A stretch of 50,972 nucleotides of DNA from a virus. The notes under the pieces are model-generated. The model searched no databases. It worked only from the letters and a program-made list of their open reading frames with translations, and had not been told where the DNA came from. The position numbers and the translations under genes were made by a program. The stretch covers positions 1 through 50,972 of the IMG/VR virus record IMGVR_UViG_3300044631_002617, one strand, 5' to 3'. Below, piece after piece: positions 1-50,972 of this stretch (positions are counted from its first letter, which is position 1; every line of letters begins with the position of its first letter).

Positions 1-127
1 CCTACAACCTGTTCCGCTCCCTCGCCAACCAGTTCCGCAGCAACGACAAGTCCGCCGTGCGCGACACCATGCTCGCGCTCGCCGAGATCGCCAAGATGCT
101 GCCCGGCACCCGCGTCGCTCCCAACAT
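1..127. repeat. Terminal direct repeat, left copy (circular assembly overlap)
   Basis: Identical to 50846-50972. It lies inside one open reading frame that stays open when the ends are joined, which shows that the contig is circular or circularly permuted. A 127-base overlap equals a commonly used assembler k-mer length, so it is more likely an assembly overlap than a true terminal repeat of the virion DNA. Confidence 0.95.
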
Positions 128-302
128 CGAGTGGACCGAGGACGGTCAGTACGCCAACGTGCGTGGCTCCCGCACCTGCCCCTCCTACCTGTCCGCCGCC
201 AACGAGCTCGACCCGGGCGCGCAGTTCACCGGGGACGACACGGACAGCAACCCCGCTGCCCCGACCCGTCGCCGTGCGCTCGTCAGCAAGTCCCGCAAGT
301 GA
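1..302 (+). CDS. C-terminal part of a possible ssDNA-binding protein (continues from 50527)
   Basis: This is the 3' part of the gene that starts at 50527. Because bases 1-127 repeat the last 127 bases of the window, the reading frame runs straight across the contig join and gives a 206-residue protein. The visible part begins YNLFRSLANQF and ends in a serine- and basic-rich tail (RRRALVSKSRK) at TGA 300-302. That tail is unlike the acidic tail of classical bacterial SSB. An internal GTG at 57 is not the true start. The function is inferred only from weak resemblance to the 16985 gene product. The gene is followed by a TGGTGGGG inverted-repeat hairpin. Confidence 0.8.
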   Translation, partial: YNLFRSLANQFRSNDKSAVRDTMLALAEIAKMLPGTRVAPNIEWTEDGQYANVRGSRTCPSYLSAANELDPGAQFTGDDTDSNPAAPTRRRALVSKSRK

Positions 303-318
303 TGCCCCATCCACTCGC

Positions 319-356
319 TCCCCCACCAGCCTCTGCTTCGGCACGCTGGTGGGGGA
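319..356 (+). terminator. Hairpin made of an inverted pair of the TGGTGGGG motif
   Basis: A 12-bp perfect stem (TCCCCCACCAGC at 319-330 with GCTGGTGGGGGA at 345-356) and a 14-base loop sit 17 bases after the stop at 302 and 23 bases before the start at 380. There is no T tract, so this is either a weak or factor-dependent terminator or an mRNA-end stabiliser. The same arrangement recurs at 49657-49686. Confidence 0.55.
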
Positions 357-379
357 CGGGCTTCCCGAAAGGAGCAACC

Positions 380-988
380 ATGTCACCCGAGACTCAGCCT
401 GACCTCCCGTCCCTCGTCGTCGCCGCTCTCCTCGTCCCCCTGCCTATGTCCTCGTGGCTCGTCCACCACTCCGCTGTCGAGGTGTCCGCACAGCCCACGT
501 GGATGGACAACGCCACCGACGACCACCGTCCCTACTTCACCGCCCCCAACCACGACACCCTCTCCGACCCCGTCGTCCTCCCCAGCGAGGAGCCCGACTC
601 CACGCACTCCGAGTTCTCCTTCCGTGCCGCATGGGAGATCACCCGATCCGTCGAGCACCTCCCGCCCGCATGGCGATCCGTCTACCGCAAGTGGAATCGC
701 ACGCTCTCCGAGGAGCACGACCTGTCCATGTCATCCGGCGGAGCGCACCGTTACACACGCCTGCACGACACCATCGTCCGCACGCCGCCCACCCCACCAA
801 CCCCAGCCACCATCGAACTCGGCATGTCGCGCTCCCACTCGCGCCGTCGCCAGTTCCGCTCCGCCCTCTACCGCCGTCTAGGCATCGTGCGCTGCCCGCG
901 TACCAACCAGTTCGCCCGTGACCCCGACTCGTCCTGGACCAGCCACGGTCCGCTCGACCGGCGCGTCCGCTGGGCACGACCCGCCTGA
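380..988 (+). CDS. Hypothetical protein, 202 aa
   Basis: The start is ATG 380, preceded by a strong Shine-Dalgarno sequence (GAAAGGAG, 367-374). An open frame extends further upstream but has no ribosome site. The protein begins MSPETQPDLPSLVVAALLVP. Its C-terminal third is rich in arginine (SRSHSRRRQFRSALYRRLG), which suggests contact with nucleic acid, though this is only inference. I recognise no family. It stands alone between the hairpin at 319-356 and the terminator at 1011-1053, so it is probably its own transcription unit or the end of one. Its leader resembles that of the 49745 gene. Confidence 0.75.
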   Translation: MSPETQPDLPSLVVAALLVPLPMSSWLVHHSAVEVSAQPTWMDNATDDHRPYFTAPNHDTLSDPVVLPSEEPDSTHSEFSFRAAWEITRSVEHLPPAWRSVYRKWNRTLSEEHDLSMSSGGAHRYTRLHDTIVRTPPTPPTPATIELGMSRSHSRRRQFRSALYRRLGIVRCPRTNQFARDPDSSWTSHGPLDRRVRWARPA

Positions 989-1010
989 CCACCACCGCGC
1001 AACTCCTTTC

Positions 1011-1053
1011 ACCCTGTCAGCGTCTGACCCGGCGCTGGCAGGGTTTCTCTTTT
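1011..1053 (+). terminator. Rho-independent terminator
   Basis: A 12-bp stem (ACCCTGTCAGCG 1011-1022 with CGCTGGCAGGGT 1033-1044, one G-U pair) is followed by TTCTCTTTT. It lies 22 bases after the stop of the 380 gene. The tail and the following start region resemble those of the terminator at 49219-49258. Confidence 0.8.
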
Positions 1054-1077
1054 ACCCCACCGAACCCCGAGGTAGCC

Positions 1078-1368
1078 ATGACAACATCGACCCCCGACCC
1101 CGGACCAGGCCGCTTCTCCGTCTTCTGTGCCTTCGACCCGCACGGCAGGCCCATGCAACTGTGGATGACGCCGGACAAGTACATGCCCGAACTCGTCTGC
1201 GACGACTACCCCATCCCCGATCACCACATCACCAGCCGACTCCTCATCTCCACCAACTCCTTCGCCGAAGCAGCACGCTGCTGGGAAGACAACGCCCGAG
1301 TCCTCCGTCACTTCGCAACCACCTACCACGTCTCCGTCACCACCCTCAATCAATACCTGGAGCACTGA
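1078..1368 (+). CDS. Hypothetical protein, 96 aa
   Basis: ATG 1078 follows the weak ribosome site GAGGTAGCC. The product begins MTTSTPDPGPGRFSVFCAFD and has no motif I recognise. It has strong C-ending codon bias like its neighbours and ends three bases before the DUF932-like gene, so the two are probably co-transcribed after the terminator at 1011-1053. The first bases of the gene (ATGACAACATCGACCCCCG) closely match a short ORF start at 49283, which suggests a duplicated leader. Confidence 0.75.
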   Translation: MTTSTPDPGPGRFSVFCAFDPHGRPMQLWMTPDKYMPELVCDDYPIPDHHITSRLLISTNSFAEAARCWEDNARVLRHFATTYHVSVTTLNQYLEH

Positions 1369-1371
1369 ACC

Positions 1372-2148
1372 ATGCCGTCCCCCACCAACCGCCTCTACCT
1401 CCACGCCGGCGCATCCGAGATCGCCTTCGATGACCTCGCCATGATCGTGCCGCCCGACCCGACCCCCTCGTGGCACCCCATCCCGCACGCCAGCTACGTC
1501 ACCGCCATCCGCGACTCCATCTCCATGCTCGGCGGTCGCATCACCTCCGAAACCCTCGCCATCAAGCCCGGCAAGACCGGTGCCGACAAGCTCTTCGGCC
1601 TCATCGAGTTCGAGCACCCGCGCATCACGCCCCGCCCATCGGGCACCGTTGGCTTCGGCTTCCGCGGCTCCTGGGACAAGACCTTCGCGCAGTCCGGCAT
1701 GCTCTCGTTCCGCACCTTCATCTGCGACAACATGGCCATGTCCGGCGGCGACGCCATCTCGTTCCACCGCAAGAACACGCCCGGTCTCGCCGACAACTAC
1801 GAGACCACCATCGCCACGGCCATGATCGACTTCATCTCCCACGCCAACCGCTTCGTCACCACCCTCAACAACTTCGACACCGTCCCCCTCCCCGACACCC
1901 GTGAGTTCATCGACACCACTGCCTGCGCTCTCGCCGATGCCGGCGCCGTCCTCTGGCAGAATGTCCCCCACCTGCGCCGCGAACTGTCCAACCCCGCCGG
2001 TCCCGCCGGCCTCTTCCCGCAGCGCGAAGCCGGCCTCACCAAGGGCCTCGTCCTGCAGGCCGTGACCGAAGTCGAGAAGCGTTCCCTCAACGCCCTGTCC
2101 ACCGTCGACCGCATGCAAGCGGCCACTTCCTACCTCGCCACCCTCTAA
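1372..2148 (+). CDS. DUF932-like phage/plasmid protein
   Basis: A 258-residue protein with the signature central block of the DUF932 family: GFGFRGSWDKTFAQ, then SFRTFICDNMAMSG. Family members usually carry a similar segment of the type FRLVCSNGL. They are common in phages and plasmids near replication or SSB genes, and their biochemical role is not established. The family call rests on this block and the overall length. The gene sits four bases after the 1078 gene and 13 bases before the 2162 gene, inside the replication arm. The motif variant CCCCACCAAC lies directly at its start (1380). Confidence 0.6.
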   Translation: MPSPTNRLYLHAGASEIAFDDLAMIVPPDPTPSWHPIPHASYVTAIRDSISMLGGRITSETLAIKPGKTGADKLFGLIEFEHPRITPRPSGTVGFGFRGSWDKTFAQSGMLSFRTFICDNMAMSGGDAISFHRKNTPGLADNYETTIATAMIDFISHANRFVTTLNNFDTVPLPDTREFIDTTACALADAGAVLWQNVPHLRRELSNPAGPAGLFPQREAGLTKGLVLQAVTEVEKRSLNALSTVDRMQAATSYLATL

Positions 2149-2161
2149 CCCGGAGTCTCAC

Positions 2162-2413
2162 ATGAACAAGGAAACCATCGACAACATCCGCTGCGTCCTC
2201 CGCAACAACAACGACTACTACTGGGATCGCCCGAAGCTCGACAAGATCAGCAAGGAAATGGCCGAGTACTCCGAGAAGTACTTCAAGCTCGCCATGAAGT
2301 GGATCGAACTGAACGACGCGCTCACCCGTGCGCTCGAAGTCATCGAGCAGCAGCGTGCCCGCATCGTCGAACTCGAGAACGACCTGTGCCTGCCCGACCA
2401 GAAGGAGAACTGA
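2162..2413 (+). CDS. Small coiled-coil hypothetical protein, 83 aa
   Basis: Starts at ATG 2162, preceded by CCGGAGTCTCAC, and its stop overlaps the next start (TGATG at 2411-2415). The C-terminal half (IEQQRARIVELENDL) has the heptad pattern of a short coiled coil, and the rest is rich in charged residues and tyrosine. It resembles in character the small helical proteins encoded at 4606-5863. No family is recognised. Confidence 0.75.
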   Translation: MNKETIDNIRCVLRNNNDYYWDRPKLDKISKEMAEYSEKYFKLAMKWIELNDALTRALEVIEQQRARIVELENDLCLPDQKEN

Positions 2414-3021
2414 TGTCCACTACCTACGCCACCCGCACCCGTCCGTTCACCTGCCCGCACCCCATCTCCTCGCTCCAGTCCGAGGCCATCGCCCGTCGTG
2501 CCGAGTTCACCAAGGCCCGTCGTGCCCGCATCGCTGAACTGGTCGAGTCCGCACCGCCCGAAGACCGCGACGAGTTCTACTGGACCATGATCTACGACCT
2601 GGAGCAGGCACCCAAGACCACGGGCCGGGCCCAGCTCCTCGAGTTCGGCATCGTCCCCGTTCCGCCGCAGGAACTGAACAACCCCACCGACCTGCACGAC
2701 GAACTGTGGACGGTCATGGAAGCCCTGTCCCGTGCCGGCATCTACCTCGTCAACACGGATCACCTCACCGACTCCGACCTCTACTCCCGCCTGTACTACC
2801 GCATCCTCGACGAGCCGTGCCAGATGATGCCGCCCGAAGCGGAGTGCGCCGAGTACATCGACGTCCTCCACCCGCTCGACACGGAGTACCCGCTCGGCCG
2901 CGCCCTCTCCAACCGTGGCCCCGCCATCTGCAACCCCGACGTCCCGTACCAGCGTGGCCCCATCTGCACTCTGTCCGGTTGCCTGTCCAACCGCGACACT
3001 TACCTCCCCTCCCGCGTCTAA
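2413..3021 (+). CDS. Hypothetical protein, 202 aa
   Basis: The start at ATG 2413 is chosen because it overlaps the upstream stop (TGATG) and sits after GAAGGAGAAC. The open frame upstream is a shadow of the 2162 gene. The protein begins MSTTYATRTRPFTCPHPISS and carries several cysteines in its C-terminal part (CQMM, EAEC, AICN, PICTLSGC), which could bind metal, but no standard finger spacing is visible. It is the last gene before the structured 394-bp gap. Confidence 0.7.
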   Translation: MSTTYATRTRPFTCPHPISSLQSEAIARRAEFTKARRARIAELVESAPPEDRDEFYWTMIYDLEQAPKTTGRAQLLEFGIVPVPPQELNNPTDLHDELWTVMEALSRAGIYLVNTDHLTDSDLYSRLYYRILDEPCQMMPPEAECAEYIDVLHPLDTEYPLGRALSNRGPAICNPDVPYQRGPICTLSGCLSNRDTYLPSRV

Positions 3022-3027
3022 CCATAC

Positions 3028-3096
3028 GGGGGCAGGCATGGTTCTCTGACGTGGATGCCCCGGCATGTGCCGGCCATTGCACCATGACCTGCCCCC
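3028..3096 (+). other. Long stem-loop, 15 bp with one bulge
   Basis: GGGGGCAGG (3028-3036) pairs with CCTGCCCCC (3088-3096), A3087 is bulged, and CATGGT (3037-3042) pairs with ACCATG (3081-3086). An inner hairpin CCGGC-ATGT-GCCGG lies at 3060-3073. ACCA follows at 3097-3100, giving a tRNA-like end, but the continuous 15-bp helix and the lack of an anticodon arm rule out an ordinary tRNA. The strand shown is that of the flanking genes. Confidence 0.5.
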
Positions 3097-3159
3097 ACCA
3101 AGCCATGGGATATTGCTGCTGTCCGTACTAGTAGGACGGCCTTGCCTTTCCCATGAACA

Positions 3160-3209
3160 CCATGCGTCCTGGCGTTGCCAGGGAGCGGACCCCGTGTCCG
3201 TACGCATGG
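3160..3209 (+). other. Three-way-junction fold
   Basis: The closing stem is CCATGCGT (3160-3167) with ACGCATGG (3202-3209), 8 bp perfect. Hairpin 2 is CCTGG-CGTTG-CCAGG (3168-3182). The joint is GAG (3183-3185). Hairpin 3 is CGGAC-CCCGT-GTCCG (3186-3200), followed by one unpaired T. All three helices are perfectly paired with 5-base loops. It does not contain the conserved core of a hammerhead ribozyme. No known RNA family is recognised. Confidence 0.5.
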
Positions 3210-3415
3210 AGACCGTCAGTGCCATAGATCCTCCGTCTGGCCCACGGTGTGTTGGCATTGACGTCGGTATCCCCCAGCCAACCGCCCTCCTCTGAGCGTC
3301 CATGCCTCTGCTAGCTCCCTGCCGTGATATCCGCGCACAGCTTCCGCAAGCTACTAGTGTCCACCACGATAAGGCTCTGGCTGGTGGGGTACATTCATCA
3401 ACCCCGAGGTCCCAC

Positions 3416-4090
3416 ATGCAACTCACGCTTCTCCCCACCAAGCCGTCATGCACGGCGTGCGATCTCCATTCCGCCGCGAAGAACGTCGGCATCCCCTCCC
3501 GCCATCTCCCCACCAGCCTGCCGTCTGACCCCACCAACCCGGTCGTCATCGTCATTGGCATGAACCCCGGCACGCAGGAGGACAGGCAAGGCGAGTGCTG
3601 GATCGGTCCCTCCGGCCAGCTCCTGTCCGGCCCGTACCTCGCTGGCTCCGGCGTCGACAACCTCGCCACCATCTACCTCTGCAACGTGGCCCGATGCGTC
3701 TCGCCCGGTGGCAAGCCCAAGCCCGCGCACTACCGCACCTGTTTCAACAACACCCTGCTTGACATCACCACGATCCTGGACCATCATCACGCCGCGTCCG
3801 CCCGTGCCATCCTCTGCGCCGGCGCTGACCCCGTTACATACCTGAGCCGCACGTGGGGCAAGCGTGCCATGTCCCAGCAAGAAGCGTTCCGCGCACAGGG
3901 CATGGCAATCCCGACCCTCCCGCGCACCCACTTCTTCGCCACCTACCACCCGGCCGCAGTCCTCCGGGAGCCCGGTCTCATCCATCCCGTCGCCGACCAC
4001 ATGGCCTTGCTCGCCAACTTCCTGACCGGCGACCTGGCCCGTCCGTCCGCACCCCTCATCCGCACCCCATTCCTCCCGAGGACCACATGA
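3416..4090 (+). CDS. Uracil-DNA glycosylase superfamily protein (family 4-like)
   Basis: The predicted 224-residue protein would remove uracil from DNA. It has an N-terminal CTACDL pair of cysteines typical of the Fe-S binding family 4 enzymes, motif GMNPGTQEDRQGECW (usual form GEAPGxxED), the NVARC..P segment with a further cysteine, a later RTCFN cysteine, and the C-terminal motif TYHPAAVLR, the histidine-containing catalytic loop. N in place of A in the first motif is unusual for family 4 and recalls the GINP loop of the MUG/TDG branch. ATG 3416 is chosen with GAGG seven bases upstream. The longer frame runs into the structured block. Its stop overlaps the next start (ATGA, 4087). Confidence 0.75.
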   Translation: MQLTLLPTKPSCTACDLHSAAKNVGIPSRHLPTSLPSDPTNPVVIVIGMNPGTQEDRQGECWIGPSGQLLSGPYLAGSGVDNLATIYLCNVARCVSPGGKPKPAHYRTCFNNTLLDITTILDHHHAASARAILCAGADPVTYLSRTWGKRAMSQQEAFRAQGMAIPTLPRTHFFATYHPAAVLREPGLIHPVADHMALLANFLTGDLARPSAPLIRTPFLPRTT

Positions 4091-4380
4091 ACCTGAGCCC
4101 CGCCGACCTCTCCACCATGCGCCAAGCCCTCGTCGACCTCCGCACGCAGATCGAGGAGACCGGACCCTGCGATCACCCCGTCAACATCTGCGTGTGCGGA
4201 CTCCGCACCACCTACAAGAACCTCGGCTCCCTCTTCTACCGCATCACCGATGGGCAGGTCGGTTTCGTCCCCGAACCGCAGTTCATCGACCTCGAGCAGA
4301 TGACCCGCAACATCCTCGGCATCAAGCCCGACGCCGACACTGCCAACACCGCCTTCCGCAAGGGAACCATCAATGACTGA
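4087..4380 (+). CDS. Hypothetical protein, 97 aa
   Basis: The start at ATG 4087 overlaps the stop of the glycosylase gene (ATGA), so the two are translationally coupled. The protein begins MNLSPADLSTMRQALVDLRT and has a cysteine and histidine cluster (GPCDHPVNICVCGL, about residues 26-39) that could bind a metal ion. No family is recognised. It is the first of nine consecutive tiny genes that overlap head to tail up to the polymerase. Confidence 0.7.
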   Translation: MNLSPADLSTMRQALVDLRTQIEETGPCDHPVNICVCGLRTTYKNLGSLFYRITDGQVGFVPEPQFIDLEQMTRNILGIKPDADTANTAFRKGTIND

Positions 4381-4609
4381 ACGCGACCACGAATACGAAC
4401 ATCTCCGTCAGCTGGTGGGGTGGACCGTCTCGCACCCTGTCCGCATCAACCACGGCGACGACGACGACGGGATCTACGAACCCTTCTACGGCCTGGTCCT
4501 CACGCATCCGGACAACAAGAAGCACCAACTCCTTGTCACCATCCAGTGCGACCCCGAAGGCAACGGCCCCGGCCACCTCGCCATCGAGAAGGAGAAGTAC
4601 GGCACATGA
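4373..4609 (+). CDS. Hypothetical protein, 78 aa
   Basis: ATG 4373 lies eight bases inside the end of the previous gene. The product is acidic in the middle (NHGDDDDGIYEPFYG) and has no known domain. A copy of the dispersed motif (4411) encodes QLVGW here. It ends by overlapping the next start (ATGA, 4606). Confidence 0.7.
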   Translation: MTERDHEYEHLRQLVGWTVSHPVRINHGDDDDGIYEPFYGLVLTHPDNKKHQLLVTIQCDPEGNGPGHLAIEKEKYGT

Positions 4610-4785
4610 CCGACCACGAGAAGGACATCGAGAACCTGCGCCTGCAGATCGACATCCTCCGCGCCGAGCGCGACGAGGCGAGGCGTATGTATTGCGGGCG
4701 GGTATCCCGCGATGTGCCGCTTGATGCGTTTGATATTGCGAAGAACCACGGCTGGGATTGCTTCCCGCAGGAGGACGGCAAGTGA
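4606..4785 (+). CDS. Small helical protein, 59 aa (paralogue of the 4782 product)
   Basis: ATG 4606 overlaps the stop of the upstream gene. Residues 3-29 form a likely coiled coil (ENLRLQIDILRAERDEARRM). The pattern AERDxARRMxC followed by KxxxWxCFxQE is shared with the next gene product, so the pair probably arose by duplication and then diverged at its N-terminus. No function can be assigned. Confidence 0.7.
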   Translation: MTDHEKDIENLRLQIDILRAERDEARRMYCGRVSRDVPLDAFDIAKNHGWDCFPQEDGK

Positions 4786-5066
4786 GCAAGAAGAAGCCAA
4801 AGACGATTGATGCTTCCTGCCCCGTTACGTTGATGGGGTGCGAAGGAGAAGTGATCGTAGAGATGACTCCGACCGAGGCAGTTTTGATGATCGAAAAGGC
4901 ATGGCAGGAAAACAAGCGACTGCGGCAGGAGAACGCAACCATCACCGCCGAGCGTGACAGGGCAAGGCGTATGTGCTGTTTGTTTCAGTCGCGGCTGCTT
5001 GGATCCGAACCGCTTTGGTGGGCAAAGAAGCAGGAGTGGAATTGCTTTACGGAGGAACAGCCGTGA
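4782..5066 (+). CDS. Small helical protein, 94 aa (paralogue of the 4606 product)
   Basis: The start is GTG 4782, which overlaps the previous stop (GTGA). No ATG lies in a suitable place. The N-terminal half has a CPVTLMGCEGE segment, then a helical stretch ENKRLRQENATITAERDRARRM, and the tail KKQEWNCFTEEQ, matching the tail of the 4606 product. Third-position base use is less biased than in the flanking genes, which may mark more recent arrival. Confidence 0.65.
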   Translation: MSKKKPKTIDASCPVTLMGCEGEVIVEMTPTEAVLMIEKAWQENKRLRQENATITAERDRARRMCCLFQSRLLGSEPLWWAKKQEWNCFTEEQP

Positions 5067-5233
5067 ACGACCACGACCTACTCAACTGGTTGATGCGCAC
5101 GGATGGCAGGTCGCAAAGCGTCAACATGATCGCGGCCGAACGCATCCGTGAACTAAAACGCGAACTCAACCGCGCCAACCAGCGCATTGGCCTGTTCCAG
5201 CACCACGCATCCAAGAAGAAGGCGAAGCGATGA
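5063..5233 (+). CDS. Small basic helical protein, 56 aa
   Basis: GTG 5063 overlaps the stop of the previous gene (GTGA), continuing the chain of coupled genes. The product begins MNDHDLLNWLMRTDGRSQ and ends in a lysine-rich tail (HHASKKKAKR). Most of it should be helical. No family is recognised. The next gene starts at 5230 in an ATGA overlap. Confidence 0.65.
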   Translation: MNDHDLLNWLMRTDGRSQSVNMIAAERIRELKRELNRANQRIGLFQHHASKKKAKR

Positions 5234-5442
5234 GCAAGGAGAATGAGGAACGAGCAGCCCGTGCGCAGCGCGCAATCGTCGCGTACATCGACAGCAACGA
5301 GGAGACGCGACACGTCGAGCTGCACGACGAGGCAACCCTGTCAGACCTGATCGCCGACGCGATGCACCTGTTCGGAAAGCACGCGGTCCTCGAAGCGGTT
5401 CACCGTGCGGAACTCCACTACAAGGAAGAGATCGGAAGATGA
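5230..5442 (+). CDS. Small hypothetical protein, 70 aa
   Basis: ATG 5230 in an ATGA overlap, with AAGGCGAAG upstream. The product begins MSKENEERAARAQRAIVAYI and is mostly charged and helical. The region around residues 30-45 (HDEATLSDLIADAMHLFG) resembles the short helical linker seen in many phage early proteins, but no family assignment is justified. Confidence 0.65.
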   Translation: MSKENEERAARAQRAIVAYIDSNEETRHVELHDEATLSDLIADAMHLFGKHAVLEAVHRAELHYKEEIGR

Positions 5443-5675
5443 GCACTCCCGCATCCGACAAGGTTCACGGGCCGAGCGGACATTGGACGCTGGACAAGCA
5501 ACTGATGTACCTCGTCGGGCTGTCAGAGGCGCTGGGCAACGTCACCCTCAGCGCTGCCCTTGTCCACGAAATCTGCGAGGCGTACAACTACTACCGCTTC
5601 CGCTCGGAGCGCATGGGCAACGAGATCGAAAAGCTCGAGGCGACCATCAAGAAACTCAAGGAGAAGAACAAGTGA
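5439..5675 (+). CDS. Small hypothetical protein, 78 aa, coiled-coil tail
   Basis: ATG 5439 in an ATGA overlap, with GGAAGAG upstream. The last 20 residues (NEIEKLEATIKKLKEKNK) form a textbook coiled coil. The N-terminal half contains WTLDKQLMYLVGLSEALG. No family is recognised. It is coupled to the following gene through a GTGA overlap at 5672. Confidence 0.65.
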   Translation: MSTPASDKVHGPSGHWTLDKQLMYLVGLSEALGNVTLSAALVHEICEAYNYYRFRSERMGNEIEKLEATIKKLKEKNK

Positions 5676-5863
5676 CTGACATCGTCAACCAACTTCGCAC
5701 CAACAGCGAGTGCCTTGCACCATCCATCATGCTTGCCGCTGCTGATGAGATCGAACGGCAGACACAGATCATCGTCACGCTGCGGCAGGAACTGAAGGAA
5801 GCGAAGGCTCGCAACACCATGTACCTCTCCAAGATCCAGGAGTACGAGGCCCGTGAGCAATAG
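5672..5863 (+). CDS. Small helical protein, 63 aa
   Basis: GTG 5672 overlaps the previous stop (GTGA). The product begins MTDIVNQLRTNSECLAPSIM and reads SIMLAAADEIERQTQIIVTL, a segment common in small phage proteins of mycobacterial and marine phages, followed by a coiled-coil end. No biochemical role is known to me. Confidence 0.65.
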   Translation: MTDIVNQLRTNSECLAPSIMLAAADEIERQTQIIVTLRQELKEAKARNTMYLSKIQEYEAREQ

Positions 5864-6065
5864 CGTCCACCAATTCACCACGCCCATCCCCGTCGTGACG
5901 TGCGATGGGCAGGACGGCTACGCCCTCTATGTCCGTGACGGCGGCACGTTCGAGAACGATGTGTGGTGCATCGCTCTCTGCAACGGCGGACACCTACGCC
6001 ACTACACCACGGCCCAACTGCGCGTCCACCAGAACATGACCTTCGAGATTCGGAAGACTCCATGA
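5853..6065 (+). CDS. Small hypothetical protein, 70 aa
   Basis: GTG 5853 lies 11 bases inside the end of the previous gene. The product (MSNSVHQFTTPIPVVTCDGQ) has a beta-rich pattern with a DVWCIALCNGGHLRHY segment and looks like a small single-domain fold, unlike its helical neighbours. Its stop overlaps the start of the polymerase gene (ATGA at 6062), so it is likely to be translated together with it. Confidence 0.6.
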   Translation: MSNSVHQFTTPIPVVTCDGQDGYALYVRDGGTFENDVWCIALCNGGHLRHYTTAQLRVHQNMTFEIRKTP

Positions 6066-8146
6066 CCAGCCCACGCATCATCTCCCTCGACATCGAGACC
6101 TACGGCGCAGCCGCCACCAACGGTCGGGGGCAGATGCTGCCGGCGCAGACAGTCTTTCATCCTGCACGGGCCATCGCCACGGATGGCGTTGCCCGCCAGG
6201 ATCTTGTGCTGACCTGCGCCATCACCGTTGCAGCAACCGAGCCACCCTACGAGGGACCCGCCGACATGTGGGATCTCGAGCGGGTTGCTGCCCTGCAGCC
6301 CGGCCCGACCTTCACCCTCAACCTGACCGACCCCACCAGCCACGACACTCTGCTGGCCTGGCTCCGCCATGCGCACACCATCGTCGGCATGAACCTGCCG
6401 TTCGACATCCTCTGGCTGCGCGCCTACACCCCGGCCCTTGCCCTCGCCCTCAACGGTCGGCACACCCTCATCGACCTGTCCGTCGTCAACTTCCTGCACT
6501 CCGAACTCCGGCCCGAGCGCAGCCTCAAGTCCCTTGGCCCCGTCCTCGGCACCCACTCCTACCGTGACGAAGCCACGCTCAAGGACGGTCGCCGGTTCCC
6601 TTCCCCCACCTGCCCAAACCTCCACGCGTACAACGCGCAGGACACGCACAACACCATGCTCGCCGTCGCACACCTGGCCCGGCGCATCCAGCGTGACTAC
6701 CCCAGCACGGACAAGCTCAGCTCCTACAGCGTCAACCACTTCAGCGACACGCTGTGGTCCACGATCCGCATGAGCGAGGCCGGCATTCCCTTCTCGCTGC
6801 CTGCACTCCGCACCCTCGAGGCCGACCTCATCAAGCAGGCAGACGACGCCACCAACTGCGCCGCTGCTGGTGGGGTACTCATCGAAGGCGAAGGCTCCGT
6901 CCAATCCCAGCGCGAGTTCATGGCCCGGTGCATCGAGGACATCCTCCCCACCAACCCTGACTTCCTGTCCCACCCCCTGCTCACCTACACCGAGAAAGCG
7001 AGGGAACTCTCGTGGTCCAGCGAGAACCGCAGGCTCATCGCGAGCCACCTGCCCGACTCTCACCCAGCCCGCACCATCTTCGAGTGTGCAGACAAACACA
7101 GCACGGCACAGAAGTTGGTGTCTTCCTACACATATCCGCTCTTGCGTCATCGCCGCACCAAGCCGGCCGACAAGTCGTCTGTCCTGCTCCCACTCACGAG
7201 CACGTCAGACATTGGCCTTGCCTACCCAACTTGGTATACAGTTCCCTCCGTACCAAAGGACTCAGGCTCTGAGGGCGGCACGATCCAAGCCCGGATCACC
7301 TGCAAGAACCCGGCGGCCCAGACTTTCCCCGCCGTCATCAAGGACTGCGAGACCAGCCGCTACCCCGGCGGCACCATCGTCTCCTTCGACCTGAGCCAGA
7401 TCGAGCTACGCGTCGCAGCCGTCCTGTCCGGCGAGCCCACCCTGCTCGCCGCCTTCAACGATGGCCTCGACCTGCACACCCAGCGCACCCTCGCCATCTT
7501 CGGGCAAGACGCGAAGGACCGCCCCGACTTCAAGTCCCTCCGTCAGATCGGTAAGACCGTGAACTTCGCCGACCTGTTCGGTGCGTCCGCGGCCCGCCTC
7601 CAGCGCAGCGTTCTCGACATGTCCGGCACCCTCTACCCCCTGTCCTTCTTCGACCAAATCGTTGCCAGCCGATACGCCCAACGACCTGGGCTGGTGGGGT
7701 GGCAGTACGCACTGTGCAAGCAGGCGGAATCAGCCGGCTACATCGAACTGCCGTACACCGGCCACACCCGCACCTTCACCAGCTTCCGGCTGGACGAACG
7801 GGCATGGCGCAGCAAGCGGGAACTGAAGCAGGTCCTCGCCCGTGGTGGCAAGAGCATGATCTCCGAAGTCTGCAACTTCCCGGTGCAGGCAACGGCGGGC
7901 AACGTCATGCTCGCCATCCAGAACTTCATTCACCGTGCGCTGGGTCCCATCACGAACCCCACCAGCCACAGGCAACCGCAGCTGTTCCTCCAGGTCTACG
8001 ACGCCCTGTACTTCGACTGCCCGCCGGGCACCGAGGGTCAGGCAGCGGACCTCATGTGGGCAGCGGTGGAGTTTGTCGGCACCGCCGGTTACTGGCATGA
8101 GTTGTGCAAGCGTTCCGGTCATCACGCACCCCTTATCTACGAGTAG
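6062..8146 (+). CDS. polA: Family A DNA polymerase with 3'-5' exonuclease
   Basis: A 694-residue replicative polymerase. The proofreading domain has DIET (exo I, about residue 10), NLPFDILW (exo II) and YNAQDTHNT (exo III). The polymerase domain has motif A SFDLSQIELRVAA, motif B RQIGKTVNFADLFG and motif C LQVYDALYFD. There is no 5'-3' exonuclease domain. In motif B the residue equivalent to E. coli Phe762 is Phe, and Tyr766 is replaced by Phe. Motif C is odd: the usual VHDE reads VYDA. The catalytic aspartate is kept, but His and Glu are not. ATG 6062 overlaps the upstream stop, and the longer frame is not supported. It is the anchor of the replication arm. Confidence 0.95.
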   Translation: MTSPRIISLDIETYGAAATNGRGQMLPAQTVFHPARAIATDGVARQDLVLTCAITVAATEPPYEGPADMWDLERVAALQPGPTFTLNLTDPTSHDTLLAWLRHAHTIVGMNLPFDILWLRAYTPALALALNGRHTLIDLSVVNFLHSELRPERSLKSLGPVLGTHSYRDEATLKDGRRFPSPTCPNLHAYNAQDTHNTMLAVAHLARRIQRDYPSTDKLSSYSVNHFSDTLWSTIRMSEAGIPFSLPALRTLEADLIKQADDATNCAAAGGVLIEGEGSVQSQREFMARCIEDILPTNPDFLSHPLLTYTEKARELSWSSENRRLIASHLPDSHPARTIFECADKHSTAQKLVSSYTYPLLRHRRTKPADKSSVLLPLTSTSDIGLAYPTWYTVPSVPKDSGSEGGTIQARITCKNPAAQTFPAVIKDCETSRYPGGTIVSFDLSQIELRVAAVLSGEPTLLAAFNDGLDLHTQRTLAIFGQDAKDRPDFKSLRQIGKTVNFADLFGASAARLQRSVLDMSGTLYPLSFFDQIVASRYAQRPGLVGWQYALCKQAESAGYIELPYTGHTRTFTSFRLDERAWRSKRELKQVLARGGKSMISEVCNFPVQATAGNVMLAIQNFIHRALGPITNPTSHRQPQLFLQVYDALYFDCPPGTEGQAADLMWAAVEFVGTAGYWHELCKRSGHHAPLIYE

Positions 8147-8148
8147 CC

Positions 8149-8442
8149 ATGCAGATTAAGATCCCCCCGCACATCTTCGACGCACTCCACCGTTACTACA
8201 AGTTCGGGCACCAGCCCGGCTCGTGCCTTCGTGACTTGCTCGAGGGTCGCATGTACGAGTCCGCACTTCGCGCAGACTCCGAGACCCGCGCCCGGTTTGC
8301 TGACATCATCATCTTCGTGCATGAGTTTGCCGACAGGGTCAGGCCCGACGAGGAACTGTTCAACTTCAAGTGGGAAACCTGGCGCTGCAAGTTCAGCCCC
8401 GACGCCACGGAGATCAACTTCAACCGAGGATCCGACGAATGA
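8149..8442 (+). CDS. Hypothetical protein, 97 aa
   Basis: ATG 8149, two bases after the polymerase stop. The product begins MQIKIPPHIFDALHRYYKFG and ends acidic (FNRGSDE). The line HIFDALHRYYKFGHQPGSCLRDLLEG is a pattern seen in small phage proteins encoded beside DNA polymerases, but its function is unknown to me. It is coupled to the next gene by an ATGA overlap at 8439. Confidence 0.7.
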   Translation: MQIKIPPHIFDALHRYYKFGHQPGSCLRDLLEGRMYESALRADSETRARFADIIIFVHEFADRVRPDEELFNFKWETWRCKFSPDATEINFNRGSDE

Positions 8443-8759
8443 GACACGACATCGAACTCACCATCGAAACCGAGGACATCTACCTCACCGTCACCTACGA
8501 CTGCAGGATTGACCGCTTCCGCAACTCCGACGACACAGGCCGACGCTGGTGGGAGGCTGAGGCTAAGTCCACCCTCGTGCATGCGATCCTCTACTACGGC
8601 GACGACGACGACGAGATCGAGTGGCGGTACGGAGACAACAAGCCGCCCGTCCTTGCCGCTGCTCTTGAACGTTACAACGGCCAGCTTGACGAGATGCTGA
8701 CCGAAGAAATCCAGGAACTCGTCGACGACCCATCATTCGGAAAGGACAACGATGCCTGA
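8439..8759 (+). CDS. Acidic hypothetical protein, 106 aa
   Basis: ATG 8439 in an ATGA overlap. The protein is strongly acidic (YYGDDDDEIEW in the middle and EEIQELVDD near the end) and starts MRHDIELTIETEDIYLTVTY, a likely beta sheet. A DNA-mimic or inhibitor role is possible for such an acidic protein, but nothing shows it. It overlaps the next gene by eight bases. Confidence 0.65.
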   Translation: MRHDIELTIETEDIYLTVTYDCRIDRFRNSDDTGRRWWEAEAKSTLVHAILYYGDDDDEIEWRYGDNKPPVLAAALERYNGQLDEMLTEEIQELVDDPSFGKDNDA

Positions 8760-9144
8760 CTTCCCCACCATCCGTGCCACCGTCGATGCGCTTAAGCCCC
8801 ACCTGCCCGAAGGCTTCCGCATCATCGTCCAGTACTCCGGCTCCGACGACTCCGGCTGGTTCGACAACGAGTACTTCCAGACCAAGGACGAGAAGACCAT
8901 CTACATCGACGAGAAGAAGCCGGAGCCCGAAGCGATCCTGCAGGAGTTCCGCATCGAGATCCACAACGAGTTGTACCCCATGCTCTACAACCGCTTCCCG
9001 GGTTGGGAGATCGGATGCGACGAAGTCCGTGGTTCGCACGGCCACTTCACGATCGACAGCGCAACCAACACCATCACGCAGACGCACATCCAGGACTTCT
9101 GCAGCGAAGAAGATCTCAGCCCCGAAGAGAAGGTCAAGTTCTAA
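8752..9144 (+). CDS. Hypothetical protein, 130 aa (possibly DUF6878-like)
   Basis: ATG 8752 lies eight bases inside the previous gene. The product starts MPDFPTIRATVDALKPHLPE. The C-terminal region reads RFPGWEIGCDEVRGSHGHFTID, which recalls the conserved end of DUF6878 proteins from plasmids and phages. I hold that match as tentative. The protein is acidic overall. It is followed by a TAATG overlap with the DUF6915-like gene. Confidence 0.55.
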   Translation: MPDFPTIRATVDALKPHLPEGFRIIVQYSGSDDSGWFDNEYFQTKDEKTIYIDEKKPEPEAILQEFRIEIHNELYPMLYNRFPGWEIGCDEVRGSHGHFTIDSATNTITQTHIQDFCSEEDLSPEEKVKF

Positions 9145-9533
9145 TGCACCCCTACCACCACGCCCTGTCGTCCGCCAAGAAGCACGGCGGTGAACCCGGC
9201 GACTACCAGTTCATCCACGACTGGTTCGACGCCACCAAGCAGTACTTCGGTGACGCCCGTCACCGGGCCCTCCGTCACCACACCGCCGGCATCTTCTGGT
9301 GCGAGGAGATCTACGGTCACACCATCACCAACCGTGACGGCAAGCAGATCCCCGTCCGAGTCATCGCCGAGCAGCACGTGATGGAGGACATGGGGTTCTT
9401 GCCCACGCCCGAGTGGTGGCTCAGCAAGATGACCCTCACGGTCGACATGAACCGGGTCCCCACCAAGCCGGACAGTGCGTTCGACAACCTGAAGCGAACC
9501 CTGGCGGCGGAACTGTACAAGGGTGAGGGCTGA
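9144..9533 (+). CDS. DUF6915-like protein, 129 aa
   Basis: ATG 9144 overlaps the upstream stop (TAATG). The N-terminus shows the conserved pattern of the DUF6915 family: MHPYHHALSSAKKHGGEPGD, then IHDWFDATK, then RHRALRHHTAGIFWCEE. The many histidines and the CEE motif suggest metal binding, but the family has no known function. It is common in phage and plasmid small-gene clusters. It is followed by a 15-base gap to the ERCC4 nuclease gene. Confidence 0.65.
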   Translation: MHPYHHALSSAKKHGGEPGDYQFIHDWFDATKQYFGDARHRALRHHTAGIFWCEEIYGHTITNRDGKQIPVRVIAEQHVMEDMGFLPTPEWWLSKMTLTVDMNRVPTKPDSAFDNLKRTLAAELYKGEG

Positions 9534-9548
9534 CCCTACGATGGGGCG

Positions 9549-10238
9549 GTGTCCCAAGTCACCGTCCTGATTGACGCCCGGGAAAAGAAACCCCTTGCCT
9601 TTCCCGCACACCTCGTGGTGCTGGACAGGAATGCCCTGCCCACCTCCGGTCGGTCCCGCACAGTCACGGTCCGCACGCAGTCTGAGACCATGAAGACTGG
9701 GGACTACCGGTTGGTGGGGGGCAAGGCGGCCATTGAGCGGAAGGGATCCTTCGAGGAGATCGCGGGGAACTGCCTAACCCTCGACGGCAGGCGACGTTTT
9801 ATTGAATGCTGCCGCCGCCTCCGGGACGAGTGCAGCAGGGCGTGCCTCTTGTTCGAGGGCGCAGTGGGGGGCTTCGAGGTTCGGGCTGGACTTCCCCATC
9901 CGGGGGTCGCAACCGACGCTTTATTGGATATCATCGGGGAGCACGGGCTACCGCTCATGCTGCTCCCCCTGAGCACGACCGGCCAACGTAGGGCGGCAGG
10001 GGAATGGGCGCTGAGGTGGCTCCTATCGCAGGAACGCCATGTCATACGTCACGCTCACGACCGACACCAAGAACTACCACAAGTCGACGACCTTCGCAGT
10101 AACGGCGACGGCGGCCCAGGCAAAGTCGGTTGTGACGACGAAGCCCGAGCCGGTGGCGAATCGCAGCACGGTGCTGGGCGCATCGTACAACTACCTCAAG
10201 CTGAAGATCTACTGCAGCGCAAGCACCCCGGTGCCTAG
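9549..10238 (+). CDS. ERCC4-type nuclease domain protein with read-through tail
   Basis: The N-terminal 165 residues match the XPF/ERCC4 nuclease fold: VLIDAREKKPLAF at the start, MKTGDYRLVGGKAAIERKGS with the catalytic ERK, and a terminal helix WALRWLLSQE. Such phage enzymes cut branched DNA during replication or recombination. The start is GTG 9549 after GATGGGGCG. The frame stays open for about 65 more residues, overlapping the 10039 gene in another frame by 200 bases. That tail (RHAHDRHQELPQVDD onward) has the composition of an out-of-frame reading of the structural gene. The original stop was probably lost at a recombination joint. Confidence 0.75.
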   Translation: MSQVTVLIDAREKKPLAFPAHLVVLDRNALPTSGRSRTVTVRTQSETMKTGDYRLVGGKAAIERKGSFEEIAGNCLTLDGRRRFIECCRRLRDECSRACLLFEGAVGGFEVRAGLPHPGVATDALLDIIGEHGLPLMLLPLSTTGQRRAAGEWALRWLLSQERHVIRHAHDRHQELPQVDDLRSNGDGGPGKVGCDDEARAGGESQHGAGRIVQLPQAEDLLQRKHPGA

Positions 10239-10536
10239 CGTCTACATCTACGGCTGGAACTACTGCCCCGAAGTCAACGGCTGGGTTCCGCAGCTTCTGT
10301 ACTCCGGCACTGTTACCCTTGCGTCCAGCTCGCAGACCCTGCCGAGCGTTGGCACGGTGTGGGAAGTTGCAGCGCACACAAAGGTGACCGGTGACGGCAA
10401 GCTCTTCGACGGGTCGAGCTCGACCAGCAACGGTGGCTTCCTCCTCATCGACACGCTGGGCTGCGAGTACATCGAGCCCTCGTTCACCGTCTCCACCGGC
10501 AGCCAGAACATCACCGTTCTTGCCGCAGGACTCTGA
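10039..10536 (+). CDS. Putative virion surface or decoration protein, 165 aa
   Basis: ATG 10039 has AGGAACGCC upstream. The product (MSYVTLTTDTKNYHKSTTFA) is rich in Thr, Ser, Val and Gly, with a repeating beta pattern (LYSGTVTLASSSQTLPSVGT), typical of a small beta-sandwich virion protein. It resembles in style the 22295 and 22788 products, but similarity is not clear by eye. It begins a module of structural genes on the + strand. Its first 200 bases overlap the tail of the nuclease gene out of frame. Confidence 0.65.
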   Translation: MSYVTLTTDTKNYHKSTTFAVTATAAQAKSVVTTKPEPVANRSTVLGASYNYLKLKIYCSASTPVPSVYIYGWNYCPEVNGWVPQLLYSGTVTLASSSQTLPSVGTVWEVAAHTKVTGDGKLFDGSSSTSNGGFLLIDTLGCEYIEPSFTVSTGSQNITVLAAGL

Positions 10537-10769
10537 TGTTCCACACCCGCACTCGTCCACTGTCGGAGTTCCCCAACCGCACGCAGCGGTTCCGGATCTC
10601 CATGTTCAATCCCGTTGTCCCGATTGAAGAGGCCATCTACAACGGGCAGACGGCGTCGTTCACCGCGTTTGCTGAAATCTTGAACGGCGAGAACGCATCG
10701 TTCACTAGCTACCAGCGCACCATTATTCCTCCTGACGCAAGCGGCGGATACCCTGCCGCCGAGGCCTGA
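10536..10769 (+). CDS. Hypothetical protein, 77 aa, in the receptor-binding module
   Basis: ATG 10536 in a TGATG overlap. The product contains two similar short segments, NGQTASFTAFAEILNGENAS and a following FTSYQ, so it may hold an internal repeat of NG(Q/E)xASFT. It lies between two likely virion genes and is probably a small virion protein. No family is recognised. Confidence 0.6.
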   Translation: MFHTRTRPLSEFPNRTQRFRISMFNPVVPIEEAIYNGQTASFTAFAEILNGENASFTSYQRTIIPPDASGGYPAAEA

Positions 10770-10771
10770 CC

Positions 10772-11791
10772 ATGGCAACCAACGTAGACGCACAGATTTG
10801 TGTTCGCCGCGACACCGCAGCCAACTGGGCAAGCTCAAACCCCACCCTCCTCAACGGCGAGGTGGGGTACGACACGACCAACAACAAGCTGAAGATCGGC
10901 AACGGCACCCTTGGCTGGAATGCGCTGTCCTATCTGACCGATGCAACTGGAAGTGTTTGGCCTGATCCGGTGCGTAAAGCATTGTGGCAATGCGAATTCA
11001 CCAGCGGAGTCCCAACATATCCAGCCCCGGGTGCTTCTAGCACTTTGCGAGGGTTGACTCCGCAGTATTACTACGGCGCAAACGACCGTAACTACATGAC
11101 TGTGGAGGGCATCGATTCAGAGGAGTGGTCGTATGGTGCGGTTGCAGTGTCGGTGATGGGGCCAAATATGTGGTGCTGGATTGGCGAATCTATTCCTTCA
11201 GGCTATTCAGCCCCCAGCGGTGACAACAATGCCCCAACGGCCCGATACCACACGCAGGAGTTTGTTTCAATCTTCCGGACTCCAATTAGCACGGCCAACT
11301 ACATCCTTTGTGTTGGAGCGTCAGGTAATGGAACTGGCGATCCACGCCACACGGCAAACACTGGATTCTTCTTCAAGTATCAACCGGGCAACAATGGAAA
11401 CAGGTGGCAATGCGTCATCCGGCTTCTTGACAGCACGCCTTGGGCGCAAGTTGAGTATGTCGTGGACAGCGGCATTGCGTTTACGGCATACACGGTTTAC
11501 AACTTGAAGGTAGTAACAACTGAAGGACCGGGTCCGACTCTGATTCCGACTGTTCGGTTCTACATCAACGAAGCACTCGTTGCTACGGTCAACCTGTCAA
11601 TCTACCCATCGACTCAAACCCAGTATTTCTTCCCATTGACGAACAACATTTCGCAAACCACGCAGTCCGGACTTGGTGCATATGACACCCGTGCGTTCTA
11701 TGTGGACTATATGCACCGCCTGATCACCTTCAACACGGTTGTTCCGCGCTTGCGTGACGGCATTACGGCAGTTAGCGGCAGTGAGTCCTAA
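10772..11791 (+). CDS. Putative tail fibre or receptor-binding protein, 339 aa
   Basis: The first 50 residues carry the pattern of phage tail-fibre N-terminal domains of the Mtd/hyaluronidase type: ICVRRDTAANWASSNP, then LLNGEVGYDTTNNKLKIGNG. The rest is a beta-rich domain that should recognise the host surface. From about 10930 on, third codon positions are visibly less GC-rich than in the neighbours, which fits exchange of host-range domains between phages. It starts at ATG 10772, two bases after the previous stop. The following small gene may be its partner or chaperone. Confidence 0.75.
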   Translation: MATNVDAQICVRRDTAANWASSNPTLLNGEVGYDTTNNKLKIGNGTLGWNALSYLTDATGSVWPDPVRKALWQCEFTSGVPTYPAPGASSTLRGLTPQYYYGANDRNYMTVEGIDSEEWSYGAVAVSVMGPNMWCWIGESIPSGYSAPSGDNNAPTARYHTQEFVSIFRTPISTANYILCVGASGNGTGDPRHTANTGFFFKYQPGNNGNRWQCVIRLLDSTPWAQVEYVVDSGIAFTAYTVYNLKVVTTEGPGPTLIPTVRFYINEALVATVNLSIYPSTQTQYFFPLTNNISQTTQSGLGAYDTRAFYVDYMHRLITFNTVVPRLRDGITAVSGSES

Positions 11792-11803
11792 AGAAAGGCA
11801 ATC

Positions 11804-12208
11804 ATGCGTAGCGCATTCATTGAAAACAACAAGGTTGGCACCATTCGTGAGGTGTCGTACCCGGACCATCCAATGTGGGTTCTGCTCAACGAGGGTGAGG
11901 TTTGCCATACTGGAATGCTGTACAGGCCCAATGAGACCCCCCGCTTTGCGTTTCCAGAGCCTGCTCCAAAGCCCGTTGAACCAAAGGCATGGACGGCTTT
12001 TCAATTCCTGCTTCGGTTCACCGAACAGGAGCGTGAGACGTTCCGCGTTGCTGCTCTGACGGACGGCAAGGTTGCGGACTTCATGCAGTTGTGCGGCGCA
12101 GCCAGCGAGGTTGAGGCCAATCACCCGCTGACGGTGGCAGGCATGGCGTACCTGGTGTCTCAGGATCTGCTGACCCAGGCGCGCGCTGACGAGGTGCTGG
12201 GAAACTAA
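11804..12208 (+). CDS. Hypothetical protein after the tail fibre, 134 aa
   Basis: ATG 11804 with the ribosome site AAAGGCAATC. The product begins MRSAFIENNKVGTIREVSYP, has a proline linker (PEPAPKPVEPKAW) at about residue 55, then a helical C-terminal half (FTEQERETFRVAALTDGKVA). The two-part layout with a proline linker is like small tail-fibre assembly proteins encoded after fibre genes. This is an inference from position. Confidence 0.6.
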   Translation: MRSAFIENNKVGTIREVSYPDHPMWVLLNEGEVCHTGMLYRPNETPRFAFPEPAPKPVEPKAWTAFQFLLRFTEQERETFRVAALTDGKVADFMQLCGAASEVEANHPLTVAGMAYLVSQDLLTQARADEVLGN

Positions 12209-12211
12209 GCC

Positions 12212-12430
12212 ATGACCATTGAGCGTGACAACGTCGTGAAGCTGTCGGCAGGCAACTGGATCGCCATCGTGGGCATCGCCGTGACCGTGTTGGCCTTCGT
12301 TATCCCTGCGTACATCAACCACGACCGGCTGCTTATGCAAGTGATTACCCAGCAAGCAGCGCTCAACCAGCGGCTGGACAAGATCGAGATCAAGCTTGAG
12401 GCTGCTGCCGCTCATCCTGCTGCTCGCTGA
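12212..12430 (+). CDS. Putative holin-like single-span membrane protein, 72 aa
   Basis: After a 13-residue polar N-terminus there is one membrane segment (NWIAIVGIAVTVLAFVIPAY, about residues 15-34), then a coiled-coil tail (QRLDKIEIKLEAAA). Size and layout fit small phage holins or related membrane partners, and the next two genes also encode membrane proteins. No endolysin is recognised next to it. It overlaps the following gene by 35 bases. Confidence 0.5.
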   Translation: MTIERDNVVKLSAGNWIAIVGIAVTVLAFVIPAYINHDRLLMQVITQQAALNQRLDKIEIKLEAAAAHPAAR

Positions 12431-12890
12431 CTTCTGGTTGCTGGTGGGGTGCAGCCCGACCGCACGGGTCGCGCACAACTCCACCCTCATTCAGTCGGAG
12501 GCACAGGCGCTGATTGACAGGGGCGAGGCGACCGGGGACAAGGAGGTCGTGAAGCATGCAGAACGTATTTACGGGCTTGCTTCTGATATCCATGGTCAGC
12601 TACCTTATCTGGAGGACCGAGTGCCATCGTGGCTCACGACGCTGTGGTGGTGCGCGGCAGCCGCAATCGTTATCGGCATCTGCGTTATCCTGTGGCAGAC
12701 CGGAATCGGCACTGCCATCCGAGTCGCCATTGGCTGGCTCCCGCGGAAGAAGGTTGTTGACGCCGACCTTGCTTCGGGCATGCTCGACCCAAACAAACCG
12801 GAAGACGCTCGTGAGTATGTTGCTGCGCGACGGGCGTCCGACCCAGAGTTCGATGCCGCGTGGCGACGCATTCACAAGGAGAAGTCATGA
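12396..12890 (+). CDS. Membrane lipoprotein with second membrane segment, 164 aa
   Basis: The start is TTG 12396. The N-terminus MRLLPLILLLADFWLLVGCS is a lipoprotein signal with lipobox LVGC, so cysteine 19 should be lipidated. A second hydrophobic segment (WWCAAAAIVIGICVILW) lies around residues 84-100, followed by a charged C-terminus. A lipoprotein in this place may act like a spanin, but a second span is unusual for one. The lipobox codons are part of a dispersed motif copy (12440). The next gene overlaps by four bases. Confidence 0.6.
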   Translation: MRLLPLILLLADFWLLVGCSPTARVAHNSTLIQSEAQALIDRGEATGDKEVVKHAERIYGLASDIHGQLPYLEDRVPSWLTTLWWCAAAAIVIGICVILWQTGIGTAIRVAIGWLPRKKVVDADLASGMLDPNKPEDAREYVAARRASDPEFDAAWRRIHKEKS

Positions 12891-13006
12891 CGACTCTCGC
12901 TGACATCAGTTCGTTCCTCGGTAGCCTGTGGTTCGCAGGCCTGCTTGGCACCCTCGGCTTCGTGGCCGGTTGGTTCCTCTGCAAGAAGCACGGCAGCAAG
13001 TTCTGA
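12887..13006 (+). CDS. Mini membrane protein, 39 aa
   Basis: Read directly from the sequence: ATG 12887 overlaps the upstream stop (ATGA) and has GGAGAAGTC before it. The frame ends at TGA 13004-13006, which overlaps the next start (TGATG). The product MTTLADISSFLGSLWFAGLL continues into a hydrophobic span and a basic end (CKKHGSKF). The tight coupling on both sides and the one-span layout make it a credible gene, perhaps a lysis accessory protein or small holin. Confidence 0.65.
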   Translation: MTTLADISSFLGSLWFAGLLGTLGFVAGWFLCKKHGSKF

Positions 13007-13923
13007 TGGCAAACGTACCGTTCCAGGTGAGGGCAGCAACGAGGAACATCCACCTTGTTGATCTCGATTTCACCTCGAAGACGGATGAGTGGTGGTTCCT
13101 ACTGTCCGGGGACCGCCACCACGATAACCCACACGCAGACCACGAGCTGGAGCTCAAGCACCTTGAAGAAGCAAAGGCTCGCCGTGCCGGCATCATTGAT
13201 GTGGGCGATCTGCACTGCGCGATGGAAGGCAAATTTGATCCTCGCCGCAACAAAGCAGGGATTCGTGAAGAGCATGCAATGGCTCCGGACTATCTCGATT
13301 CCCTAGTCCGTCACGCCGCTGATTTCTACGCGCCATACGCCAGCAACTTCGTCGTGATAGGCCGCGGGAATCACGAGTCGGCGATCCTGAAGAACTGCGA
13401 GACCGACATCACCGAGCGCCTGTGCGAGCGCATGTCCCAGATGAGCGGGCACAAGGTGCATCCTGGCGGCTACGGGGGCTGGGTCAAGTTCCACCTTGAG
13501 ACACCCAACAACGAACGGTACACGCTAAGCCTCAAGTACTTCCACGGTGCCGGAGGCGCAGCACTCATGTCCTTCGACACCCTAAAGGTGCGTCGCAATG
13601 CTGCGGTCATGCCGGATGCAGACGTCATCGTGCAGGGCCACGTCCACAAGCAGTGGTTCATGCCCCTGTCCCGCGAGCGCCTGGTCTGCGACAAGCACGG
13701 CTGCCGCGTGGTCAGCGACATCCAGTTCCACGTGAGAACGGGGACCTACAAGGACGAGTTCGGCGATGGCCACTCGGGCTGGCACATCGAGCAGGGCCGT
13801 GGCCCTGAAGTGCAGGGCGCAGTCTGGATGCGCCTGTACCTCGCCAAGAAGGCGGGTCGCACGACCGGCGGCGACTCCAAGACCTACTACCAGCTGACGC
13901 CTGAATTCCACCTGGCGCACTGA
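13006..13923 (+). CDS. Calcineurin-like metallophosphoesterase, 305 aa
   Basis: The metal-binding motifs of the superfamily occur in order: GDRHHDN (DxH variant), VGDLHCAM (GD), GRGNHES (GNHE), YFHGAGG (histidine) and VQGHVHKQ (GHxH). Such phage proteins hydrolyse phosphodiesters and may act as nucleases or nucleotide phosphatases, but the substrate is unknown. The start at ATG 13006 overlaps the stop of the mini membrane gene. Its place between membrane proteins and the recombination cassette suggests a role in DNA processing. The intergenic gap after it contains a dispersed motif copy (13925). Confidence 0.85.
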   Translation: MANVPFQVRAATRNIHLVDLDFTSKTDEWWFLLSGDRHHDNPHADHELELKHLEEAKARRAGIIDVGDLHCAMEGKFDPRRNKAGIREEHAMAPDYLDSLVRHAADFYAPYASNFVVIGRGNHESAILKNCETDITERLCERMSQMSGHKVHPGGYGGWVKFHLETPNNERYTLSLKYFHGAGGAALMSFDTLKVRRNAAVMPDADVIVQGHVHKQWFMPLSRERLVCDKHGCRVVSDIQFHVRTGTYKDEFGDGHSGWHIEQGRGPEVQGAVWMRLYLAKKAGRTTGGDSKTYYQLTPEFHLAH

Positions 13924-13935
13924 ACCCCACCAGCC

Positions 13936-14205
13936 ATGGCCAAGGGAGATCGCATCCTCCGCATCCGTGGCCAGCGCTGGAGGCTGCGCTTCGTCAGCAA
14001 CCTCGGCGACAACCGGGGCGTGTGCGACAAGCCCAACCGCATCATCCGCGTCCTGTCCTCCCAGGAGGGACAGATGGAAATGGACACCATCATCCACGAG
14101 ATGCTGCACGCCGCCCTCTGGGACCTCGACGAGGAAGCAGTCCACGACACCGCCAACGCCATTGCCGCTGCGCTCTGGCGGGTGGGGTACCGCCGTCCCC
14201 AGTGA
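13936..14205 (+). CDS. Small HExxH putative zinc metallopeptidase, 89 aa
   Basis: ATG 13936. The sequence TIIHEMLHAALWDLDEEAV holds a perfect HExxH zinc site (His54, Glu55, His58) with an acidic residue downstream. The layout, an N-terminal beta strand region and a metal-site helix with nothing after, is like minimal SprT/DUF45-type proteins in phages. It may act on DNA-bound proteins or have no protease activity. It is followed by a hairpin-bearing leader for the recombination cassette. Confidence 0.65.
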   Translation: MAKGDRILRIRGQRWRLRFVSNLGDNRGVCDKPNRIIRVLSSQEGQMEMDTIIHEMLHAALWDLDEEAVHDTANAIAAALWRVGYRRPQ

Positions 14206-14229
14206 AGCAAATCCTTCACCCGCTTCCCC

Positions 14230-14272
14230 TATAGTCGCGCAAGCGGGGAGGCGCGGTGCGCCCCGCTTGCGC
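14230..14272 (+). promoter_or_regulatory. TATAGT element and 12-bp hairpin before the recombination cassette
   Basis: TATAGT (14230-14235) looks like a -10 box, but there is no clear -35 box at the proper distance. Directly after it a perfect 12-bp stem (GCGCAAGCGGGG 14237-14248 with CCCCGCTTGCGC 14261-14272) has a 12-base loop. There is no T tract, so it is either a structured leader of the 14293 transcript or an end for the 13936 transcript. Confidence 0.4.
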
Positions 14273-14292
14273 TCACCACAGGAGTCCCAACC

Positions 14293-15519
14293 ATGCCCCC
14301 ACCAACCCAGGCTGTCCATTACCCCACCAGCGTCGTTGACCCCAACGTCCGTCACTGGCTTGAGGCCCACGGCATCTTTGCCCGCAAGCCCCCCATCCGC
14401 TCGAGCGACTACCGCCTCGTGCGCTCGTGCCCCCGCACCTACTACCTGTCCCGCCGGCTGGGCCTCGTCAAGGCGTTCCAGTACAGCAAGGCCCTGACCC
14501 GCGGCAGCTGGGTCCACCTCGCGTTCGCGTGCATCCTCGATGACCCCACCGACCGGGCGATCACGCTGGAAAACGCCATCGCCGCCCGCTGCGAGGAGCT
14601 GCGGGAAGTGGCCAAGGCGCTTGGCGTGTCGTCCGAGAAGATCCGGGAGATGGTTGCGCGGGAGGAGCAGGACGCCCGCACCAGCATCGCGTGGTTCAAC
14701 GCAGCCCTCCAGATCCCGGACGGCAGTGGCCGCACCCTGGCCCAGCGGTTCGCGCAGGATTGGATCGTGGTCGAGCAGGAGCCCGAGATCCTGCACGGCG
14801 ACCGGCTCATCCAGCCCGACGTCATCGTGCGGGACAAGGTGGGGAAGTTCTGGATCGTGGACTTCAAGACCACGGCCATGTCCACCAACGCCCGCCTCCA
14901 GACCTGCCCGCTGGAGTTCCAGACCCAGCACTACTTCCACACCTACCGCGACAAGTGCGCAGAAGACACCGCGTTCCAGCTCGCGTACTGCATGCCCGAA
15001 GACGTGGGCGGCGTCCTGCACATTGCGATCCGCAAGCCCAGCATCGAGTTCGGACTGAAGGACAGGCCGTTCACCCTCGACGAATCCCCGTTCAAGTCCG
15101 GCCCGCGAAAGGGCGAGCCGCGCAACGAGAAGATCTACACCGGTGAGCCTGACGCGTACCTGTACGAGCAGCGTTGCATCGAGTGGTACATGGGCCGCGG
15201 TGAGTACAGCCACTTCGAGCCTGAGCGGTTGACCGATCCGTGCGTCGCGATTTCCACGACATCCGCTGAACTCCTCACTTGCGCTGACATGCAGGCAGAG
15301 TACAATTCGCGTCTGTCCCTCATCCGGAACTACACGAGCCGCCCGTCGCAACCCAGCGAATTCGAGATCGGTGACCCTGTCGTGCAGCATGGCACGCCGT
15401 CGCCCTATCTCCCGTTCCACATGGTTGAACCCGCGAAGTGGCCCGACCTGATCCGCAGTGAGGGGTTCCTGCAACGCGACAGAGACAACCACACGGAGAT
15501 CGACAATGGATCAGAGTGA
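14293..15519 (+). CDS. PD-(D/E)XK exonuclease, RecB/Cas4-like, 408 aa
   Basis: The PD-(D/E)XK nuclease core is clear: an early helix with RGSWVHLAF, then IQPDVIVRDKVGKFWIVDFK (Asp176, Asp190, Lys192) and the QxxxY motif in FQTQHYFHTYR. An early CPRTYYL matches the Cas4/RecB N-terminal region. Phage enzymes of this kind resect double-strand ends for single-strand annealing. It starts at ATG 14293 after GGAGTCCCAACC, following a hairpin leader. The next two genes supply a linker protein and a Sak4-like ATPase. The end overlaps the 15506 gene by 14 bases. Confidence 0.85.
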   Translation: MPPPTQAVHYPTSVVDPNVRHWLEAHGIFARKPPIRSSDYRLVRSCPRTYYLSRRLGLVKAFQYSKALTRGSWVHLAFACILDDPTDRAITLENAIAARCEELREVAKALGVSSEKIREMVAREEQDARTSIAWFNAALQIPDGSGRTLAQRFAQDWIVVEQEPEILHGDRLIQPDVIVRDKVGKFWIVDFKTTAMSTNARLQTCPLEFQTQHYFHTYRDKCAEDTAFQLAYCMPEDVGGVLHIAIRKPSIEFGLKDRPFTLDESPFKSGPRKGEPRNEKIYTGEPDAYLYEQRCIEWYMGRGEYSHFEPERLTDPCVAISTTSAELLTCADMQAEYNSRLSLIRNYTSRPSQPSEFEIGDPVVQHGTPSPYLPFHMVEPAKWPDLIRSEGFLQRDRDNHTEIDNGSE

Positions 15520-15985
15520 GACCCCCACCAGCCAGGAAGCAGGGCGTTCCGTCCTGGGCCCTGCCATGTGGCAAGAGGTGCTGCGCCTCGTCATCGCCCC
15601 CAAGCTTGCGGTCATCGTGACCCGGCACGGGAACGACATCGAGAACCGGCAGCAGCTGCACCGCAAGTTCTGCGAGGAGTACGGTGTCAAGCCGTCCTAC
15701 TCCACATTCAGCGGGTGGTGCGAGGACCTGGGCATCAGCTTCCGCAAGCGCATCGAAGTCAGCATCCCCGGCTGGAAGGAGATGCCTTCTGTCCAGCCCA
15801 CGTGGTCCGACAAGCCCATGGTCGTGCCCGTGATCCTGCAGGAAGAAGACGCCGAAGCGCCTGTGACGTGGGACAGCCCGCAGACCGAACAGGCGCCCGC
15901 GGCTGACCCGTTCAACATCCCGGAAGTCCTGCCTGGCGGCATGCGCCCCCCGGCGTTCCTGAATCAGTCGGACTTCGCCAACTAA
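15506..15985 (+). CDS. Hypothetical protein between exonuclease and recombinase, 159 aa
   Basis: ATG 15506 lies inside the end of the exonuclease gene, with CGGAGATCGAC before it. The N-terminal half could be a helix-turn-helix (RKFCEEYGVKPSYSTFSGWC), like DNA-binding proteins that recognise a site. The C-terminal half is proline-rich and acidic, ending FLNQSDFAN. An adaptor that brings exonuclease and recombinase together is possible but not shown. Codon 7 onward (TPTSQ) contains a dispersed motif copy. Confidence 0.65.
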   Translation: MDQSETPTSQEAGRSVLGPAMWQEVLRLVIAPKLAVIVTRHGNDIENRQQLHRKFCEEYGVKPSYSTFSGWCEDLGISFRKRIEVSIPGWKEMPSVQPTWSDKPMVVPVILQEEDAEAPVTWDSPQTEQAPAADPFNIPEVLPGGMRPPAFLNQSDFAN

Positions 15986-16006
15986 CCCCCAACCCAAGGA
16001 GTCATC

Positions 16007-16906
16007 ATGACACACTCCGTCACCCACGGTTCCACTGTCGCATCCAAGTACGCAGGTCTCGGCAATGCAGTTACCACCGGTCGCACTACTCCTTCTCGCA
16101 TGCTGGGACTCGTGGTCGGCGAGGCAGGATGCGGCAAGTCGTTCCTGCTGCAGTCGCACCCCGGCGCGTACATCCTCAACCTCGACGAGACCCCTGCCGT
16201 CTGCGGCACCAGCGAAGCCGTCATGTTCCCCACTCCCGGCCCGGATGGCCGCAGCGTGGACGAGCGTGGCAGCCCGATCGTCCTCGATTGGGCTGCGCTT
16301 GAGGCCAAGCAGAAGGTCCTGATCGACCTCGCCACCCGCAACCAGCCCCGGCCGGAAACCGTCGTCATCGACACGCTTGGTGCAGCCATTCGCCTGCTCC
16401 GTCCGCACATCGCCAAGTTGTACGGGCGTGAGCGGTTCACCGACGTGGACGGCCGGCTGGGCTGGGAGCGGTTGTTCGACACCCTCATCGAGTTCGGCAC
16501 CAGCCTGCGCCGCCACGGCTACGGCGTGTACTACATCGCCCACCTGTCCCGCAAGCACGTGCCGCTCAGCGAGAACCAGAACGTCGAGGAGTACAAGATC
16601 CTCATCTCGGACGGTCTGTACGCCCGCATGTTCCCCATGTTCGACATTGTCATCCCGGTCACCGCACAGTGGGATGTCAAGGAGATCACGCGGGACCAGG
16701 AAGCCAACGTCGGCGGCAAGGTTGTCACCCGCAAGGTGACGAGCCAAGAGAAGGTCCGCCGCCACTACTGCTCTTTCGACAACCCGAAGCTGGAGGGCAT
16801 CGCCAAGGTCCGCACCTTGTCGCCCCTGACCACCATCGAGTTGCCCCGCGAGAACGCTTGGCAGTCGTTCTGCCAGGCCTACGAGACCGCGAACGTGGCC
16901 CGCTGA
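16007..16906 (+). CDS. Sak4-like RecA-fold recombination ATPase, 299 aa
   Basis: Walker A GEAGCGKS (38-45) and Walker B TVVIDTLG (Asp122), with a YYIAHLSRK segment at the sensor position, identify a RecA-fold single-domain ATPase of the Sak4/AAA_24 type. Such phage proteins anneal single strands with an SSB partner. The order exonuclease - Sak4 - SSB-like protein here fits that system. The start is ATG 16007 after CCAAGGAGTCATC. The stop lies in the loop of a terminator hairpin. Confidence 0.8.
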   Translation: MTHSVTHGSTVASKYAGLGNAVTTGRTTPSRMLGLVVGEAGCGKSFLLQSHPGAYILNLDETPAVCGTSEAVMFPTPGPDGRSVDERGSPIVLDWAALEAKQKVLIDLATRNQPRPETVVIDTLGAAIRLLRPHIAKLYGRERFTDVDGRLGWERLFDTLIEFGTSLRRHGYGVYYIAHLSRKHVPLSENQNVEEYKILISDGLYARMFPMFDIVIPVTAQWDVKEITRDQEANVGGKVVTRKVTSQEKVRRHYCSFDNPKLEGIAKVRTLSPLTTIELPRENAWQSFCQAYETANVAR

Positions 16907-16945
16907 CGCGGGGCCCACGTTCGCTACCCCCAACGTCGTTTCGTT
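16889..16945 (+). terminator. Terminator hairpin overlapping the stop of the Sak4-like gene
   Basis: The left arm (16889-16903) lies in the coding sequence, the loop TGAC holds the TGA stop, and the right arm is 16908-16924. Fifteen base pairs form, with a two-base bulge (GC, 16913-16914). A T-rich run (TTTCGTTTGTTTCG) follows. Complete translation would compete with folding, so this could act as an attenuator before the 16985 gene. Confidence 0.6.
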
Positions 16946-16984
16946 TGTTTCGTTTCTTTCACCCCTCTCTATTCGGAGAATCAG

Positions 16985-17506
16985 ATGCCCATTGAGAACA
17001 ACGTCAAGGCCATGTTCAACTCGCTCAACAGCACCTTCGCCAACGCGCAGCCCGACAACGGCATGGGCGCCGGCGGTTGGTGGCCGGCCGAGGGTCAGCA
17101 CGAAGTGTTCGTGTCCAGCCTCAACGTGCGCCCCAGCGAGTACAAGCTGCCTGACGGCCAGAAGGTCCCCGGCACCGAGATCAGCTTCCGCTACCAGCTG
17201 ATCAACGACGCGGACCAGCCCAACGAGCCGCGCTCGTTCGACGGTACGTCCTTCCGCCTGCCGCAGGACACCAACGTCCTGGACGAAAAGGGTCGCATGC
17301 GTACCGAGATCGAGATGCGTCGCCTGAAGGGTCACCTCCAGACCATCCTGCGCCGTGACGTCAAGGATATCGGAACCGCTATCGCGGACGCCGATGCCAA
17401 GATCAACGGTCAGGACGCGGTCGCCGTCGTGGTCAAGTGCCAGTACGACAACGTCAACGGCAAGACTTACCGCAAGGACTTCCTCGTGAAGCCCCTCGCG
17501 TCCTGA
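16985..17506 (+). CDS. DUF669/SSB-like protein of the recombination cassette, 173 aa
   Basis: Begins MPIENNVKAMFNSLNSTFAN, then GGWWPAEGQHEVFVSSLNV. The pattern of a short N-terminal helix, a tryptophan loop, EGQHEV and a beta barrel is that of phage DUF669/SSB-like proteins that accompany Sak4. It is likely to coat single strands. The opening FNSLNS echoes FDSLNS of the 50527 gene product, so the two may be distant paralogues. ATG 16985 follows ATTCGGAGAATCAG. Two hairpins follow the gene. Confidence 0.6.
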   Translation: MPIENNVKAMFNSLNSTFANAQPDNGMGAGGWWPAEGQHEVFVSSLNVRPSEYKLPDGQKVPGTEISFRYQLINDADQPNEPRSFDGTSFRLPQDTNVLDEKGRMRTEIEMRRLKGHLQTILRRDVKDIGTAIADADAKINGQDAVAVVVKCQYDNVNGKTYRKDFLVKPLAS

Positions 17507-17532
17507 GTTCTGCTACACTACCCCGTACCCCA

Positions 17533-17636
17533 CCAGCCGGGGGAGGGTTGCCCGCAAAGCGCCCTCCCCCTCATTGACCCCCGGATGGCCCCCGGTTGCC
17601 CCGCACGACGGAGAGCGACCGGGGGCTTTTCCCGGG
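17533..17636 (+). terminator. Two successive hairpins, the second with a T tract
   Basis: A first stem GGGGGAGGG with CCCTCCCCC lies near 17539-17568. A second, GCCCCCGGT with ACCGGGGGC, lies near 17588-17630 and is followed by TTTT. Together they should end the recombination transcript. A dispersed motif copy (17528-17538) sits just before the first hairpin. Confidence 0.6.
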
Positions 17637-17651
17637 TGGGAAAGGACTCCC

Positions 17652-18095
17652 TTGTACCGAACCCGATTCGTTCTCCGCCTTCCCCTGCGCGACGCCGGCA
17701 AGGTCGCCACGCACATCGACGAGGTCGGTTGCGAATCAGGCACCATGCCCAACTCCGTGCACATCTCGTCCGACGAAGAGACCAAAGACGTCGTAGCTAC
17801 GGTCGACTACCACACCGCAACCTCCTCTGACAGCGACCTGATCATCGGCGCGTGGCGGAACACGGTCCCTGGCATTCAGGTCGAACGCCAGCACCGCATC
17901 AACCCCGACCACTTCGAGACCTTTGCGCTCACGGGGCAGAACGGGCGTGCGCTCCGGCACGCCCTCGCCCGTGATGTGCGCGAACTTTGCGTTCGCGGCG
18001 TGGGCAGCAAGGGCATCCTCGAGTACCTCGAAGAATGCGAAGCCATCGTCGGTGAGATGCGGGAGTTCGTACAATCCATGCGTGCACCAATCTGA
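17652..18095 (+). CDS. Hypothetical protein, 147 aa
   Basis: The start is TTG 17652, with AAAGGA seven bases before it. The frame is open further up but passes through the terminator hairpins. The product begins MYRTRFVLRLPLRDAGKVAT and ends with a helical region (SKGILEYLEECEAIVGEMRE). No family is recognised. It is overlapped by the next gene at its end. Confidence 0.65.
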   Translation: MYRTRFVLRLPLRDAGKVATHIDEVGCESGTMPNSVHISSDEETKDVVATVDYHTATSSDSDLIIGAWRNTVPGIQVERQHRINPDHFETFALTGQNGRALRHALARDVRELCVRGVGSKGILEYLEECEAIVGEMREFVQSMRAPI

Positions 18096-18528
18096 ACACG
18101 GCCTGTCCGCAGTCATCCAGAAGCACGACGGCGAACCCCTCTCCATCACCGGCCCCTCCCCCTTCGCCGACACGACCGAACCCCTCCCCGCCCACTGCGG
18201 CATCCTCCGCGCACAGACCGGCTGGTGGGGCATAGTCGTACACCGACCCCGCGGCGTACACCCCCAAGAGGCCGTGCAGCACTTTGAGATCGAACCGCAG
18301 CCCATCGTGTGGTGCGGACCCAACGCGACCATCGGCCTGTATCGGCTCCCCACCAACCAGCTCGTGGTCTCCGCCCGGATCCAGGAGTCTGGCGTGATGC
18401 AGATGAAGTCCGTCATCGCAGGCGAGACCGGTCGGGACTACGCGGACAGCCGGTTTGACAAGCGTCGCATCCCCGCAGGCGTGCGCTGGCTGCCCGGCAA
18501 GCAGCTCCAGCTCTGGTTCAGTCTCTAA
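18082..18528 (+). CDS. Hypothetical protein, 148 aa
   Basis: GTG 18082 lies 14 bases inside the previous gene. An ATG in this frame at the right place is lacking, so the start is tentative. The product is beta-rich and includes TGWWGIVVHRP, where the dispersed motif (18221) encodes the tryptophan pair. It is the last gene of the rightward arm. Its TAA shares four bases with the TAG of the leftward arm (CTAA, 18525-18528). Confidence 0.6.
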   Translation: MHQSEHGLSAVIQKHDGEPLSITGPSPFADTTEPLPAHCGILRAQTGWWGIVVHRPRGVHPQEAVQHFEIEPQPIVWCGPNATIGLYRLPTNQLVVSARIQESGVMQMKSVIAGETGRDYADSRFDKRRIPAGVRWLPGKQLQLWFSL

Positions 18529-21500
18529 CGATTGCCCCACCTGTACATATCACCCTGCTGCACGACCGTAGCGGGACCCGGCATCAGCAGGCCCGGCATG
18601 TACTGCTGCACGGCCTGAGCGTACTGGCCACGCATCGTCTGGTCCACGGACTCCAGCTCGCGGGCAACGATGGACTTCTCACGCACCTTCATGGCTTCCT
18701 TAAACTGAGCCTGCGTAACGGTCAGCGGCAGCCCGAACTGCTTCTCGAACCGCGCCTTTACCTGCTTGGCCGCGCTCATGTTGTTGCCCAGCACGGCCGC
18801 GATGAACTGCCGGCGACCCTCACGGATCTGCTCGCGGTTCTTGAGGATGAACTGGCTCAACTCCTGCGGCTGCTGGAACCTACCCAGGTCCGCACCGAAC
18901 GCCCTCAGCACCACGTCGCTGGTGGGGTACTGTCCCATGAACCGCTGGTCGCTGTCGTACACAGGCACCATGCCGCTGCCTGACTGACGCCAATCTGCGT
19001 ACGTCTTCTGCAAGCCCAACGCCTGAAGCGGCGCAGACTCCGGCAACGCTCCCAACGCACGACTGACCGCAACGCCGCCCGGAATCGCACGCGGCACCCA
19101 ATCCTGCAGGATCTCGCTGTCACCCGTGGCCAAGTACCGCGCTGCATCCCAACCCACGTCCACGATGGGCGGGATGTACATGGGGAAGTTCTTCTGCGTC
19201 AGCGCACTTGATCCCCCCACCAGATCGACCGGACCACCGAACGCAAGGCCGCGGCTGATGTCCGCGCCCAGCATGTTCTTGAAGATCTCGTATGTGACCG
19301 CGCTCACCGCAGCCATCTTCGTCAGGTCAACCAGCGTGATGCCGAACCGATTTCGCACGGGCTTGCCCAGCACCATGCGCTCATCGCCCATCATGGACGG
19401 CAGTGTGAACAGGTTTACGAGGGAGCGGAACCCGTACTGCGCAAACTGGCGGAACTCAGGACGACGCAGGAAAGGCTGGAAGAACGCGCTCGGTCGGTTG
19501 ATGGGACTGCCGCCGAACTGGAACTGCTGCACCGCAGACTCCGCGTCCAGCATGGCGCGGTGGAAGTCGAGGCCCGCCGTCCGTCCTGCCTTCTCGTACA
19601 GGTTCAGCACCGCGTTCGACGTCATCACGCGGTTGACGGTCTCGGCCGTCTGGAACGGGATCATCATCATCTCAAGCAGCTTGAAGCTCGGCTTGCCCAC
19701 CGTAGGACGCACGCCAAACCCAGCCTTCTCGATCATGTTCCACGTCTGCCCGATGTCCGACACGTCAACCAGACTCACGCGCCCACGCCCGAACGTACGG
19801 CTGAACACCCGCTGGCGCATCTCCTCGACTTCTGCCTGCGAAGCCCCACCACCCAGCTTCATGCGCTCCAGGGCGTAGTTGCCCACCATGTTCAGACTCT
19901 GCCAGTACGCCTTGGCCGACGCCTTCATGCCGTACTGGTGCACGGTCTGGAGAGGCTGCAGCAGGTTGATGATCGCGCTGCCCATGTTCAGGCCAAGGTG
20001 GCTTGAGTACAGCAGGCGGGTCGCAGCACCCCACGGCTGGTTCGGATCGGCCATGGGATCGTTGCCCCACATCCGCATCTCCTGCACGAACCGGGCTGGG
20101 ACCCCGCCCATCCGCTCAACCGTCTTCATGAACCGGCTGTTGGCAAGACGAAGCGCGCTCTCCCGGATCGTCGCGCTGGCGACCGCCTGAGCCGCATCGT
20201 CCATGGGCTTCACGCCGAACATGGTCGGCAGGATGTGGTTGCGCCACAGGCCGATGGAGAACTTCTCGTTGGGCTGCGCGGCCTGCACGGCCCGCAGATC
20301 GGCGTCCATCAACTGAGCCAGTGAGAACCCACCAACCGGCCGCATCTCAGCCGGAATCTCCTCAAGCCGCGACACGCCCGCAGACACGCCAGCCTGCGAC
20401 GACCCGAGCGGTCCAGTCATCCGAGCCTTGCTGCCCCCACCAGGCCCATAGTCCAGCATGATGGCACGGATACGGGGGTCAGCCACCGCATCCATCGAGT
20501 GCAGCGCGTAGTCGCGGGCGGTGGAAGCGATGTACTTGCTGGCCGCAAGGTCGGGCGCAATCCGCATCACCCGGTACTGGTTGCTGTTCTCCAGCTGCCC
20601 CTGCACCCGGCGATTGGCGTGGCGAATCAGCTTCTCCAGATGCGTGGTGCCCCCGAAGTACCGCCGGATGAACTCCAGGTCCTCAGGCGCATACGGCACG
20701 TTCGTGCGCTGGCCACGGGCAATCGTCCGTCCGCTGGCCGACATACCGAACTCAACCCCGCTCACGCCCCCGCTGGTGGGGGCATTCACGTCAAACGGGT
20801 TGAACGCCACCCGCTTGTTGCCCCGGTCCCTCATCTCCAGCGTGTTGCGGGGCATGTAGTAGGGATCCTCGAACCCCTTCCGGTACGCCTCCGCCACGAC
20901 CTTCTCGATCTCAGCCCGCGTAGCACCCATGCGGATGCGCTTGCCCTCACTGCGTTCCGCAGCCCGCAGCAGCCGTCCGCCAACCTCGTCGCTCAGCAGA
21001 GCCCGGATTGCCTCCGAACCGCCCAGTTCGATGTTGCCGCCGGACGTCATCAACTTGTTGTCGATGAGCATCTGCACCTGGCTGCTCGCCAGACGCAGCA
21101 ACTTTCCGTTGTCAAACCGGAACCGACCGGTCTCCGCGTAGTGAGCCTCGTCCCCCACCAGATGCATGCGGGAACGCTCGTACATCTGCTCCTGCGCCCG
21201 CACAAGCCCGGCCAGCCCCAGTTCCGTTTCAACCCGCTCAACCTCGTTCAGGTTGCGGATCCACTTCTTGCGGAGCTTCGGGCTCCACTTGACCTTGACT
21301 CCGCCCTCCACGAGGCTGGCCACCGACAGCGACGGATCGTTGCGGTCCATCACGTTCCGCGTAAGTTCGCCCTTGAGGCCCAGCCGGAACACAACCTTGT
21401 CGAGCTTGCGCTCGGTCATGTAGTCCAGCATGTTCATGCCTGCCGTTGGGCTGTTCATCTCCCGCAGCAGTTCGGTATTTTCGGCAAGGTTGAGTTCCTG

Positions 21501-22277
21501 CCGATACTTCCCGTCCCGCGTCTGCTGGAACAGATCATGCAACTTGTAGAACAGGTCCTCAGTCACCTGCACCGCACGCGTCTTGGACTTGCGGTTCTCT
21601 TCCCGCGTCACCCGAATGTGGTAGCGTTCAGGCGCAACGCCTGCCAGCGCTTCCGTTTCCCGGTCAAGGTGCAGACCCTGCTTGCGGATCTCCAGCACAG
21701 CACGGATCAGCCGCAGGTCGTGTGCAATTGCCTCGTTTGGAGCAGCGTCGGGATTCAGGCTGGTGATCTTCTGCCTGTGCTTCTCCGACAACGTCTTCAG
21801 CACGCTGTTGACCTCGGGCTCCATGATGCCCGCAAGGTCCTTCTGCACCCGGTCAAGGTGGTGGCCTGACACCTGCGCCAGACCAGCAATGCGCCTGCCC
21901 CACGATTCCGTCATGCCGCTCGTGCCGTGAATGGCACGCGCAAACGGGAACATGGTCTTGAAATACGCGCCAGGGCCGCCGCCTCCCCCGAAGAAACGGC
22001 GACCCTCCATCACATTGACCGCACCCGGAGCAGCCCCACCGGCCACAAGCATGCCCATCCAGACGATGGGGTTGGCCATCACGTCAATGGCCGTGTCGAT
22101 CACCGCGTTGTTGCCGAACTGAGCCTTCAACTTGTCCGCAACAGATTCCCGTTCGCGGGGGCTCAGGGCGGCCGGATCAAACAGAACGCGACGCACCGAG
22201 TCGGTGGTCGCGATTCCGTTTGCCAGCTGCGCGATGATTACGCCTGGCTTGTCGTAGCTGCGTACCGGGTCAAACAC
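18525..22277 (-). CDS. Very large internal virion / DNA-ejection protein candidate, 1250 aa
   Basis: The start is GTG 22277 with the site GGAGGTAACG before it. The protein begins MFDPVRSYDKPGVIIAQLAN and has a hydrophobic segment around residues 62-86 (NPIVWMGMLVAGGAAPGAV), long helical basic regions in the middle, another apolar stretch near the C-terminus (LTKMAAVSAVTYEIF) and a glutamine-rich end (AVQQYMPGLLMPG). Position at the end of a structural operon, length and amphipathic nature match the large ejection proteins of short-tailed phages (compare T7 gp16). No RNA polymerase or lysozyme motif is visible. The function is inferred. Confidence 0.65.
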   Translation of the reverse strand: MFDPVRSYDKPGVIIAQLANGIATTDSVRRVLFDPAALSPRERESVADKLKAQFGNNAVIDTAIDVMANPIVWMGMLVAGGAAPGAVNVMEGRRFFGGGGGPGAYFKTMFPFARAIHGTSGMTESWGRRIAGLAQVSGHHLDRVQKDLAGIMEPEVNSVLKTLSEKHRQKITSLNPDAAPNEAIAHDLRLIRAVLEIRKQGLHLDRETEALAGVAPERYHIRVTREENRKSKTRAVQVTEDLFYKLHDLFQQTRDGKYRQELNLAENTELLREMNSPTAGMNMLDYMTERKLDKVVFRLGLKGELTRNVMDRNDPSLSVASLVEGGVKVKWSPKLRKKWIRNLNEVERVETELGLAGLVRAQEQMYERSRMHLVGDEAHYAETGRFRFDNGKLLRLASSQVQMLIDNKLMTSGGNIELGGSEAIRALLSDEVGGRLLRAAERSEGKRIRMGATRAEIEKVVAEAYRKGFEDPYYMPRNTLEMRDRGNKRVAFNPFDVNAPTSGGVSGVEFGMSASGRTIARGQRTNVPYAPEDLEFIRRYFGGTTHLEKLIRHANRRVQGQLENSNQYRVMRIAPDLAASKYIASTARDYALHSMDAVADPRIRAIMLDYGPGGGSKARMTGPLGSSQAGVSAGVSRLEEIPAEMRPVGGFSLAQLMDADLRAVQAAQPNEKFSIGLWRNHILPTMFGVKPMDDAAQAVASATIRESALRLANSRFMKTVERMGGVPARFVQEMRMWGNDPMADPNQPWGAATRLLYSSHLGLNMGSAIINLLQPLQTVHQYGMKASAKAYWQSLNMVGNYALERMKLGGGASQAEVEEMRQRVFSRTFGRGRVSLVDVSDIGQTWNMIEKAGFGVRPTVGKPSFKLLEMMMIPFQTAETVNRVMTSNAVLNLYEKAGRTAGLDFHRAMLDAESAVQQFQFGGSPINRPSAFFQPFLRRPEFRQFAQYGFRSLVNLFTLPSMMGDERMVLGKPVRNRFGITLVDLTKMAAVSAVTYEIFKNMLGADISRGLAFGGPVDLVGGSSALTQKNFPMYIPPIVDVGWDAARYLATGDSEILQDWVPRAIPGGVAVSRALGALPESAPLQALGLQKTYADWRQSGSGMVPVYDSDQRFMGQYPTSDVVLRAFGADLGRFQQPQELSQFILKNREQIREGRRQFIAAVLGNNMSAAKQVKARFEKQFGLPLTVTQAQFKEAMKVREKSIVARELESVDQTMRGQYAQAVQQYMPGLLMPGPATVVQQGDMYRWGNR

Positions 22278-22294
22278 CCGTTACCTCCGTGCGG

Positions 22295-22741
22295 TCAAGC
22301 GCCGCGGTACAGGAGGGTCACGCTGTTGAAGACGCTGTTGGTCGTGGCGTGGTTGCTGGCCAGGAAGCCAATCGCCTTACCAGCCGGGACCACGATGGGC
22401 TTGTAAGCCGCGGGACCCGTCGTCACGCCGTTGTCGTTGATGACGTGGGTCTGCGTGCCAATCGCGGCCACGTCCGTGAACGCAGCGCCGCAGGCCGTCA
22501 CGCCAGTAGCAAGCGAAGTGCCGGGGTCGGCGTAGCCGCAGGTGAACGTCATGCCCGAGGTCGGAGCGCTGCTGCCGCCACGGTTCATCGAGAAGCCAAG
22601 GATCTCGACGGCGAACGGGAAGCAAGCCACGGTCGTGAACAGGTTCTGCGTCGGGGCAGTGCCTGCAGCAGCCGAACCGAAAGCCTCGGTCAGAACGCTG
22701 TAGGGCGGGGTCAGGTAGATGCTGGTGTCAAGTGCTGCCAT
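22295..22741 (-). CDS. Small virion protein, 148 aa
   Basis: Begins MAALDTSIYLTPPYSVLTEA. The body is rich in Thr, Ala, Gly and Val with few charges (VACFPFAVEILGFSMNRGGS), as in beta-fold decoration proteins. The start at ATG 22741 is directly preceded on this strand by AGGACCCCACC, which includes the CCCCACC core of the dispersed motif. The neighbouring 22788 gene encodes a protein of similar length and style, so the two may be related. Confidence 0.65.
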   Translation of the reverse strand: MAALDTSIYLTPPYSVLTEAFGSAAAGTAPTQNLFTTVACFPFAVEILGFSMNRGGSSAPTSGMTFTCGYADPGTSLATGVTACGAAFTDVAAIGTQTHVINDNGVTTGPAAYKPIVVPAGKAIGFLASNHATTNSVFNSVTLLYRGA

Positions 22742-22787
22742 GGTGGGGTCCTAGTGTGGGGTGCGTGGGGTGAGTGTGCGAGGGACT

Positions 22788-23210
22788 TTAGTTCAGGCGG
22801 CTGCGGAAGCGGATCTGAATGGCCACGACGGTGTTGGCGTCACCGTTGCCGCTAAAGCCGAGCCAGTTACCAGCCTTGACGAGGTTTGTGTCGTTGGCCG
22901 GAGTCGCGAGTGCGGGACGGAAGGTGCCGGCGGTGGTGATTGACTGCACCGGCGAGTACAGGGACGTACCCGATTGGATGTCCGCGGCAAGCGCGGAAGC
23001 CGGCGAGGCGAGGGTGCCAGTCGTTGTCTTGTTGAACCCGATTCGGGAGCCGGCACCGCCACCAACGGACACGCCGATAGTGATCGAGTCAATGACGATG
23101 TCGCGGTCAGCGTAAAGAAACGCGGTGCCGCTGGAGAACGCGCCGCGAATGACGTAAGTGAGGACCTGGAAGTCGTCGGTGTAGTACTGGGTCTGGAGAA
23201 CGTTGGGCAT
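22788..23210 (-). CDS. Small virion protein, 140 aa
   Basis: Begins MPNVLQTQYYTDDFQVLTYV. Glycine-, serine- and threonine-rich beta pattern with DIVIDSITIGVSVGGGAG and, near the end, GNWLGFSGNGDANTVVAI. Charge is low. Good ribosome site (AAGGAACCCCCC). It is likely a decoration or surface protein, similar in form to the 22295 product. The exact place in the particle is unknown. Confidence 0.65.
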   Translation of the reverse strand: MPNVLQTQYYTDDFQVLTYVIRGAFSSGTAFLYADRDIVIDSITIGVSVGGGAGSRIGFNKTTTGTLASPASALAADIQSGTSLYSPVQSITTAGTFRPALATPANDTNLVKAGNWLGFSGNGDANTVVAIQIRFRSRLN

Positions 23211-23233
23211 GGGGGGTTCCTTGGGTCTTGAGT

Positions 23234-23728
23234 TTACTGGGAGAATCGGCCGTCCGCCATGGACCGGCCAAGTTCATTCAACAAATCCTGGCGGGGTGCC
23301 CCGCCAAGGACAACGGCTCCGGACGGCAGCCGACGACCGGCCGCCACCGACATGTACAGGTCCGGCGCGCGCTGCATGATCTGCTGCAGGTTCCGCTGGA
23401 TCGAGTCTTCGTACGACAGACCCTGCGCTTCATTGGTCAGGCTTGCCAGACCAGCATCCCGGACCTGACGCTGAAGGTCGTACGCAGCCTTGTCCATCAG
23501 CTGCTGTTCGGTAATGCCCGCCATCTGCATGCCCTTGCGTGCGCCGGCAGCCAAGCCAAGCCCACCAAGCGCCGCAAGCCCCGCGCGGCCCATGTTCTTG
23601 CGAGCTGCAGCACGGCGCAGGCTAGACATCTTGGCGTCCTGGCGACGCATGCGCTCGGCCATTGCCGGCGTAGCCAGTGCTTGGGCTCCCGCAGCAGCAG
23701 TAGGAATGGCCCGGCTCCTAGGCATCAC
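23234..23728 (-). CDS. Basic, alanine-rich structural candidate, 164 aa
   Basis: Begins MMPRSRAIPTAAAGAQALAT. The N-terminal third is rich in Arg and Ala (RRQDAKMSSLRRAAARK), followed by a small apolar segment (AGLAALGGLGLAAGARKG) and then a helical domain. Overlaps the previous gene by 11 bases. It lies within the set of internal virion genes and may be a small ejection or membrane-active protein. No family is recognised. Confidence 0.6.
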   Translation of the reverse strand: MMPRSRAIPTAAAGAQALATPAMAERMRRQDAKMSSLRRAAARKNMGRAGLAALGGLGLAAGARKGMQMAGITEQQLMDKAAYDLQRQVRDAGLASLTNEAQGLSYEDSIQRNLQQIMQRAPDLYMSVAAGRRLPSGAVVLGGAPRQDLLNELGRSMADGRFSQ

Positions 23729-24200
23729 CCATAGCCTCCATCATCTGGATTACTTCAAGCGGCGTGATCCCACGCTCGGACTGAAGCGCAGCAATGCGCG
23801 CCTCTTGCCCCGCCAGGATGTCATTCAGTTCCCGCGATCCATATGGACGCTGGCGACGGAACCGTTCCATGCTCTTCGCACCACGTGCAACCTCACGCAG
23901 CAGCTCGTCCTCTTCCATCAAGTCAGTCAGCGAGCGACGACCCCCACCAGCCACCAGATCGTTGAGATCGCTTGGCTCTCCGTACTGCGGCTGACCACCC
24001 ATCTTCGCCGCGCGCTCTGCCTCAAGCTTCTCGCCGATCTCCATCTGCTTACGCATCTGGTCTTCAACAGACCCATGCAGCAAACGGCTCACGCCTTCCC
24101 ATGCCGCAATGCCACCCAGCGTTGTTAGCGCGTGTGCGCCAATCTTTGCTGCTGCACCGCCGCTGAAGAGTCCTGCAAGGGGAGCAATAAATGCGGGCAT
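23718..24200 (-). CDS. Putative internal virion protein, 160 aa
   Basis: Begins MPAFIAPLAGLFSGGAAAKI with an amphipathic, membrane-like N-terminus (ALTTLGGIAAWEGVSRLL), then long charged helices. This layout is common in short ejection proteins. A dispersed motif copy (23942) encodes AGGGRR. It overlaps its neighbours by a few bases on both sides. Its function is inferred from context. Confidence 0.6.
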   Translation of the reverse strand: MPAFIAPLAGLFSGGAAAKIGAHALTTLGGIAAWEGVSRLLHGSVEDQMRKQMEIGEKLEAERAAKMGGQPQYGEPSDLNDLVAGGGRRSLTDLMEEDELLREVARGAKSMERFRRQRPYGSRELNDILAGQEARIAALQSERGITPLEVIQMMEAMGDA

Positions 24201-24529
24201 TACGCTTCCTCCGTGAACACAATCGCCTGCTCGTGGTCAGGCGATCCAACCTTGCCGACCTTGCCCCACCAGCTGGTGGGGGACTCACGCTCAACGTACA
24301 CCAGAACATCCGGGTCGCGCCAGACGGGATTGTATCGGACTTCCCACAGCCAGCGACGCAGGGTGCGCGGAGTTACCTTGGTGAACTGGCGGTCCAGGCC
24401 CTCGACCGGCACGAACGCACGGTCCCCCACCAACTGGAACCCGTTGCGGGAGTCGGGGGTAGACAGCGCGGTCCCAAACTGGTGGGCCATGTGGGTCAGA
24501 AAGTGACTTGTGCGCTTCCAGTCGATCAC
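24200..24529 (-). CDS. Hypothetical protein, 109 aa, with palindromic motif pair
   Basis: Begins MIDWKRTSHFLTHMAHQFGT. A compact, mixed-charge domain with RRWLWEVRYNPVW in the middle. The codons for SPTSWWGKVG hold a perfect 18-bp palindrome made of two dispersed motif copies head to head (24264-24281). Located between two internal virion genes with four-base overlaps. No family is recognised. Confidence 0.6.
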   Translation of the reverse strand: MIDWKRTSHFLTHMAHQFGTALSTPDSRNGFQLVGDRAFVPVEGLDRQFTKVTPRTLRRWLWEVRYNPVWRDPDVLVYVERESPTSWWGKVGKVGSPDHEQAIVFTEEA

Positions 24530-26109
24530 GGTCGGGGACCCATCCGCCCAAGCAGGGCAGCAATTCCAGCCCGGTTAGCACCAATGCCAGCTTGCTGAGG
24601 GTACATAGCCTTGATCTGTGCCAGAACGTCGTCGTCCGACTGCATCTCAGCCAGGTCACCCAACTCGCGCGCCGCTGTTTCCGCGTCCGTCTGGGCCTGC
24701 GGTACAGCAGCCTGAGCCTTCTTCAGCTCACCCAGCCGGGCAGCGTCAAACCGACCAAGCAGCGCCTCGCCCGCCGAGTCCAGCGTGCCCTTGCGGCGCA
24801 TGCTGGCAATAACCTCGATGGCCGAACGCATGTCTTCCAGCGTCGTGTGGGATCCGTCGATCTTCAGCGCGGCCTTGCGCGCCAGCGACGAACGGGTCTT
24901 CAGCGCGTTCTTGGCCTGCTCCAGCGCCATGTTTTCCAGCGACTCCTGGCCGCCATACTGCTGGCGGTAACGCGCCTGCAGCTGCATGATCTTCATCCAC
25001 TCCGGGTTGGCCGTGTTCTCCTCGCTGCCCATGGCTGCTTCGTTGAGGAAGTGGTACATGGTCGACAGCGGGATGCCGGCCTGCTGCGCAAACTGCGCCA
25101 GCTGCGTCTTGTCCCCGTCACCCAGCGCGGACTCGACCGCACGTCGAGCGGCATCCTCGTTGAAGTTCGGCAGCTTCATGCCCCTGAACTGATCGACAAG
25201 GGCGGACGAAAGCTTGCGCTTCTCGCCCTCGGTGATGGTGTTGGCATCAACCGCACCAGACACCATCTTCGCGGACGACAACTCGGTGAAATCAAGTGCG
25301 CCAGTCAAACGACCCCACGAAGAGGGATCAACCTGCAGGTACTCAAACCCAGGCAGATCCCCGGCCTCGACCAGCGCCTGCACGTGGCTGATGTCCGGAG
25401 CAAGGGGTGCAAACTGGTAGTTGAACCCGCCCAACTTTTCGGCGCGCGTCTTGTTGTACGCGTCGATGTTGCTCTGAATGCTCGAAGCACCAAGACGGCC
25501 GAGGAACCCGGGCGTGTGCGACTTGGCAATCTCCAGCTCGTGCTGCTTGCCGTTGATCACCTGCTCGTACTGGTCGACAAGCGAAGTGAACATGCCCTGC
25601 ACCTGCTCCTGCGACTTGCCCAGCGCAGCCTTTGCCATGGCCAGCTTCTGAGCCCGCTGGGAAATCATCTTCTTGGTGGCTTGCCGAGTTGCAAGGATCT
25701 GCTGCGCGGCCGCCTGTTCACCCCGAGCATGAGCCTCCTGCGCCTGCAAGTCTAGGTCCGCAAGTTCAAGATTCATCTTGTTGAGGTCGTAGGTCTGGCG
25801 TTCCTGCCACTTCATGAACGCGTCCTGCTGCGCCTGCTCAAACTTCTGGCGATCGGCCTGCAGCGTCTGCTGATTCTGGAATCCCTGCTGCGACAGGTTG
25901 AGGTCATGCTGGCGCTGGCGCTCAGCCTCCTGCAGCGAAGTTGCAAACTGATCGGCCTGCTGGCCCATCTGCTGCTGAGCCAGCTGCATGTTCTGCTGGT
26001 TCTGGAACGCCTGCTGCGCCATGGCGCGGTTCTGCTGCTCCGTGTTGAGCAGATCGCTGTACGCCTGATGGCCGGTGGGGGTGATCGCACTGCCGAGCTG
26101 ACTAGCCAT
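24526..26109 (-). CDS. Glutamine-rich coiled-coil internal virion protein, 527 aa
   Basis: The first 170 residues are a long glutamine-rich coiled coil (LNTEQQNRAMAQQAFQNQQN and on). The rest is a helical domain. Such Q-rich helical proteins form the internal core or DNA-ejection channel in short-tailed phages. ATG 26109 overlaps the previous stop (TAATG). It has the same Q-rich style as the 26109-27257 product, so the pair may form one assembly. Confidence 0.7.
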   Translation of the reverse strand: MASQLGSAITPTGHQAYSDLLNTEQQNRAMAQQAFQNQQNMQLAQQQMGQQADQFATSLQEAERQRQHDLNLSQQGFQNQQTLQADRQKFEQAQQDAFMKWQERQTYDLNKMNLELADLDLQAQEAHARGEQAAAQQILATRQATKKMISQRAQKLAMAKAALGKSQEQVQGMFTSLVDQYEQVINGKQHELEIAKSHTPGFLGRLGASSIQSNIDAYNKTRAEKLGGFNYQFAPLAPDISHVQALVEAGDLPGFEYLQVDPSSWGRLTGALDFTELSSAKMVSGAVDANTITEGEKRKLSSALVDQFRGMKLPNFNEDAARRAVESALGDGDKTQLAQFAQQAGIPLSTMYHFLNEAAMGSEENTANPEWMKIMQLQARYRQQYGGQESLENMALEQAKNALKTRSSLARKAALKIDGSHTTLEDMRSAIEVIASMRRKGTLDSAGEALLGRFDAARLGELKKAQAAVPQAQTDAETAARELGDLAEMQSDDDVLAQIKAMYPQQAGIGANRAGIAALLGRMGPRP

Positions 26110-27257
26110 TATCCAACCCTCCCAAACAGAGCGCCCATTTCAGGGCTCATCTGCTGTCCACGACGCACGTCCGCCGCACTCACCATGCGCGTCAGCGTCT
26201 CGAAGATTGACATCGGACCCATAGGCATGGCGTTGATGAGGTTGGCCGCCAGCTGGTTCCCATTCAGCGTGTACTGCAACGCGTTGGCCTGCGCGCTCTG
26301 CAGCAGGCTGCTGTTGAACTGCGCCATGTTGTTGTAGAAGTTGCCGATCTGTTCTTCGGCCTGCTGACGCATAGCCGAGCCCTGCAGACCCAACTGGCCA
26401 ATTGCCTGACCCACACCCACGCCGAGCTGGCCGAGCTGCGCACCCGCACTCGCCTGCATCTGGCTGATGTTCTGGTCCAGCGCAAGCAGCGTATCCCGAG
26501 CCCGTGCGTCCGCCTGCGCAGCAAGCGCGCTCGACTGCTGCTGCATTCCCTGCCGCAGCTCGCCGGTCATCAGGTCCTTCTGCTCCTGCGTCAGATCATC
26601 GCGCCGGGCAATCTGGTCCAGCTGGTTCTTGTACTGCTGCTGGATGCCCATGACCTGCGCGGCCGTGTCGCTGCGGTTGGTCGAGTCAAACCCGGCGCGA
26701 GACGCCTGCATCGTGCCAATGCCCTGATCGAAGCGCGTCCGCGCCTCGCCCAGGCTCGACTGCATCTGCCGCGTCGCCTCTCCAATTGCCCGCTGGCCGC
26801 TTGCCGCAGCCTGGCGCATCTGGTCGGCCTGACCCTGCATCAACTGCATGTTCTGCTGACCCGACTGCCGAGCGTCCTGCACCATCTGGCCCGCGCCCTG
26901 CATGCTGCCCATGATGCTGCCAAACAGCCCGCGGTACATGTCCAGCTCCTGCTGCCGAGCCCGTTCCGCGTTCTGGTAATCCTGCCCCAGCGCACCCGCC
27001 AGTGCCTGACCGTACGTCAGATTGGCGCCGGGAGTTTGCGTAGGGAAACTAGTTCGGCTTCCCAACTCAGAGTGCGGGTTGGTGATGGGCCGAGTCCGAC
27101 TCTGCAATTCGCCAGGCAAACGAAAGGTGCCCGAGCCGCTTACAAAGCCCGTGTTCATGAAATTCTGGTTGTTGCCACTCTGCTGCTGCTGCTGGCCCTG
27201 TCCGCCGAACAGCCCCTGCAGGTTCTGCCACCAATTACCGCCGCCGAACTGACTCAT
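26109..27257 (-). CDS. Glutamine-rich internal virion protein, 382 aa
   Basis: Starts at ATG 27257 (ATGA overlap with the upstream gene): MSQFGGGNWWQNLQGLFGGQ, then a run of five glutamines. The middle is a long coiled coil (AGQMVQDARQSGQQNMQLMQ). Low complexity and high Gln/Ala/Met content are like internal core proteins. No enzyme motif is seen. Confidence 0.7.
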   Translation of the reverse strand: MSQFGGGNWWQNLQGLFGGQGQQQQQSGNNQNFMNTGFVSGSGTFRLPGELQSRTRPITNPHSELGSRTSFPTQTPGANLTYGQALAGALGQDYQNAERARQQELDMYRGLFGSIMGSMQGAGQMVQDARQSGQQNMQLMQGQADQMRQAAASGQRAIGEATRQMQSSLGEARTRFDQGIGTMQASRAGFDSTNRSDTAAQVMGIQQQYKNQLDQIARRDDLTQEQKDLMTGELRQGMQQQSSALAAQADARARDTLLALDQNISQMQASAGAQLGQLGVGVGQAIGQLGLQGSAMRQQAEEQIGNFYNNMAQFNSSLLQSAQANALQYTLNGNQLAANLINAMPMGPMSIFETLTRMVSAADVRRGQQMSPEMGALFGRVG

Positions 27258-27721
27258 CGTCCACCTCCAAAGCGGAACGGAGACTGACCCATCGAGCCAA
27301 ACCCGCGAGCGCGACCCTCAAACATGGCGCGTTGATTTTCAGGACGAATGCCGCCGTACGGTCCAACACCGCCGTCCGTACGGATTTGAGAGTTTCGGTT
27401 AAACGAGTTGCCAGCGTTGAACATTGATTGGAATGGATTAGTCTGCCTGGGCTGAACGTTTGGGTTCTGCATTGGCGAACCACCAGAGGCCTGCTGCTGG
27501 TTTATCAAGCCGGCAAGCTGCGAGAAGAAGTCGTTGCTTGCACCGGGGTTGCTTACGGGCTGCATCTGCTGCTGGCGGATCTGCGCCATCTGCTGCGGAT
27601 CAGTCACCGCCTGGCCCTGGTTGTACCCGTAGATGTTTGCGAATCGGCCACCAGTGGCACGGCCGCCAAACCCGCTTCCGCGAGTCGCGCCAAACTGCCC
27701 TGAAAGGAAGTCGTAAGCCAC
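27254..27721 (-). CDS. Gly/Asn/Gln-rich low-complexity protein, 155 aa
   Basis: The start is GTG 27721, overlapping the stop of the 906-residue gene (TAGTG). The product, MAYDFLSGQFGATRGSGFGG onward, is disordered-looking, rich in Gly, Asn, Gln, Arg and Phe and ends RFGGGR. It may be a linker or minor internal protein in the particle. The composition resembles that of phase-separating proteins, which could be relevant to packing inside the head. No family is recognised. Confidence 0.6.
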   Translation of the reverse strand: MAYDFLSGQFGATRGSGFGGRATGGRFANIYGYNQGQAVTDPQQMAQIRQQQMQPVSNPGASNDFFSQLAGLINQQQASGGSPMQNPNVQPRQTNPFQSMFNAGNSFNRNSQIRTDGGVGPYGGIRPENQRAMFEGRARGFGSMGQSPFRFGGGR

Positions 27722-30441
27722 TAGTAGGTCCTCCGAGTACGGTCTGTCGGGAGCATTCTACCCTTTACCTGAAGCCCCACCAGCCGGTACTTGACATTGG
27801 CGAGGAAGGTTTCAACGCAGGGCAGGAACCACTGGCCGAGAATGCCGTGCTTCCCGAACGCCGCCCAGTTGGGGCTGTCACCCCGGATGATGGCATGCTG
27901 CACCGACGTACCATCCGGGTTGGTGGGGTACGCATTCAGCACCGAATTCGTCTCGTTCTCCCGGTACACCCGTGCCACCCAGTAATCCGCATAGGGCGCT
28001 AGGTTGGTGCCGGCCGTGTACGCCACGTCCGTCATCACCAGACCAAGGCTGCTGGGCTGCTTGACCACGAACTCCTCGTCCTTCTGGTCCGTCGTCCGCA
28101 GGGGGGCAGGCATGACCTTGACGTACATGGGGTCCAGCACCACATAAATGGTCTTGCCGGGGGCCTGGATCTCCCGGTCCAGATACAGGTAGTCCTTGTC
28201 CGCGTCGATCACCCGGGCCTTGTTGCCGTCCAACGTCACGTCCGCCTGCGGCCAAAGCACGTACACCCACATCCCCACCAGCCTGGCGGCCGTGGAAACC
28301 GTGCCGTCAAACAGGTTGGTGATCTTGCTGCCGGCAATCGAAGACTTCAGGGTGCAGGTCGAGTCGTAGTAGCTGTACGTGTGGCTGGACACCGACACCG
28401 CGGTAGACGGGTTCCGCACCGCATTCGCGTCAAACATTGACACCTGAGTGCCAACGTTCGACTCCGGGTACTTCTTGTCCCCGTACGTCCGGCAGGGCAT
28501 GTACAACGCAGGCCGGTAACTCGTGTTGGTCACCGCGTCCGGGTAGGGAGCGTTGAACAGGAACATGGCACGGGGCACCAACTGCCCGTCGCTGTCCTCC
28601 CACCACCCCTGCGACACCTTCCCGAAACTCATGTCCTGCAACTCGCTCACTACGCCGGTGGCGAACCAGAACTGCACCGCCTGCTGGCGGGTGGGGTTCA
28701 GCAGGTACAGGCACAGCGTCGACGGATCGAACGCGATGCTGACCTTGCTCAACTCCTGCGCCCCGGTCGTGCCCGAGTACCACTCGTCGCTCACGACCTG
28801 GTTGATCGCCTGCACGTCGTCCAGCCGACCGTCCGGATACACGGCCTTCAGGCCGCGGTAGTTCAGGTAGTACGTCACCGGGCCCACGGTCGCAGCCGCA
28901 TACGGGCCCGTGATGCCGTACCCCTGGTGCGCGGCAAGGACCCTCACGAACCCGTTGTCCTTGTTGAAGAACTGGACACCGTTGCGCGTGAACCCCGACA
29001 TGATCTGGCCCGTGCGCCGGAAGCACGTCACCGCGTCGCCCACGTTCGACGGCTTGTAGATCCCTGCCGCCGTGAACAGCTCGGGGCTGTCCGCGCCGCT
29101 CGCGCTCCACCGCGTCTCGCCCGTGCCGGTCAGGTCACTCGCGCTCTCGCTGATGTTCCCCACCAGCATCGTGCCGTCCAGCAGCGCACCCGCGCCACCC
29201 TTCGGCATCGTTTCGCTGTAACTCGGCTTGTCCAGGAACACGTCCTGCATCACCAGCGCAGCGTCCTTCAACTGGTACGCATACCGGAAGTTCTTGGAGT
29301 CCGCGCCGTATCCGGTCGGCGTGCTAGCCCACGGGAAGTTGGCATCCGTCACCACGTAGCTCGACAGCGTGATCTGCGCTTCGAGCTGCAGGATGCCATG
29401 CGTGTACACACCAGCCGACCCCTCGGTCCGAACACTTCGGTACACGTTCAGCGTGTCAAACCGGCTCGAGTCGTACACCCCGTCCACCCAAACATGTCGA
29501 CTTGCAGAAAGCACAATGTCGACGTTGGTGCTCAACTGGCTCTTGCGGCCACTCCTGCTGTCTTCCAACTGCAGCGCAAACGAGTACGAACCCGCCGTTA
29601 GCAACGCGGAAGTCGTGATGTTGGGGATGCTGGCAATTTTGGTGCCGCTTGTTCCGTTGTGGGAACACACCTTGAACGAACACGGCGGGTTTGGTGAAGC
29701 AGTCGGATCCGGCAGAGACGCAAGACTGTGCGTGCTGCTGGACGAATTGAACGCACCGTCTGCGGTTCCGTTGTACGGAGATCCAGCAATCTTCTTGCCT
29801 GGCCCCGCCGGATCCACAACCGTAGCCGAAGTGCTGGTGGGGCCCGTCGCCGTCTTGAAGTACACAGCGATGGGCGACACACCGCGGCGGAAGACGTACA
29901 CCGCCTTGCCCGTCGTCTCCACGCTCATCACTGCCTTGCCCCCGTCAGCCAGGATGCCGCCGTCCGACATGCCCTGCTGAAGGACGATGGTGCTCCACGC
30001 ACTGCCCGCACTCTGCGGCGCGTAGTAGTCCATCATCAGGTCGTACGTGTTGACGCACGACGGAGTCGCCATGTTGTTCGGCCGGCGGATGACATACACG
30101 TACCCGTACACCCGCGTGCTTGCGCCAGCCACCAGGCTGAACGCCCAGAAATCAACCACCCGCGACAGATGCGCCTTGTTCGTGTACGGATTCGCAATGC
30201 TGAACCGATACGCGTAGTTCAGGACCGACGGCGAAGATCCGCTGTCCGGCGCGTTCTCAGGCGCGAAACGGTACACCTCGCGGAACCCCGGGAACGGGAG
30301 CAGGCCACCGTTGTTCGTGCCGTCGATCCCCACCAGCTCAGCCATGGAACCAGCAGGCGTCCCGGTGTGCGCGGAAGCACGGCTTTCGCTGGCATTCAGC
30401 AGCGAATACGTCCAGTAAATGTCAGTCTCGGGGACCTGCAT
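27721..30441 (-). CDS. Large tail protein, nozzle (tail tubular B-like) candidate, 906 aa
   Basis: Begins MQVPETDIYWTYSLLNASES. The sequence is beta-rich with short repeated blade-like patterns, for example SKVSIAFDPSTLCLYLLNP and YYLNYRGLKAVYPDGRL, as in the propeller-like nozzle of short-tailed phages. It lies downstream of the adaptor-like gene (32986) and before the internal proteins, the usual place for a nozzle gene. It holds four motif copies (27775, 28273, 29158, 29833), most encoding LVG. The assignment is by position and pattern, not by a signature. Confidence 0.55.
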   Translation of the reverse strand: MQVPETDIYWTYSLLNASESRASAHTGTPAGSMAELVGIDGTNNGGLLPFPGFREVYRFAPENAPDSGSSPSVLNYAYRFSIANPYTNKAHLSRVVDFWAFSLVAGASTRVYGYVYVIRRPNNMATPSCVNTYDLMMDYYAPQSAGSAWSTIVLQQGMSDGGILADGGKAVMSVETTGKAVYVFRRGVSPIAVYFKTATGPTSTSATVVDPAGPGKKIAGSPYNGTADGAFNSSSSTHSLASLPDPTASPNPPCSFKVCSHNGTSGTKIASIPNITTSALLTAGSYSFALQLEDSRSGRKSQLSTNVDIVLSASRHVWVDGVYDSSRFDTLNVYRSVRTEGSAGVYTHGILQLEAQITLSSYVVTDANFPWASTPTGYGADSKNFRYAYQLKDAALVMQDVFLDKPSYSETMPKGGAGALLDGTMLVGNISESASDLTGTGETRWSASGADSPELFTAAGIYKPSNVGDAVTCFRRTGQIMSGFTRNGVQFFNKDNGFVRVLAAHQGYGITGPYAAATVGPVTYYLNYRGLKAVYPDGRLDDVQAINQVVSDEWYSGTTGAQELSKVSIAFDPSTLCLYLLNPTRQQAVQFWFATGVVSELQDMSFGKVSQGWWEDSDGQLVPRAMFLFNAPYPDAVTNTSYRPALYMPCRTYGDKKYPESNVGTQVSMFDANAVRNPSTAVSVSSHTYSYYDSTCTLKSSIAGSKITNLFDGTVSTAARLVGMWVYVLWPQADVTLDGNKARVIDADKDYLYLDREIQAPGKTIYVVLDPMYVKVMPAPLRTTDQKDEEFVVKQPSSLGLVMTDVAYTAGTNLAPYADYWVARVYRENETNSVLNAYPTNPDGTSVQHAIIRGDSPNWAAFGKHGILGQWFLPCVETFLANVKYRLVGLQVKGRMLPTDRTRRTY

Positions 30442-30450
30442 GCGCTCATC

Positions 30451-30789
30451 CTACTCCGGCCACTTGCCCAAAGGACACTTTGCGCCCGGCATTTCCCACT
30501 TGACCGGGAGCCTGCTCCGCTCCCAGCGGGGGCATCCGCACGCCTTGCAGTACATCTCGCCCTCGTGCTGCTCCATCGACTCGCACCCGAAGCACGCAGC
30601 CTTCCGGCCCTCAATCACCGGCAACCGGAGCGGTTCCTCCAGCGCACGGCTCACCTCCGCCTTCGCGTACTCCACCGCCTTCTTCACGACCCCAACCGGA
30701 CGGGTAGCAGCAACGGTCAGCATTCCCGATTCGGAATCCTGAACCAAGTCGTACGCCCAGCCGTGGAACGAAACCGTGAACTTGTTCAT
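30451..30789 (-). CDS. Small C4 zinc-ribbon-like protein, 112 aa
   Basis: The C-terminal half has CFGCESMEQHEGEMYCKACG, a four-cysteine site spaced like a zinc ribbon, with one more cysteine near the end (KCPLG). The N-terminal half is a small beta domain (MNKFTVSFHGWAYDLVQDSE). A zinc ribbon in the middle of the tail genes is unusual and may hold a small structural part together. It overlaps the previous gene by four bases. Confidence 0.65.
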   Translation of the reverse strand: MNKFTVSFHGWAYDLVQDSESGMLTVAATRPVGVVKKAVEYAKAEVSRALEEPLRLPVIEGRKAACFGCESMEQHEGEMYCKACGCPRWERSRLPVKWEMPGAKCPLGKWPE

Positions 30790-32255
30790 AGCAGCCTGAA
30801 ACTCCCGGTAAGGGTCTGGGTCACCGGCACACTACGCGCCGCATAACTAAAGATCTCGGTGTCAACATGCTCGCAGCAACAGGTTGACTCATACGGCCCG
30901 CAGTTCACCCCATAACTACCATCGCAATCCAAGCAAGCCAAACCGGTAGATGCATTGCAATACCCAGACGGCACAGGTCGAGGAGCGTTTGGATCAGCAC
31001 AGCCAAGGGGGTAAGTAGCAAGATCCACGCAGTAGACAATCCTTGTGTACGTTGCACTTGATCCAGAAGCCGAAGAGATAGACAGAGTGTTTGTCTGGAC
31101 AGACGAGCCGGGCGTGAGTTCCCAAGACGCATTCAGGTACGACACTTCCGGACTAAGCACAAAGAAATCAAACTGGGTGTCCATGTAGTAGATGGGGTTC
31201 GTGCTTGTCCGGAAGATGTTGTTCTTCGGGTACCACACAGATGCAAGGAACGCATCCAGCCCATCCTTAGTATTCGGAAACCCAAGACCCGTCTGAAACA
31301 CAAACCCGCTTGTCCCAGTGTTGCGGAACACGCCACACCCGCAGCTGGTGGGGGTCAACTCATCCCCAAAGTCCACAAGTACTGCAACGGTCGAACAGCC
31401 AGACACATTGATGGGGAACGAAACGTAGTCCTTCAGATCCGCAGCAGTTGCGACAGAACCGTACACGCCCCCACCAACCGTAGCCGTGAAGTAGCCGGCC
31501 GCATTGATAGCTGTTGCGGTAGCAGTCAACGTGCCGGTGTACGAAGTTGTCGTACCTGAACCGTTCGTCAGTTTGAGTTCGTTGTTGCTGACTGACACTG
31601 TCCACGGCCCAGACGCAGCACCGGAAACAGTCAACACAAGCGTGATCCCCGGCACGCGGACAGTACACACCGCCGCATATCGAAGAGTGAACGTAGGCGT
31701 CGTGACCGTAAACGACTTGCTTACGTTTCCGCCTGGACCCCACACCGCAATGTCATCCGGCGGAGTTACAGGATCACAGCATCCAAAAGTAGGCAAAAGA
31801 TCAGGACCCGGCAGCGTTGTCTCTGCCATCTGCGTGTACGCACCTACGAACGTAGGGGACCCGAACACATATTCGTGCCGCTTGCCTGTGATAGACGTAG
31901 CAAGAATTGCACCATCAGTTGGTCTGGCATACTCACCAGTTGCTACGGTAACAATCGAATCAGAAGACAAGTTCCAAGTTCCCGTTGCGGTTGTCACGCT
32001 CTGCGTTCGCAACGAAGACACCTGTAGACCTGAGAGATACGAACCGCCGTACTGGGAGTAGTAGGAACGGTATGGCGATACGCACCCGTAGTTTGTGTAG
32101 TCCTCTTCAAGACTCAAGTACATCAACCCGCTGACGTTCATTTCCGTCACGACACGGATGTCAGCAACGATTGACGTGTAGTTGGTCGTCAACGCAGGAA
32201 CGTCAGTCGCATCGCAGACCGCGGGGTCGCATGCAGTCAACTGACGGCCAAGCAT
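30786..32255 (-). CDS. Cysteine-rich surface/tail protein, 489 aa
   Basis: The start at ATG 32255 is selected because it overlaps the upstream stop (TGATG). The longer open frame upstream is out-of-frame reading of the previous gene. The protein is beta-rich (VTVATGEYARPTDGAILATS) and unusually rich in cysteine, with a cluster near the C-terminus (CNASTGLACLDCDGSYGVNC, then STCCCEH). Third codon positions are less GC-biased than in neighbours, a sign of acquisition or fast evolution. A spike or fibre role is inferred. Confidence 0.6.
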   Translation of the reverse strand: MLGRQLTACDPAVCDATDVPALTTNYTSIVADIRVVTEMNVSGLMYLSLEEDYTNYGCVSPYRSYYSQYGGSYLSGLQVSSLRTQSVTTATGTWNLSSDSIVTVATGEYARPTDGAILATSITGKRHEYVFGSPTFVGAYTQMAETTLPGPDLLPTFGCCDPVTPPDDIAVWGPGGNVSKSFTVTTPTFTLRYAAVCTVRVPGITLVLTVSGAASGPWTVSVSNNELKLTNGSGTTTSYTGTLTATATAINAAGYFTATVGGGVYGSVATAADLKDYVSFPINVSGCSTVAVLVDFGDELTPTSCGCGVFRNTGTSGFVFQTGLGFPNTKDGLDAFLASVWYPKNNIFRTSTNPIYYMDTQFDFFVLSPEVSYLNASWELTPGSSVQTNTLSISSASGSSATYTRIVYCVDLATYPLGCADPNAPRPVPSGYCNASTGLACLDCDGSYGVNCGPYESTCCCEHVDTEIFSYAARSVPVTQTLTGSFRLL

Positions 32256-32986
32256 CAGCAGCCCCCGTCGATGCGGTTCGGTGCGCTGAAGTAATAGACA
32301 GGCGAGCCCGTCATGTCCGTCACCTGCTCCATCCGCACGGCAGCCCCCACCGGAACCGAGCGGACGTAGTAACTGGTCCCGAACACCTTGTCGTATGCAG
32401 CGCCCGTGATGGAGTAGCCGTACGCCGTGCTGTTGTTGTTCGACCACTCCAGCAGGTTGTACGCCGTTACCGATGCGCCAGCCACGCCGCCGGTGTACAC
32501 GTCAACGGTGTACGTCCACTGCGCGTAGGTACCCTTGACCGCAGCGGTAATCACGCCGTAGTACGCCGTCGTACCGCCACCACCCCCGCCCGGAATGTAG
32601 ATCAACGCCACGTTCGGTGACGGGTTGGTGACCGAAACGCCAGCACCGTCGAACTGCAGCGTGTCGATCGTGGTCCAGGGCCCAGCTGGCGTAGCCAGGT
32701 CCTCGACCGTGATCGTCGTTGCCGCCGCAGTGCCGCTGCTAACTGGCTGGATCACGACAGGCGGAAGGGCCGGCGGCAGGCTCACGCCCGGCAGCGTGAT
32801 GTTGGTGTTGCCGAGCGCCGGCAGATTCAGCGGAGCAACAGGGCTCTGCATGTTGACGCCGCCGGAGGGCGTGGTCAACGACAGGGGGAAAGGAGAACCC
32901 ACGCCGCCCAAGCGGTCCTGCGCGGGAAACCGGACGACCTGCTGGAATCCCAGTGTCCGGAAGTCTCCTTCCTCGCCGATTGCCAT
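32255..32986 (-). CDS. Putative tail or fibre-attachment protein, 243 aa
   Basis: ATG 32986 overlaps the upstream stop. The N-terminus is MAIGEEGDFRTLGFQQVVRF, followed by a proline-rich linker (LPALGNTNITLPGVSLPPAL) and a beta-rich C-terminal domain with a GGGGGG turn. An N-terminal anchor, linker and distal domain are typical for proteins that attach fibres to a short tail. No family is recognised. Confidence 0.6.
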   Translation of the reverse strand: MAIGEEGDFRTLGFQQVVRFPAQDRLGGVGSPFPLSLTTPSGGVNMQSPVAPLNLPALGNTNITLPGVSLPPALPPVVIQPVSSGTAAATTITVEDLATPAGPWTTIDTLQFDGAGVSVTNPSPNVALIYIPGGGGGGTTAYYGVITAAVKGTYAQWTYTVDVYTGGVAGASVTAYNLLEWSNNNSTAYGYSITGAAYDKVFGTSYYVRSVPVGAAVRMEQVTDMTGSPVYYFSAPNRIDGGC

Positions 32987-33927
32987 CAGATCCTCCAGGG
33001 CTGCGTGAGCTGGTTGTCGACCGTGTCCTTCTCCCACGCCTTCGGGATACGCATCTGCACGTTGCTGTAGTGGTCCATGACCGTCTTCATCGCGTCACGG
33101 TACGCAGCCTGAATCATGCCGAAGTGCTCGCCGCTCAGCCTGCGGTACGTCGCCAACTTGAGCGCGCCGGCCGCAGCAACCGCCTCGAACATGTTCTCGC
33201 TGCCCTCTGGCGCGACCTCGAACGCCGGCAGGTTCCCCGCCGACGCGTAGGTGAACGGCTTGTGGACCTTCAGCGTCCACGTCGAAGACCCGCCGCCAGC
33301 GTACGACCACTCGCTGATCACGCGCTCCTCGACCGTACCCGCAGTCACGCTGGTGGGGAGAAGCCGCAGCATCTGGCCCACATACGCGCTGGGCCTCCGG
33401 TCAACCTCACCGATGCCCGGCGTCAGCGACGCCAGCGTGATGGTGACCGTGTCCTTCGCTGCGTTCAGAACCGCGCTGCTCGAACCGCCAATGAAGTAGA
33501 ACGGCTTGTAGTCGCCGCTGGAGCAGTACCACAGTTCCATCGTCGTGTAGTCCGCATTGGGGTACGGCAGGAACGACACCATGTTCCCCTGCACCATCCA
33601 GTTCGGACCACGCAGGTTGTACAGGCCACGGGGAATGGCTTCCTGCAGCACTCGACCCGATCCGTCAACCAAGCAGATTCGCCACACCTCGCCGACGCAC
33701 GGAGGCAGCTGGTAGTTGGCCTGGTTCTGGTACAGCGGGAACGCAAGGCGCTGCAGCACGGGATTCGTTGCGCTGTTGTTGATGCGGCTCATCACGCTCG
33801 CGAACGCGGGCGCAACGATGTGCCGGACGATGTAGTCGTCGCTGTACTTGGCCTCGAGATCCGGGTCGTCAAGGAACCCCCGGATGCGCTCGATGACCGT
33901 CTTCAGCATGCTTCCCGTGCTATCCAC
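32986..33927 (-). CDS. Head-tail adaptor / tail tubular A-like protein candidate, 313 aa
   Basis: The N-terminus is helical (GSMLKTVIERIRGFLDDPDL), the middle is beta-rich, and the end again helical (RDAMKTVMDHYSNVQ). This arrangement is common for adaptor proteins (T7 gp11-like) that join the portal to the nozzle. GTG 33927 is used, since the upstream gene ends directly before it. ATG seven codons later is an alternative. Assigned by gene order capsid - small proteins - adaptor - tail. Confidence 0.5.
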   Translation of the reverse strand: MDSTGSMLKTVIERIRGFLDDPDLEAKYSDDYIVRHIVAPAFASVMSRINNSATNPVLQRLAFPLYQNQANYQLPPCVGEVWRICLVDGSGRVLQEAIPRGLYNLRGPNWMVQGNMVSFLPYPNADYTTMELWYCSSGDYKPFYFIGGSSSAVLNAAKDTVTITLASLTPGIGEVDRRPSAYVGQMLRLLPTSVTAGTVEERVISEWSYAGGGSSTWTLKVHKPFTYASAGNLPAFEVAPEGSENMFEAVAAAGALKLATYRRLSGEHFGMIQAAYRDAMKTVMDHYSNVQMRIPKAWEKDTVDNQLTQPWRI

Positions 33928-33928
33928 G

Positions 33929-34477
33929 TCACACCGCCTTCGTCATGGCCAGCAGTTCGCTGACGGTTTCCTGGTACTTCTCGCCGCACTCGCTCGGCGC
34001 AGCCCACGCCGTCTGCCCACTCTCCAGCATGTGAGCCGCAGCGTCCATGCCCTTCTGCTTCATGTACTTCACCGCGCTCGCCTTGCTGTGGTCCCGCTCG
34101 GCCTGCATGGACCGCCGGTGACCGGCCGCCTGTCGCATCTTCCGCTTGATCGCCGCAACCGTCTCGTCCACGGGCGTGCAACGGGCCTTCAGGGCATCCC
34201 CCACCAGCCGTCCGGATGCGGGCATGTCAGGCGGGAACGGCATGACCTCCAGCTCCAGCGCAACCGGACTGTCAGTTTGGCTAGGCGGAAAGAGCCACTT
34301 CGCCAGAACCCAGCTCTGGGCGCGCCTGTGGTGGTAGACAAACAGGTCATTGATGCCGGTGAGCTTGCGCGCATACCGGATCCACTCGCCGTCCGGCCAC
34401 ATCTGGTGGTCTTCATTGAACGCGAGGCCAGCGCACGCGGCCTCCCACTTCGGGTCAAACGTGATCTCCATCTCCAT
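33929..34477 (-). CDS. Hypothetical protein, 182 aa
   Basis: ATG 34477 overlaps the upstream stop (TAATG). A longer frame begins inside the previous gene and is rejected. The product begins MEMEITFDPKWEAACAGLAF, includes ARKLTGINDLFVYHHRRAQS and a basic helical stretch (AAIKRKMRQAAGHRRSMQAE). It may be a minor virion or head-completion protein. No family is recognised. One motif copy (34199) encodes RLVGD. Confidence 0.6.
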   Translation of the reverse strand: MEMEITFDPKWEAACAGLAFNEDHQMWPDGEWIRYARKLTGINDLFVYHHRRAQSWVLAKWLFPPSQTDSPVALELEVMPFPPDMPASGRLVGDALKARCTPVDETVAAIKRKMRQAAGHRRSMQAERDHSKASAVKYMKQKGMDAAAHMLESGQTAWAAPSECGEKYQETVSELLAMTKAV

Positions 34478-34722
34478 TAGTCGGTACTCCTCCAACCCCC
34501 ACCACCCATCCCGCGGCGGAAGTGGCGCAGCGTAGCGCCGGGACCTGGCTTCACGCCGCCGGTCTTGCGAGTCCACATGATGATCTCAAACTTGGTGAGC
34601 GGCCGGTCCAGGTTCTCGGGTTGCTTGCGCTTCGGCTGGGGCAACGGCTTGGGCGCAATCTTGGGCGGAACCCTAGGTCCGCGCATGGATGGATCGGGTC
34701 CGAACAGGCCTTTCTCGTTCAC
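34477..34722 (-). CDS. Proline- and lysine-rich small protein, 81 aa
   Basis: Begins MNEKGLFGPDPSMRGPRVPP with a proline-lysine stretch (KIAPKPLPQPKRKQPENLD). Overlaps both neighbours by a few bases. It belongs to a row of six small basic genes beside the capsid genes. These may be packed with DNA in the head or interact with nucleic acids. No known family. Confidence 0.6.
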   Translation of the reverse strand: MNEKGLFGPDPSMRGPRVPPKIAPKPLPQPKRKQPENLDRPLTKFEIIMWTRKTGGVKPGPGATLRHFRRGMGGGGWRSTD

Positions 34723-34895
34723 TTGCCACCCCGGTTCTTGGCCATCTTCTTGAACGTCTTAGCTAGGTTGTAGCGCTTGCTGCCGGGCGGGCACGACGCC
34801 CCGCCGAACTTGCTGCCCGTGCAAACACCCTCGGTGCCACGCCGCTTGATGCTCGCTCGCACCTTGCCGATCCAGTTGGTGGGGTTCTTCGCCAC
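34719..34895 (-). CDS. Small lysine-rich protein, 58 aa
   Basis: GTG 34895 is chosen because a perfect AAGGAG lies six bases before it. The upstream open frame passes through a hairpin. The product begins MAKNPTNWIGKVRASIKRRG and has two cysteines (GVCTGSKFGGASCPPGSKR), and a basic end. Strongly basic overall. It is the second of the row of small basic genes. Confidence 0.65.
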   Translation of the reverse strand: MAKNPTNWIGKVRASIKRRGTEGVCTGSKFGGASCPPGSKRYNLAKTFKKMAKNRGGK

Positions 34896-34906
34896 AGCAT
34901 GCTCCT

Positions 34907-34941
34907 TTATCGAAAGTGGGGCCGGCCCTTCGACCGGCCCC
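34907..34941 (-). terminator. Terminator-like hairpin on the leftward strand
   Basis: GGGGCCGG (34918-34925) pairs with CCGGCCCC (34934-34941). On the leftward strand it is followed by ACTTTCG. It is the only break in an otherwise overlapping gene chain here and may lower transcription of downstream tail genes relative to the capsid. Confidence 0.5.
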
Positions 34942-34975
34942 TGCGGGAGTCCCTGCCCGCCCACCTCTCAGTGGT

Positions 34976-35119
34976 TCAGTAGCCCTTGGTCTTGCCGAAC
35001 TTCAGCCCGCTAAAGCCCTTGATGTTGAACCGCCTTCGAGCACCAGTGCTTTTCATTCCGGCAGGCTTGACTTGCACGCGGCGCTTCATCTTGCGCTTTA
35101 AGTTCTTGAGGGGATTCAT
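34976..35119 (-). CDS. Mini basic protein, 47 aa
   Basis: Read directly: ATG 35119 after GTGAGGTGAACC, stop TGA at 34978-34976. The product MNPLKNLKRKMKRRVQVKPA continues with GARRRFNIKGFSGLKFG. About a third of its residues are Lys or Arg, so it likely binds DNA or RNA. It is well set between a good ribosome site and the hairpin at 34907-34941. Confidence 0.65.
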   Translation of the reverse strand: MNPLKNLKRKMKRRVQVKPAGMKSTGARRRFNIKGFSGLKFGKTKGY

Positions 35120-35127
35120 GGTTCACC

Positions 35128-35211
35128 TCACTTGCAGCCACAGCCGCAGCTGCTCATGGCCTTGCCGCAACCCTTGCACATGCCGCCCTTGACCTTGATC
35201 TTCTTAGCCAT
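35128..35211 (-). CDS. Cysteine-rich microprotein, 27 aa
   Basis: Read directly: ATG 35211 overlaps the upstream stop (TAATG) with GGAAGGCTGGAAG before it. Stop at 35130-35128. The product begins MAKKIKVKGGMCKGCGKAMS and ends SCGCGCK, with five cysteines in 16 residues: CxxC, then CxCxC. A metal-binding knuckle is likely. Tight overlap and the shared MAKK start with neighbours support it as a real gene despite its size. Confidence 0.6.
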   Translation of the reverse strand: MAKKIKVKGGMCKGCGKAMSSCGCGCK

Positions 35212-35348
35212 TACTTCCAGCCTTCCTGCATCTTGCGATACTGTTTGGGGTCCACTGTCGATTCCGACTTCGGCCTGCTGGTCCCAAGCTTTCGGCGCTT
35301 GTTGATGTTCCCCACCAGGCTGTTCTTGACCTTCACGCGCTTCGCCAT
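35211..35348 (-). CDS. Small basic protein, 45 aa
   Basis: Read directly: ATG 35348 with GGAAGTGCTGAC before it; the stop TAA overlaps the next start. The product starts MAKRVKVKNSLVGNINKRRK and ends KQYRKMQEGWK. The start is similar to the 27-residue and DUF6321-like products (MAK followed by basic residues), so this group may share an origin. The motif form CCCCACCAGGC (35310) lies in its LVG codons. Confidence 0.6.
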   Translation of the reverse strand: MAKRVKVKNSLVGNINKRRKLGTSRPKSESTVDPKQYRKMQEGWK

Positions 35349-35349
35349 G

Positions 35350-35598
35350 TCAGCACTTCCATGCCCGCAGGCTCTTGTTGATGCGGGAGTTCGGGTCGTT
35401 TGCGGTCTTGCTGCTGGTCAACTTCTTCTTCATGCCGCGCATACGGGCGCAAAAGGAGTTTCGCCTCGACCCACCTTCGGGTTGCGGGCGCTTTAGGTTA
35501 CCGCCCGTAGCGCGGTTGTAGGCGCGCCGACCGAGCTCGCTGAGCCCGCCAGCGGGATTCTTGTGCTTGGCCTTGAACTGGAATCGCTTCTTCGCCAT
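35350..35598 (-). CDS. DUF6321-like basic protein, 82 aa
   Basis: The core GGLSELGRRAYNRATGGNLK, then RPQPEGG, SFCARMRGMKKK and ANDPNSRINKSLRAWKC fits the DUF6321 family, small basic proteins found in many marine and freshwater phages and usually encoded near structural genes. The function is unknown to me. Preceded on this strand by the DUF5856-like gene with a two-base gap. Confidence 0.75.
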   Translation of the reverse strand: MAKKRFQFKAKHKNPAGGLSELGRRAYNRATGGNLKRPQPEGGSRRNSFCARMRGMKKKLTSSKTANDPNSRINKSLRAWKC

Positions 35599-35600
35599 GG

Positions 35601-35993
35601 TCAGCTCAGGGTAAGGAGGTAACGGGTCTTCTGGACGGCGCCCAGTGCTTCGTCCCGAAGGTTGAGGAGAGCGGTCTCGTCGTCGCCAACGTCACGAGTG
35701 ATCTCGTCACGGAGGATGCCTTCCAGCTTGGAGAGGATGCTTGCGATGTCCCCACCAACCGACAGCGTGTTGATGCCCGCGAGGACAGAGCGGTCCTGTG
35801 CGCCGATCAGCGTCTCGACGTAGGTGTCGAGGAAGTCCTCAAGGGACTCGTACAGACCCCCGAGAGCCTGGTGCTGCGCGTAGGACTTGGTCATCCAGTG
35901 CTGCAAGTGGAGCGACTGAATGCACTCCATGAGGCGCGCAACGGTGTTCCGGCGCACTTCAGGCTTGGCTGGGGGCTTGATCGGAATTGCCAT
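35601..35993 (-). CDS. DUF5856-like (ferritin-fold) protein, 130 aa
   Basis: The first helices read RLMECIQSLHLQHWMTKSYAQH followed by LGGLYESLEDFLDTYVET, a pattern of the DUF5856 family of aquatic phages, related in fold to the four-helix bundle of Dps/ferritin (HxxHW...H, then E). A DNA-protection or structural role has been suggested for such folds but is not shown. It follows the capsid terminator and begins the set of small genes. Confidence 0.6.
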   Translation of the reverse strand: MAIPIKPPAKPEVRRNTVARLMECIQSLHLQHWMTKSYAQHQALGGLYESLEDFLDTYVETLIGAQDRSVLAGINTLSVGGDIASILSKLEGILRDEITRDVGDDETALLNLRDEALGAVQKTRYLLTLS

Positions 35994-36004
35994 GCCACCA
36001 GTTT

Positions 36005-36041
36005 AGCAAAGAACAGGGGCGTGGCCCGAAGACCACGCCCC
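36005..36041 (-). terminator. Terminator after the capsid gene (leftward strand)
   Basis: GGGGCGTGG (36016-36024) pairs with CCACGCCCC (36033-36041), nine base pairs with an eight-base loop. On the leftward strand it is followed by TGTTCTTTGC. It lies 25 bases after the capsid stop and should reduce read-through into the small and tail genes, giving high capsid expression. Confidence 0.75.
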
Positions 36042-36066
36042 GAGGGTTGCGATTCTTTGCCGCGAC

Positions 36067-37569
36067 TTACTCGCCGTACTGGCGATCCGTCGAGACGCCG
36101 GTGAGCTTCAGGCCGGCCGGCTGATCCGGGACGAGCTGCATGCGCAGCATGCCCGGCATCTGGGCGCCTTCCGTCAGCAGGCTGTTGCCGCTGCCGGTAG
36201 CCACCTTCGTGATCGGGACCTTGATGCTGGAGTAACCCAGCGCCGGGCCGACGAACTCGAAGGGGATGAAGGACTCAGCCTTGTCGAACTTCTGCGTGCC
36301 CTTCGGGCTCGGGGGCACGTACTTCTTCCAGTTCGCAGCGCCCTTCTTCAGGCCGTACACGGTGCCGTCCTCGATGTAGTTCGAGGTGTAGCCCGTGTAG
36401 GTGCGGCCGTCGAAGGTGAACTTGAAGCCTTCCTGGCTGCCCTCGTTCGTGAGGCTCGACAGGCGGTTCGTGCGGTCCAGCATGTACTGGCCGATCTTCT
36501 GCGCCTCGTAGTTCAGCCACACACCATCGGACGCGATGAGCGTGTCGATGGTCTGGCCGTACTTCTCCTTCGCACGGTGGAAGCCACGCAGGTACTGGCG
36601 GAGCTTGTGCTCCGTCAGGGTGCCGACGCTGGTCTTGAAGAACGACTTGAACTCCGGGTGCACGCCGACGTCGATCTGGTTTGCAGAATCGGCATCGTTG
36701 CCCAGGAGGTTGCCGCTGTTCTTCAGCCAGCTGTTGATGCCCGCGATGCCGTAGCTGCGGCCGTTGGCGAAGTGAATCGCGTAGGCAGCAACGTTGAACG
36801 TCACGGAGGTCGTGCCGATCACGGTGATGCTGACGTTGTTCGAGACCTCGTCAACCTTGGACACGATGGCGTTGAGGCGGTTGCCCGAGCCATCGACGTT
36901 CAGGCGGGTGGAACCGTTGAAGATGTCCACGCGCATGCCGACCGCGTAACGGTCGATGTTCAGCTCGGCCGGCGTGAAGGTCACGACGGTGTTGCCGCTG
37001 CCAGTCGTCTGCGTCGGGCTGGTGCCCATCGTGCCGATCTGGTAGTTGCTGTTCTCGCTGATGTACCAGTAGTTGCACAGGGTCTGAGCGATCAGACGAG
37101 CGTGACCCTCGAGCTTCGGCGCCAGGACCTCACCGATGAACGCGGGGGTCGCCTCGGCCTGCATCTCACCCAGGGTGACGAGCAGGTTGGAGACCATCGC
37201 CTTCATGCCGATGCCCAGGCGGTACGGACGCGCCATTGCGCCTTCCGTAGCGTCCGGCCAGGTCTGCGTGAGACCCTGGGTCTGGAGCTTGTCAGCAACG
37301 TTCGTGATGGTGTTGTCGCCGAACAGCACGAAGTTGTTGCGGCTGTCAGCCATCTCGAACACGCCAGCCATCGAGCCCATGTAGATCTTCAGGATCTTCA
37401 TGTCACGACCGATGAGGTTGGCCTGGCCAACGCCCTGGCTGGTGACGGTGGTGTCACGCCAAGCGGGGTCCAGAGCCGGAAGGAAGACCTCAATGTTCTT
37501 GTTGAGGACCTCCTGGATGCGGAGCGACTGCGCGCCAAACAGCGAGCCAGTCGTAACGGTGTAAGCCAT
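36067..37569 (-). CDS. Major capsid protein, 500 aa
   Basis: Predicted coat protein that forms the head. Size, place directly after the scaffold-like gene, strong ribosome site (GGAGGCAACTAGAC) and its own terminator support this. The protein begins MAYTVTTGSLFGAQSLRIQE and has a basic N-terminal arm, a long E-loop-like region (LIGRDMKILKIYMGSMAG) and beta-rich P-domain and insertion segments (GNTVVTFTPAELNIDRYAVG). I see no family signature by eye, but the gene order makes the assignment likely. Confidence 0.8.
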   Translation of the reverse strand: MAYTVTTGSLFGAQSLRIQEVLNKNIEVFLPALDPAWRDTTVTSQGVGQANLIGRDMKILKIYMGSMAGVFEMADSRNNFVLFGDNTITNVADKLQTQGLTQTWPDATEGAMARPYRLGIGMKAMVSNLLVTLGEMQAEATPAFIGEVLAPKLEGHARLIAQTLCNYWYISENSNYQIGTMGTSPTQTTGSGNTVVTFTPAELNIDRYAVGMRVDIFNGSTRLNVDGSGNRLNAIVSKVDEVSNNVSITVIGTTSVTFNVAAYAIHFANGRSYGIAGINSWLKNSGNLLGNDADSANQIDVGVHPEFKSFFKTSVGTLTEHKLRQYLRGFHRAKEKYGQTIDTLIASDGVWLNYEAQKIGQYMLDRTNRLSSLTNEGSQEGFKFTFDGRTYTGYTSNYIEDGTVYGLKKGAANWKKYVPPSPKGTQKFDKAESFIPFEFVGPALGYSSIKVPITKVATGSGNSLLTEGAQMPGMLRMQLVPDQPAGLKLTGVSTDRQYGE

Positions 37570-37611
37570 GTCTAGTTGCCTCCGGCAACGTGCCGGTCAG
37601 AGTGCGGAAGT

Positions 37612-38508
37612 TCAGACCTTCGTTTCCCCACCAGCCGTCTCGTCGATGGCAAGGCGGGAAAGCGCGTCAACGTTGAAGCTGCGAAGATCCTTCTCGACCT
37701 CGCCGCGGTCAGTGCCCTTCTTGAATTCGGGGGGCGCGACCGGGGCCTTGGCCTTCAGGAACTCGAGCTCGCCTTCCGTTTCCGGCGACCGCCCGAGGGC
37801 ATCAATGTCGCCGATGACCGTGCGATAATTTCCTGCAACAGCCTTCGCCGCCTTCGCGGCTTCGTCCGCAACCCAGTCCTCGCTGAACTGTCCGCCAGCC
37901 GTATCACGACGGGCGTACAGGTTCTTGAGGGTGGCCTCACGGACCTGCTCCTGCAGAGCTCGCCAGGCACCCGCCGCATGATCGCGGCCACGGGTCTTGT
38001 CGAGCGTTTCCAGCATCTTAACGATCTCCGGGTTCCGGTCAATCGAATTCACGACTTCCCGGTCCATTTGCTCCTTCAGCAGACGCAGCCGCAGATCACG
38101 GGTTTCCCGTGCCGCCGCCTCTGCCCGCTCCTCCGCGGCCCGAGTGGTCCGCTTGAGCATCTGTTCGATCTGCGCTTCTTCGCTCACATCTGCCTCCTGG
38201 TCCCCACCAGACTCACCGTCCACGTAGTCCTGCGCGTACTCCCGCGCTTCCTGGTCGCTGAACCCCGCACCGCGCAGCACTTCGTACGCAGCCTGCAGGT
38301 CCGGGGTCTCGCCCTTCATCAGCTTCGTCGCGTTATCCCGGAACTTGTTCAGGTCCTGGACCTGGCTTCGGAGTTGGTTCGCCTCCTGCGACATGCGAAG
38401 GAGTTCTCCGACGGTCACGACCGTACCGTCTTCCATCTCCAGTTCGGTGTCCATGTCGATGCCGTCATCCTGCGGCTCATTGTCGGGGTGGATGCTTGCG
38501 TCAGCCAT
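37612..38508 (-). CDS. Scaffolding / capsid assembly protein, 298 aa
   Basis: Acidic N-terminus (DASIHPDNEPQDDGIDMDTE), long coiled-coil centre (RAAEERAEAAARETRDLRLR) and a C-terminal tail with mixed charge that would contact the capsid. This layout and the place between portal and capsid genes are typical for scaffolds of short-tailed phages. It overlaps the portal gene by eight bases, so expression is coupled. The start ATG 38508 is inside the portal end. Confidence 0.8.
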   Translation of the reverse strand: MADASIHPDNEPQDDGIDMDTELEMEDGTVVTVGELLRMSQEANQLRSQVQDLNKFRDNATKLMKGETPDLQAAYEVLRGAGFSDQEAREYAQDYVDGESGGDQEADVSEEAQIEQMLKRTTRAAEERAEAAARETRDLRLRLLKEQMDREVVNSIDRNPEIVKMLETLDKTRGRDHAAGAWRALQEQVREATLKNLYARRDTAGGQFSEDWVADEAAKAAKAVAGNYRTVIGDIDALGRSPETEGELEFLKAKAPVAPPEFKKGTDRGEVEKDLRSFNVDALSRLAIDETAGGETKV

Positions 38509-40495
38509 TCATTGCTCCTTGAGGTGGTTGTGCTCCGGGACCGATCCGGCCGGCGACCATGTCAGGGTTGACATTGGCAACGTCGTCCGGGTTCGGGACC
38601 ATCGCGGGAAGGGACTGTCCCATGAACGAGATCAGGGACTCACGGTAGGCCTTGAACGCGTCCTGCACTCCGGGACTCGCCACTGCCATGATCGGGTTGG
38701 ACATGAACGCGCTCAGCACCCTGAGCTGCAGGTCAGGCCGCGCGGTGTGCGGGGTCAGCACGATCTGCTGGGTCTGCTGACCGTCGCCGTACAGCAGCAG
38801 GATGTTGCGGATCACGCACTCGTACGCGCTCTTCTCCTCGTCCATCCACACGGCGAGGTCGATGCCTTCCTTCATGGCAAACAGCTTGACGCCCTCGGGG
38901 TCCGTCAGTCCTGCCTGCAGAAGGCCCATCATCTCCTGCTTCCGCACCGTCTCGCTGCGCGGGCTGGTGTCCCGCACGGTAAACGAGAGCTGGCTGAAGT
39001 TGGGGATTGGGTTCTTCTTGAAGTTGACCGTCCCCTCCTCGGGGTCGATCACCGCACCCGCCAGGTCCAGCGTCAGCTTGTTGACCGGCAGCGCCCGGTC
39101 GCTCATCAGCATCTCGCGGCTCGCCTTCGCCACCAGGCTCTTGTACATGGTGCCGAATGCCATCTGCACACCGCTGGTGGGGTTCGTCATCGCCTTGCTG
39201 ATCTGCTCGTCGAGGAACTGCAGACCGCTTGCGCTGTCCACTCGGCCCTTTTCCGCCAGCAGGTCCTGCACCGGGCTGATGCTGTCCGCAATCGCCTTCG
39301 CGAACTGCGCGACCTTGCCCGGCACGTCACCCGCATTGTGCGGCGTGATGACCATGGGCTTGAAGTCGTCGCCCAGGATCGCGTCCTTGCTGTAGCTGAT
39401 GTACCGCAGGCCCTTGCCGATGTCACGCATCACCGCACGCTCGTTGATCGTGCCCTGCGGCATGACCAGAACGCCGTACTTGTCGATGTCGCGGATGTTG
39501 TTGAACAGGCTCTTCAGCAGCCGTTCCATCTCGCGCACGATGCCGAACATCAGGTCGAACACGCCCGCGCCGTGGAACGTGCCGTTGTCCATGAACCGGG
39601 CCACGCCGAGCGGGCAGTACGTCTCAACCTCGCTCAGGTCACGGTCGTCGAGCGTTACGCCACCGCTGGTCACCACGTACCGGTTGACCGTCCCACGCGG
39701 GCCGTCCATCCACAGCTCGCGGACCTTGACCACTTCCATCTCGTTGCTGCCGGGCACACCGTTCAGCGCGCCGGTGCTTGCGGAGTTCAGGACGTAACCG
39801 TTGCCGGGAGCGTCCGCGGGCTCTTCCATGTCATGCCCGTACTCCCAGCTCCACGCGTCCATCTTCTCCTTGTTCTTCTCAAGGAACGCCTTGCCGAACC
39901 GTTCCTGCAGGAACGTCATCGGCACGATGCGCTGACGGATGATCCCCCGGACTTTCGTGAAGTCGTGGCCCAGGCTCGGGAACGGCAGGATCTCCTTGGG
40001 ATGCACGACCTCCAGGTCGCTCGTCAACCCGATGGTGGGGTGATCGACAATGTGCCCCGTGATGCCCGCGCAGCCAAGCGTGGTGAACAGGTAGTTGAAC
40101 TCCCGCTTCACCTTCTCGAGCTGCTGGTCGCTCACAACCGCATCCGCCACCAGCTGCGCCACGCTCCGCTCGCGGATGCCCGCGAGGCTGAAGCCCTGCC
40201 TCAACGCCTTCGGACGCAGGTCCATCGTGTTGAGGCGCGCCGTCGTCTTGTCGATGATCGAGATCAGCTCGGTGGACTGGAACTCCATGTTCCCGTCCTC
40301 GTCGAGGTAGTACGGCACCACGCGCGTCGTGCGCGGGTCGAAGACGTCGAAGCGCCGGAAGCCGTTCAGGTAGAACCACGCCAGGATCCACAGCGTCCGC
40401 CGATACGTGAGCTTCGTCATCTCACGTTCGCAGTGCTGGTCGATCACCTTTGCCAGCAGGTACTTGTCCTTGGGCAGCGTGTATGAGTCATGCAT
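38501..40495 (-). CDS. Portal protein, 664 aa
   Basis: Large, mainly helical protein located between terminase and scaffold. The N-terminal part (KLTYRRTLWILAWFYLNGFR) and middle (PLGVARFMDNGTFHGAGVFD, then MERLLKSLFNNIRDIDKYG) resemble portals of short-tailed phages, which read ..GxGxFxL...Q...N.... It forms the ring through which DNA enters and leaves the head. The C-terminus is proline- and glycine-rich. Overlaps the previous small gene by eight bases. Confidence 0.8.
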   Translation of the reverse strand: MHDSYTLPKDKYLLAKVIDQHCEREMTKLTYRRTLWILAWFYLNGFRRFDVFDPRTTRVVPYYLDEDGNMEFQSTELISIIDKTTARLNTMDLRPKALRQGFSLAGIRERSVAQLVADAVVSDQQLEKVKREFNYLFTTLGCAGITGHIVDHPTIGLTSDLEVVHPKEILPFPSLGHDFTKVRGIIRQRIVPMTFLQERFGKAFLEKNKEKMDAWSWEYGHDMEEPADAPGNGYVLNSASTGALNGVPGSNEMEVVKVRELWMDGPRGTVNRYVVTSGGVTLDDRDLSEVETYCPLGVARFMDNGTFHGAGVFDLMFGIVREMERLLKSLFNNIRDIDKYGVLVMPQGTINERAVMRDIGKGLRYISYSKDAILGDDFKPMVITPHNAGDVPGKVAQFAKAIADSISPVQDLLAEKGRVDSASGLQFLDEQISKAMTNPTSGVQMAFGTMYKSLVAKASREMLMSDRALPVNKLTLDLAGAVIDPEEGTVNFKKNPIPNFSQLSFTVRDTSPRSETVRKQEMMGLLQAGLTDPEGVKLFAMKEGIDLAVWMDEEKSAYECVIRNILLLYGDGQQTQQIVLTPHTARPDLQLRVLSAFMSNPIMAVASPGVQDAFKAYRESLISFMGQSLPAMVPNPDDVANVNPDMVAGRIGPGAQPPQGAMNG

Positions 40496-40733
40496 CGTTC
40501 TGTCGCTTCCTCAGGGACTTCCAGCCAGGCGGCATCTCCTCGAACAGCTCGACGCCCTTCATGTTGAAGGACGACATCGGCGAGGGATCCGGCTGCGGCA
40601 CCTTCTGGTCGGTCGGTGTCGCATTCATCCGGTCCTCAACCTGCTGCCCATAATACGCTTGGGACAGCATCTGAAAGTATACGAACGGAATCGTGACGTA
40701 CAGGGGATTAGACGCGCGAGCCTCGTTTTGCAT
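40488..40733 (-). CDS. Hypothetical protein between terminase and portal, 81 aa
   Basis: ATG 40733 has the ribosome site GGAGGAAAAGCCAA. An earlier in-frame start is not supported. The product begins MQNEARASNPLYVTIPFVYF and ends in a basic helix (GWKSLRKRQNDA). It overlaps the end of the terminase gene by 26 bases. A small partner of terminase or portal is possible. No family is recognised. Confidence 0.65.
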   Translation of the reverse strand: MQNEARASNPLYVTIPFVYFQMLSQAYYGQQVEDRMNATPTDQKVPQPDPSPMSSFNMKGVELFEEMPPGWKSLRKRQNDA

Positions 40734-42654
40734 TTGGCTTTTCCTCCATGCCATTCATCAGGGACTGAACAGACATCCGGTTGAAATCCATCGCTTCGAC
40801 CGCTGCACCCCCACCAGCCAAGGGGTCGCGGACACTTCCGTCCGACAGCATCTGCTCGAAGTCGAGCGTGGTGGGCTGCTCCCCGGGGGCCAACTGGCGG
40901 TCCAACCGGCCCCGGACCACGAACATGCTCATCGCCACCGTGTCCAGGAAGTCGTCGTGCTGGAGGCCGCCGCTCTCCGCGTCCGGGTTGAACTGCTCGA
41001 TCTGGTCGAACAGGAGCCGCCACGGGAGCTGCCCCCTGCGCCAGACGGGGAACTTTATGAGCCCATGCTCGAACCGGTAGTGCAGGGCGTTGATCTTGCT
41101 GGTCTTGTCCAGCGTGCCCACCCGCAGGGGGATGATCCGGGGCGGGGTCTCGCCCGTAACCTCCGCCGCCTTCTGCCGCACCATGCTCTCCATCGCCGCG
41201 TACAGGCCGAACGACTGCCGCACCACCTCGGGGTGAATCGTCGGGCACCCCCACCTGCCGGCCATCGCAAACGACTTCTCGATCAGCGTCTGCTCCCGGC
41301 ACTGCGAGCCCCACGTGTCCAGCACGAACAGGCACGCGTCAACCGGGTCGTACCCCATCAGGGTGCAGACCTTGTAGTCGCTGTCGCTCGTCGCCGTGTA
41401 ACTGGTGTCCACGGTGATGAACATGCGGACCCGCTCCCGGAGGAACTGGGCCAGCGGCATCTTCTCCTCAAGCCCGCTCTTCCCATTCCAGCAAATCACC
41501 GCCTCGCTGCGCTTGGGATCCGTATCTACCAGTGGGTCCGGACTCTCGAGCCACCAGCCGTGGCGGGCCTGGGTAACCTCGCCGAAGTGCAGGTCCTCGG
41601 ACTCGCCCGGCTGGGCCAGGTACTCAGCCAGGTAGTTGTGGCTGCCGATCATCTCCCGGATCTCTTCCAGGCTGACCAGCCCCTTCAACTTGGGGTCCGC
41701 GTCCTTGGCTTTCCGGTCCAGCGGCCACATGCCCGGCCAACAGGACTTCCGCACCCCGTCCTCTTCGTACTCCGCCTTCAGCACCAGACGCGCCCACTGG
41801 TCGAAACGGGGGTCCGTTGCCACCTGACCGTGCGGCCCCGCCTGCGTCATCATCGCGTGCCACGCGTAGTGCCGCCGGCTCACGAACGTGGCCAGCCACC
41901 GCACGCTTGTATCACGCCGTGTCACCATTGGCATGACGACCTTGAACAGCAGCCGCTCCATGTACGACCGCAGCACGCTCATGCTCGTGCTGGCCTTCGG
42001 GTCATACTCCGGGTCATCCAGCGCATACACGCGCGGGCGACCACCGCGCTGACGGCTCTCGGCGCTGATTGCGCGGAACCAGCTGCCGTTGTTCAGGTAC
42101 ATCATCTCCACGCCGAACGACCGCTCACCCCTCTTGGGCGTGATGCGGCCATCAGGGAACTCCGGACCCCAATCGTCGAACAGACGCTGGTTGCCGAGGA
42201 ACTGGGTCTTCAGAACCTGGCTCGTCTGCTCCGCGTTGTCTATGCTGCTCGTCGCGTAGATGAAGGAGTACGCCGGGCGGCTAACCATCTGGAGGAGTGC
42301 CGACTTCCGGAAACAGTTGCTCTTGGCAAAGCCGCGGGGCGCAATCGCCACAGATCGCGGTGCGAGGGCCCACAGCCGGTAGATGGCGAAGTGGCCAAGC
42401 GGCGATTCGATGGGATCATCATCGTAGAAGTAAGGGTTGAACTCCTCTTCCCAATCCGGGTACAGGTAGTACCGGTCGAAGAAGTTGATGCACGCAGCCA
42501 GCGCGTGCGCCCGATCCATGGGATCGCCACCCAGTTGCCACTGCTTGCACGCGTTCACCCGGGCCAGCCTCTGGCCTTCGGGCGTCAGCGTCAGGTAGTC
42601 CGCCGGCAGCGGGTAGAAGTCGTTTCCCTTGCGCTCGATCCGGACAATGCTCAA
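40708..42654 (-). CDS. terL: Terminase large subunit, 648 aa
   Basis: The DNA-packaging motor. ATPase Walker A is APRGFAKS (about 105-112), Walker B ends VYALDDPEYD. Nuclease motifs are FITVDTSY (first aspartate) and DDFLDTVAMS near the C-terminus. The start is TTG 42654, which overlaps the upstream stop (TTGA). A longer reading from GTG 42678 is also open. A motif copy (42660) lies just before this start. Next to portal and scaffold genes in the usual order. Confidence 0.9.
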   Translation of the reverse strand: MSIVRIERKGNDFYPLPADYLTLTPEGQRLARVNACKQWQLGGDPMDRAHALAACINFFDRYYLYPDWEEEFNPYFYDDDPIESPLGHFAIYRLWALAPRSVAIAPRGFAKSNCFRKSALLQMVSRPAYSFIYATSSIDNAEQTSQVLKTQFLGNQRLFDDWGPEFPDGRITPKRGERSFGVEMMYLNNGSWFRAISAESRQRGGRPRVYALDDPEYDPKASTSMSVLRSYMERLLFKVVMPMVTRRDTSVRWLATFVSRRHYAWHAMMTQAGPHGQVATDPRFDQWARLVLKAEYEEDGVRKSCWPGMWPLDRKAKDADPKLKGLVSLEEIREMIGSHNYLAEYLAQPGESEDLHFGEVTQARHGWWLESPDPLVDTDPKRSEAVICWNGKSGLEEKMPLAQFLRERVRMFITVDTSYTATSDSDYKVCTLMGYDPVDACLFVLDTWGSQCREQTLIEKSFAMAGRWGCPTIHPEVVRQSFGLYAAMESMVRQKAAEVTGETPPRIIPLRVGTLDKTSKINALHYRFEHGLIKFPVWRRGQLPWRLLFDQIEQFNPDAESGGLQHDDFLDTVAMSMFVVRGRLDRQLAPGEQPTTLDFEQMLSDGSVRDPLAGGGAAVEAMDFNRMSVQSLMNGMEEKPNAKRGSRV

Positions 42655-42989
42655 GTACGCCCCACCAGCCGCACGCAAGCAATGCGGAGGACGGCGACCG
42701 CCAGCATGCGCGGATCCTTCTGGAACCGGGCCAGGTCGTCGCAGACGTCGAACCAGTACTGCGTGACCTTGACCTCGTTGCGGATCATGTCGCCGAACAC
42801 GGGCGGCTCGACCGCACGGTAGATGCTGGGCTCACCGATTCCCAGATCCTGCAGGATGGCCGCGCCAAGGCGGTAGCACTCAATGGGCTCAAGACTCTGA
42901 ATCGTCTCGAACACCTTGAGATGCCGATCCGGAATCTCGAGCGGGGAGGAACTGGGCTGCGAACGGGAGACTGTCTGGGACTTGGACAT
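42651..42989 (-). CDS. Small protein before the terminase, 112 aa
   Basis: ATG 42989 has a strong ribosome site (AGGAGAGCAAGTCCC). The protein is MSKSQTVSRSQPSSSPLEIP onward, mostly helical with YWFDVCDDLARFQKDPRMLA. It could be the small terminase subunit or a partner. The upstream gene reads into its first 101 bases in another frame. Coupled to the terminase by a TTGA overlap. Confidence 0.6.
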   Translation of the reverse strand: MSKSQTVSRSQPSSSPLEIPDRHLKVFETIQSLEPIECYRLGAAILQDLGIGEPSIYRAVEPPVFGDMIRNEVKVTQYWFDVCDDLARFQKDPRMLAVAVLRIACVRLVGRT

Positions 42990-43305
42990 GGGACTTGCTC
43001 TCCTGAAGTGACTGCACCAACTTGGTGGTCGAACTGATCTTAACCGTCTGGTTGCCTTCCGTGTGCGTGATTTCCGCGTTCTGGCTCCGGATCACCCCGT
43101 TGATCTCCGCCGTCTCCCGCACCACGCCACGCAGCTGCTTCATCGCCGCCATCGCGACCTTCGGGTCCGGGTCCCGGCTGAACCCCACCAACCGCTCCAC
43201 TTCCTCCCGTGCTTCCCAGCCCGTGGACCGCAGGCCCAACGCCACGCCGTCCATGCCAAAGAAAGCGCGGATGCACTCGCTGTTCGGATCCGCACGTTCC
43301 TTCAT
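42889..43305 (-). CDS. Small-terminase candidate, 138 aa
   Basis: ATG 43305 overlaps the upstream stop (TGATG). Helical N-terminus (SECIRAFFGMDGVALGLRST) with a pattern seen in small terminase proteins (FSRDPDPKVAMAAMKQLRG, then VVRETAEINGV). The last 33 residues overlap the next gene in another frame. Probably binds DNA for packaging, but no clear helix-turn-helix can be read. Confidence 0.5.
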   Translation of the reverse strand: MKERADPNSECIRAFFGMDGVALGLRSTGWEAREEVERLVGFSRDPDPKVAMAAMKQLRGVVRETAEINGVIRSQNAEITHTEGNQTVKISSTTKLVQSLQESKSHVQVPDSLPFAAQFLPARDSGSASQGVRDDSES

Positions 43306-44993
43306 CACTTGCGGCCTTCCTTGTACTGACGGGGCAACTTCACTGCCTTCCCAAGTTCAAGCAGTCGGGACAAAGCACTACGACCGGAAGCAGTCTTACG
43401 TCCTGCCTTGCGCGGCTTCCCCTTCGGCACGTAGTCCGGTGGAACACCTCGCGCCCTAGGATGTTCCCTGAACGGAGCGTTTCGGCTATCAAGAATGTTT
43501 TCGTGGGCCCCGCCCAAACCACCGGGCCGTCTCGGACGTGGCTCTCCGCGAGCCACGAGCGCATCAAGGGCGCGGCCGATTGCTTCGTTCTCGCGGGCAA
43601 TCTTTGCACTGCCTTCCGTATCAACGCCGCTGGCGCCAGGATCCTGAACGTAGGTCCGCGGCTTGAGGCCGGCTTCCGACCGCGTCGTTGCCCTCTTTGC
43701 CTTAGGCAGTGGTTCTGCAACGCCCTTTCGCTTTGCCTTGCCGGAAACCTCCCGAAGGTTTCGCGGTGCAGGCCCCCGCGCTTCTGCATCTTCCTGGCGG
43801 ATCCTCGCAGCCTCGCGCATGGCCCGGCGCTGCATTTCGTTCTGCGCCGATTCAGCCTTCTTCGCTTCAGCCGCCCGTTCCTTCGCGTCGGTGGGAACAA
43901 CCTTTGGCTTTCCCTTGCGGCGGGTAACCAATGTGCCGCTGGAAGCGCTGTACTTGTTGGGAACAAACTCGGGCTTGTCTCCATCCTTTGCGCGTGCTGC
44001 CGCAAGCTTCTTTTCGGAAGCCATGCGCTTTGCGATGGATGCACGGCTGCGGGCGTAAGGGGACTTTGGGCCCAGGCCACCGAGGGCATCGAGCAGCTTG
44101 CGGACCAGCCCGCGTGCGCCGCCCTTTTCGCGGGCTGCAGTCGCGCCGAACACGCCGGTAGGCTCGATGTCCTGCGTGCCAAGGATGCGCGGCTTCAGCG
44201 CGTCTGGCTGACCCTCAGCCTTTGCGCCCTCCATGAAACGGCCCCTGTCGCCGGCACTTGCGATTCGCCTGCGCGCCAGCTTCTCCGCCTCGCGAGCCTG
44301 CTCTGGCCGAAGCATCAGCGGCATCTCGCTCTGACCGGGGCGGGAGAACTCGATTTCGTCACCCGTGCGGGTGGGGGTCATCGGCACGTCGCGGATCTTG
44401 GCTTCGGAACCCCCCCGCGGAATCGCAAGTTCCTGGAGGATTGCCAATGCCTCTTCGCGGGTCTTGGGCACAGGGGGTCGGCCGATGTACTGCGTCTCGA
44501 CGCCTGCACTGCGGGCACCAGCTGCACGCGCTGACGCCATGCGGGCTTCGAGGGAGCCGGGGATCTCGCCCTCTTGCTCAGCCGCCTGCTGGGTGATCAT
44601 GTACAGCTGCTGGCCCGGCTTGGTCTGCAGCGACTCCTTGACCACGCGCAGGATGGGATTCGGGATGTCCTCCTCCATCTTGGGCTTGGCGCCCGGAACA
44701 ACAACCTTCTCCTGCACCCGCTCAGGCGTGATAGACCCAATCTCCTCATCCGGCGCCAGCCCGGTCATCATGCGGGACTGACGGTTCTTCAGGATCTCCC
44801 CACCGTAGACCGCGTAGGCCTTGGCTGCATCTGCCGCTTCTGGCCGCAGGGCACCCATGTCCACGGCCTGCCTGACGGCCTGCTTGATGCGGCTGGCAGA
44901 CATGCTGGTGTCCCCGGACAGGGCAATGATGCGCCAGACTTCGCTCAGCTCGTCGGGGGTTGGCGCGTTCTCAATCTTGATCCGCTTGGCCAT
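43305..44993 (-). CDS. Large disordered basic protein, 562 aa
   Basis: Begins MAKRIKIENAPTPDELSEVW. The first 80 residues look folded and helical. The remainder is rich in Ala, Arg, Lys, Glu and Pro and seems disordered (KRMASEKKLAAARAKDGDKP). Third-position bias is weaker than in the capsid genes. It may be a virion protein or internal head protein that binds DNA. No family is recognised. ATG with AGGAG lies inside the end of the 44971 gene. Confidence 0.55.
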   Translation of the reverse strand: MAKRIKIENAPTPDELSEVWRIIALSGDTSMSASRIKQAVRQAVDMGALRPEAADAAKAYAVYGGEILKNRQSRMMTGLAPDEEIGSITPERVQEKVVVPGAKPKMEEDIPNPILRVVKESLQTKPGQQLYMITQQAAEQEGEIPGSLEARMASARAAGARSAGVETQYIGRPPVPKTREEALAILQELAIPRGGSEAKIRDVPMTPTRTGDEIEFSRPGQSEMPLMLRPEQAREAEKLARRRIASAGDRGRFMEGAKAEGQPDALKPRILGTQDIEPTGVFGATAAREKGGARGLVRKLLDALGGLGPKSPYARSRASIAKRMASEKKLAAARAKDGDKPEFVPNKYSASSGTLVTRRKGKPKVVPTDAKERAAEAKKAESAQNEMQRRAMREAARIRQEDAEARGPAPRNLREVSGKAKRKGVAEPLPKAKRATTRSEAGLKPRTYVQDPGASGVDTEGSAKIARENEAIGRALDALVARGEPRPRRPGGLGGAHENILDSRNAPFREHPRARGVPPDYVPKGKPRKAGRKTASGRSALSRLLELGKAVKLPRQYKEGRK

Positions 44994-45468
44994 TTGCCTG
45001 CTCCTGTTCGCCGGACGGGATCAGTGTAAGCACAAACCGGGTCAGTTCAGCGGCCGCACTCCTGATTGCCGCACGATCCGCTGGTGGGGTCTGCAGCCCG
45101 TGCATTCGCCGTGCGTCGATGATGGACCGCACCACCAGCTTCCAGTTCCTCTGCACCTCCTGCGGATCGACCTTGATGCGGTAGTGGTTGCTGGGCAACG
45201 CAGACCGCTTCAGGTACGAGTTGCTGGCGCAGAAGTCACGGTTTCCGGGGACCGACAGGTTCTTGATGCACACCTGGAACACGGCGGGATCGACGAACCC
45301 CACCTTGCCGAAGTAGATCAAGGGGCAGCAGATGGACCGGCACAGCGAACGGAACGACCGGTTGTTGGTGATTCCGAACGGCCGCAGTTCTCGGATGTAG
45401 TACTCCTCCGACATGAGGCGCACGCCCCTGCCGAAGGAGATCACCCACTGCTCGTCCTGCTTGCTCAA
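44971..45468 (-). CDS. Hypothetical protein, 165 aa
   Basis: The start is TTG 45468 in a TTGA overlap with the upstream stop. Begins MSKQDEQWVISFGRGVRLMS, a compact alpha/beta domain with several cysteines (SLCRSICCPLIYFG, VCIKN, DFCASN). A motif copy (45080) encodes TPPAD in the third frame relative to other copies. It lies close to the left-arm promoter end. No family is recognised. Confidence 0.6.
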   Translation of the reverse strand: MSKQDEQWVISFGRGVRLMSEEYYIRELRPFGITNNRSFRSLCRSICCPLIYFGKVGFVDPAVFQVCIKNLSVPGNRDFCASNSYLKRSALPSNHYRIKVDPQEVQRNWKLVVRSIIDARRMHGLQTPPADRAAIRSAAAELTRFVLTLIPSGEQEQANGQADQD

Positions 45469-46676
45469 TAGAACTTGCCGGGGAAGTAGTACATGCTGCG
45501 CGGATCGCTGAACGACTTGGGCATCAGAGCATCAATGATGTTTGGCACTGGCTTAAATCGGTTTGAAATGGGATCTGCCCCGATGTTTCCACCGCTTGCA
45601 AGATCACGCGGAGCCCGCGGGATGTCCATCGAGCGAGCCCGATCAAGCCAAGACGCGCGCTCGTCCGACTGATTGGCGCGTTCGGTTTCGCGTGCAAGTT
45701 GTTCGCGGAAGCGCTGAAGGCGTTCCTGCGTTTCCCTTGCTTCTCCCTCAGGCGTGTTGAAGTACGACAGACCCTGCGTAGAAACTCCGGACACCAAGTC
45801 GCCAAGGGCTTCGGCAATCTGCGTCGGCTGCGACGGGACAAGAGGATTCTTGTCCGGGCTCAATGCCATGCTCTTCTCTTGCGTCAGGCGCTGGCTCTGC
45901 TGTTCCGGGCTCATGCGGAACGGGGACGGCGCAGATCGGGGCATGTCAAACACACGACTAACGCCGCTAGGCAGATTCTTTGCCTCAAGATTGGCCATTC
46001 GCTCCGAAATTCGCTGCGCGTCCCTTGCTTCTTGTGCCTTCCTTGCAGCTATTTCCTGCCGTTCTCCAGGGAAAGCCTGATCGTAAATCGACTCAGCGGT
46101 GGAAACCGGAGGTTCAACAATTGGTGCAGGAGTTGCAGCCTTCATTGGAGCAGCCAAAACAGGAGCGACTGCTTCTGAAATCTGCTTGTTTATCTTTGCA
46201 TCGGATGCGGCGCGGGCAGCCTGAACTTGCTCGCGCGCCCGTGCAGCTTCAACATCATGCTGGGCTCCACGATAAGCGGAAATCACGCCTGCCACAGGCG
46301 AATCATCGCCATACACGTTGATCAACTGCCTGTTTGCAAATGCGCGTGATGGCGCATTCATTTCGGCCGCCTGCTCTGCGGTGGGTGCTCCAAACAAAGG
46401 ACGGGCCATGGGAGCCCTTGGAGCATTTGTGGTGCTTGCAGGGGTAGGGCGAACAGGCGTGGTTTCGGCTGCGGTTGTCTTTGTAGCAGCAGGGGCCTGC
46501 TTGCGCTTCTCGGCAAGAGCGCGGCGTTCCTCGCGCATCTTCTCGATTTCAAGGAGGTGACGCTCGCGGGCCATAGCCTGCTGGCGCTGATGCTCAGCAA
46601 AGTCAGCGACGGTAAGCGGGCGGCTACGACGGCCGCGTGGATCAGGACCAGGTCCACGGTAGTTGTAGTTGTTCAT
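45465..46676 (-). CDS. Disordered/coiled-coil structural candidate, 403 aa
   Basis: ATG 46676 is chosen, with AAGGATC before it. The open frame further up crosses the divergent promoter region. The product begins MNNYNYRGPGPDPRGRRSRP, followed by a coiled coil (RERHLLEIEKMREERRALAE) and low-complexity Ala/Pro/Thr sequence. It is the first gene of the leftward arm and so should be among the first virion genes transcribed. A role in the virion is inferred from arm membership. Confidence 0.6.
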   Translation of the reverse strand: MNNYNYRGPGPDPRGRRSRPLTVADFAEHQRQQAMARERHLLEIEKMREERRALAEKRKQAPAATKTTAAETTPVRPTPASTTNAPRAPMARPLFGAPTAEQAAEMNAPSRAFANRQLINVYGDDSPVAGVISAYRGAQHDVEAARAREQVQAARAASDAKINKQISEAVAPVLAAPMKAATPAPIVEPPVSTAESIYDQAFPGERQEIAARKAQEARDAQRISERMANLEAKNLPSGVSRVFDMPRSAPSPFRMSPEQQSQRLTQEKSMALSPDKNPLVPSQPTQIAEALGDLVSGVSTQGLSYFNTPEGEARETQERLQRFREQLARETERANQSDERASWLDRARSMDIPRAPRDLASGGNIGADPISNRFKPVPNIIDALMPKSFSDPRSMYYFPGKFY

Positions 46677-46704
46677 TAGTTTGTGATCCTTCGGCTTCCG
46701 GCGT

Positions 46705-46733
46705 TGAAACGTTCGGGATTCGCGGGCATAATT
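46705..46733 (+). promoter_or_regulatory. Sigma70-like promoter for the rightward arm
   Basis: TTGAAA (46705-46710), a 17-base spacer and CATAAT (46728-46733) make a near-consensus bacterial promoter, 23 bases before ATG 46756. It is in the only divergent intergenic gap in the genome. It implies early transcription by the host RNA polymerase. No equally good promoter is visible on the leftward strand here. Confidence 0.7.
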
Positions 46734-46755
46734 GGTCTTCCAACAAGGAGAGAGT

Positions 46756-48171
46756 ATGACTGACTGGATCCAGAATCCGTTGCAGTCGCTTGAGCCCGTC
46801 AAGGTGGCTCGGCGAATCCTTCACCGCCAGTTTACCGCCCCGGGTGGCATGAGGGGACTGTGGAGGTGGAAGAATGATTGGTGGAGCTGGGAGGGCGGCA
46901 CGTGGCGCGTGCTGGACGAGGAGCGCATCCGTGACCGGGTGTGGCTCGTGCTTGAGGACGCGATGTACGAGCGGCCCACCCAGAACGGGTTGGTGCTGGT
47001 TCGGTACAGCCCGGACAAGCAGAAGGTCGACGGGGTCGTGCGCGCGCTGGAGGCGCTGGTGCGGATTGATGCGGAGGAGGTCCCGCTGTGGCTGGAGGCC
47101 CCGGATGCTCGGTTTCCCGTGGGGGAGACAGTTGCGTTCCGGGATGTTCTGGTCAATGTGAAGACGCTGGAGACCATGGAGCGACCGGCCCGGTGGTTCG
47201 ACACCGCCATCCTGCCCGTTGAGTACAAGCCGGATGCCCCCACCAGCCGATGGCAGCAGGCAGTGAACGAGTGGGGTGACGGGGACCCGGTGTGGGCTGA
47301 GTTGCTGGCGCGGTGGATGGGGTACTGCCTGATGGGCAGCCGCAAGTATGCCCGGTGGATGCTCATGTACGGCAAGATCCGCGGCGGCAAGGGCACGATC
47401 AGCAGCGTGATCCGGAAGTTGGTCGGGCGGGATGCGTTCATGGGCGCGAGCCTGGAGGATCTGGCCGGCGGTTTCGGCATGGACGGGCTCGAGCGCACGA
47501 AGGTGCTGAGCATCAACGAGGTGAGTGAGCTGGATGGGAAGAGTGGCGAGCGGGTGTGTCGGGTGGTCAAGAACATCGTGGGCAGGGATCCGATGACCGT
47601 GGATGCGAAGTACATGCGGCAGCAGCGGAACGTGATCGTGAACGCGGCGGTCATCATGCAGAGCAACGAGATCCCGGTGCTGCCCAACAAGGGCAGGGGT
47701 TTGAGCGGAAAGATGTTGGTTCTGCCGTTCGAGGTGAGCTTTGAGGGCAGGGAGGACCTGGACCTGGAGGGCGAGCTGGAGCGTGAGCTGGCGGGAATCG
47801 CGGCGTGGGCTGTTGCGGGAGCGAATCGGTTGGAGAACAGCCGGGCGGCGGAGAGGTGGCCGGTTCCGAAGGCTGGCGAGCGGGCGGTTCACATGTACCA
47901 CCTGCAGAACAACCCGTTCGATTCGTTCCTTGAGGCACGGTTCGTGAGGAGGAAGGAAGGGTTCGTGAGCAACGTGATGATCAGGAGCCAGTGGGAGGCG
48001 TGGACCAAGGCCAACAAGATCCGGATGCACGTGGCGAACAACATGCTGCCGATGAAGTTGGTGCAGGGGAGCAGCTGGGACCTGCGGCAGGTGAGGCTTG
48101 CGGAAAGTCAGGGCCACGAGAGGGGAATTGCTGGGATGAGCCTCCGGAAGGAGTACGATGATGAGCACTAG
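46756..48171 (+). CDS. SF3/D5-like replicative helicase (primase-helicase type), 471 aa
   Basis: The C-terminal domain has YGKIRGGKGTISSVI as Walker A (GxxxxGKGT), then RTKVLSINEVSE, RDPMTVDAKYM, IMQSNEIPVLP and LVLPFEVSF, the set of the poxvirus D5/P4-alpha SF3 helicases. The N-terminal part (WWSWEGGTWRVL) matches the D5 N-terminal region. No TOPRIM or archaeal primase active site is visible, so primase activity is open. Starts ATG 46756 after AAGGAGAG. The promoter is 23 bases upstream. Confidence 0.8.
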   Translation: MTDWIQNPLQSLEPVKVARRILHRQFTAPGGMRGLWRWKNDWWSWEGGTWRVLDEERIRDRVWLVLEDAMYERPTQNGLVLVRYSPDKQKVDGVVRALEALVRIDAEEVPLWLEAPDARFPVGETVAFRDVLVNVKTLETMERPARWFDTAILPVEYKPDAPTSRWQQAVNEWGDGDPVWAELLARWMGYCLMGSRKYARWMLMYGKIRGGKGTISSVIRKLVGRDAFMGASLEDLAGGFGMDGLERTKVLSINEVSELDGKSGERVCRVVKNIVGRDPMTVDAKYMRQQRNVIVNAAVIMQSNEIPVLPNKGRGLSGKMLVLPFEVSFEGREDLDLEGELERELAGIAAWAVAGANRLENSRAAERWPVPKAGERAVHMYHLQNNPFDSFLEARFVRRKEGFVSNVMIRSQWEAWTKANKIRMHVANNMLPMKLVQGSSWDLRQVRLAESQGHERGIAGMSLRKEYDDEH

Positions 48172-48181
48172 GAGGCGATGG

Positions 48182-48433
48182 ATGAACCCAGACCAGAACG
48201 AGGAAGTGACGCATGAGCAGGTTATGGGCGTGGTGATGGGTGACATCACGCCCCGTGCGAGTGCTGCACTGAAGTATCTGGACTGGCTGGAAGGAGTCAC
48301 AGGCCCGCGCTGGATCGGCACGGACCGGGGAGCTGTGAAGCAGGATGGCAGGAAGCCCCTGGATGTGGAGTCGGAGACCAGGAAGGCCGCGTTGCACTAC
48401 CTGCGGCTGCACTTCCTCGGCGAGATGGACTGA
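48182..48433 (+). CDS. Hypothetical protein after the helicase, 83 aa
   Basis: ATG 48182 has AGGAGG upstream (48169-48175). In-frame starts at 48158 and 48161 are alternatives. Begins MNPDQNEEVTHEQVMGVVMG and has a helical body (RASAALKYLDWLEGVTGPRW). Ends 27 bases before a strong terminator. No family is recognised. Its function is probably linked to the helicase. Confidence 0.65.
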   Translation: MNPDQNEEVTHEQVMGVVMGDITPRASAALKYLDWLEGVTGPRWIGTDRGAVKQDGRKPLDVESETRKAALHYLRLHFLGEMD

Positions 48434-48459
48434 TTCGGTAAACCGGGACTCTCTCCGCG

Positions 48460-48492
48460 CCCCTGCCTCCTTCGGGAGGTGGGGGTGTTTGT
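48460..48492 (+). terminator. Rho-independent terminator with UUCG loop
   Basis: An 11-bp stem (48460-48470 with 48475-48485, two G-T pairs) closed by TTCG and followed by TGTTTGTT. It ends the helicase transcript 27 bases after the stop. Confidence 0.85.
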
Positions 48493-48809
48493 TAGGGGGG
48501 ATACCGGAGGTACCAGACTTCCGGTCGCCCCTTTCTTCTATATATACCTATCTCTATTAAAGGAAAGGAAGAGTAGGTATCCCTGGTACTGGTTAGGGAT
48601 TTGGTAGGGAATTTTGAGAGGGAGATACCCTTTCCACTATTATCAGTACCTCACGGTGGGGCCGCTACCCCACCCCCAACCGAACGCACAACGCAGGAAG
48701 CGTGATATCGGACGCAACCCGTGACAGTGCGTCTGTCGCCGCGGATAGTGGTTGTCCTTGGTACCCAAGATCCGTGTGACGAAGCGCCTTCCGTAGGTTT
48801 GCGCTCCCC

Positions 48810-48843
48810 CTCTCTTGTCCCTTCGGATGAAGGGACAAGAGAG
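48810..48843 (+). terminator. 15-bp perfect hairpin
   Basis: CTCTCTTGTCCCTTC (48810-48824) pairs perfectly with GAAGGGACAAGAGAG (48829-48843). The loop is GGAT. TGTTTCTCC follows, a moderate T tract. It may be a terminator, a structured leader of the 48902 gene or a binding site. Confidence 0.65.
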
Positions 48844-48901
48844 TGTTTCTCCTGTCTTCTTCGCACATTTAGCGCCTACTGGCGCATGAAAGGAGTTCGC
48901 C

Positions 48902-49207
48902 ATGTCGAACGTCCAGCGTTATTCGGGTCTCTCGTCCAGCCTCATCGTCGTGAAGAGCGTGCAGTCTGTGGATTGCTTCGGCAACCAGACCAGCGTGACG
49001 GAACTCGGCGTCGTCAACTCGACCGGCGCCGACATCGTCATCCCCGCTGGTTCCACGCTGTACGTCACCGTCGTGCCCGGCACGTCCTCCGTCAAGGAGG
49101 ACGGTGACGCGAAGACCCGCACCTCGCGCGGGACGGACGTCCGTGTGTGGACGCCCAAGGCGAAGGACGCCGCAGCGACCATCCCGGCCGCTGACGTGCC
49201 GTTCTGA
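48902..49207 (+). CDS. Hypothetical protein, 101 aa
   Basis: ATG 48902 with GAAAGGAGTTCGCC. The product (MSNVQRYSGLSSSLIVVKSV) is beta-rich, low in charge, with GADIVIPAGSTLYVTVVPGT, similar in style to small decoration proteins, though it lies in the early arm. It is flanked by a hairpin leader and a strong terminator, so it forms a separate unit, possibly highly expressed. Strong C-ending codon bias fits that. No family is recognised. Confidence 0.7.
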   Translation: MSNVQRYSGLSSSLIVVKSVQSVDCFGNQTSVTELGVVNSTGADIVIPAGSTLYVTVVPGTSSVKEDGDAKTRTSRGTDVRVWTPKAKDAAATIPAADVPF

Positions 49208-49218
49208 CGTCTCACCCC

Positions 49219-49258
49219 TCCCCTGTACGGCTAACTGCCGTACAGGGGATTTCTCTTT
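49219..49258 (+). terminator. Rho-independent terminator
   Basis: CCCCTGTACGGC (49220-49231) pairs with GCCGTACAGGGG (49237-49248), 12 bp perfect, five-base loop, followed by ATTTCTCTTT. The tail and the following ATG region resemble those after the terminator at 1011-1053. Confidence 0.85.
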
Positions 49259-49424
49259 GCCCTTCGTCCGAACCGGCAACCCATGACAGCAACATCGACC
49301 CCCGTTGCTCGCGTCCTGTGCCGCCGCGTCAAGCCCTCCAGATGCAGGGCTTGTCGCTCTGTTGGTTGTTGGTGCGTGGTGCATCAACACAACTGGCCCC
49401 CGTGGCCAGAGAGAGGAGTTGGCC
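49259..49424 (+). other. Structured leader with three hairpins and a start-like remnant
   Basis: Three successive hairpins lie before the 49425 gene: AAGCCCT/AGGGCTT (49331-49352), a GTTG-TGC/GCA-CAAC fold (49361-49393) and CTGGCC/GGCCAG (49393-49409). A short ORF at 49283 begins like the 1078 gene but then loses the codon bias of real genes and overlaps the 49425 gene, so it is probably a decayed or non-coding copy. The region could control translation of 49425. Confidence 0.5.
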
Positions 49425-49649
49425 ATGAACGCCAACTGTGTCATTACGTTTCATTCGGCTGTGATCATCGACCGCACGACCTCCGACCCCGGTGCGTGGT
49501 GGCGCGCGACCGAGCGCGATGACGGAACGACGTACGTGGACTGCAAGCGCGACGGCCTCACGTCCATCTCGCTCATCCCGTTCGACCAGTACCTCGAGTT
49601 CCACAAGGCGCGTGGTTGCGAGATCAAGCCCATTGAGACGTTCAAGTGA
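49425..49649 (+). CDS. Hypothetical protein, 74 aa
   Basis: ATG 49425 has GAGAGGAGTTGGCC before it. The product begins MNANCVITFHSAVIIDRTTS and ends with EFHKARGCEIKPIETFK. It has C-ending codon bias like its neighbours. Flanked by a structured leader and a motif-pair hairpin, it forms its own small unit. No family is recognised. Confidence 0.65.
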   Translation: MNANCVITFHSAVIIDRTTSDPGAWWRATERDDGTTYVDCKRDGLTSISLIPFDQYLEFHKARGCEIKPIETFK

Positions 49650-49656
49650 CAACCAC

Positions 49657-49686
49657 TCCCCACCAGCCTTGACTGGTTGGTGGGGA
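49657..49686 (+). terminator. Hairpin made of an inverted pair of the TGGTGGGG motif
   Basis: TCCCCACCAGCC (49657-49668) pairs with GGTTGGTGGGGA (49675-49686), 12 bp with one G-T pair and a six-base loop, then TTTCGTG. It lies seven bases after the stop of the 49425 gene, the same setting as 319-356. Confidence 0.6.
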
Positions 49687-49744
49687 TTTCGTGCCCGGTC
49701 GCGTGACCTGGCACTCTCACCCTGTCCCCCGAAAGGAGACAACA

Positions 49745-50089
49745 ATGTCCATTCCCGCATCGAACCGTCTCGCGTCGCTGTCCCGCATCCAGGACATCAC
49801 GGACTCGCTCCGCATGCTGGCGCTCACCGGACTCCAGCACTTCATCCACGCGGAGTTCGCACGCGGACACCTCACGCCCGCAGATCTCCACATGCTCCAG
49901 CAGGAAATGAGCGGCGTGACCGATCACCTCGCCACGCTCTCGGACATCTGCGAGTCCGAAATCACGCCCGAACCCCACGGCACGCGTGACACCTTCGTCC
50001 CGCATCCCACCGATCACCCGGTGTGCGATTCCTGCAACCACGACCTCGAGCTCAACGCCGACTTCCGCTGCGTCCGCTGCGGAGCGTAA
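49745..50089 (+). CDS. Hypothetical protein with C-terminal zinc ribbon, 114 aa
   Basis: ATG 49745 with CGAAAGGAGACAAC, close to the leader of the 380 gene. The first 75 residues are helical (SRIQDITDSLRMLALTGLQH). The end has CDSCNHDLELNADFRCVRCG, a CxxC...CxxC zinc ribbon. Such small helical plus ribbon proteins may bind nucleic acid or host proteins. No family is recognised. Confidence 0.7.
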   Translation: MSIPASNRLASLSRIQDITDSLRMLALTGLQHFIHAEFARGHLTPADLHMLQQEMSGVTDHLATLSDICESEITPEPHGTRDTFVPHPTDHPVCDSCNHDLELNADFRCVRCGA

Positions 50090-50114
50090 TCCCACCCTTT
50101 ACCAGGACCCCACC

Positions 50115-50426
50115 ATGCCAGCAACATCAAGCGCAACCATCGGCCCCCGATCCGCAACCTTCGACCAAGTCATCGACGTGCCCGACTTGGCGGCAATCTC
50201 GTCCCAGTTCACCATCGTGAACGAGGGCCCGATCATGGACACCCACGACGGCGACGTCTTCACGGTCCGCACCTTCTACCAGCACTACAAACGCACCAGC
50301 GGTGACATCAAGACGGACAGGTGCAACCTCGTCCTCACCTCCAAGGAGTTCATGCAACTCCTCACGATGATCACCGACTTCGCCTCCGCCAATGGCTTCA
50401 CTCCCACCATCCTCCCCGCTCCCTAG
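50115..50426 (+). CDS. Hypothetical protein, 103 aa
   Basis: ATG 50115 directly follows AGGACCCCACC, which contains the core of the dispersed motif. This is the same start context as the 22741 gene. The product begins MPATSSATIGPRSATFDQVI and has LTSKEFMQLLTMITDFASAN near its end. Ends eight bases before a strong terminator. No family is recognised. Confidence 0.65.
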   Translation: MPATSSATIGPRSATFDQVIDVPDLAAISSQFTIVNEGPIMDTHDGDVFTVRTFYQHYKRTSGDIKTDRCNLVLTSKEFMQLLTMITDFASANGFTPTILPAP

Positions 50427-50434
50427 TCCCTCTT

Positions 50435-50492
50435 CCCCCGATGGGGGGGTCGCTGGTGCGCCCCCCATCGGGGGTTGCAGCGTTTGTTTTTT
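50435..50492 (+). terminator. Rho-independent terminator
   Basis: CCCCCGATGGGGGG (50435-50448) pairs with CCCCCCATCGGGGG (50461-50474), 14 bp perfect. A T-rich run (TTTGTTTTTTTC) starts about ten bases later. It separates the 50115 gene from the SSB-like gene. Confidence 0.8.
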
Positions 50493-50526
50493 TCTTCTTC
50501 TCATTTCTTTCTCATCAGGAGTCCAC

Positions 50527-50972
50527 ATGGACATCAAGTTCGATTCGCTCAACTCGCTCGCCTCCAACGCCTTCGCCAAGGCCGGTCCCTCCGACTACGG
50601 CAACGGCCGCTACTCCGGCACGATCCTCAAGGTCGACGCCGTCACTGCCGACAAGGCCGGCAACTTCTGCTTCCGCTTCCGCATCAACGTCGCCATCGAC
50701 AAGCACGAGGGCAAGCCCAACCTGTTCGTCAGCGACCAGCTGACCTTCACCAAGCGCGACGACGCCGGCAACTACGACTTCGTCTGGGTTGCCGTCAACC
50801 AGTTCTGTGACCTGGCCGCCATGGCTGGCGCTGACCGCACCGCCCCCTACAACCTGTTCCGCTCCCTCGCCAACCAGTTCCGCAGCAACGACAAGTCCGC
50901 CGTGCGCGACACCATGCTCGCGCTCGCCGAGATCGCCAAGATGCTGCCCGGCACCCGCGTCGCTCCCAACAT
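50527..50972 (+). CDS. Possible ssDNA-binding protein, N-terminal part (continues at 1-302)
   Basis: ATG 50527 follows TCAGGAGTCCAC. The visible part begins MDIKFDSLNSLASNAFAKAG, then GRYSGTILKVDAV and NFCFRFRINVAIDKHEGKPN, a beta-barrel-like pattern. The complete protein of 206 residues ends at 302 after circular joining. The opening FDSLNS recalls FNSLNS in the 16985 product, which suggests distant paralogues, one in the early part and one in the recombination cassette. The fold is inferred. Confidence 0.7.
   Translation, partial: MDIKFDSLNSLASNAFAKAGPSDYGNGRYSGTILKVDAVTADKAGNFCFRFRINVAIDKHEGKPNLFVSDQLTFTKRDDAGNYDFVWVAVNQFCDLAAMAGADRTAPYNLFRSLANQFRSNDKSAVRDTMLALAEIAKMLPGTRVAPN
50846..50972. 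repeat. Terminal direct repeat, right copy
   Basis: Identical to bases 1-127 (see the left copy). It contains an inner part of the SSB-like gene in the same frame as the left copy, so the ends join without disturbing the gene. Confidence 0.95.

Follow-up and report, generated by a model that had tools for sequence, protein, structure and literature searches.

Phages of one uncultured aquatic lineage each carry a short G-rich word in dozens of copies, and in the genome studied here (the window, the whole stretch of 50,972 nt) the excess of this word reflects selection on the DNA itself, not base composition or codon usage. The best explanation, for which the evidence weighs about evenly, is that the word serves as a Chi-like site of end processing or recombination.

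Abundance and placement of the word

An earlier note, made from the letters of this DNA, had put the number of exact 10-mers at about 35 and that of a variant at about 14. Counting of k-mers against an order-3 Markov background returned the same numbers: GCTGGTGGGG occurred in 35 exact copies (15 on the plus strand and 20 on the minus strand) against 0.48 expected in the window, and GTTGGTGGGG in 14 copies against 0.25 expected. The core TGGTGGGG was the most over-represented 8-mer in the window, with 63 copies against 3.6 expected. The GCTGGTGG octamer, the E. coli Chi sequence, was found 39 times, and, in line with the same note, one extra G followed in 36 of the 39 and two extra Gs in 35. 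The density of the word in the phage was 0.69/kb. Core sites lay about 0.8 kb apart at a roughly even density around the genome map, and GCTGGTGGGG sites in either orientation were present in both arms, as had been noted before.

The first and last copies of GCTGGTGGGG, both on the minus strand, were at 321–330 and 49658–49667. The other minus-strand copies were at 3508–3517, 6331–6340, 7957–7966, 13925–13934, 14322–14331, 15523–15532, 17528–17537, 23942–23951, 24264–24273, 27775–27784, 28273–28282, 29158–29167, 30328–30337, 34199–34208, 37626–37635, 40809–40818, 42660–42669 and 47238–47247. Plus-strand copies were at 345–354, 3380–3389, 4411–4420, 6866–6875, 7690–7699, 12440–12449, 18221–18230, 18918–18927, 20772–20781, 24272–24281, 29833–29842, 31344–31353, 33349–33358, 39173–39182 and 45080–45089. 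The GTTGGTGGGG variant was found on the plus strand at 9710–9719, 27919–27928, 34875–34884 and 49676–49685, and on the minus strand at 792–801, 1380–1389, 3529–3538, 6946–6955, 14297–14306, 18348–18357, 24425–24434, 31469–31478, 35750–35759 and 43183–43192. The core alone was present on the plus strand at 22741–22748 and 40033–40040, and on the minus strand at 3093–3100, 3433–3440, 8763–8770, 9458–9465, 19215–19222, 19844–19851, 20435–20442, 21153–21160, 34497–34504, 35310–35317, 38202–38209 and 50108–50115. Some sites were paired. The copies at 321–330 and 345–354 form the left and right halves of an inverted pair (320–355; 34 bp between the outer edges) that is able to form a strong hairpin and is conserved among relatives, where it takes 8 sequence versions. 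The copies at 24264–24273 and 24272–24281 overlap in an 18-bp palindrome, and the last copy forms an inverted pair with the variant at 49676.

Several sites are located at gene boundaries (13925, 14297, 15523 and 17528), and 14 of the 63 core sites lie outside or straddle genes, compared with a non-genic share of 10% in the sequence. Such placement would suit stoperator-like operators acting on transcription. However, the majority of sites are intragenic, they are neither oriented by transcription nor found mainly in short intergenic gaps, and most of those in the early arm oppose transcription, which makes this explanation very improbable.

Selection on the DNA and drift within the phage family

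When codons were shuffled synonymously, GCTGGTGGGG fell to 8.8 ± 1.0 copies (maximum 12 in 200 shuffles, real 35), and about 7 of the 8.8 surviving copies were intergenic sites, which codon shuffling leaves unaltered. The core fell likewise to 18.9 ± 1.7 copies from 63. Thus, codon usage and composition were ruled out as the cause. In alignments with relatives about 77–79% identical, 60% of the core sites were fully conserved, compared with 21% for other 8-mers with six G/C. Identity at codon third positions inside the site was 0.83–0.92 at the best-sampled positions and 0.70–0.77 at three less-sampled ones, against 0.685 genome-wide and about 0.58–0.70 in the flanks. The conserved footprint was sharp and 11 bp long, GGYTGGTGGGG, with silent positions included. 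Because shuffling removes the excess and the sites are conserved at silent positions, the excess of the motif is due to selection at the DNA level; the earlier proposal that selection acts on nucleic acid and not on protein was thereby supported for DNA. An over-represented asymmetric word could also be a protective modification mark, the site of a methyltransferase or similar enzyme, but the proteins scanned included no methyltransferase, and we give this explanation hardly any weight.

The motif was present in all of the approximately 25 close relatives in IMG/VR. More distant relatives carried the shifted words GAGTGGGGG, TAGTGGGGGGA and CTAGTGGGGA with the common core GTGGGG, around which the word changes from phage lineage to phage lineage. 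These lineage motifs were obtained by an EM search with a fixed prior, since an unconstrained EM search had drifted to codon periodicity. A tblastn search with the terminase of the window found nothing in INPHARED phages or in PLSDB; therefore, no close cultured relative was found. Literature searches returned no paper on the word in phages. Across 2.9 million viral contigs, four pattern scans showed contigs dense in dispersed sites only in this phage family, among the matches listed; other viral contigs with site pairs held mostly repeats or chance occurrences.

The word was also counted in approximately 1,090 bacterial genomes, and nowhere did it exceed 0.06/kb, compared with 0.69/kb in the phage. 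No sampled bacterium was enriched; the suggestion that the word is a host genome signature carried by the phage found no support in this incomplete sample, the word being dense neither in the sampled bacteria nor in viral contigs beyond the family, among the matches listed. The genomes were those of Actinomycetota, Pseudomonadota, Planctomycetota, Chloroflexota and Cyanobiaceae, with other groups represented by single genomes. In the stretches sampled from Cyanobiaceae, from an armatimonadote and from a dense Pseudomonadota genome, TGGTGGGG occurred at only 1.1–1.4 times expectation. Cyanobium, suggested as a host by raw counts, was rejected at a core observed/expected ratio (O/E) of 1.1 in 638 kb. 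Raw counts were also high in single genomes of Armatimonadota and Pseudomonadota, both rejected at a core O/E of 1.4. Site pairs in the genome-collection scan were mostly background among the matches listed. DUF6915, tried as a clue to the host, matched nothing anywhere.

These counts bear on the possibility that the word is the Chi of the AddAB or RecBCD of an unsampled host, so that motif drift in the phages would follow the drifting Chi of related hosts. This possibility covers the part of the Chi-like reading in which the host is the reader, and it was weighted separately. The logic of Chi has been established for lambdoid phages (PMC3784561), bacteria differ in their Chi variants (PMC8022716), and the host sample is incomplete, being without Verrucomicrobiota, Acidobacteriota, Myxococcota and Gemmatimonadota. 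Against this, none of the approximately 1,090 genomes exceeded 0.06/kb, the O/E was only 1.1 in Cyanobiaceae and 1.4 in Armatimonadota, and dense dispersed sites occurred only in this phage family among the matches listed. A host Chi is accordingly possible but, in our estimate, somewhat unlikely.

Genome form, strand polarity and candidate readers

The first 127 bp of the window (1–127) are repeated exactly as its last 127 bp (50846–50972). The contig therefore closes into a circle of about 50.85 kb, and the map is circularly permuted, as expected for concatemer or headful replication. The late strand is marked by the terminase large subunit (40708–42678, minus strand; phrog_38, 8.3e-32). In both arms, about two thirds of the sites follow the late-gene strand, which in the early arm sets them against transcription; this orientation was the majority in 9 of 10 map bins. 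The late-strand share was 0.67 in clade A1, 0.72 in A2 and 0.66 in B. The polarity was therefore about 2:1 in every clade; it exceeded the strand-composition expectation in A2 (0.62) and B (0.53), with simulated P values of 0.008 and 0.0003, respectively, but not in the window's own clade, where base skew alone predicted 0.72 against the observed 0.67.

Next to one another lie several genes that could provide the reading machinery. A PD-(D/E)XK exonuclease similar to RecB, AddB and AdnA (14293–15519, plus strand; PF12705, 1.3e-12) is a candidate component; Foldseek matched it to AdnA (3.4e-4) and Cas4-like ACE1 (4.9e-4) with low TM scores. The following small protein (15506–15985, plus strand), which is conserved together with the exonuclease and Sak4, has an HTH-like N-terminal domain of three helices, modelled with a pLDDT of about 90 across residues 21–80. 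Its HTH assignment is weak (Z 5.7 against the ArgR N-terminal domain, under the safe level), and Foldseek gave no confident PDB match for the fold; the protein is an unproven candidate for the site reader. A Sak4-like recombinase of the AAA type (16007–16906, plus strand; phrog_124, 8.3e-10; PF13479, 5.6e-13) and a conserved small protein adjoining it (16985–17506, plus strand; no family match) complete the region. The nuclease, HTH-like and Sak4 genes were present in every relative whose contig spans it. The PolA-type DNA polymerase (5963–8146, plus strand; PF00476, 1.1e-22) is unlikely to be the reader, because the motif does not track PolA identity: PolA of clade A2 is only about 30% identical yet the motif is nearly the same, and PolA of the relative G030 is 50% identical yet the motif is different.

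The earlier note had likened the word to Chi, and the profile agrees: the word is rich in G, asymmetric and dispersed, shows a modest polarity and exceeds the E. coli octamer in length. According to the Chi-like reading, a nuclease or helicase-nuclease would enter a free end of the replicating, concatemeric phage DNA, would soon reach one of the processing sites (the 11-bp word, with its core about once per 0.8 kb), and would there switch from degradation to recombination. The reader may be the phage's own recombination module (the AdnA/RecB-type nuclease, the HTH-like protein and Sak4) or a helicase-nuclease of the host. As the motif follows the phage lineage and no host with the motif was found, our slight preference is for a reader that belongs to the phage module or is linked to it, with an AddAB/RecBCD-type host enzyme nearly as likely. 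The specific proposal that the phage writes its own word and reads it with the AdnA/RecB-like nuclease, an HTH-like adaptor and Sak4, word and reader co-evolving, is made only tentatively and is on balance improbable.

In phage lambda, terminase occludes the left end, RecBCD loads at the right one, and Chi is read from its 3' side (PMC2082072). By analogy, such loading would be expected to favour sites on the late strand, provided that packaging proceeds in the direction of late transcription. Chi is over-represented in those lambdoid phages that have no RecBCD inhibitors (PMC3784561); here, such inhibitors were looked for by Pfam/PHROG scans that covered some of the early genes. Against the Chi-like reading, the strand bias in the window's clade is no more than 2:1 and within the base-skew prediction, and the density far exceeds known phage Chi enrichment (O/E of about 2.5, at a host-like 0.2/kb; PMC3784561). 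The Chi sequences listed in PMC8022716 are all shorter than the 11-bp site. Alternatively, the word could be the binding site of a phage nucleoid, replication or partition protein that loads on the genome or coats it, such as the HTH-like protein, SSB or the D5-type helicase encoded at 46756–48171. The lineage restriction and even spread of the motif, the conserved inverted pair at 321–354 and the conservation of the HTH-like protein in the family are consistent with such a protein, but one that coats DNA would be less expected to use an asymmetric site with a constant polarity of 2:1, and we regard this alternative as rather unlikely.

If the word is Chi-like, its enrichment in this family is many times that reported for lambdoid phages, and the family offers a natural series, with a GTGGGG core and drifting flanks, for questions of co-evolution between signal and reader. 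The word could also be of use in predicting, from sequence alone, which end-processing enzyme or host an uncultured phage has.

Comparison with known systems

HIP1 and DNA uptake sequences are short host signature words dispersed on both strands. The phage word is likewise short and dispersed on both strands, but no bacterial genome with it was found, and it belongs to one phage family as far as scanned. The stoperators of Cluster A mycobacteriophages resemble the present sites in being asymmetric and numbering tens per 50-kb phage genome; in contrast, most of the sites described here lie within genes, and their orientation does not follow transcription. Lambdoid phages also select Chi-type words in their genomes and have their own recombinase (PMC3784561). 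The O/E is about 73 here and about 2.5 in those phages, with different background models, and the spread here is roughly even, whereas Chi in lambdoid phages, another phage family, clusters towards ori or cos (PMC3784561). The sites of E. coli RecBCD (Chi) and the Chi-like sites of AddAB are, similarly to the phage word, G-rich, asymmetric, dispersed, over-represented and polar, although the polarity of the phage word exceeds base composition in clades A2 and B only; the phage word includes the E. coli Chi octamer. Compared with E. coli Chi, the phage footprint is 11 bp long and ends in GGGG, its density per kb is about 3.5-fold higher, its over-representation is far higher, and its sequence shifts between phage lineages.

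A selected DNA word in the phage family

The 10-mer GCTGGTGGGG was present in 35 copies in the window against 0.48 expected, and its 8-mer core TGGTGGGG in 63 copies against 3.6 expected. Recounting reproduced the roughly 35 exact dispersed copies claimed in the earlier note, together with their positions, and its statement that the E. coli Chi octamer is included in the word also held. When the window was shuffled with its codons preserved, the maximum for the 10-mer was 12 copies. The site was translated in several reading frames and on both strands.

Conservation was compared among seven relatives with approximately 77–79% DNA identity, in which 60% of aligned core sites were fully conserved, as opposed to 21% of other 8-mers containing six G/C. 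In eight pooled genomes, third codon positions within the site showed an identity of 0.83–0.92 at the best-sampled positions, compared with 0.685 genome-wide. The block of raised identity began three bases 5' of TGGTGGGG and ended at its last base. We are confident that the motif is a DNA site under selection.

Relatives were collected from IMG/VR by searches with the terminase (28 loci) and with PolA (50 loci). The top word was identical to that of the window in about 25 close relatives. A constrained EM motif search returned GGYTGGTGGGG in clade A1, the window's own clade (terminase 86–89% identical to that of the window), and GCTGGTGGGG in clade A2 (68–70%). In distant relatives (49–62%), the same search yielded the shifted words TAGTGGGGGGA, GTGGGGGGAG-like, GAGTGGGGG, CTAGTGGGGA and CAGTGGGGGAG, all of which had a GTGGGG core in common. 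Most core-genome genes followed a single order of similarity, from which PolA departed, because clade A2 carries a different PolA yet nearly the same word. Judging from the sequences, PolA in clade A2 is a replacement by gene swap. The A2 counterpart of the window PolA (5963–8146) was about 30% identical, and the neighbouring genes were at family-level similarity. A second over-represented word, GCTGCGGT, was observed in the viral genome G024 (loci L307–L309), with 18 copies versus 5.9 after synonymous shuffling, and was found in the form CACCGCAG in loci L054 and L057.

Among about 1,090 bacterial genomes counted, the densest contained approximately 0.06 copies/kb and all belonged to the Cyanobiaceae; in the sampled Cyanobiaceae DNA, the core occurred at 1.1 times expectation. 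Of the 259 viral loci examined from the matches listed by four pattern scans, all those with dense dispersed sites were members of this phage family, and a few other loci contained repeat arrays bearing the site or chance clusters. Phages whose sites are as sparse as in E. coli would escape scans of this type.

Genome organization and site polarity

The window record is 50,972 bases long. We interpret the genome map, of approximately 50.85 kb, as closed and circularly permuted, because the first 127 bp are identical to the last 127 bp and relatives of nearly equal length start at different points on the common map. Gene calls divided this map into an early arm, running from about 46.7 kb via the ends to 18.5 kb and encoded mostly on the plus strand, and a late arm on the minus strand (18.5–46.7 kb). 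The window encodes a terminase, a PolA-type polymerase, a RecB-type PD-(D/E)XK nuclease, Sak4, a UDG-like protein, an SU10-type adaptor and a D5-type helicase, along with an SSB-like protein that gave a weak match only. Two large conserved proteins of 1250 and 906 aa (18525–22277 and 27721–30441) had no confident family match. Among INPHARED phages, neither a megablast match to a 22-kb piece of the window nor a tblastn match to its terminase was found.

The late-strand orientation formed the majority of sites in the early and late arms alike, so site orientation does not track transcription. The late-strand share was 0.67, 0.72 and 0.66 in clades A1, A2 and B of the family, respectively. Strand composition alone predicted 0.72 for A1, and the observed share exceeded the corresponding prediction in both A2 and B; the polarity P values are optimistic because the genomes compared are related.

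Inverted site pairs

At positions 320–355 of the window, two inverted sites flank a TGC...GCA mini-stem. The pair spanned 34 bp in each of eight distinct sequence versions among the relatives, and a strong DNA hairpin was predicted there (-17.4 kcal/mol, z -4.5). The pair is possibly an origin or an operator. Further inverted pairs were located at 24264–24281 and 49658–49685, one of which forms the perfect 18-bp palindrome CCCCACCAGCTGGTGGGG. Several inverted motif pairs were also carried by each of three larger phage contigs of 77–106 kb (L093, L106 and L111), and the words GTGATACA/GTATCACA were numerous in L106 and L111. The pairs in these three contigs look like a repeat system of a different kind.

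A candidate reader and the comparison with Chi

The nuclease, the 15506–15985 protein and Sak4 were present in every relative whose contig spans the region. The structure model of the nuclease was good (pLDDT 88.7), and its closest structural matches, with low TM-scores, were AdnA of AdnAB and Cas4-type nucleases. The model of the 15506–15985 protein was confident in an N-terminal three-helix part, and the protein showed a weak structural match to ArgR-type DNA-binding domains. As no more than a lead, this protein may be considered a candidate reader of the motif.

We give about even chances to the reading that the motif works like Chi, the recombination-control site of RecBCD/AddAB-type enzymes. 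A concatemer-making, circularly permuted phage would face the same problem of end degradation as lambda. If the packaging direction is that of late transcription, as we assume, an enzyme running against late transcription would meet the late-strand sites. An excess of Chi is maintained in lambdoid phages that lack RecBCD inhibitors (PMC3784561). In lambda, the terminase holds the left end; RecBCD gains access through the right one and reads Chi from its 3' side (PMC2082072). Lambda is the closest working model for the function of the motif.
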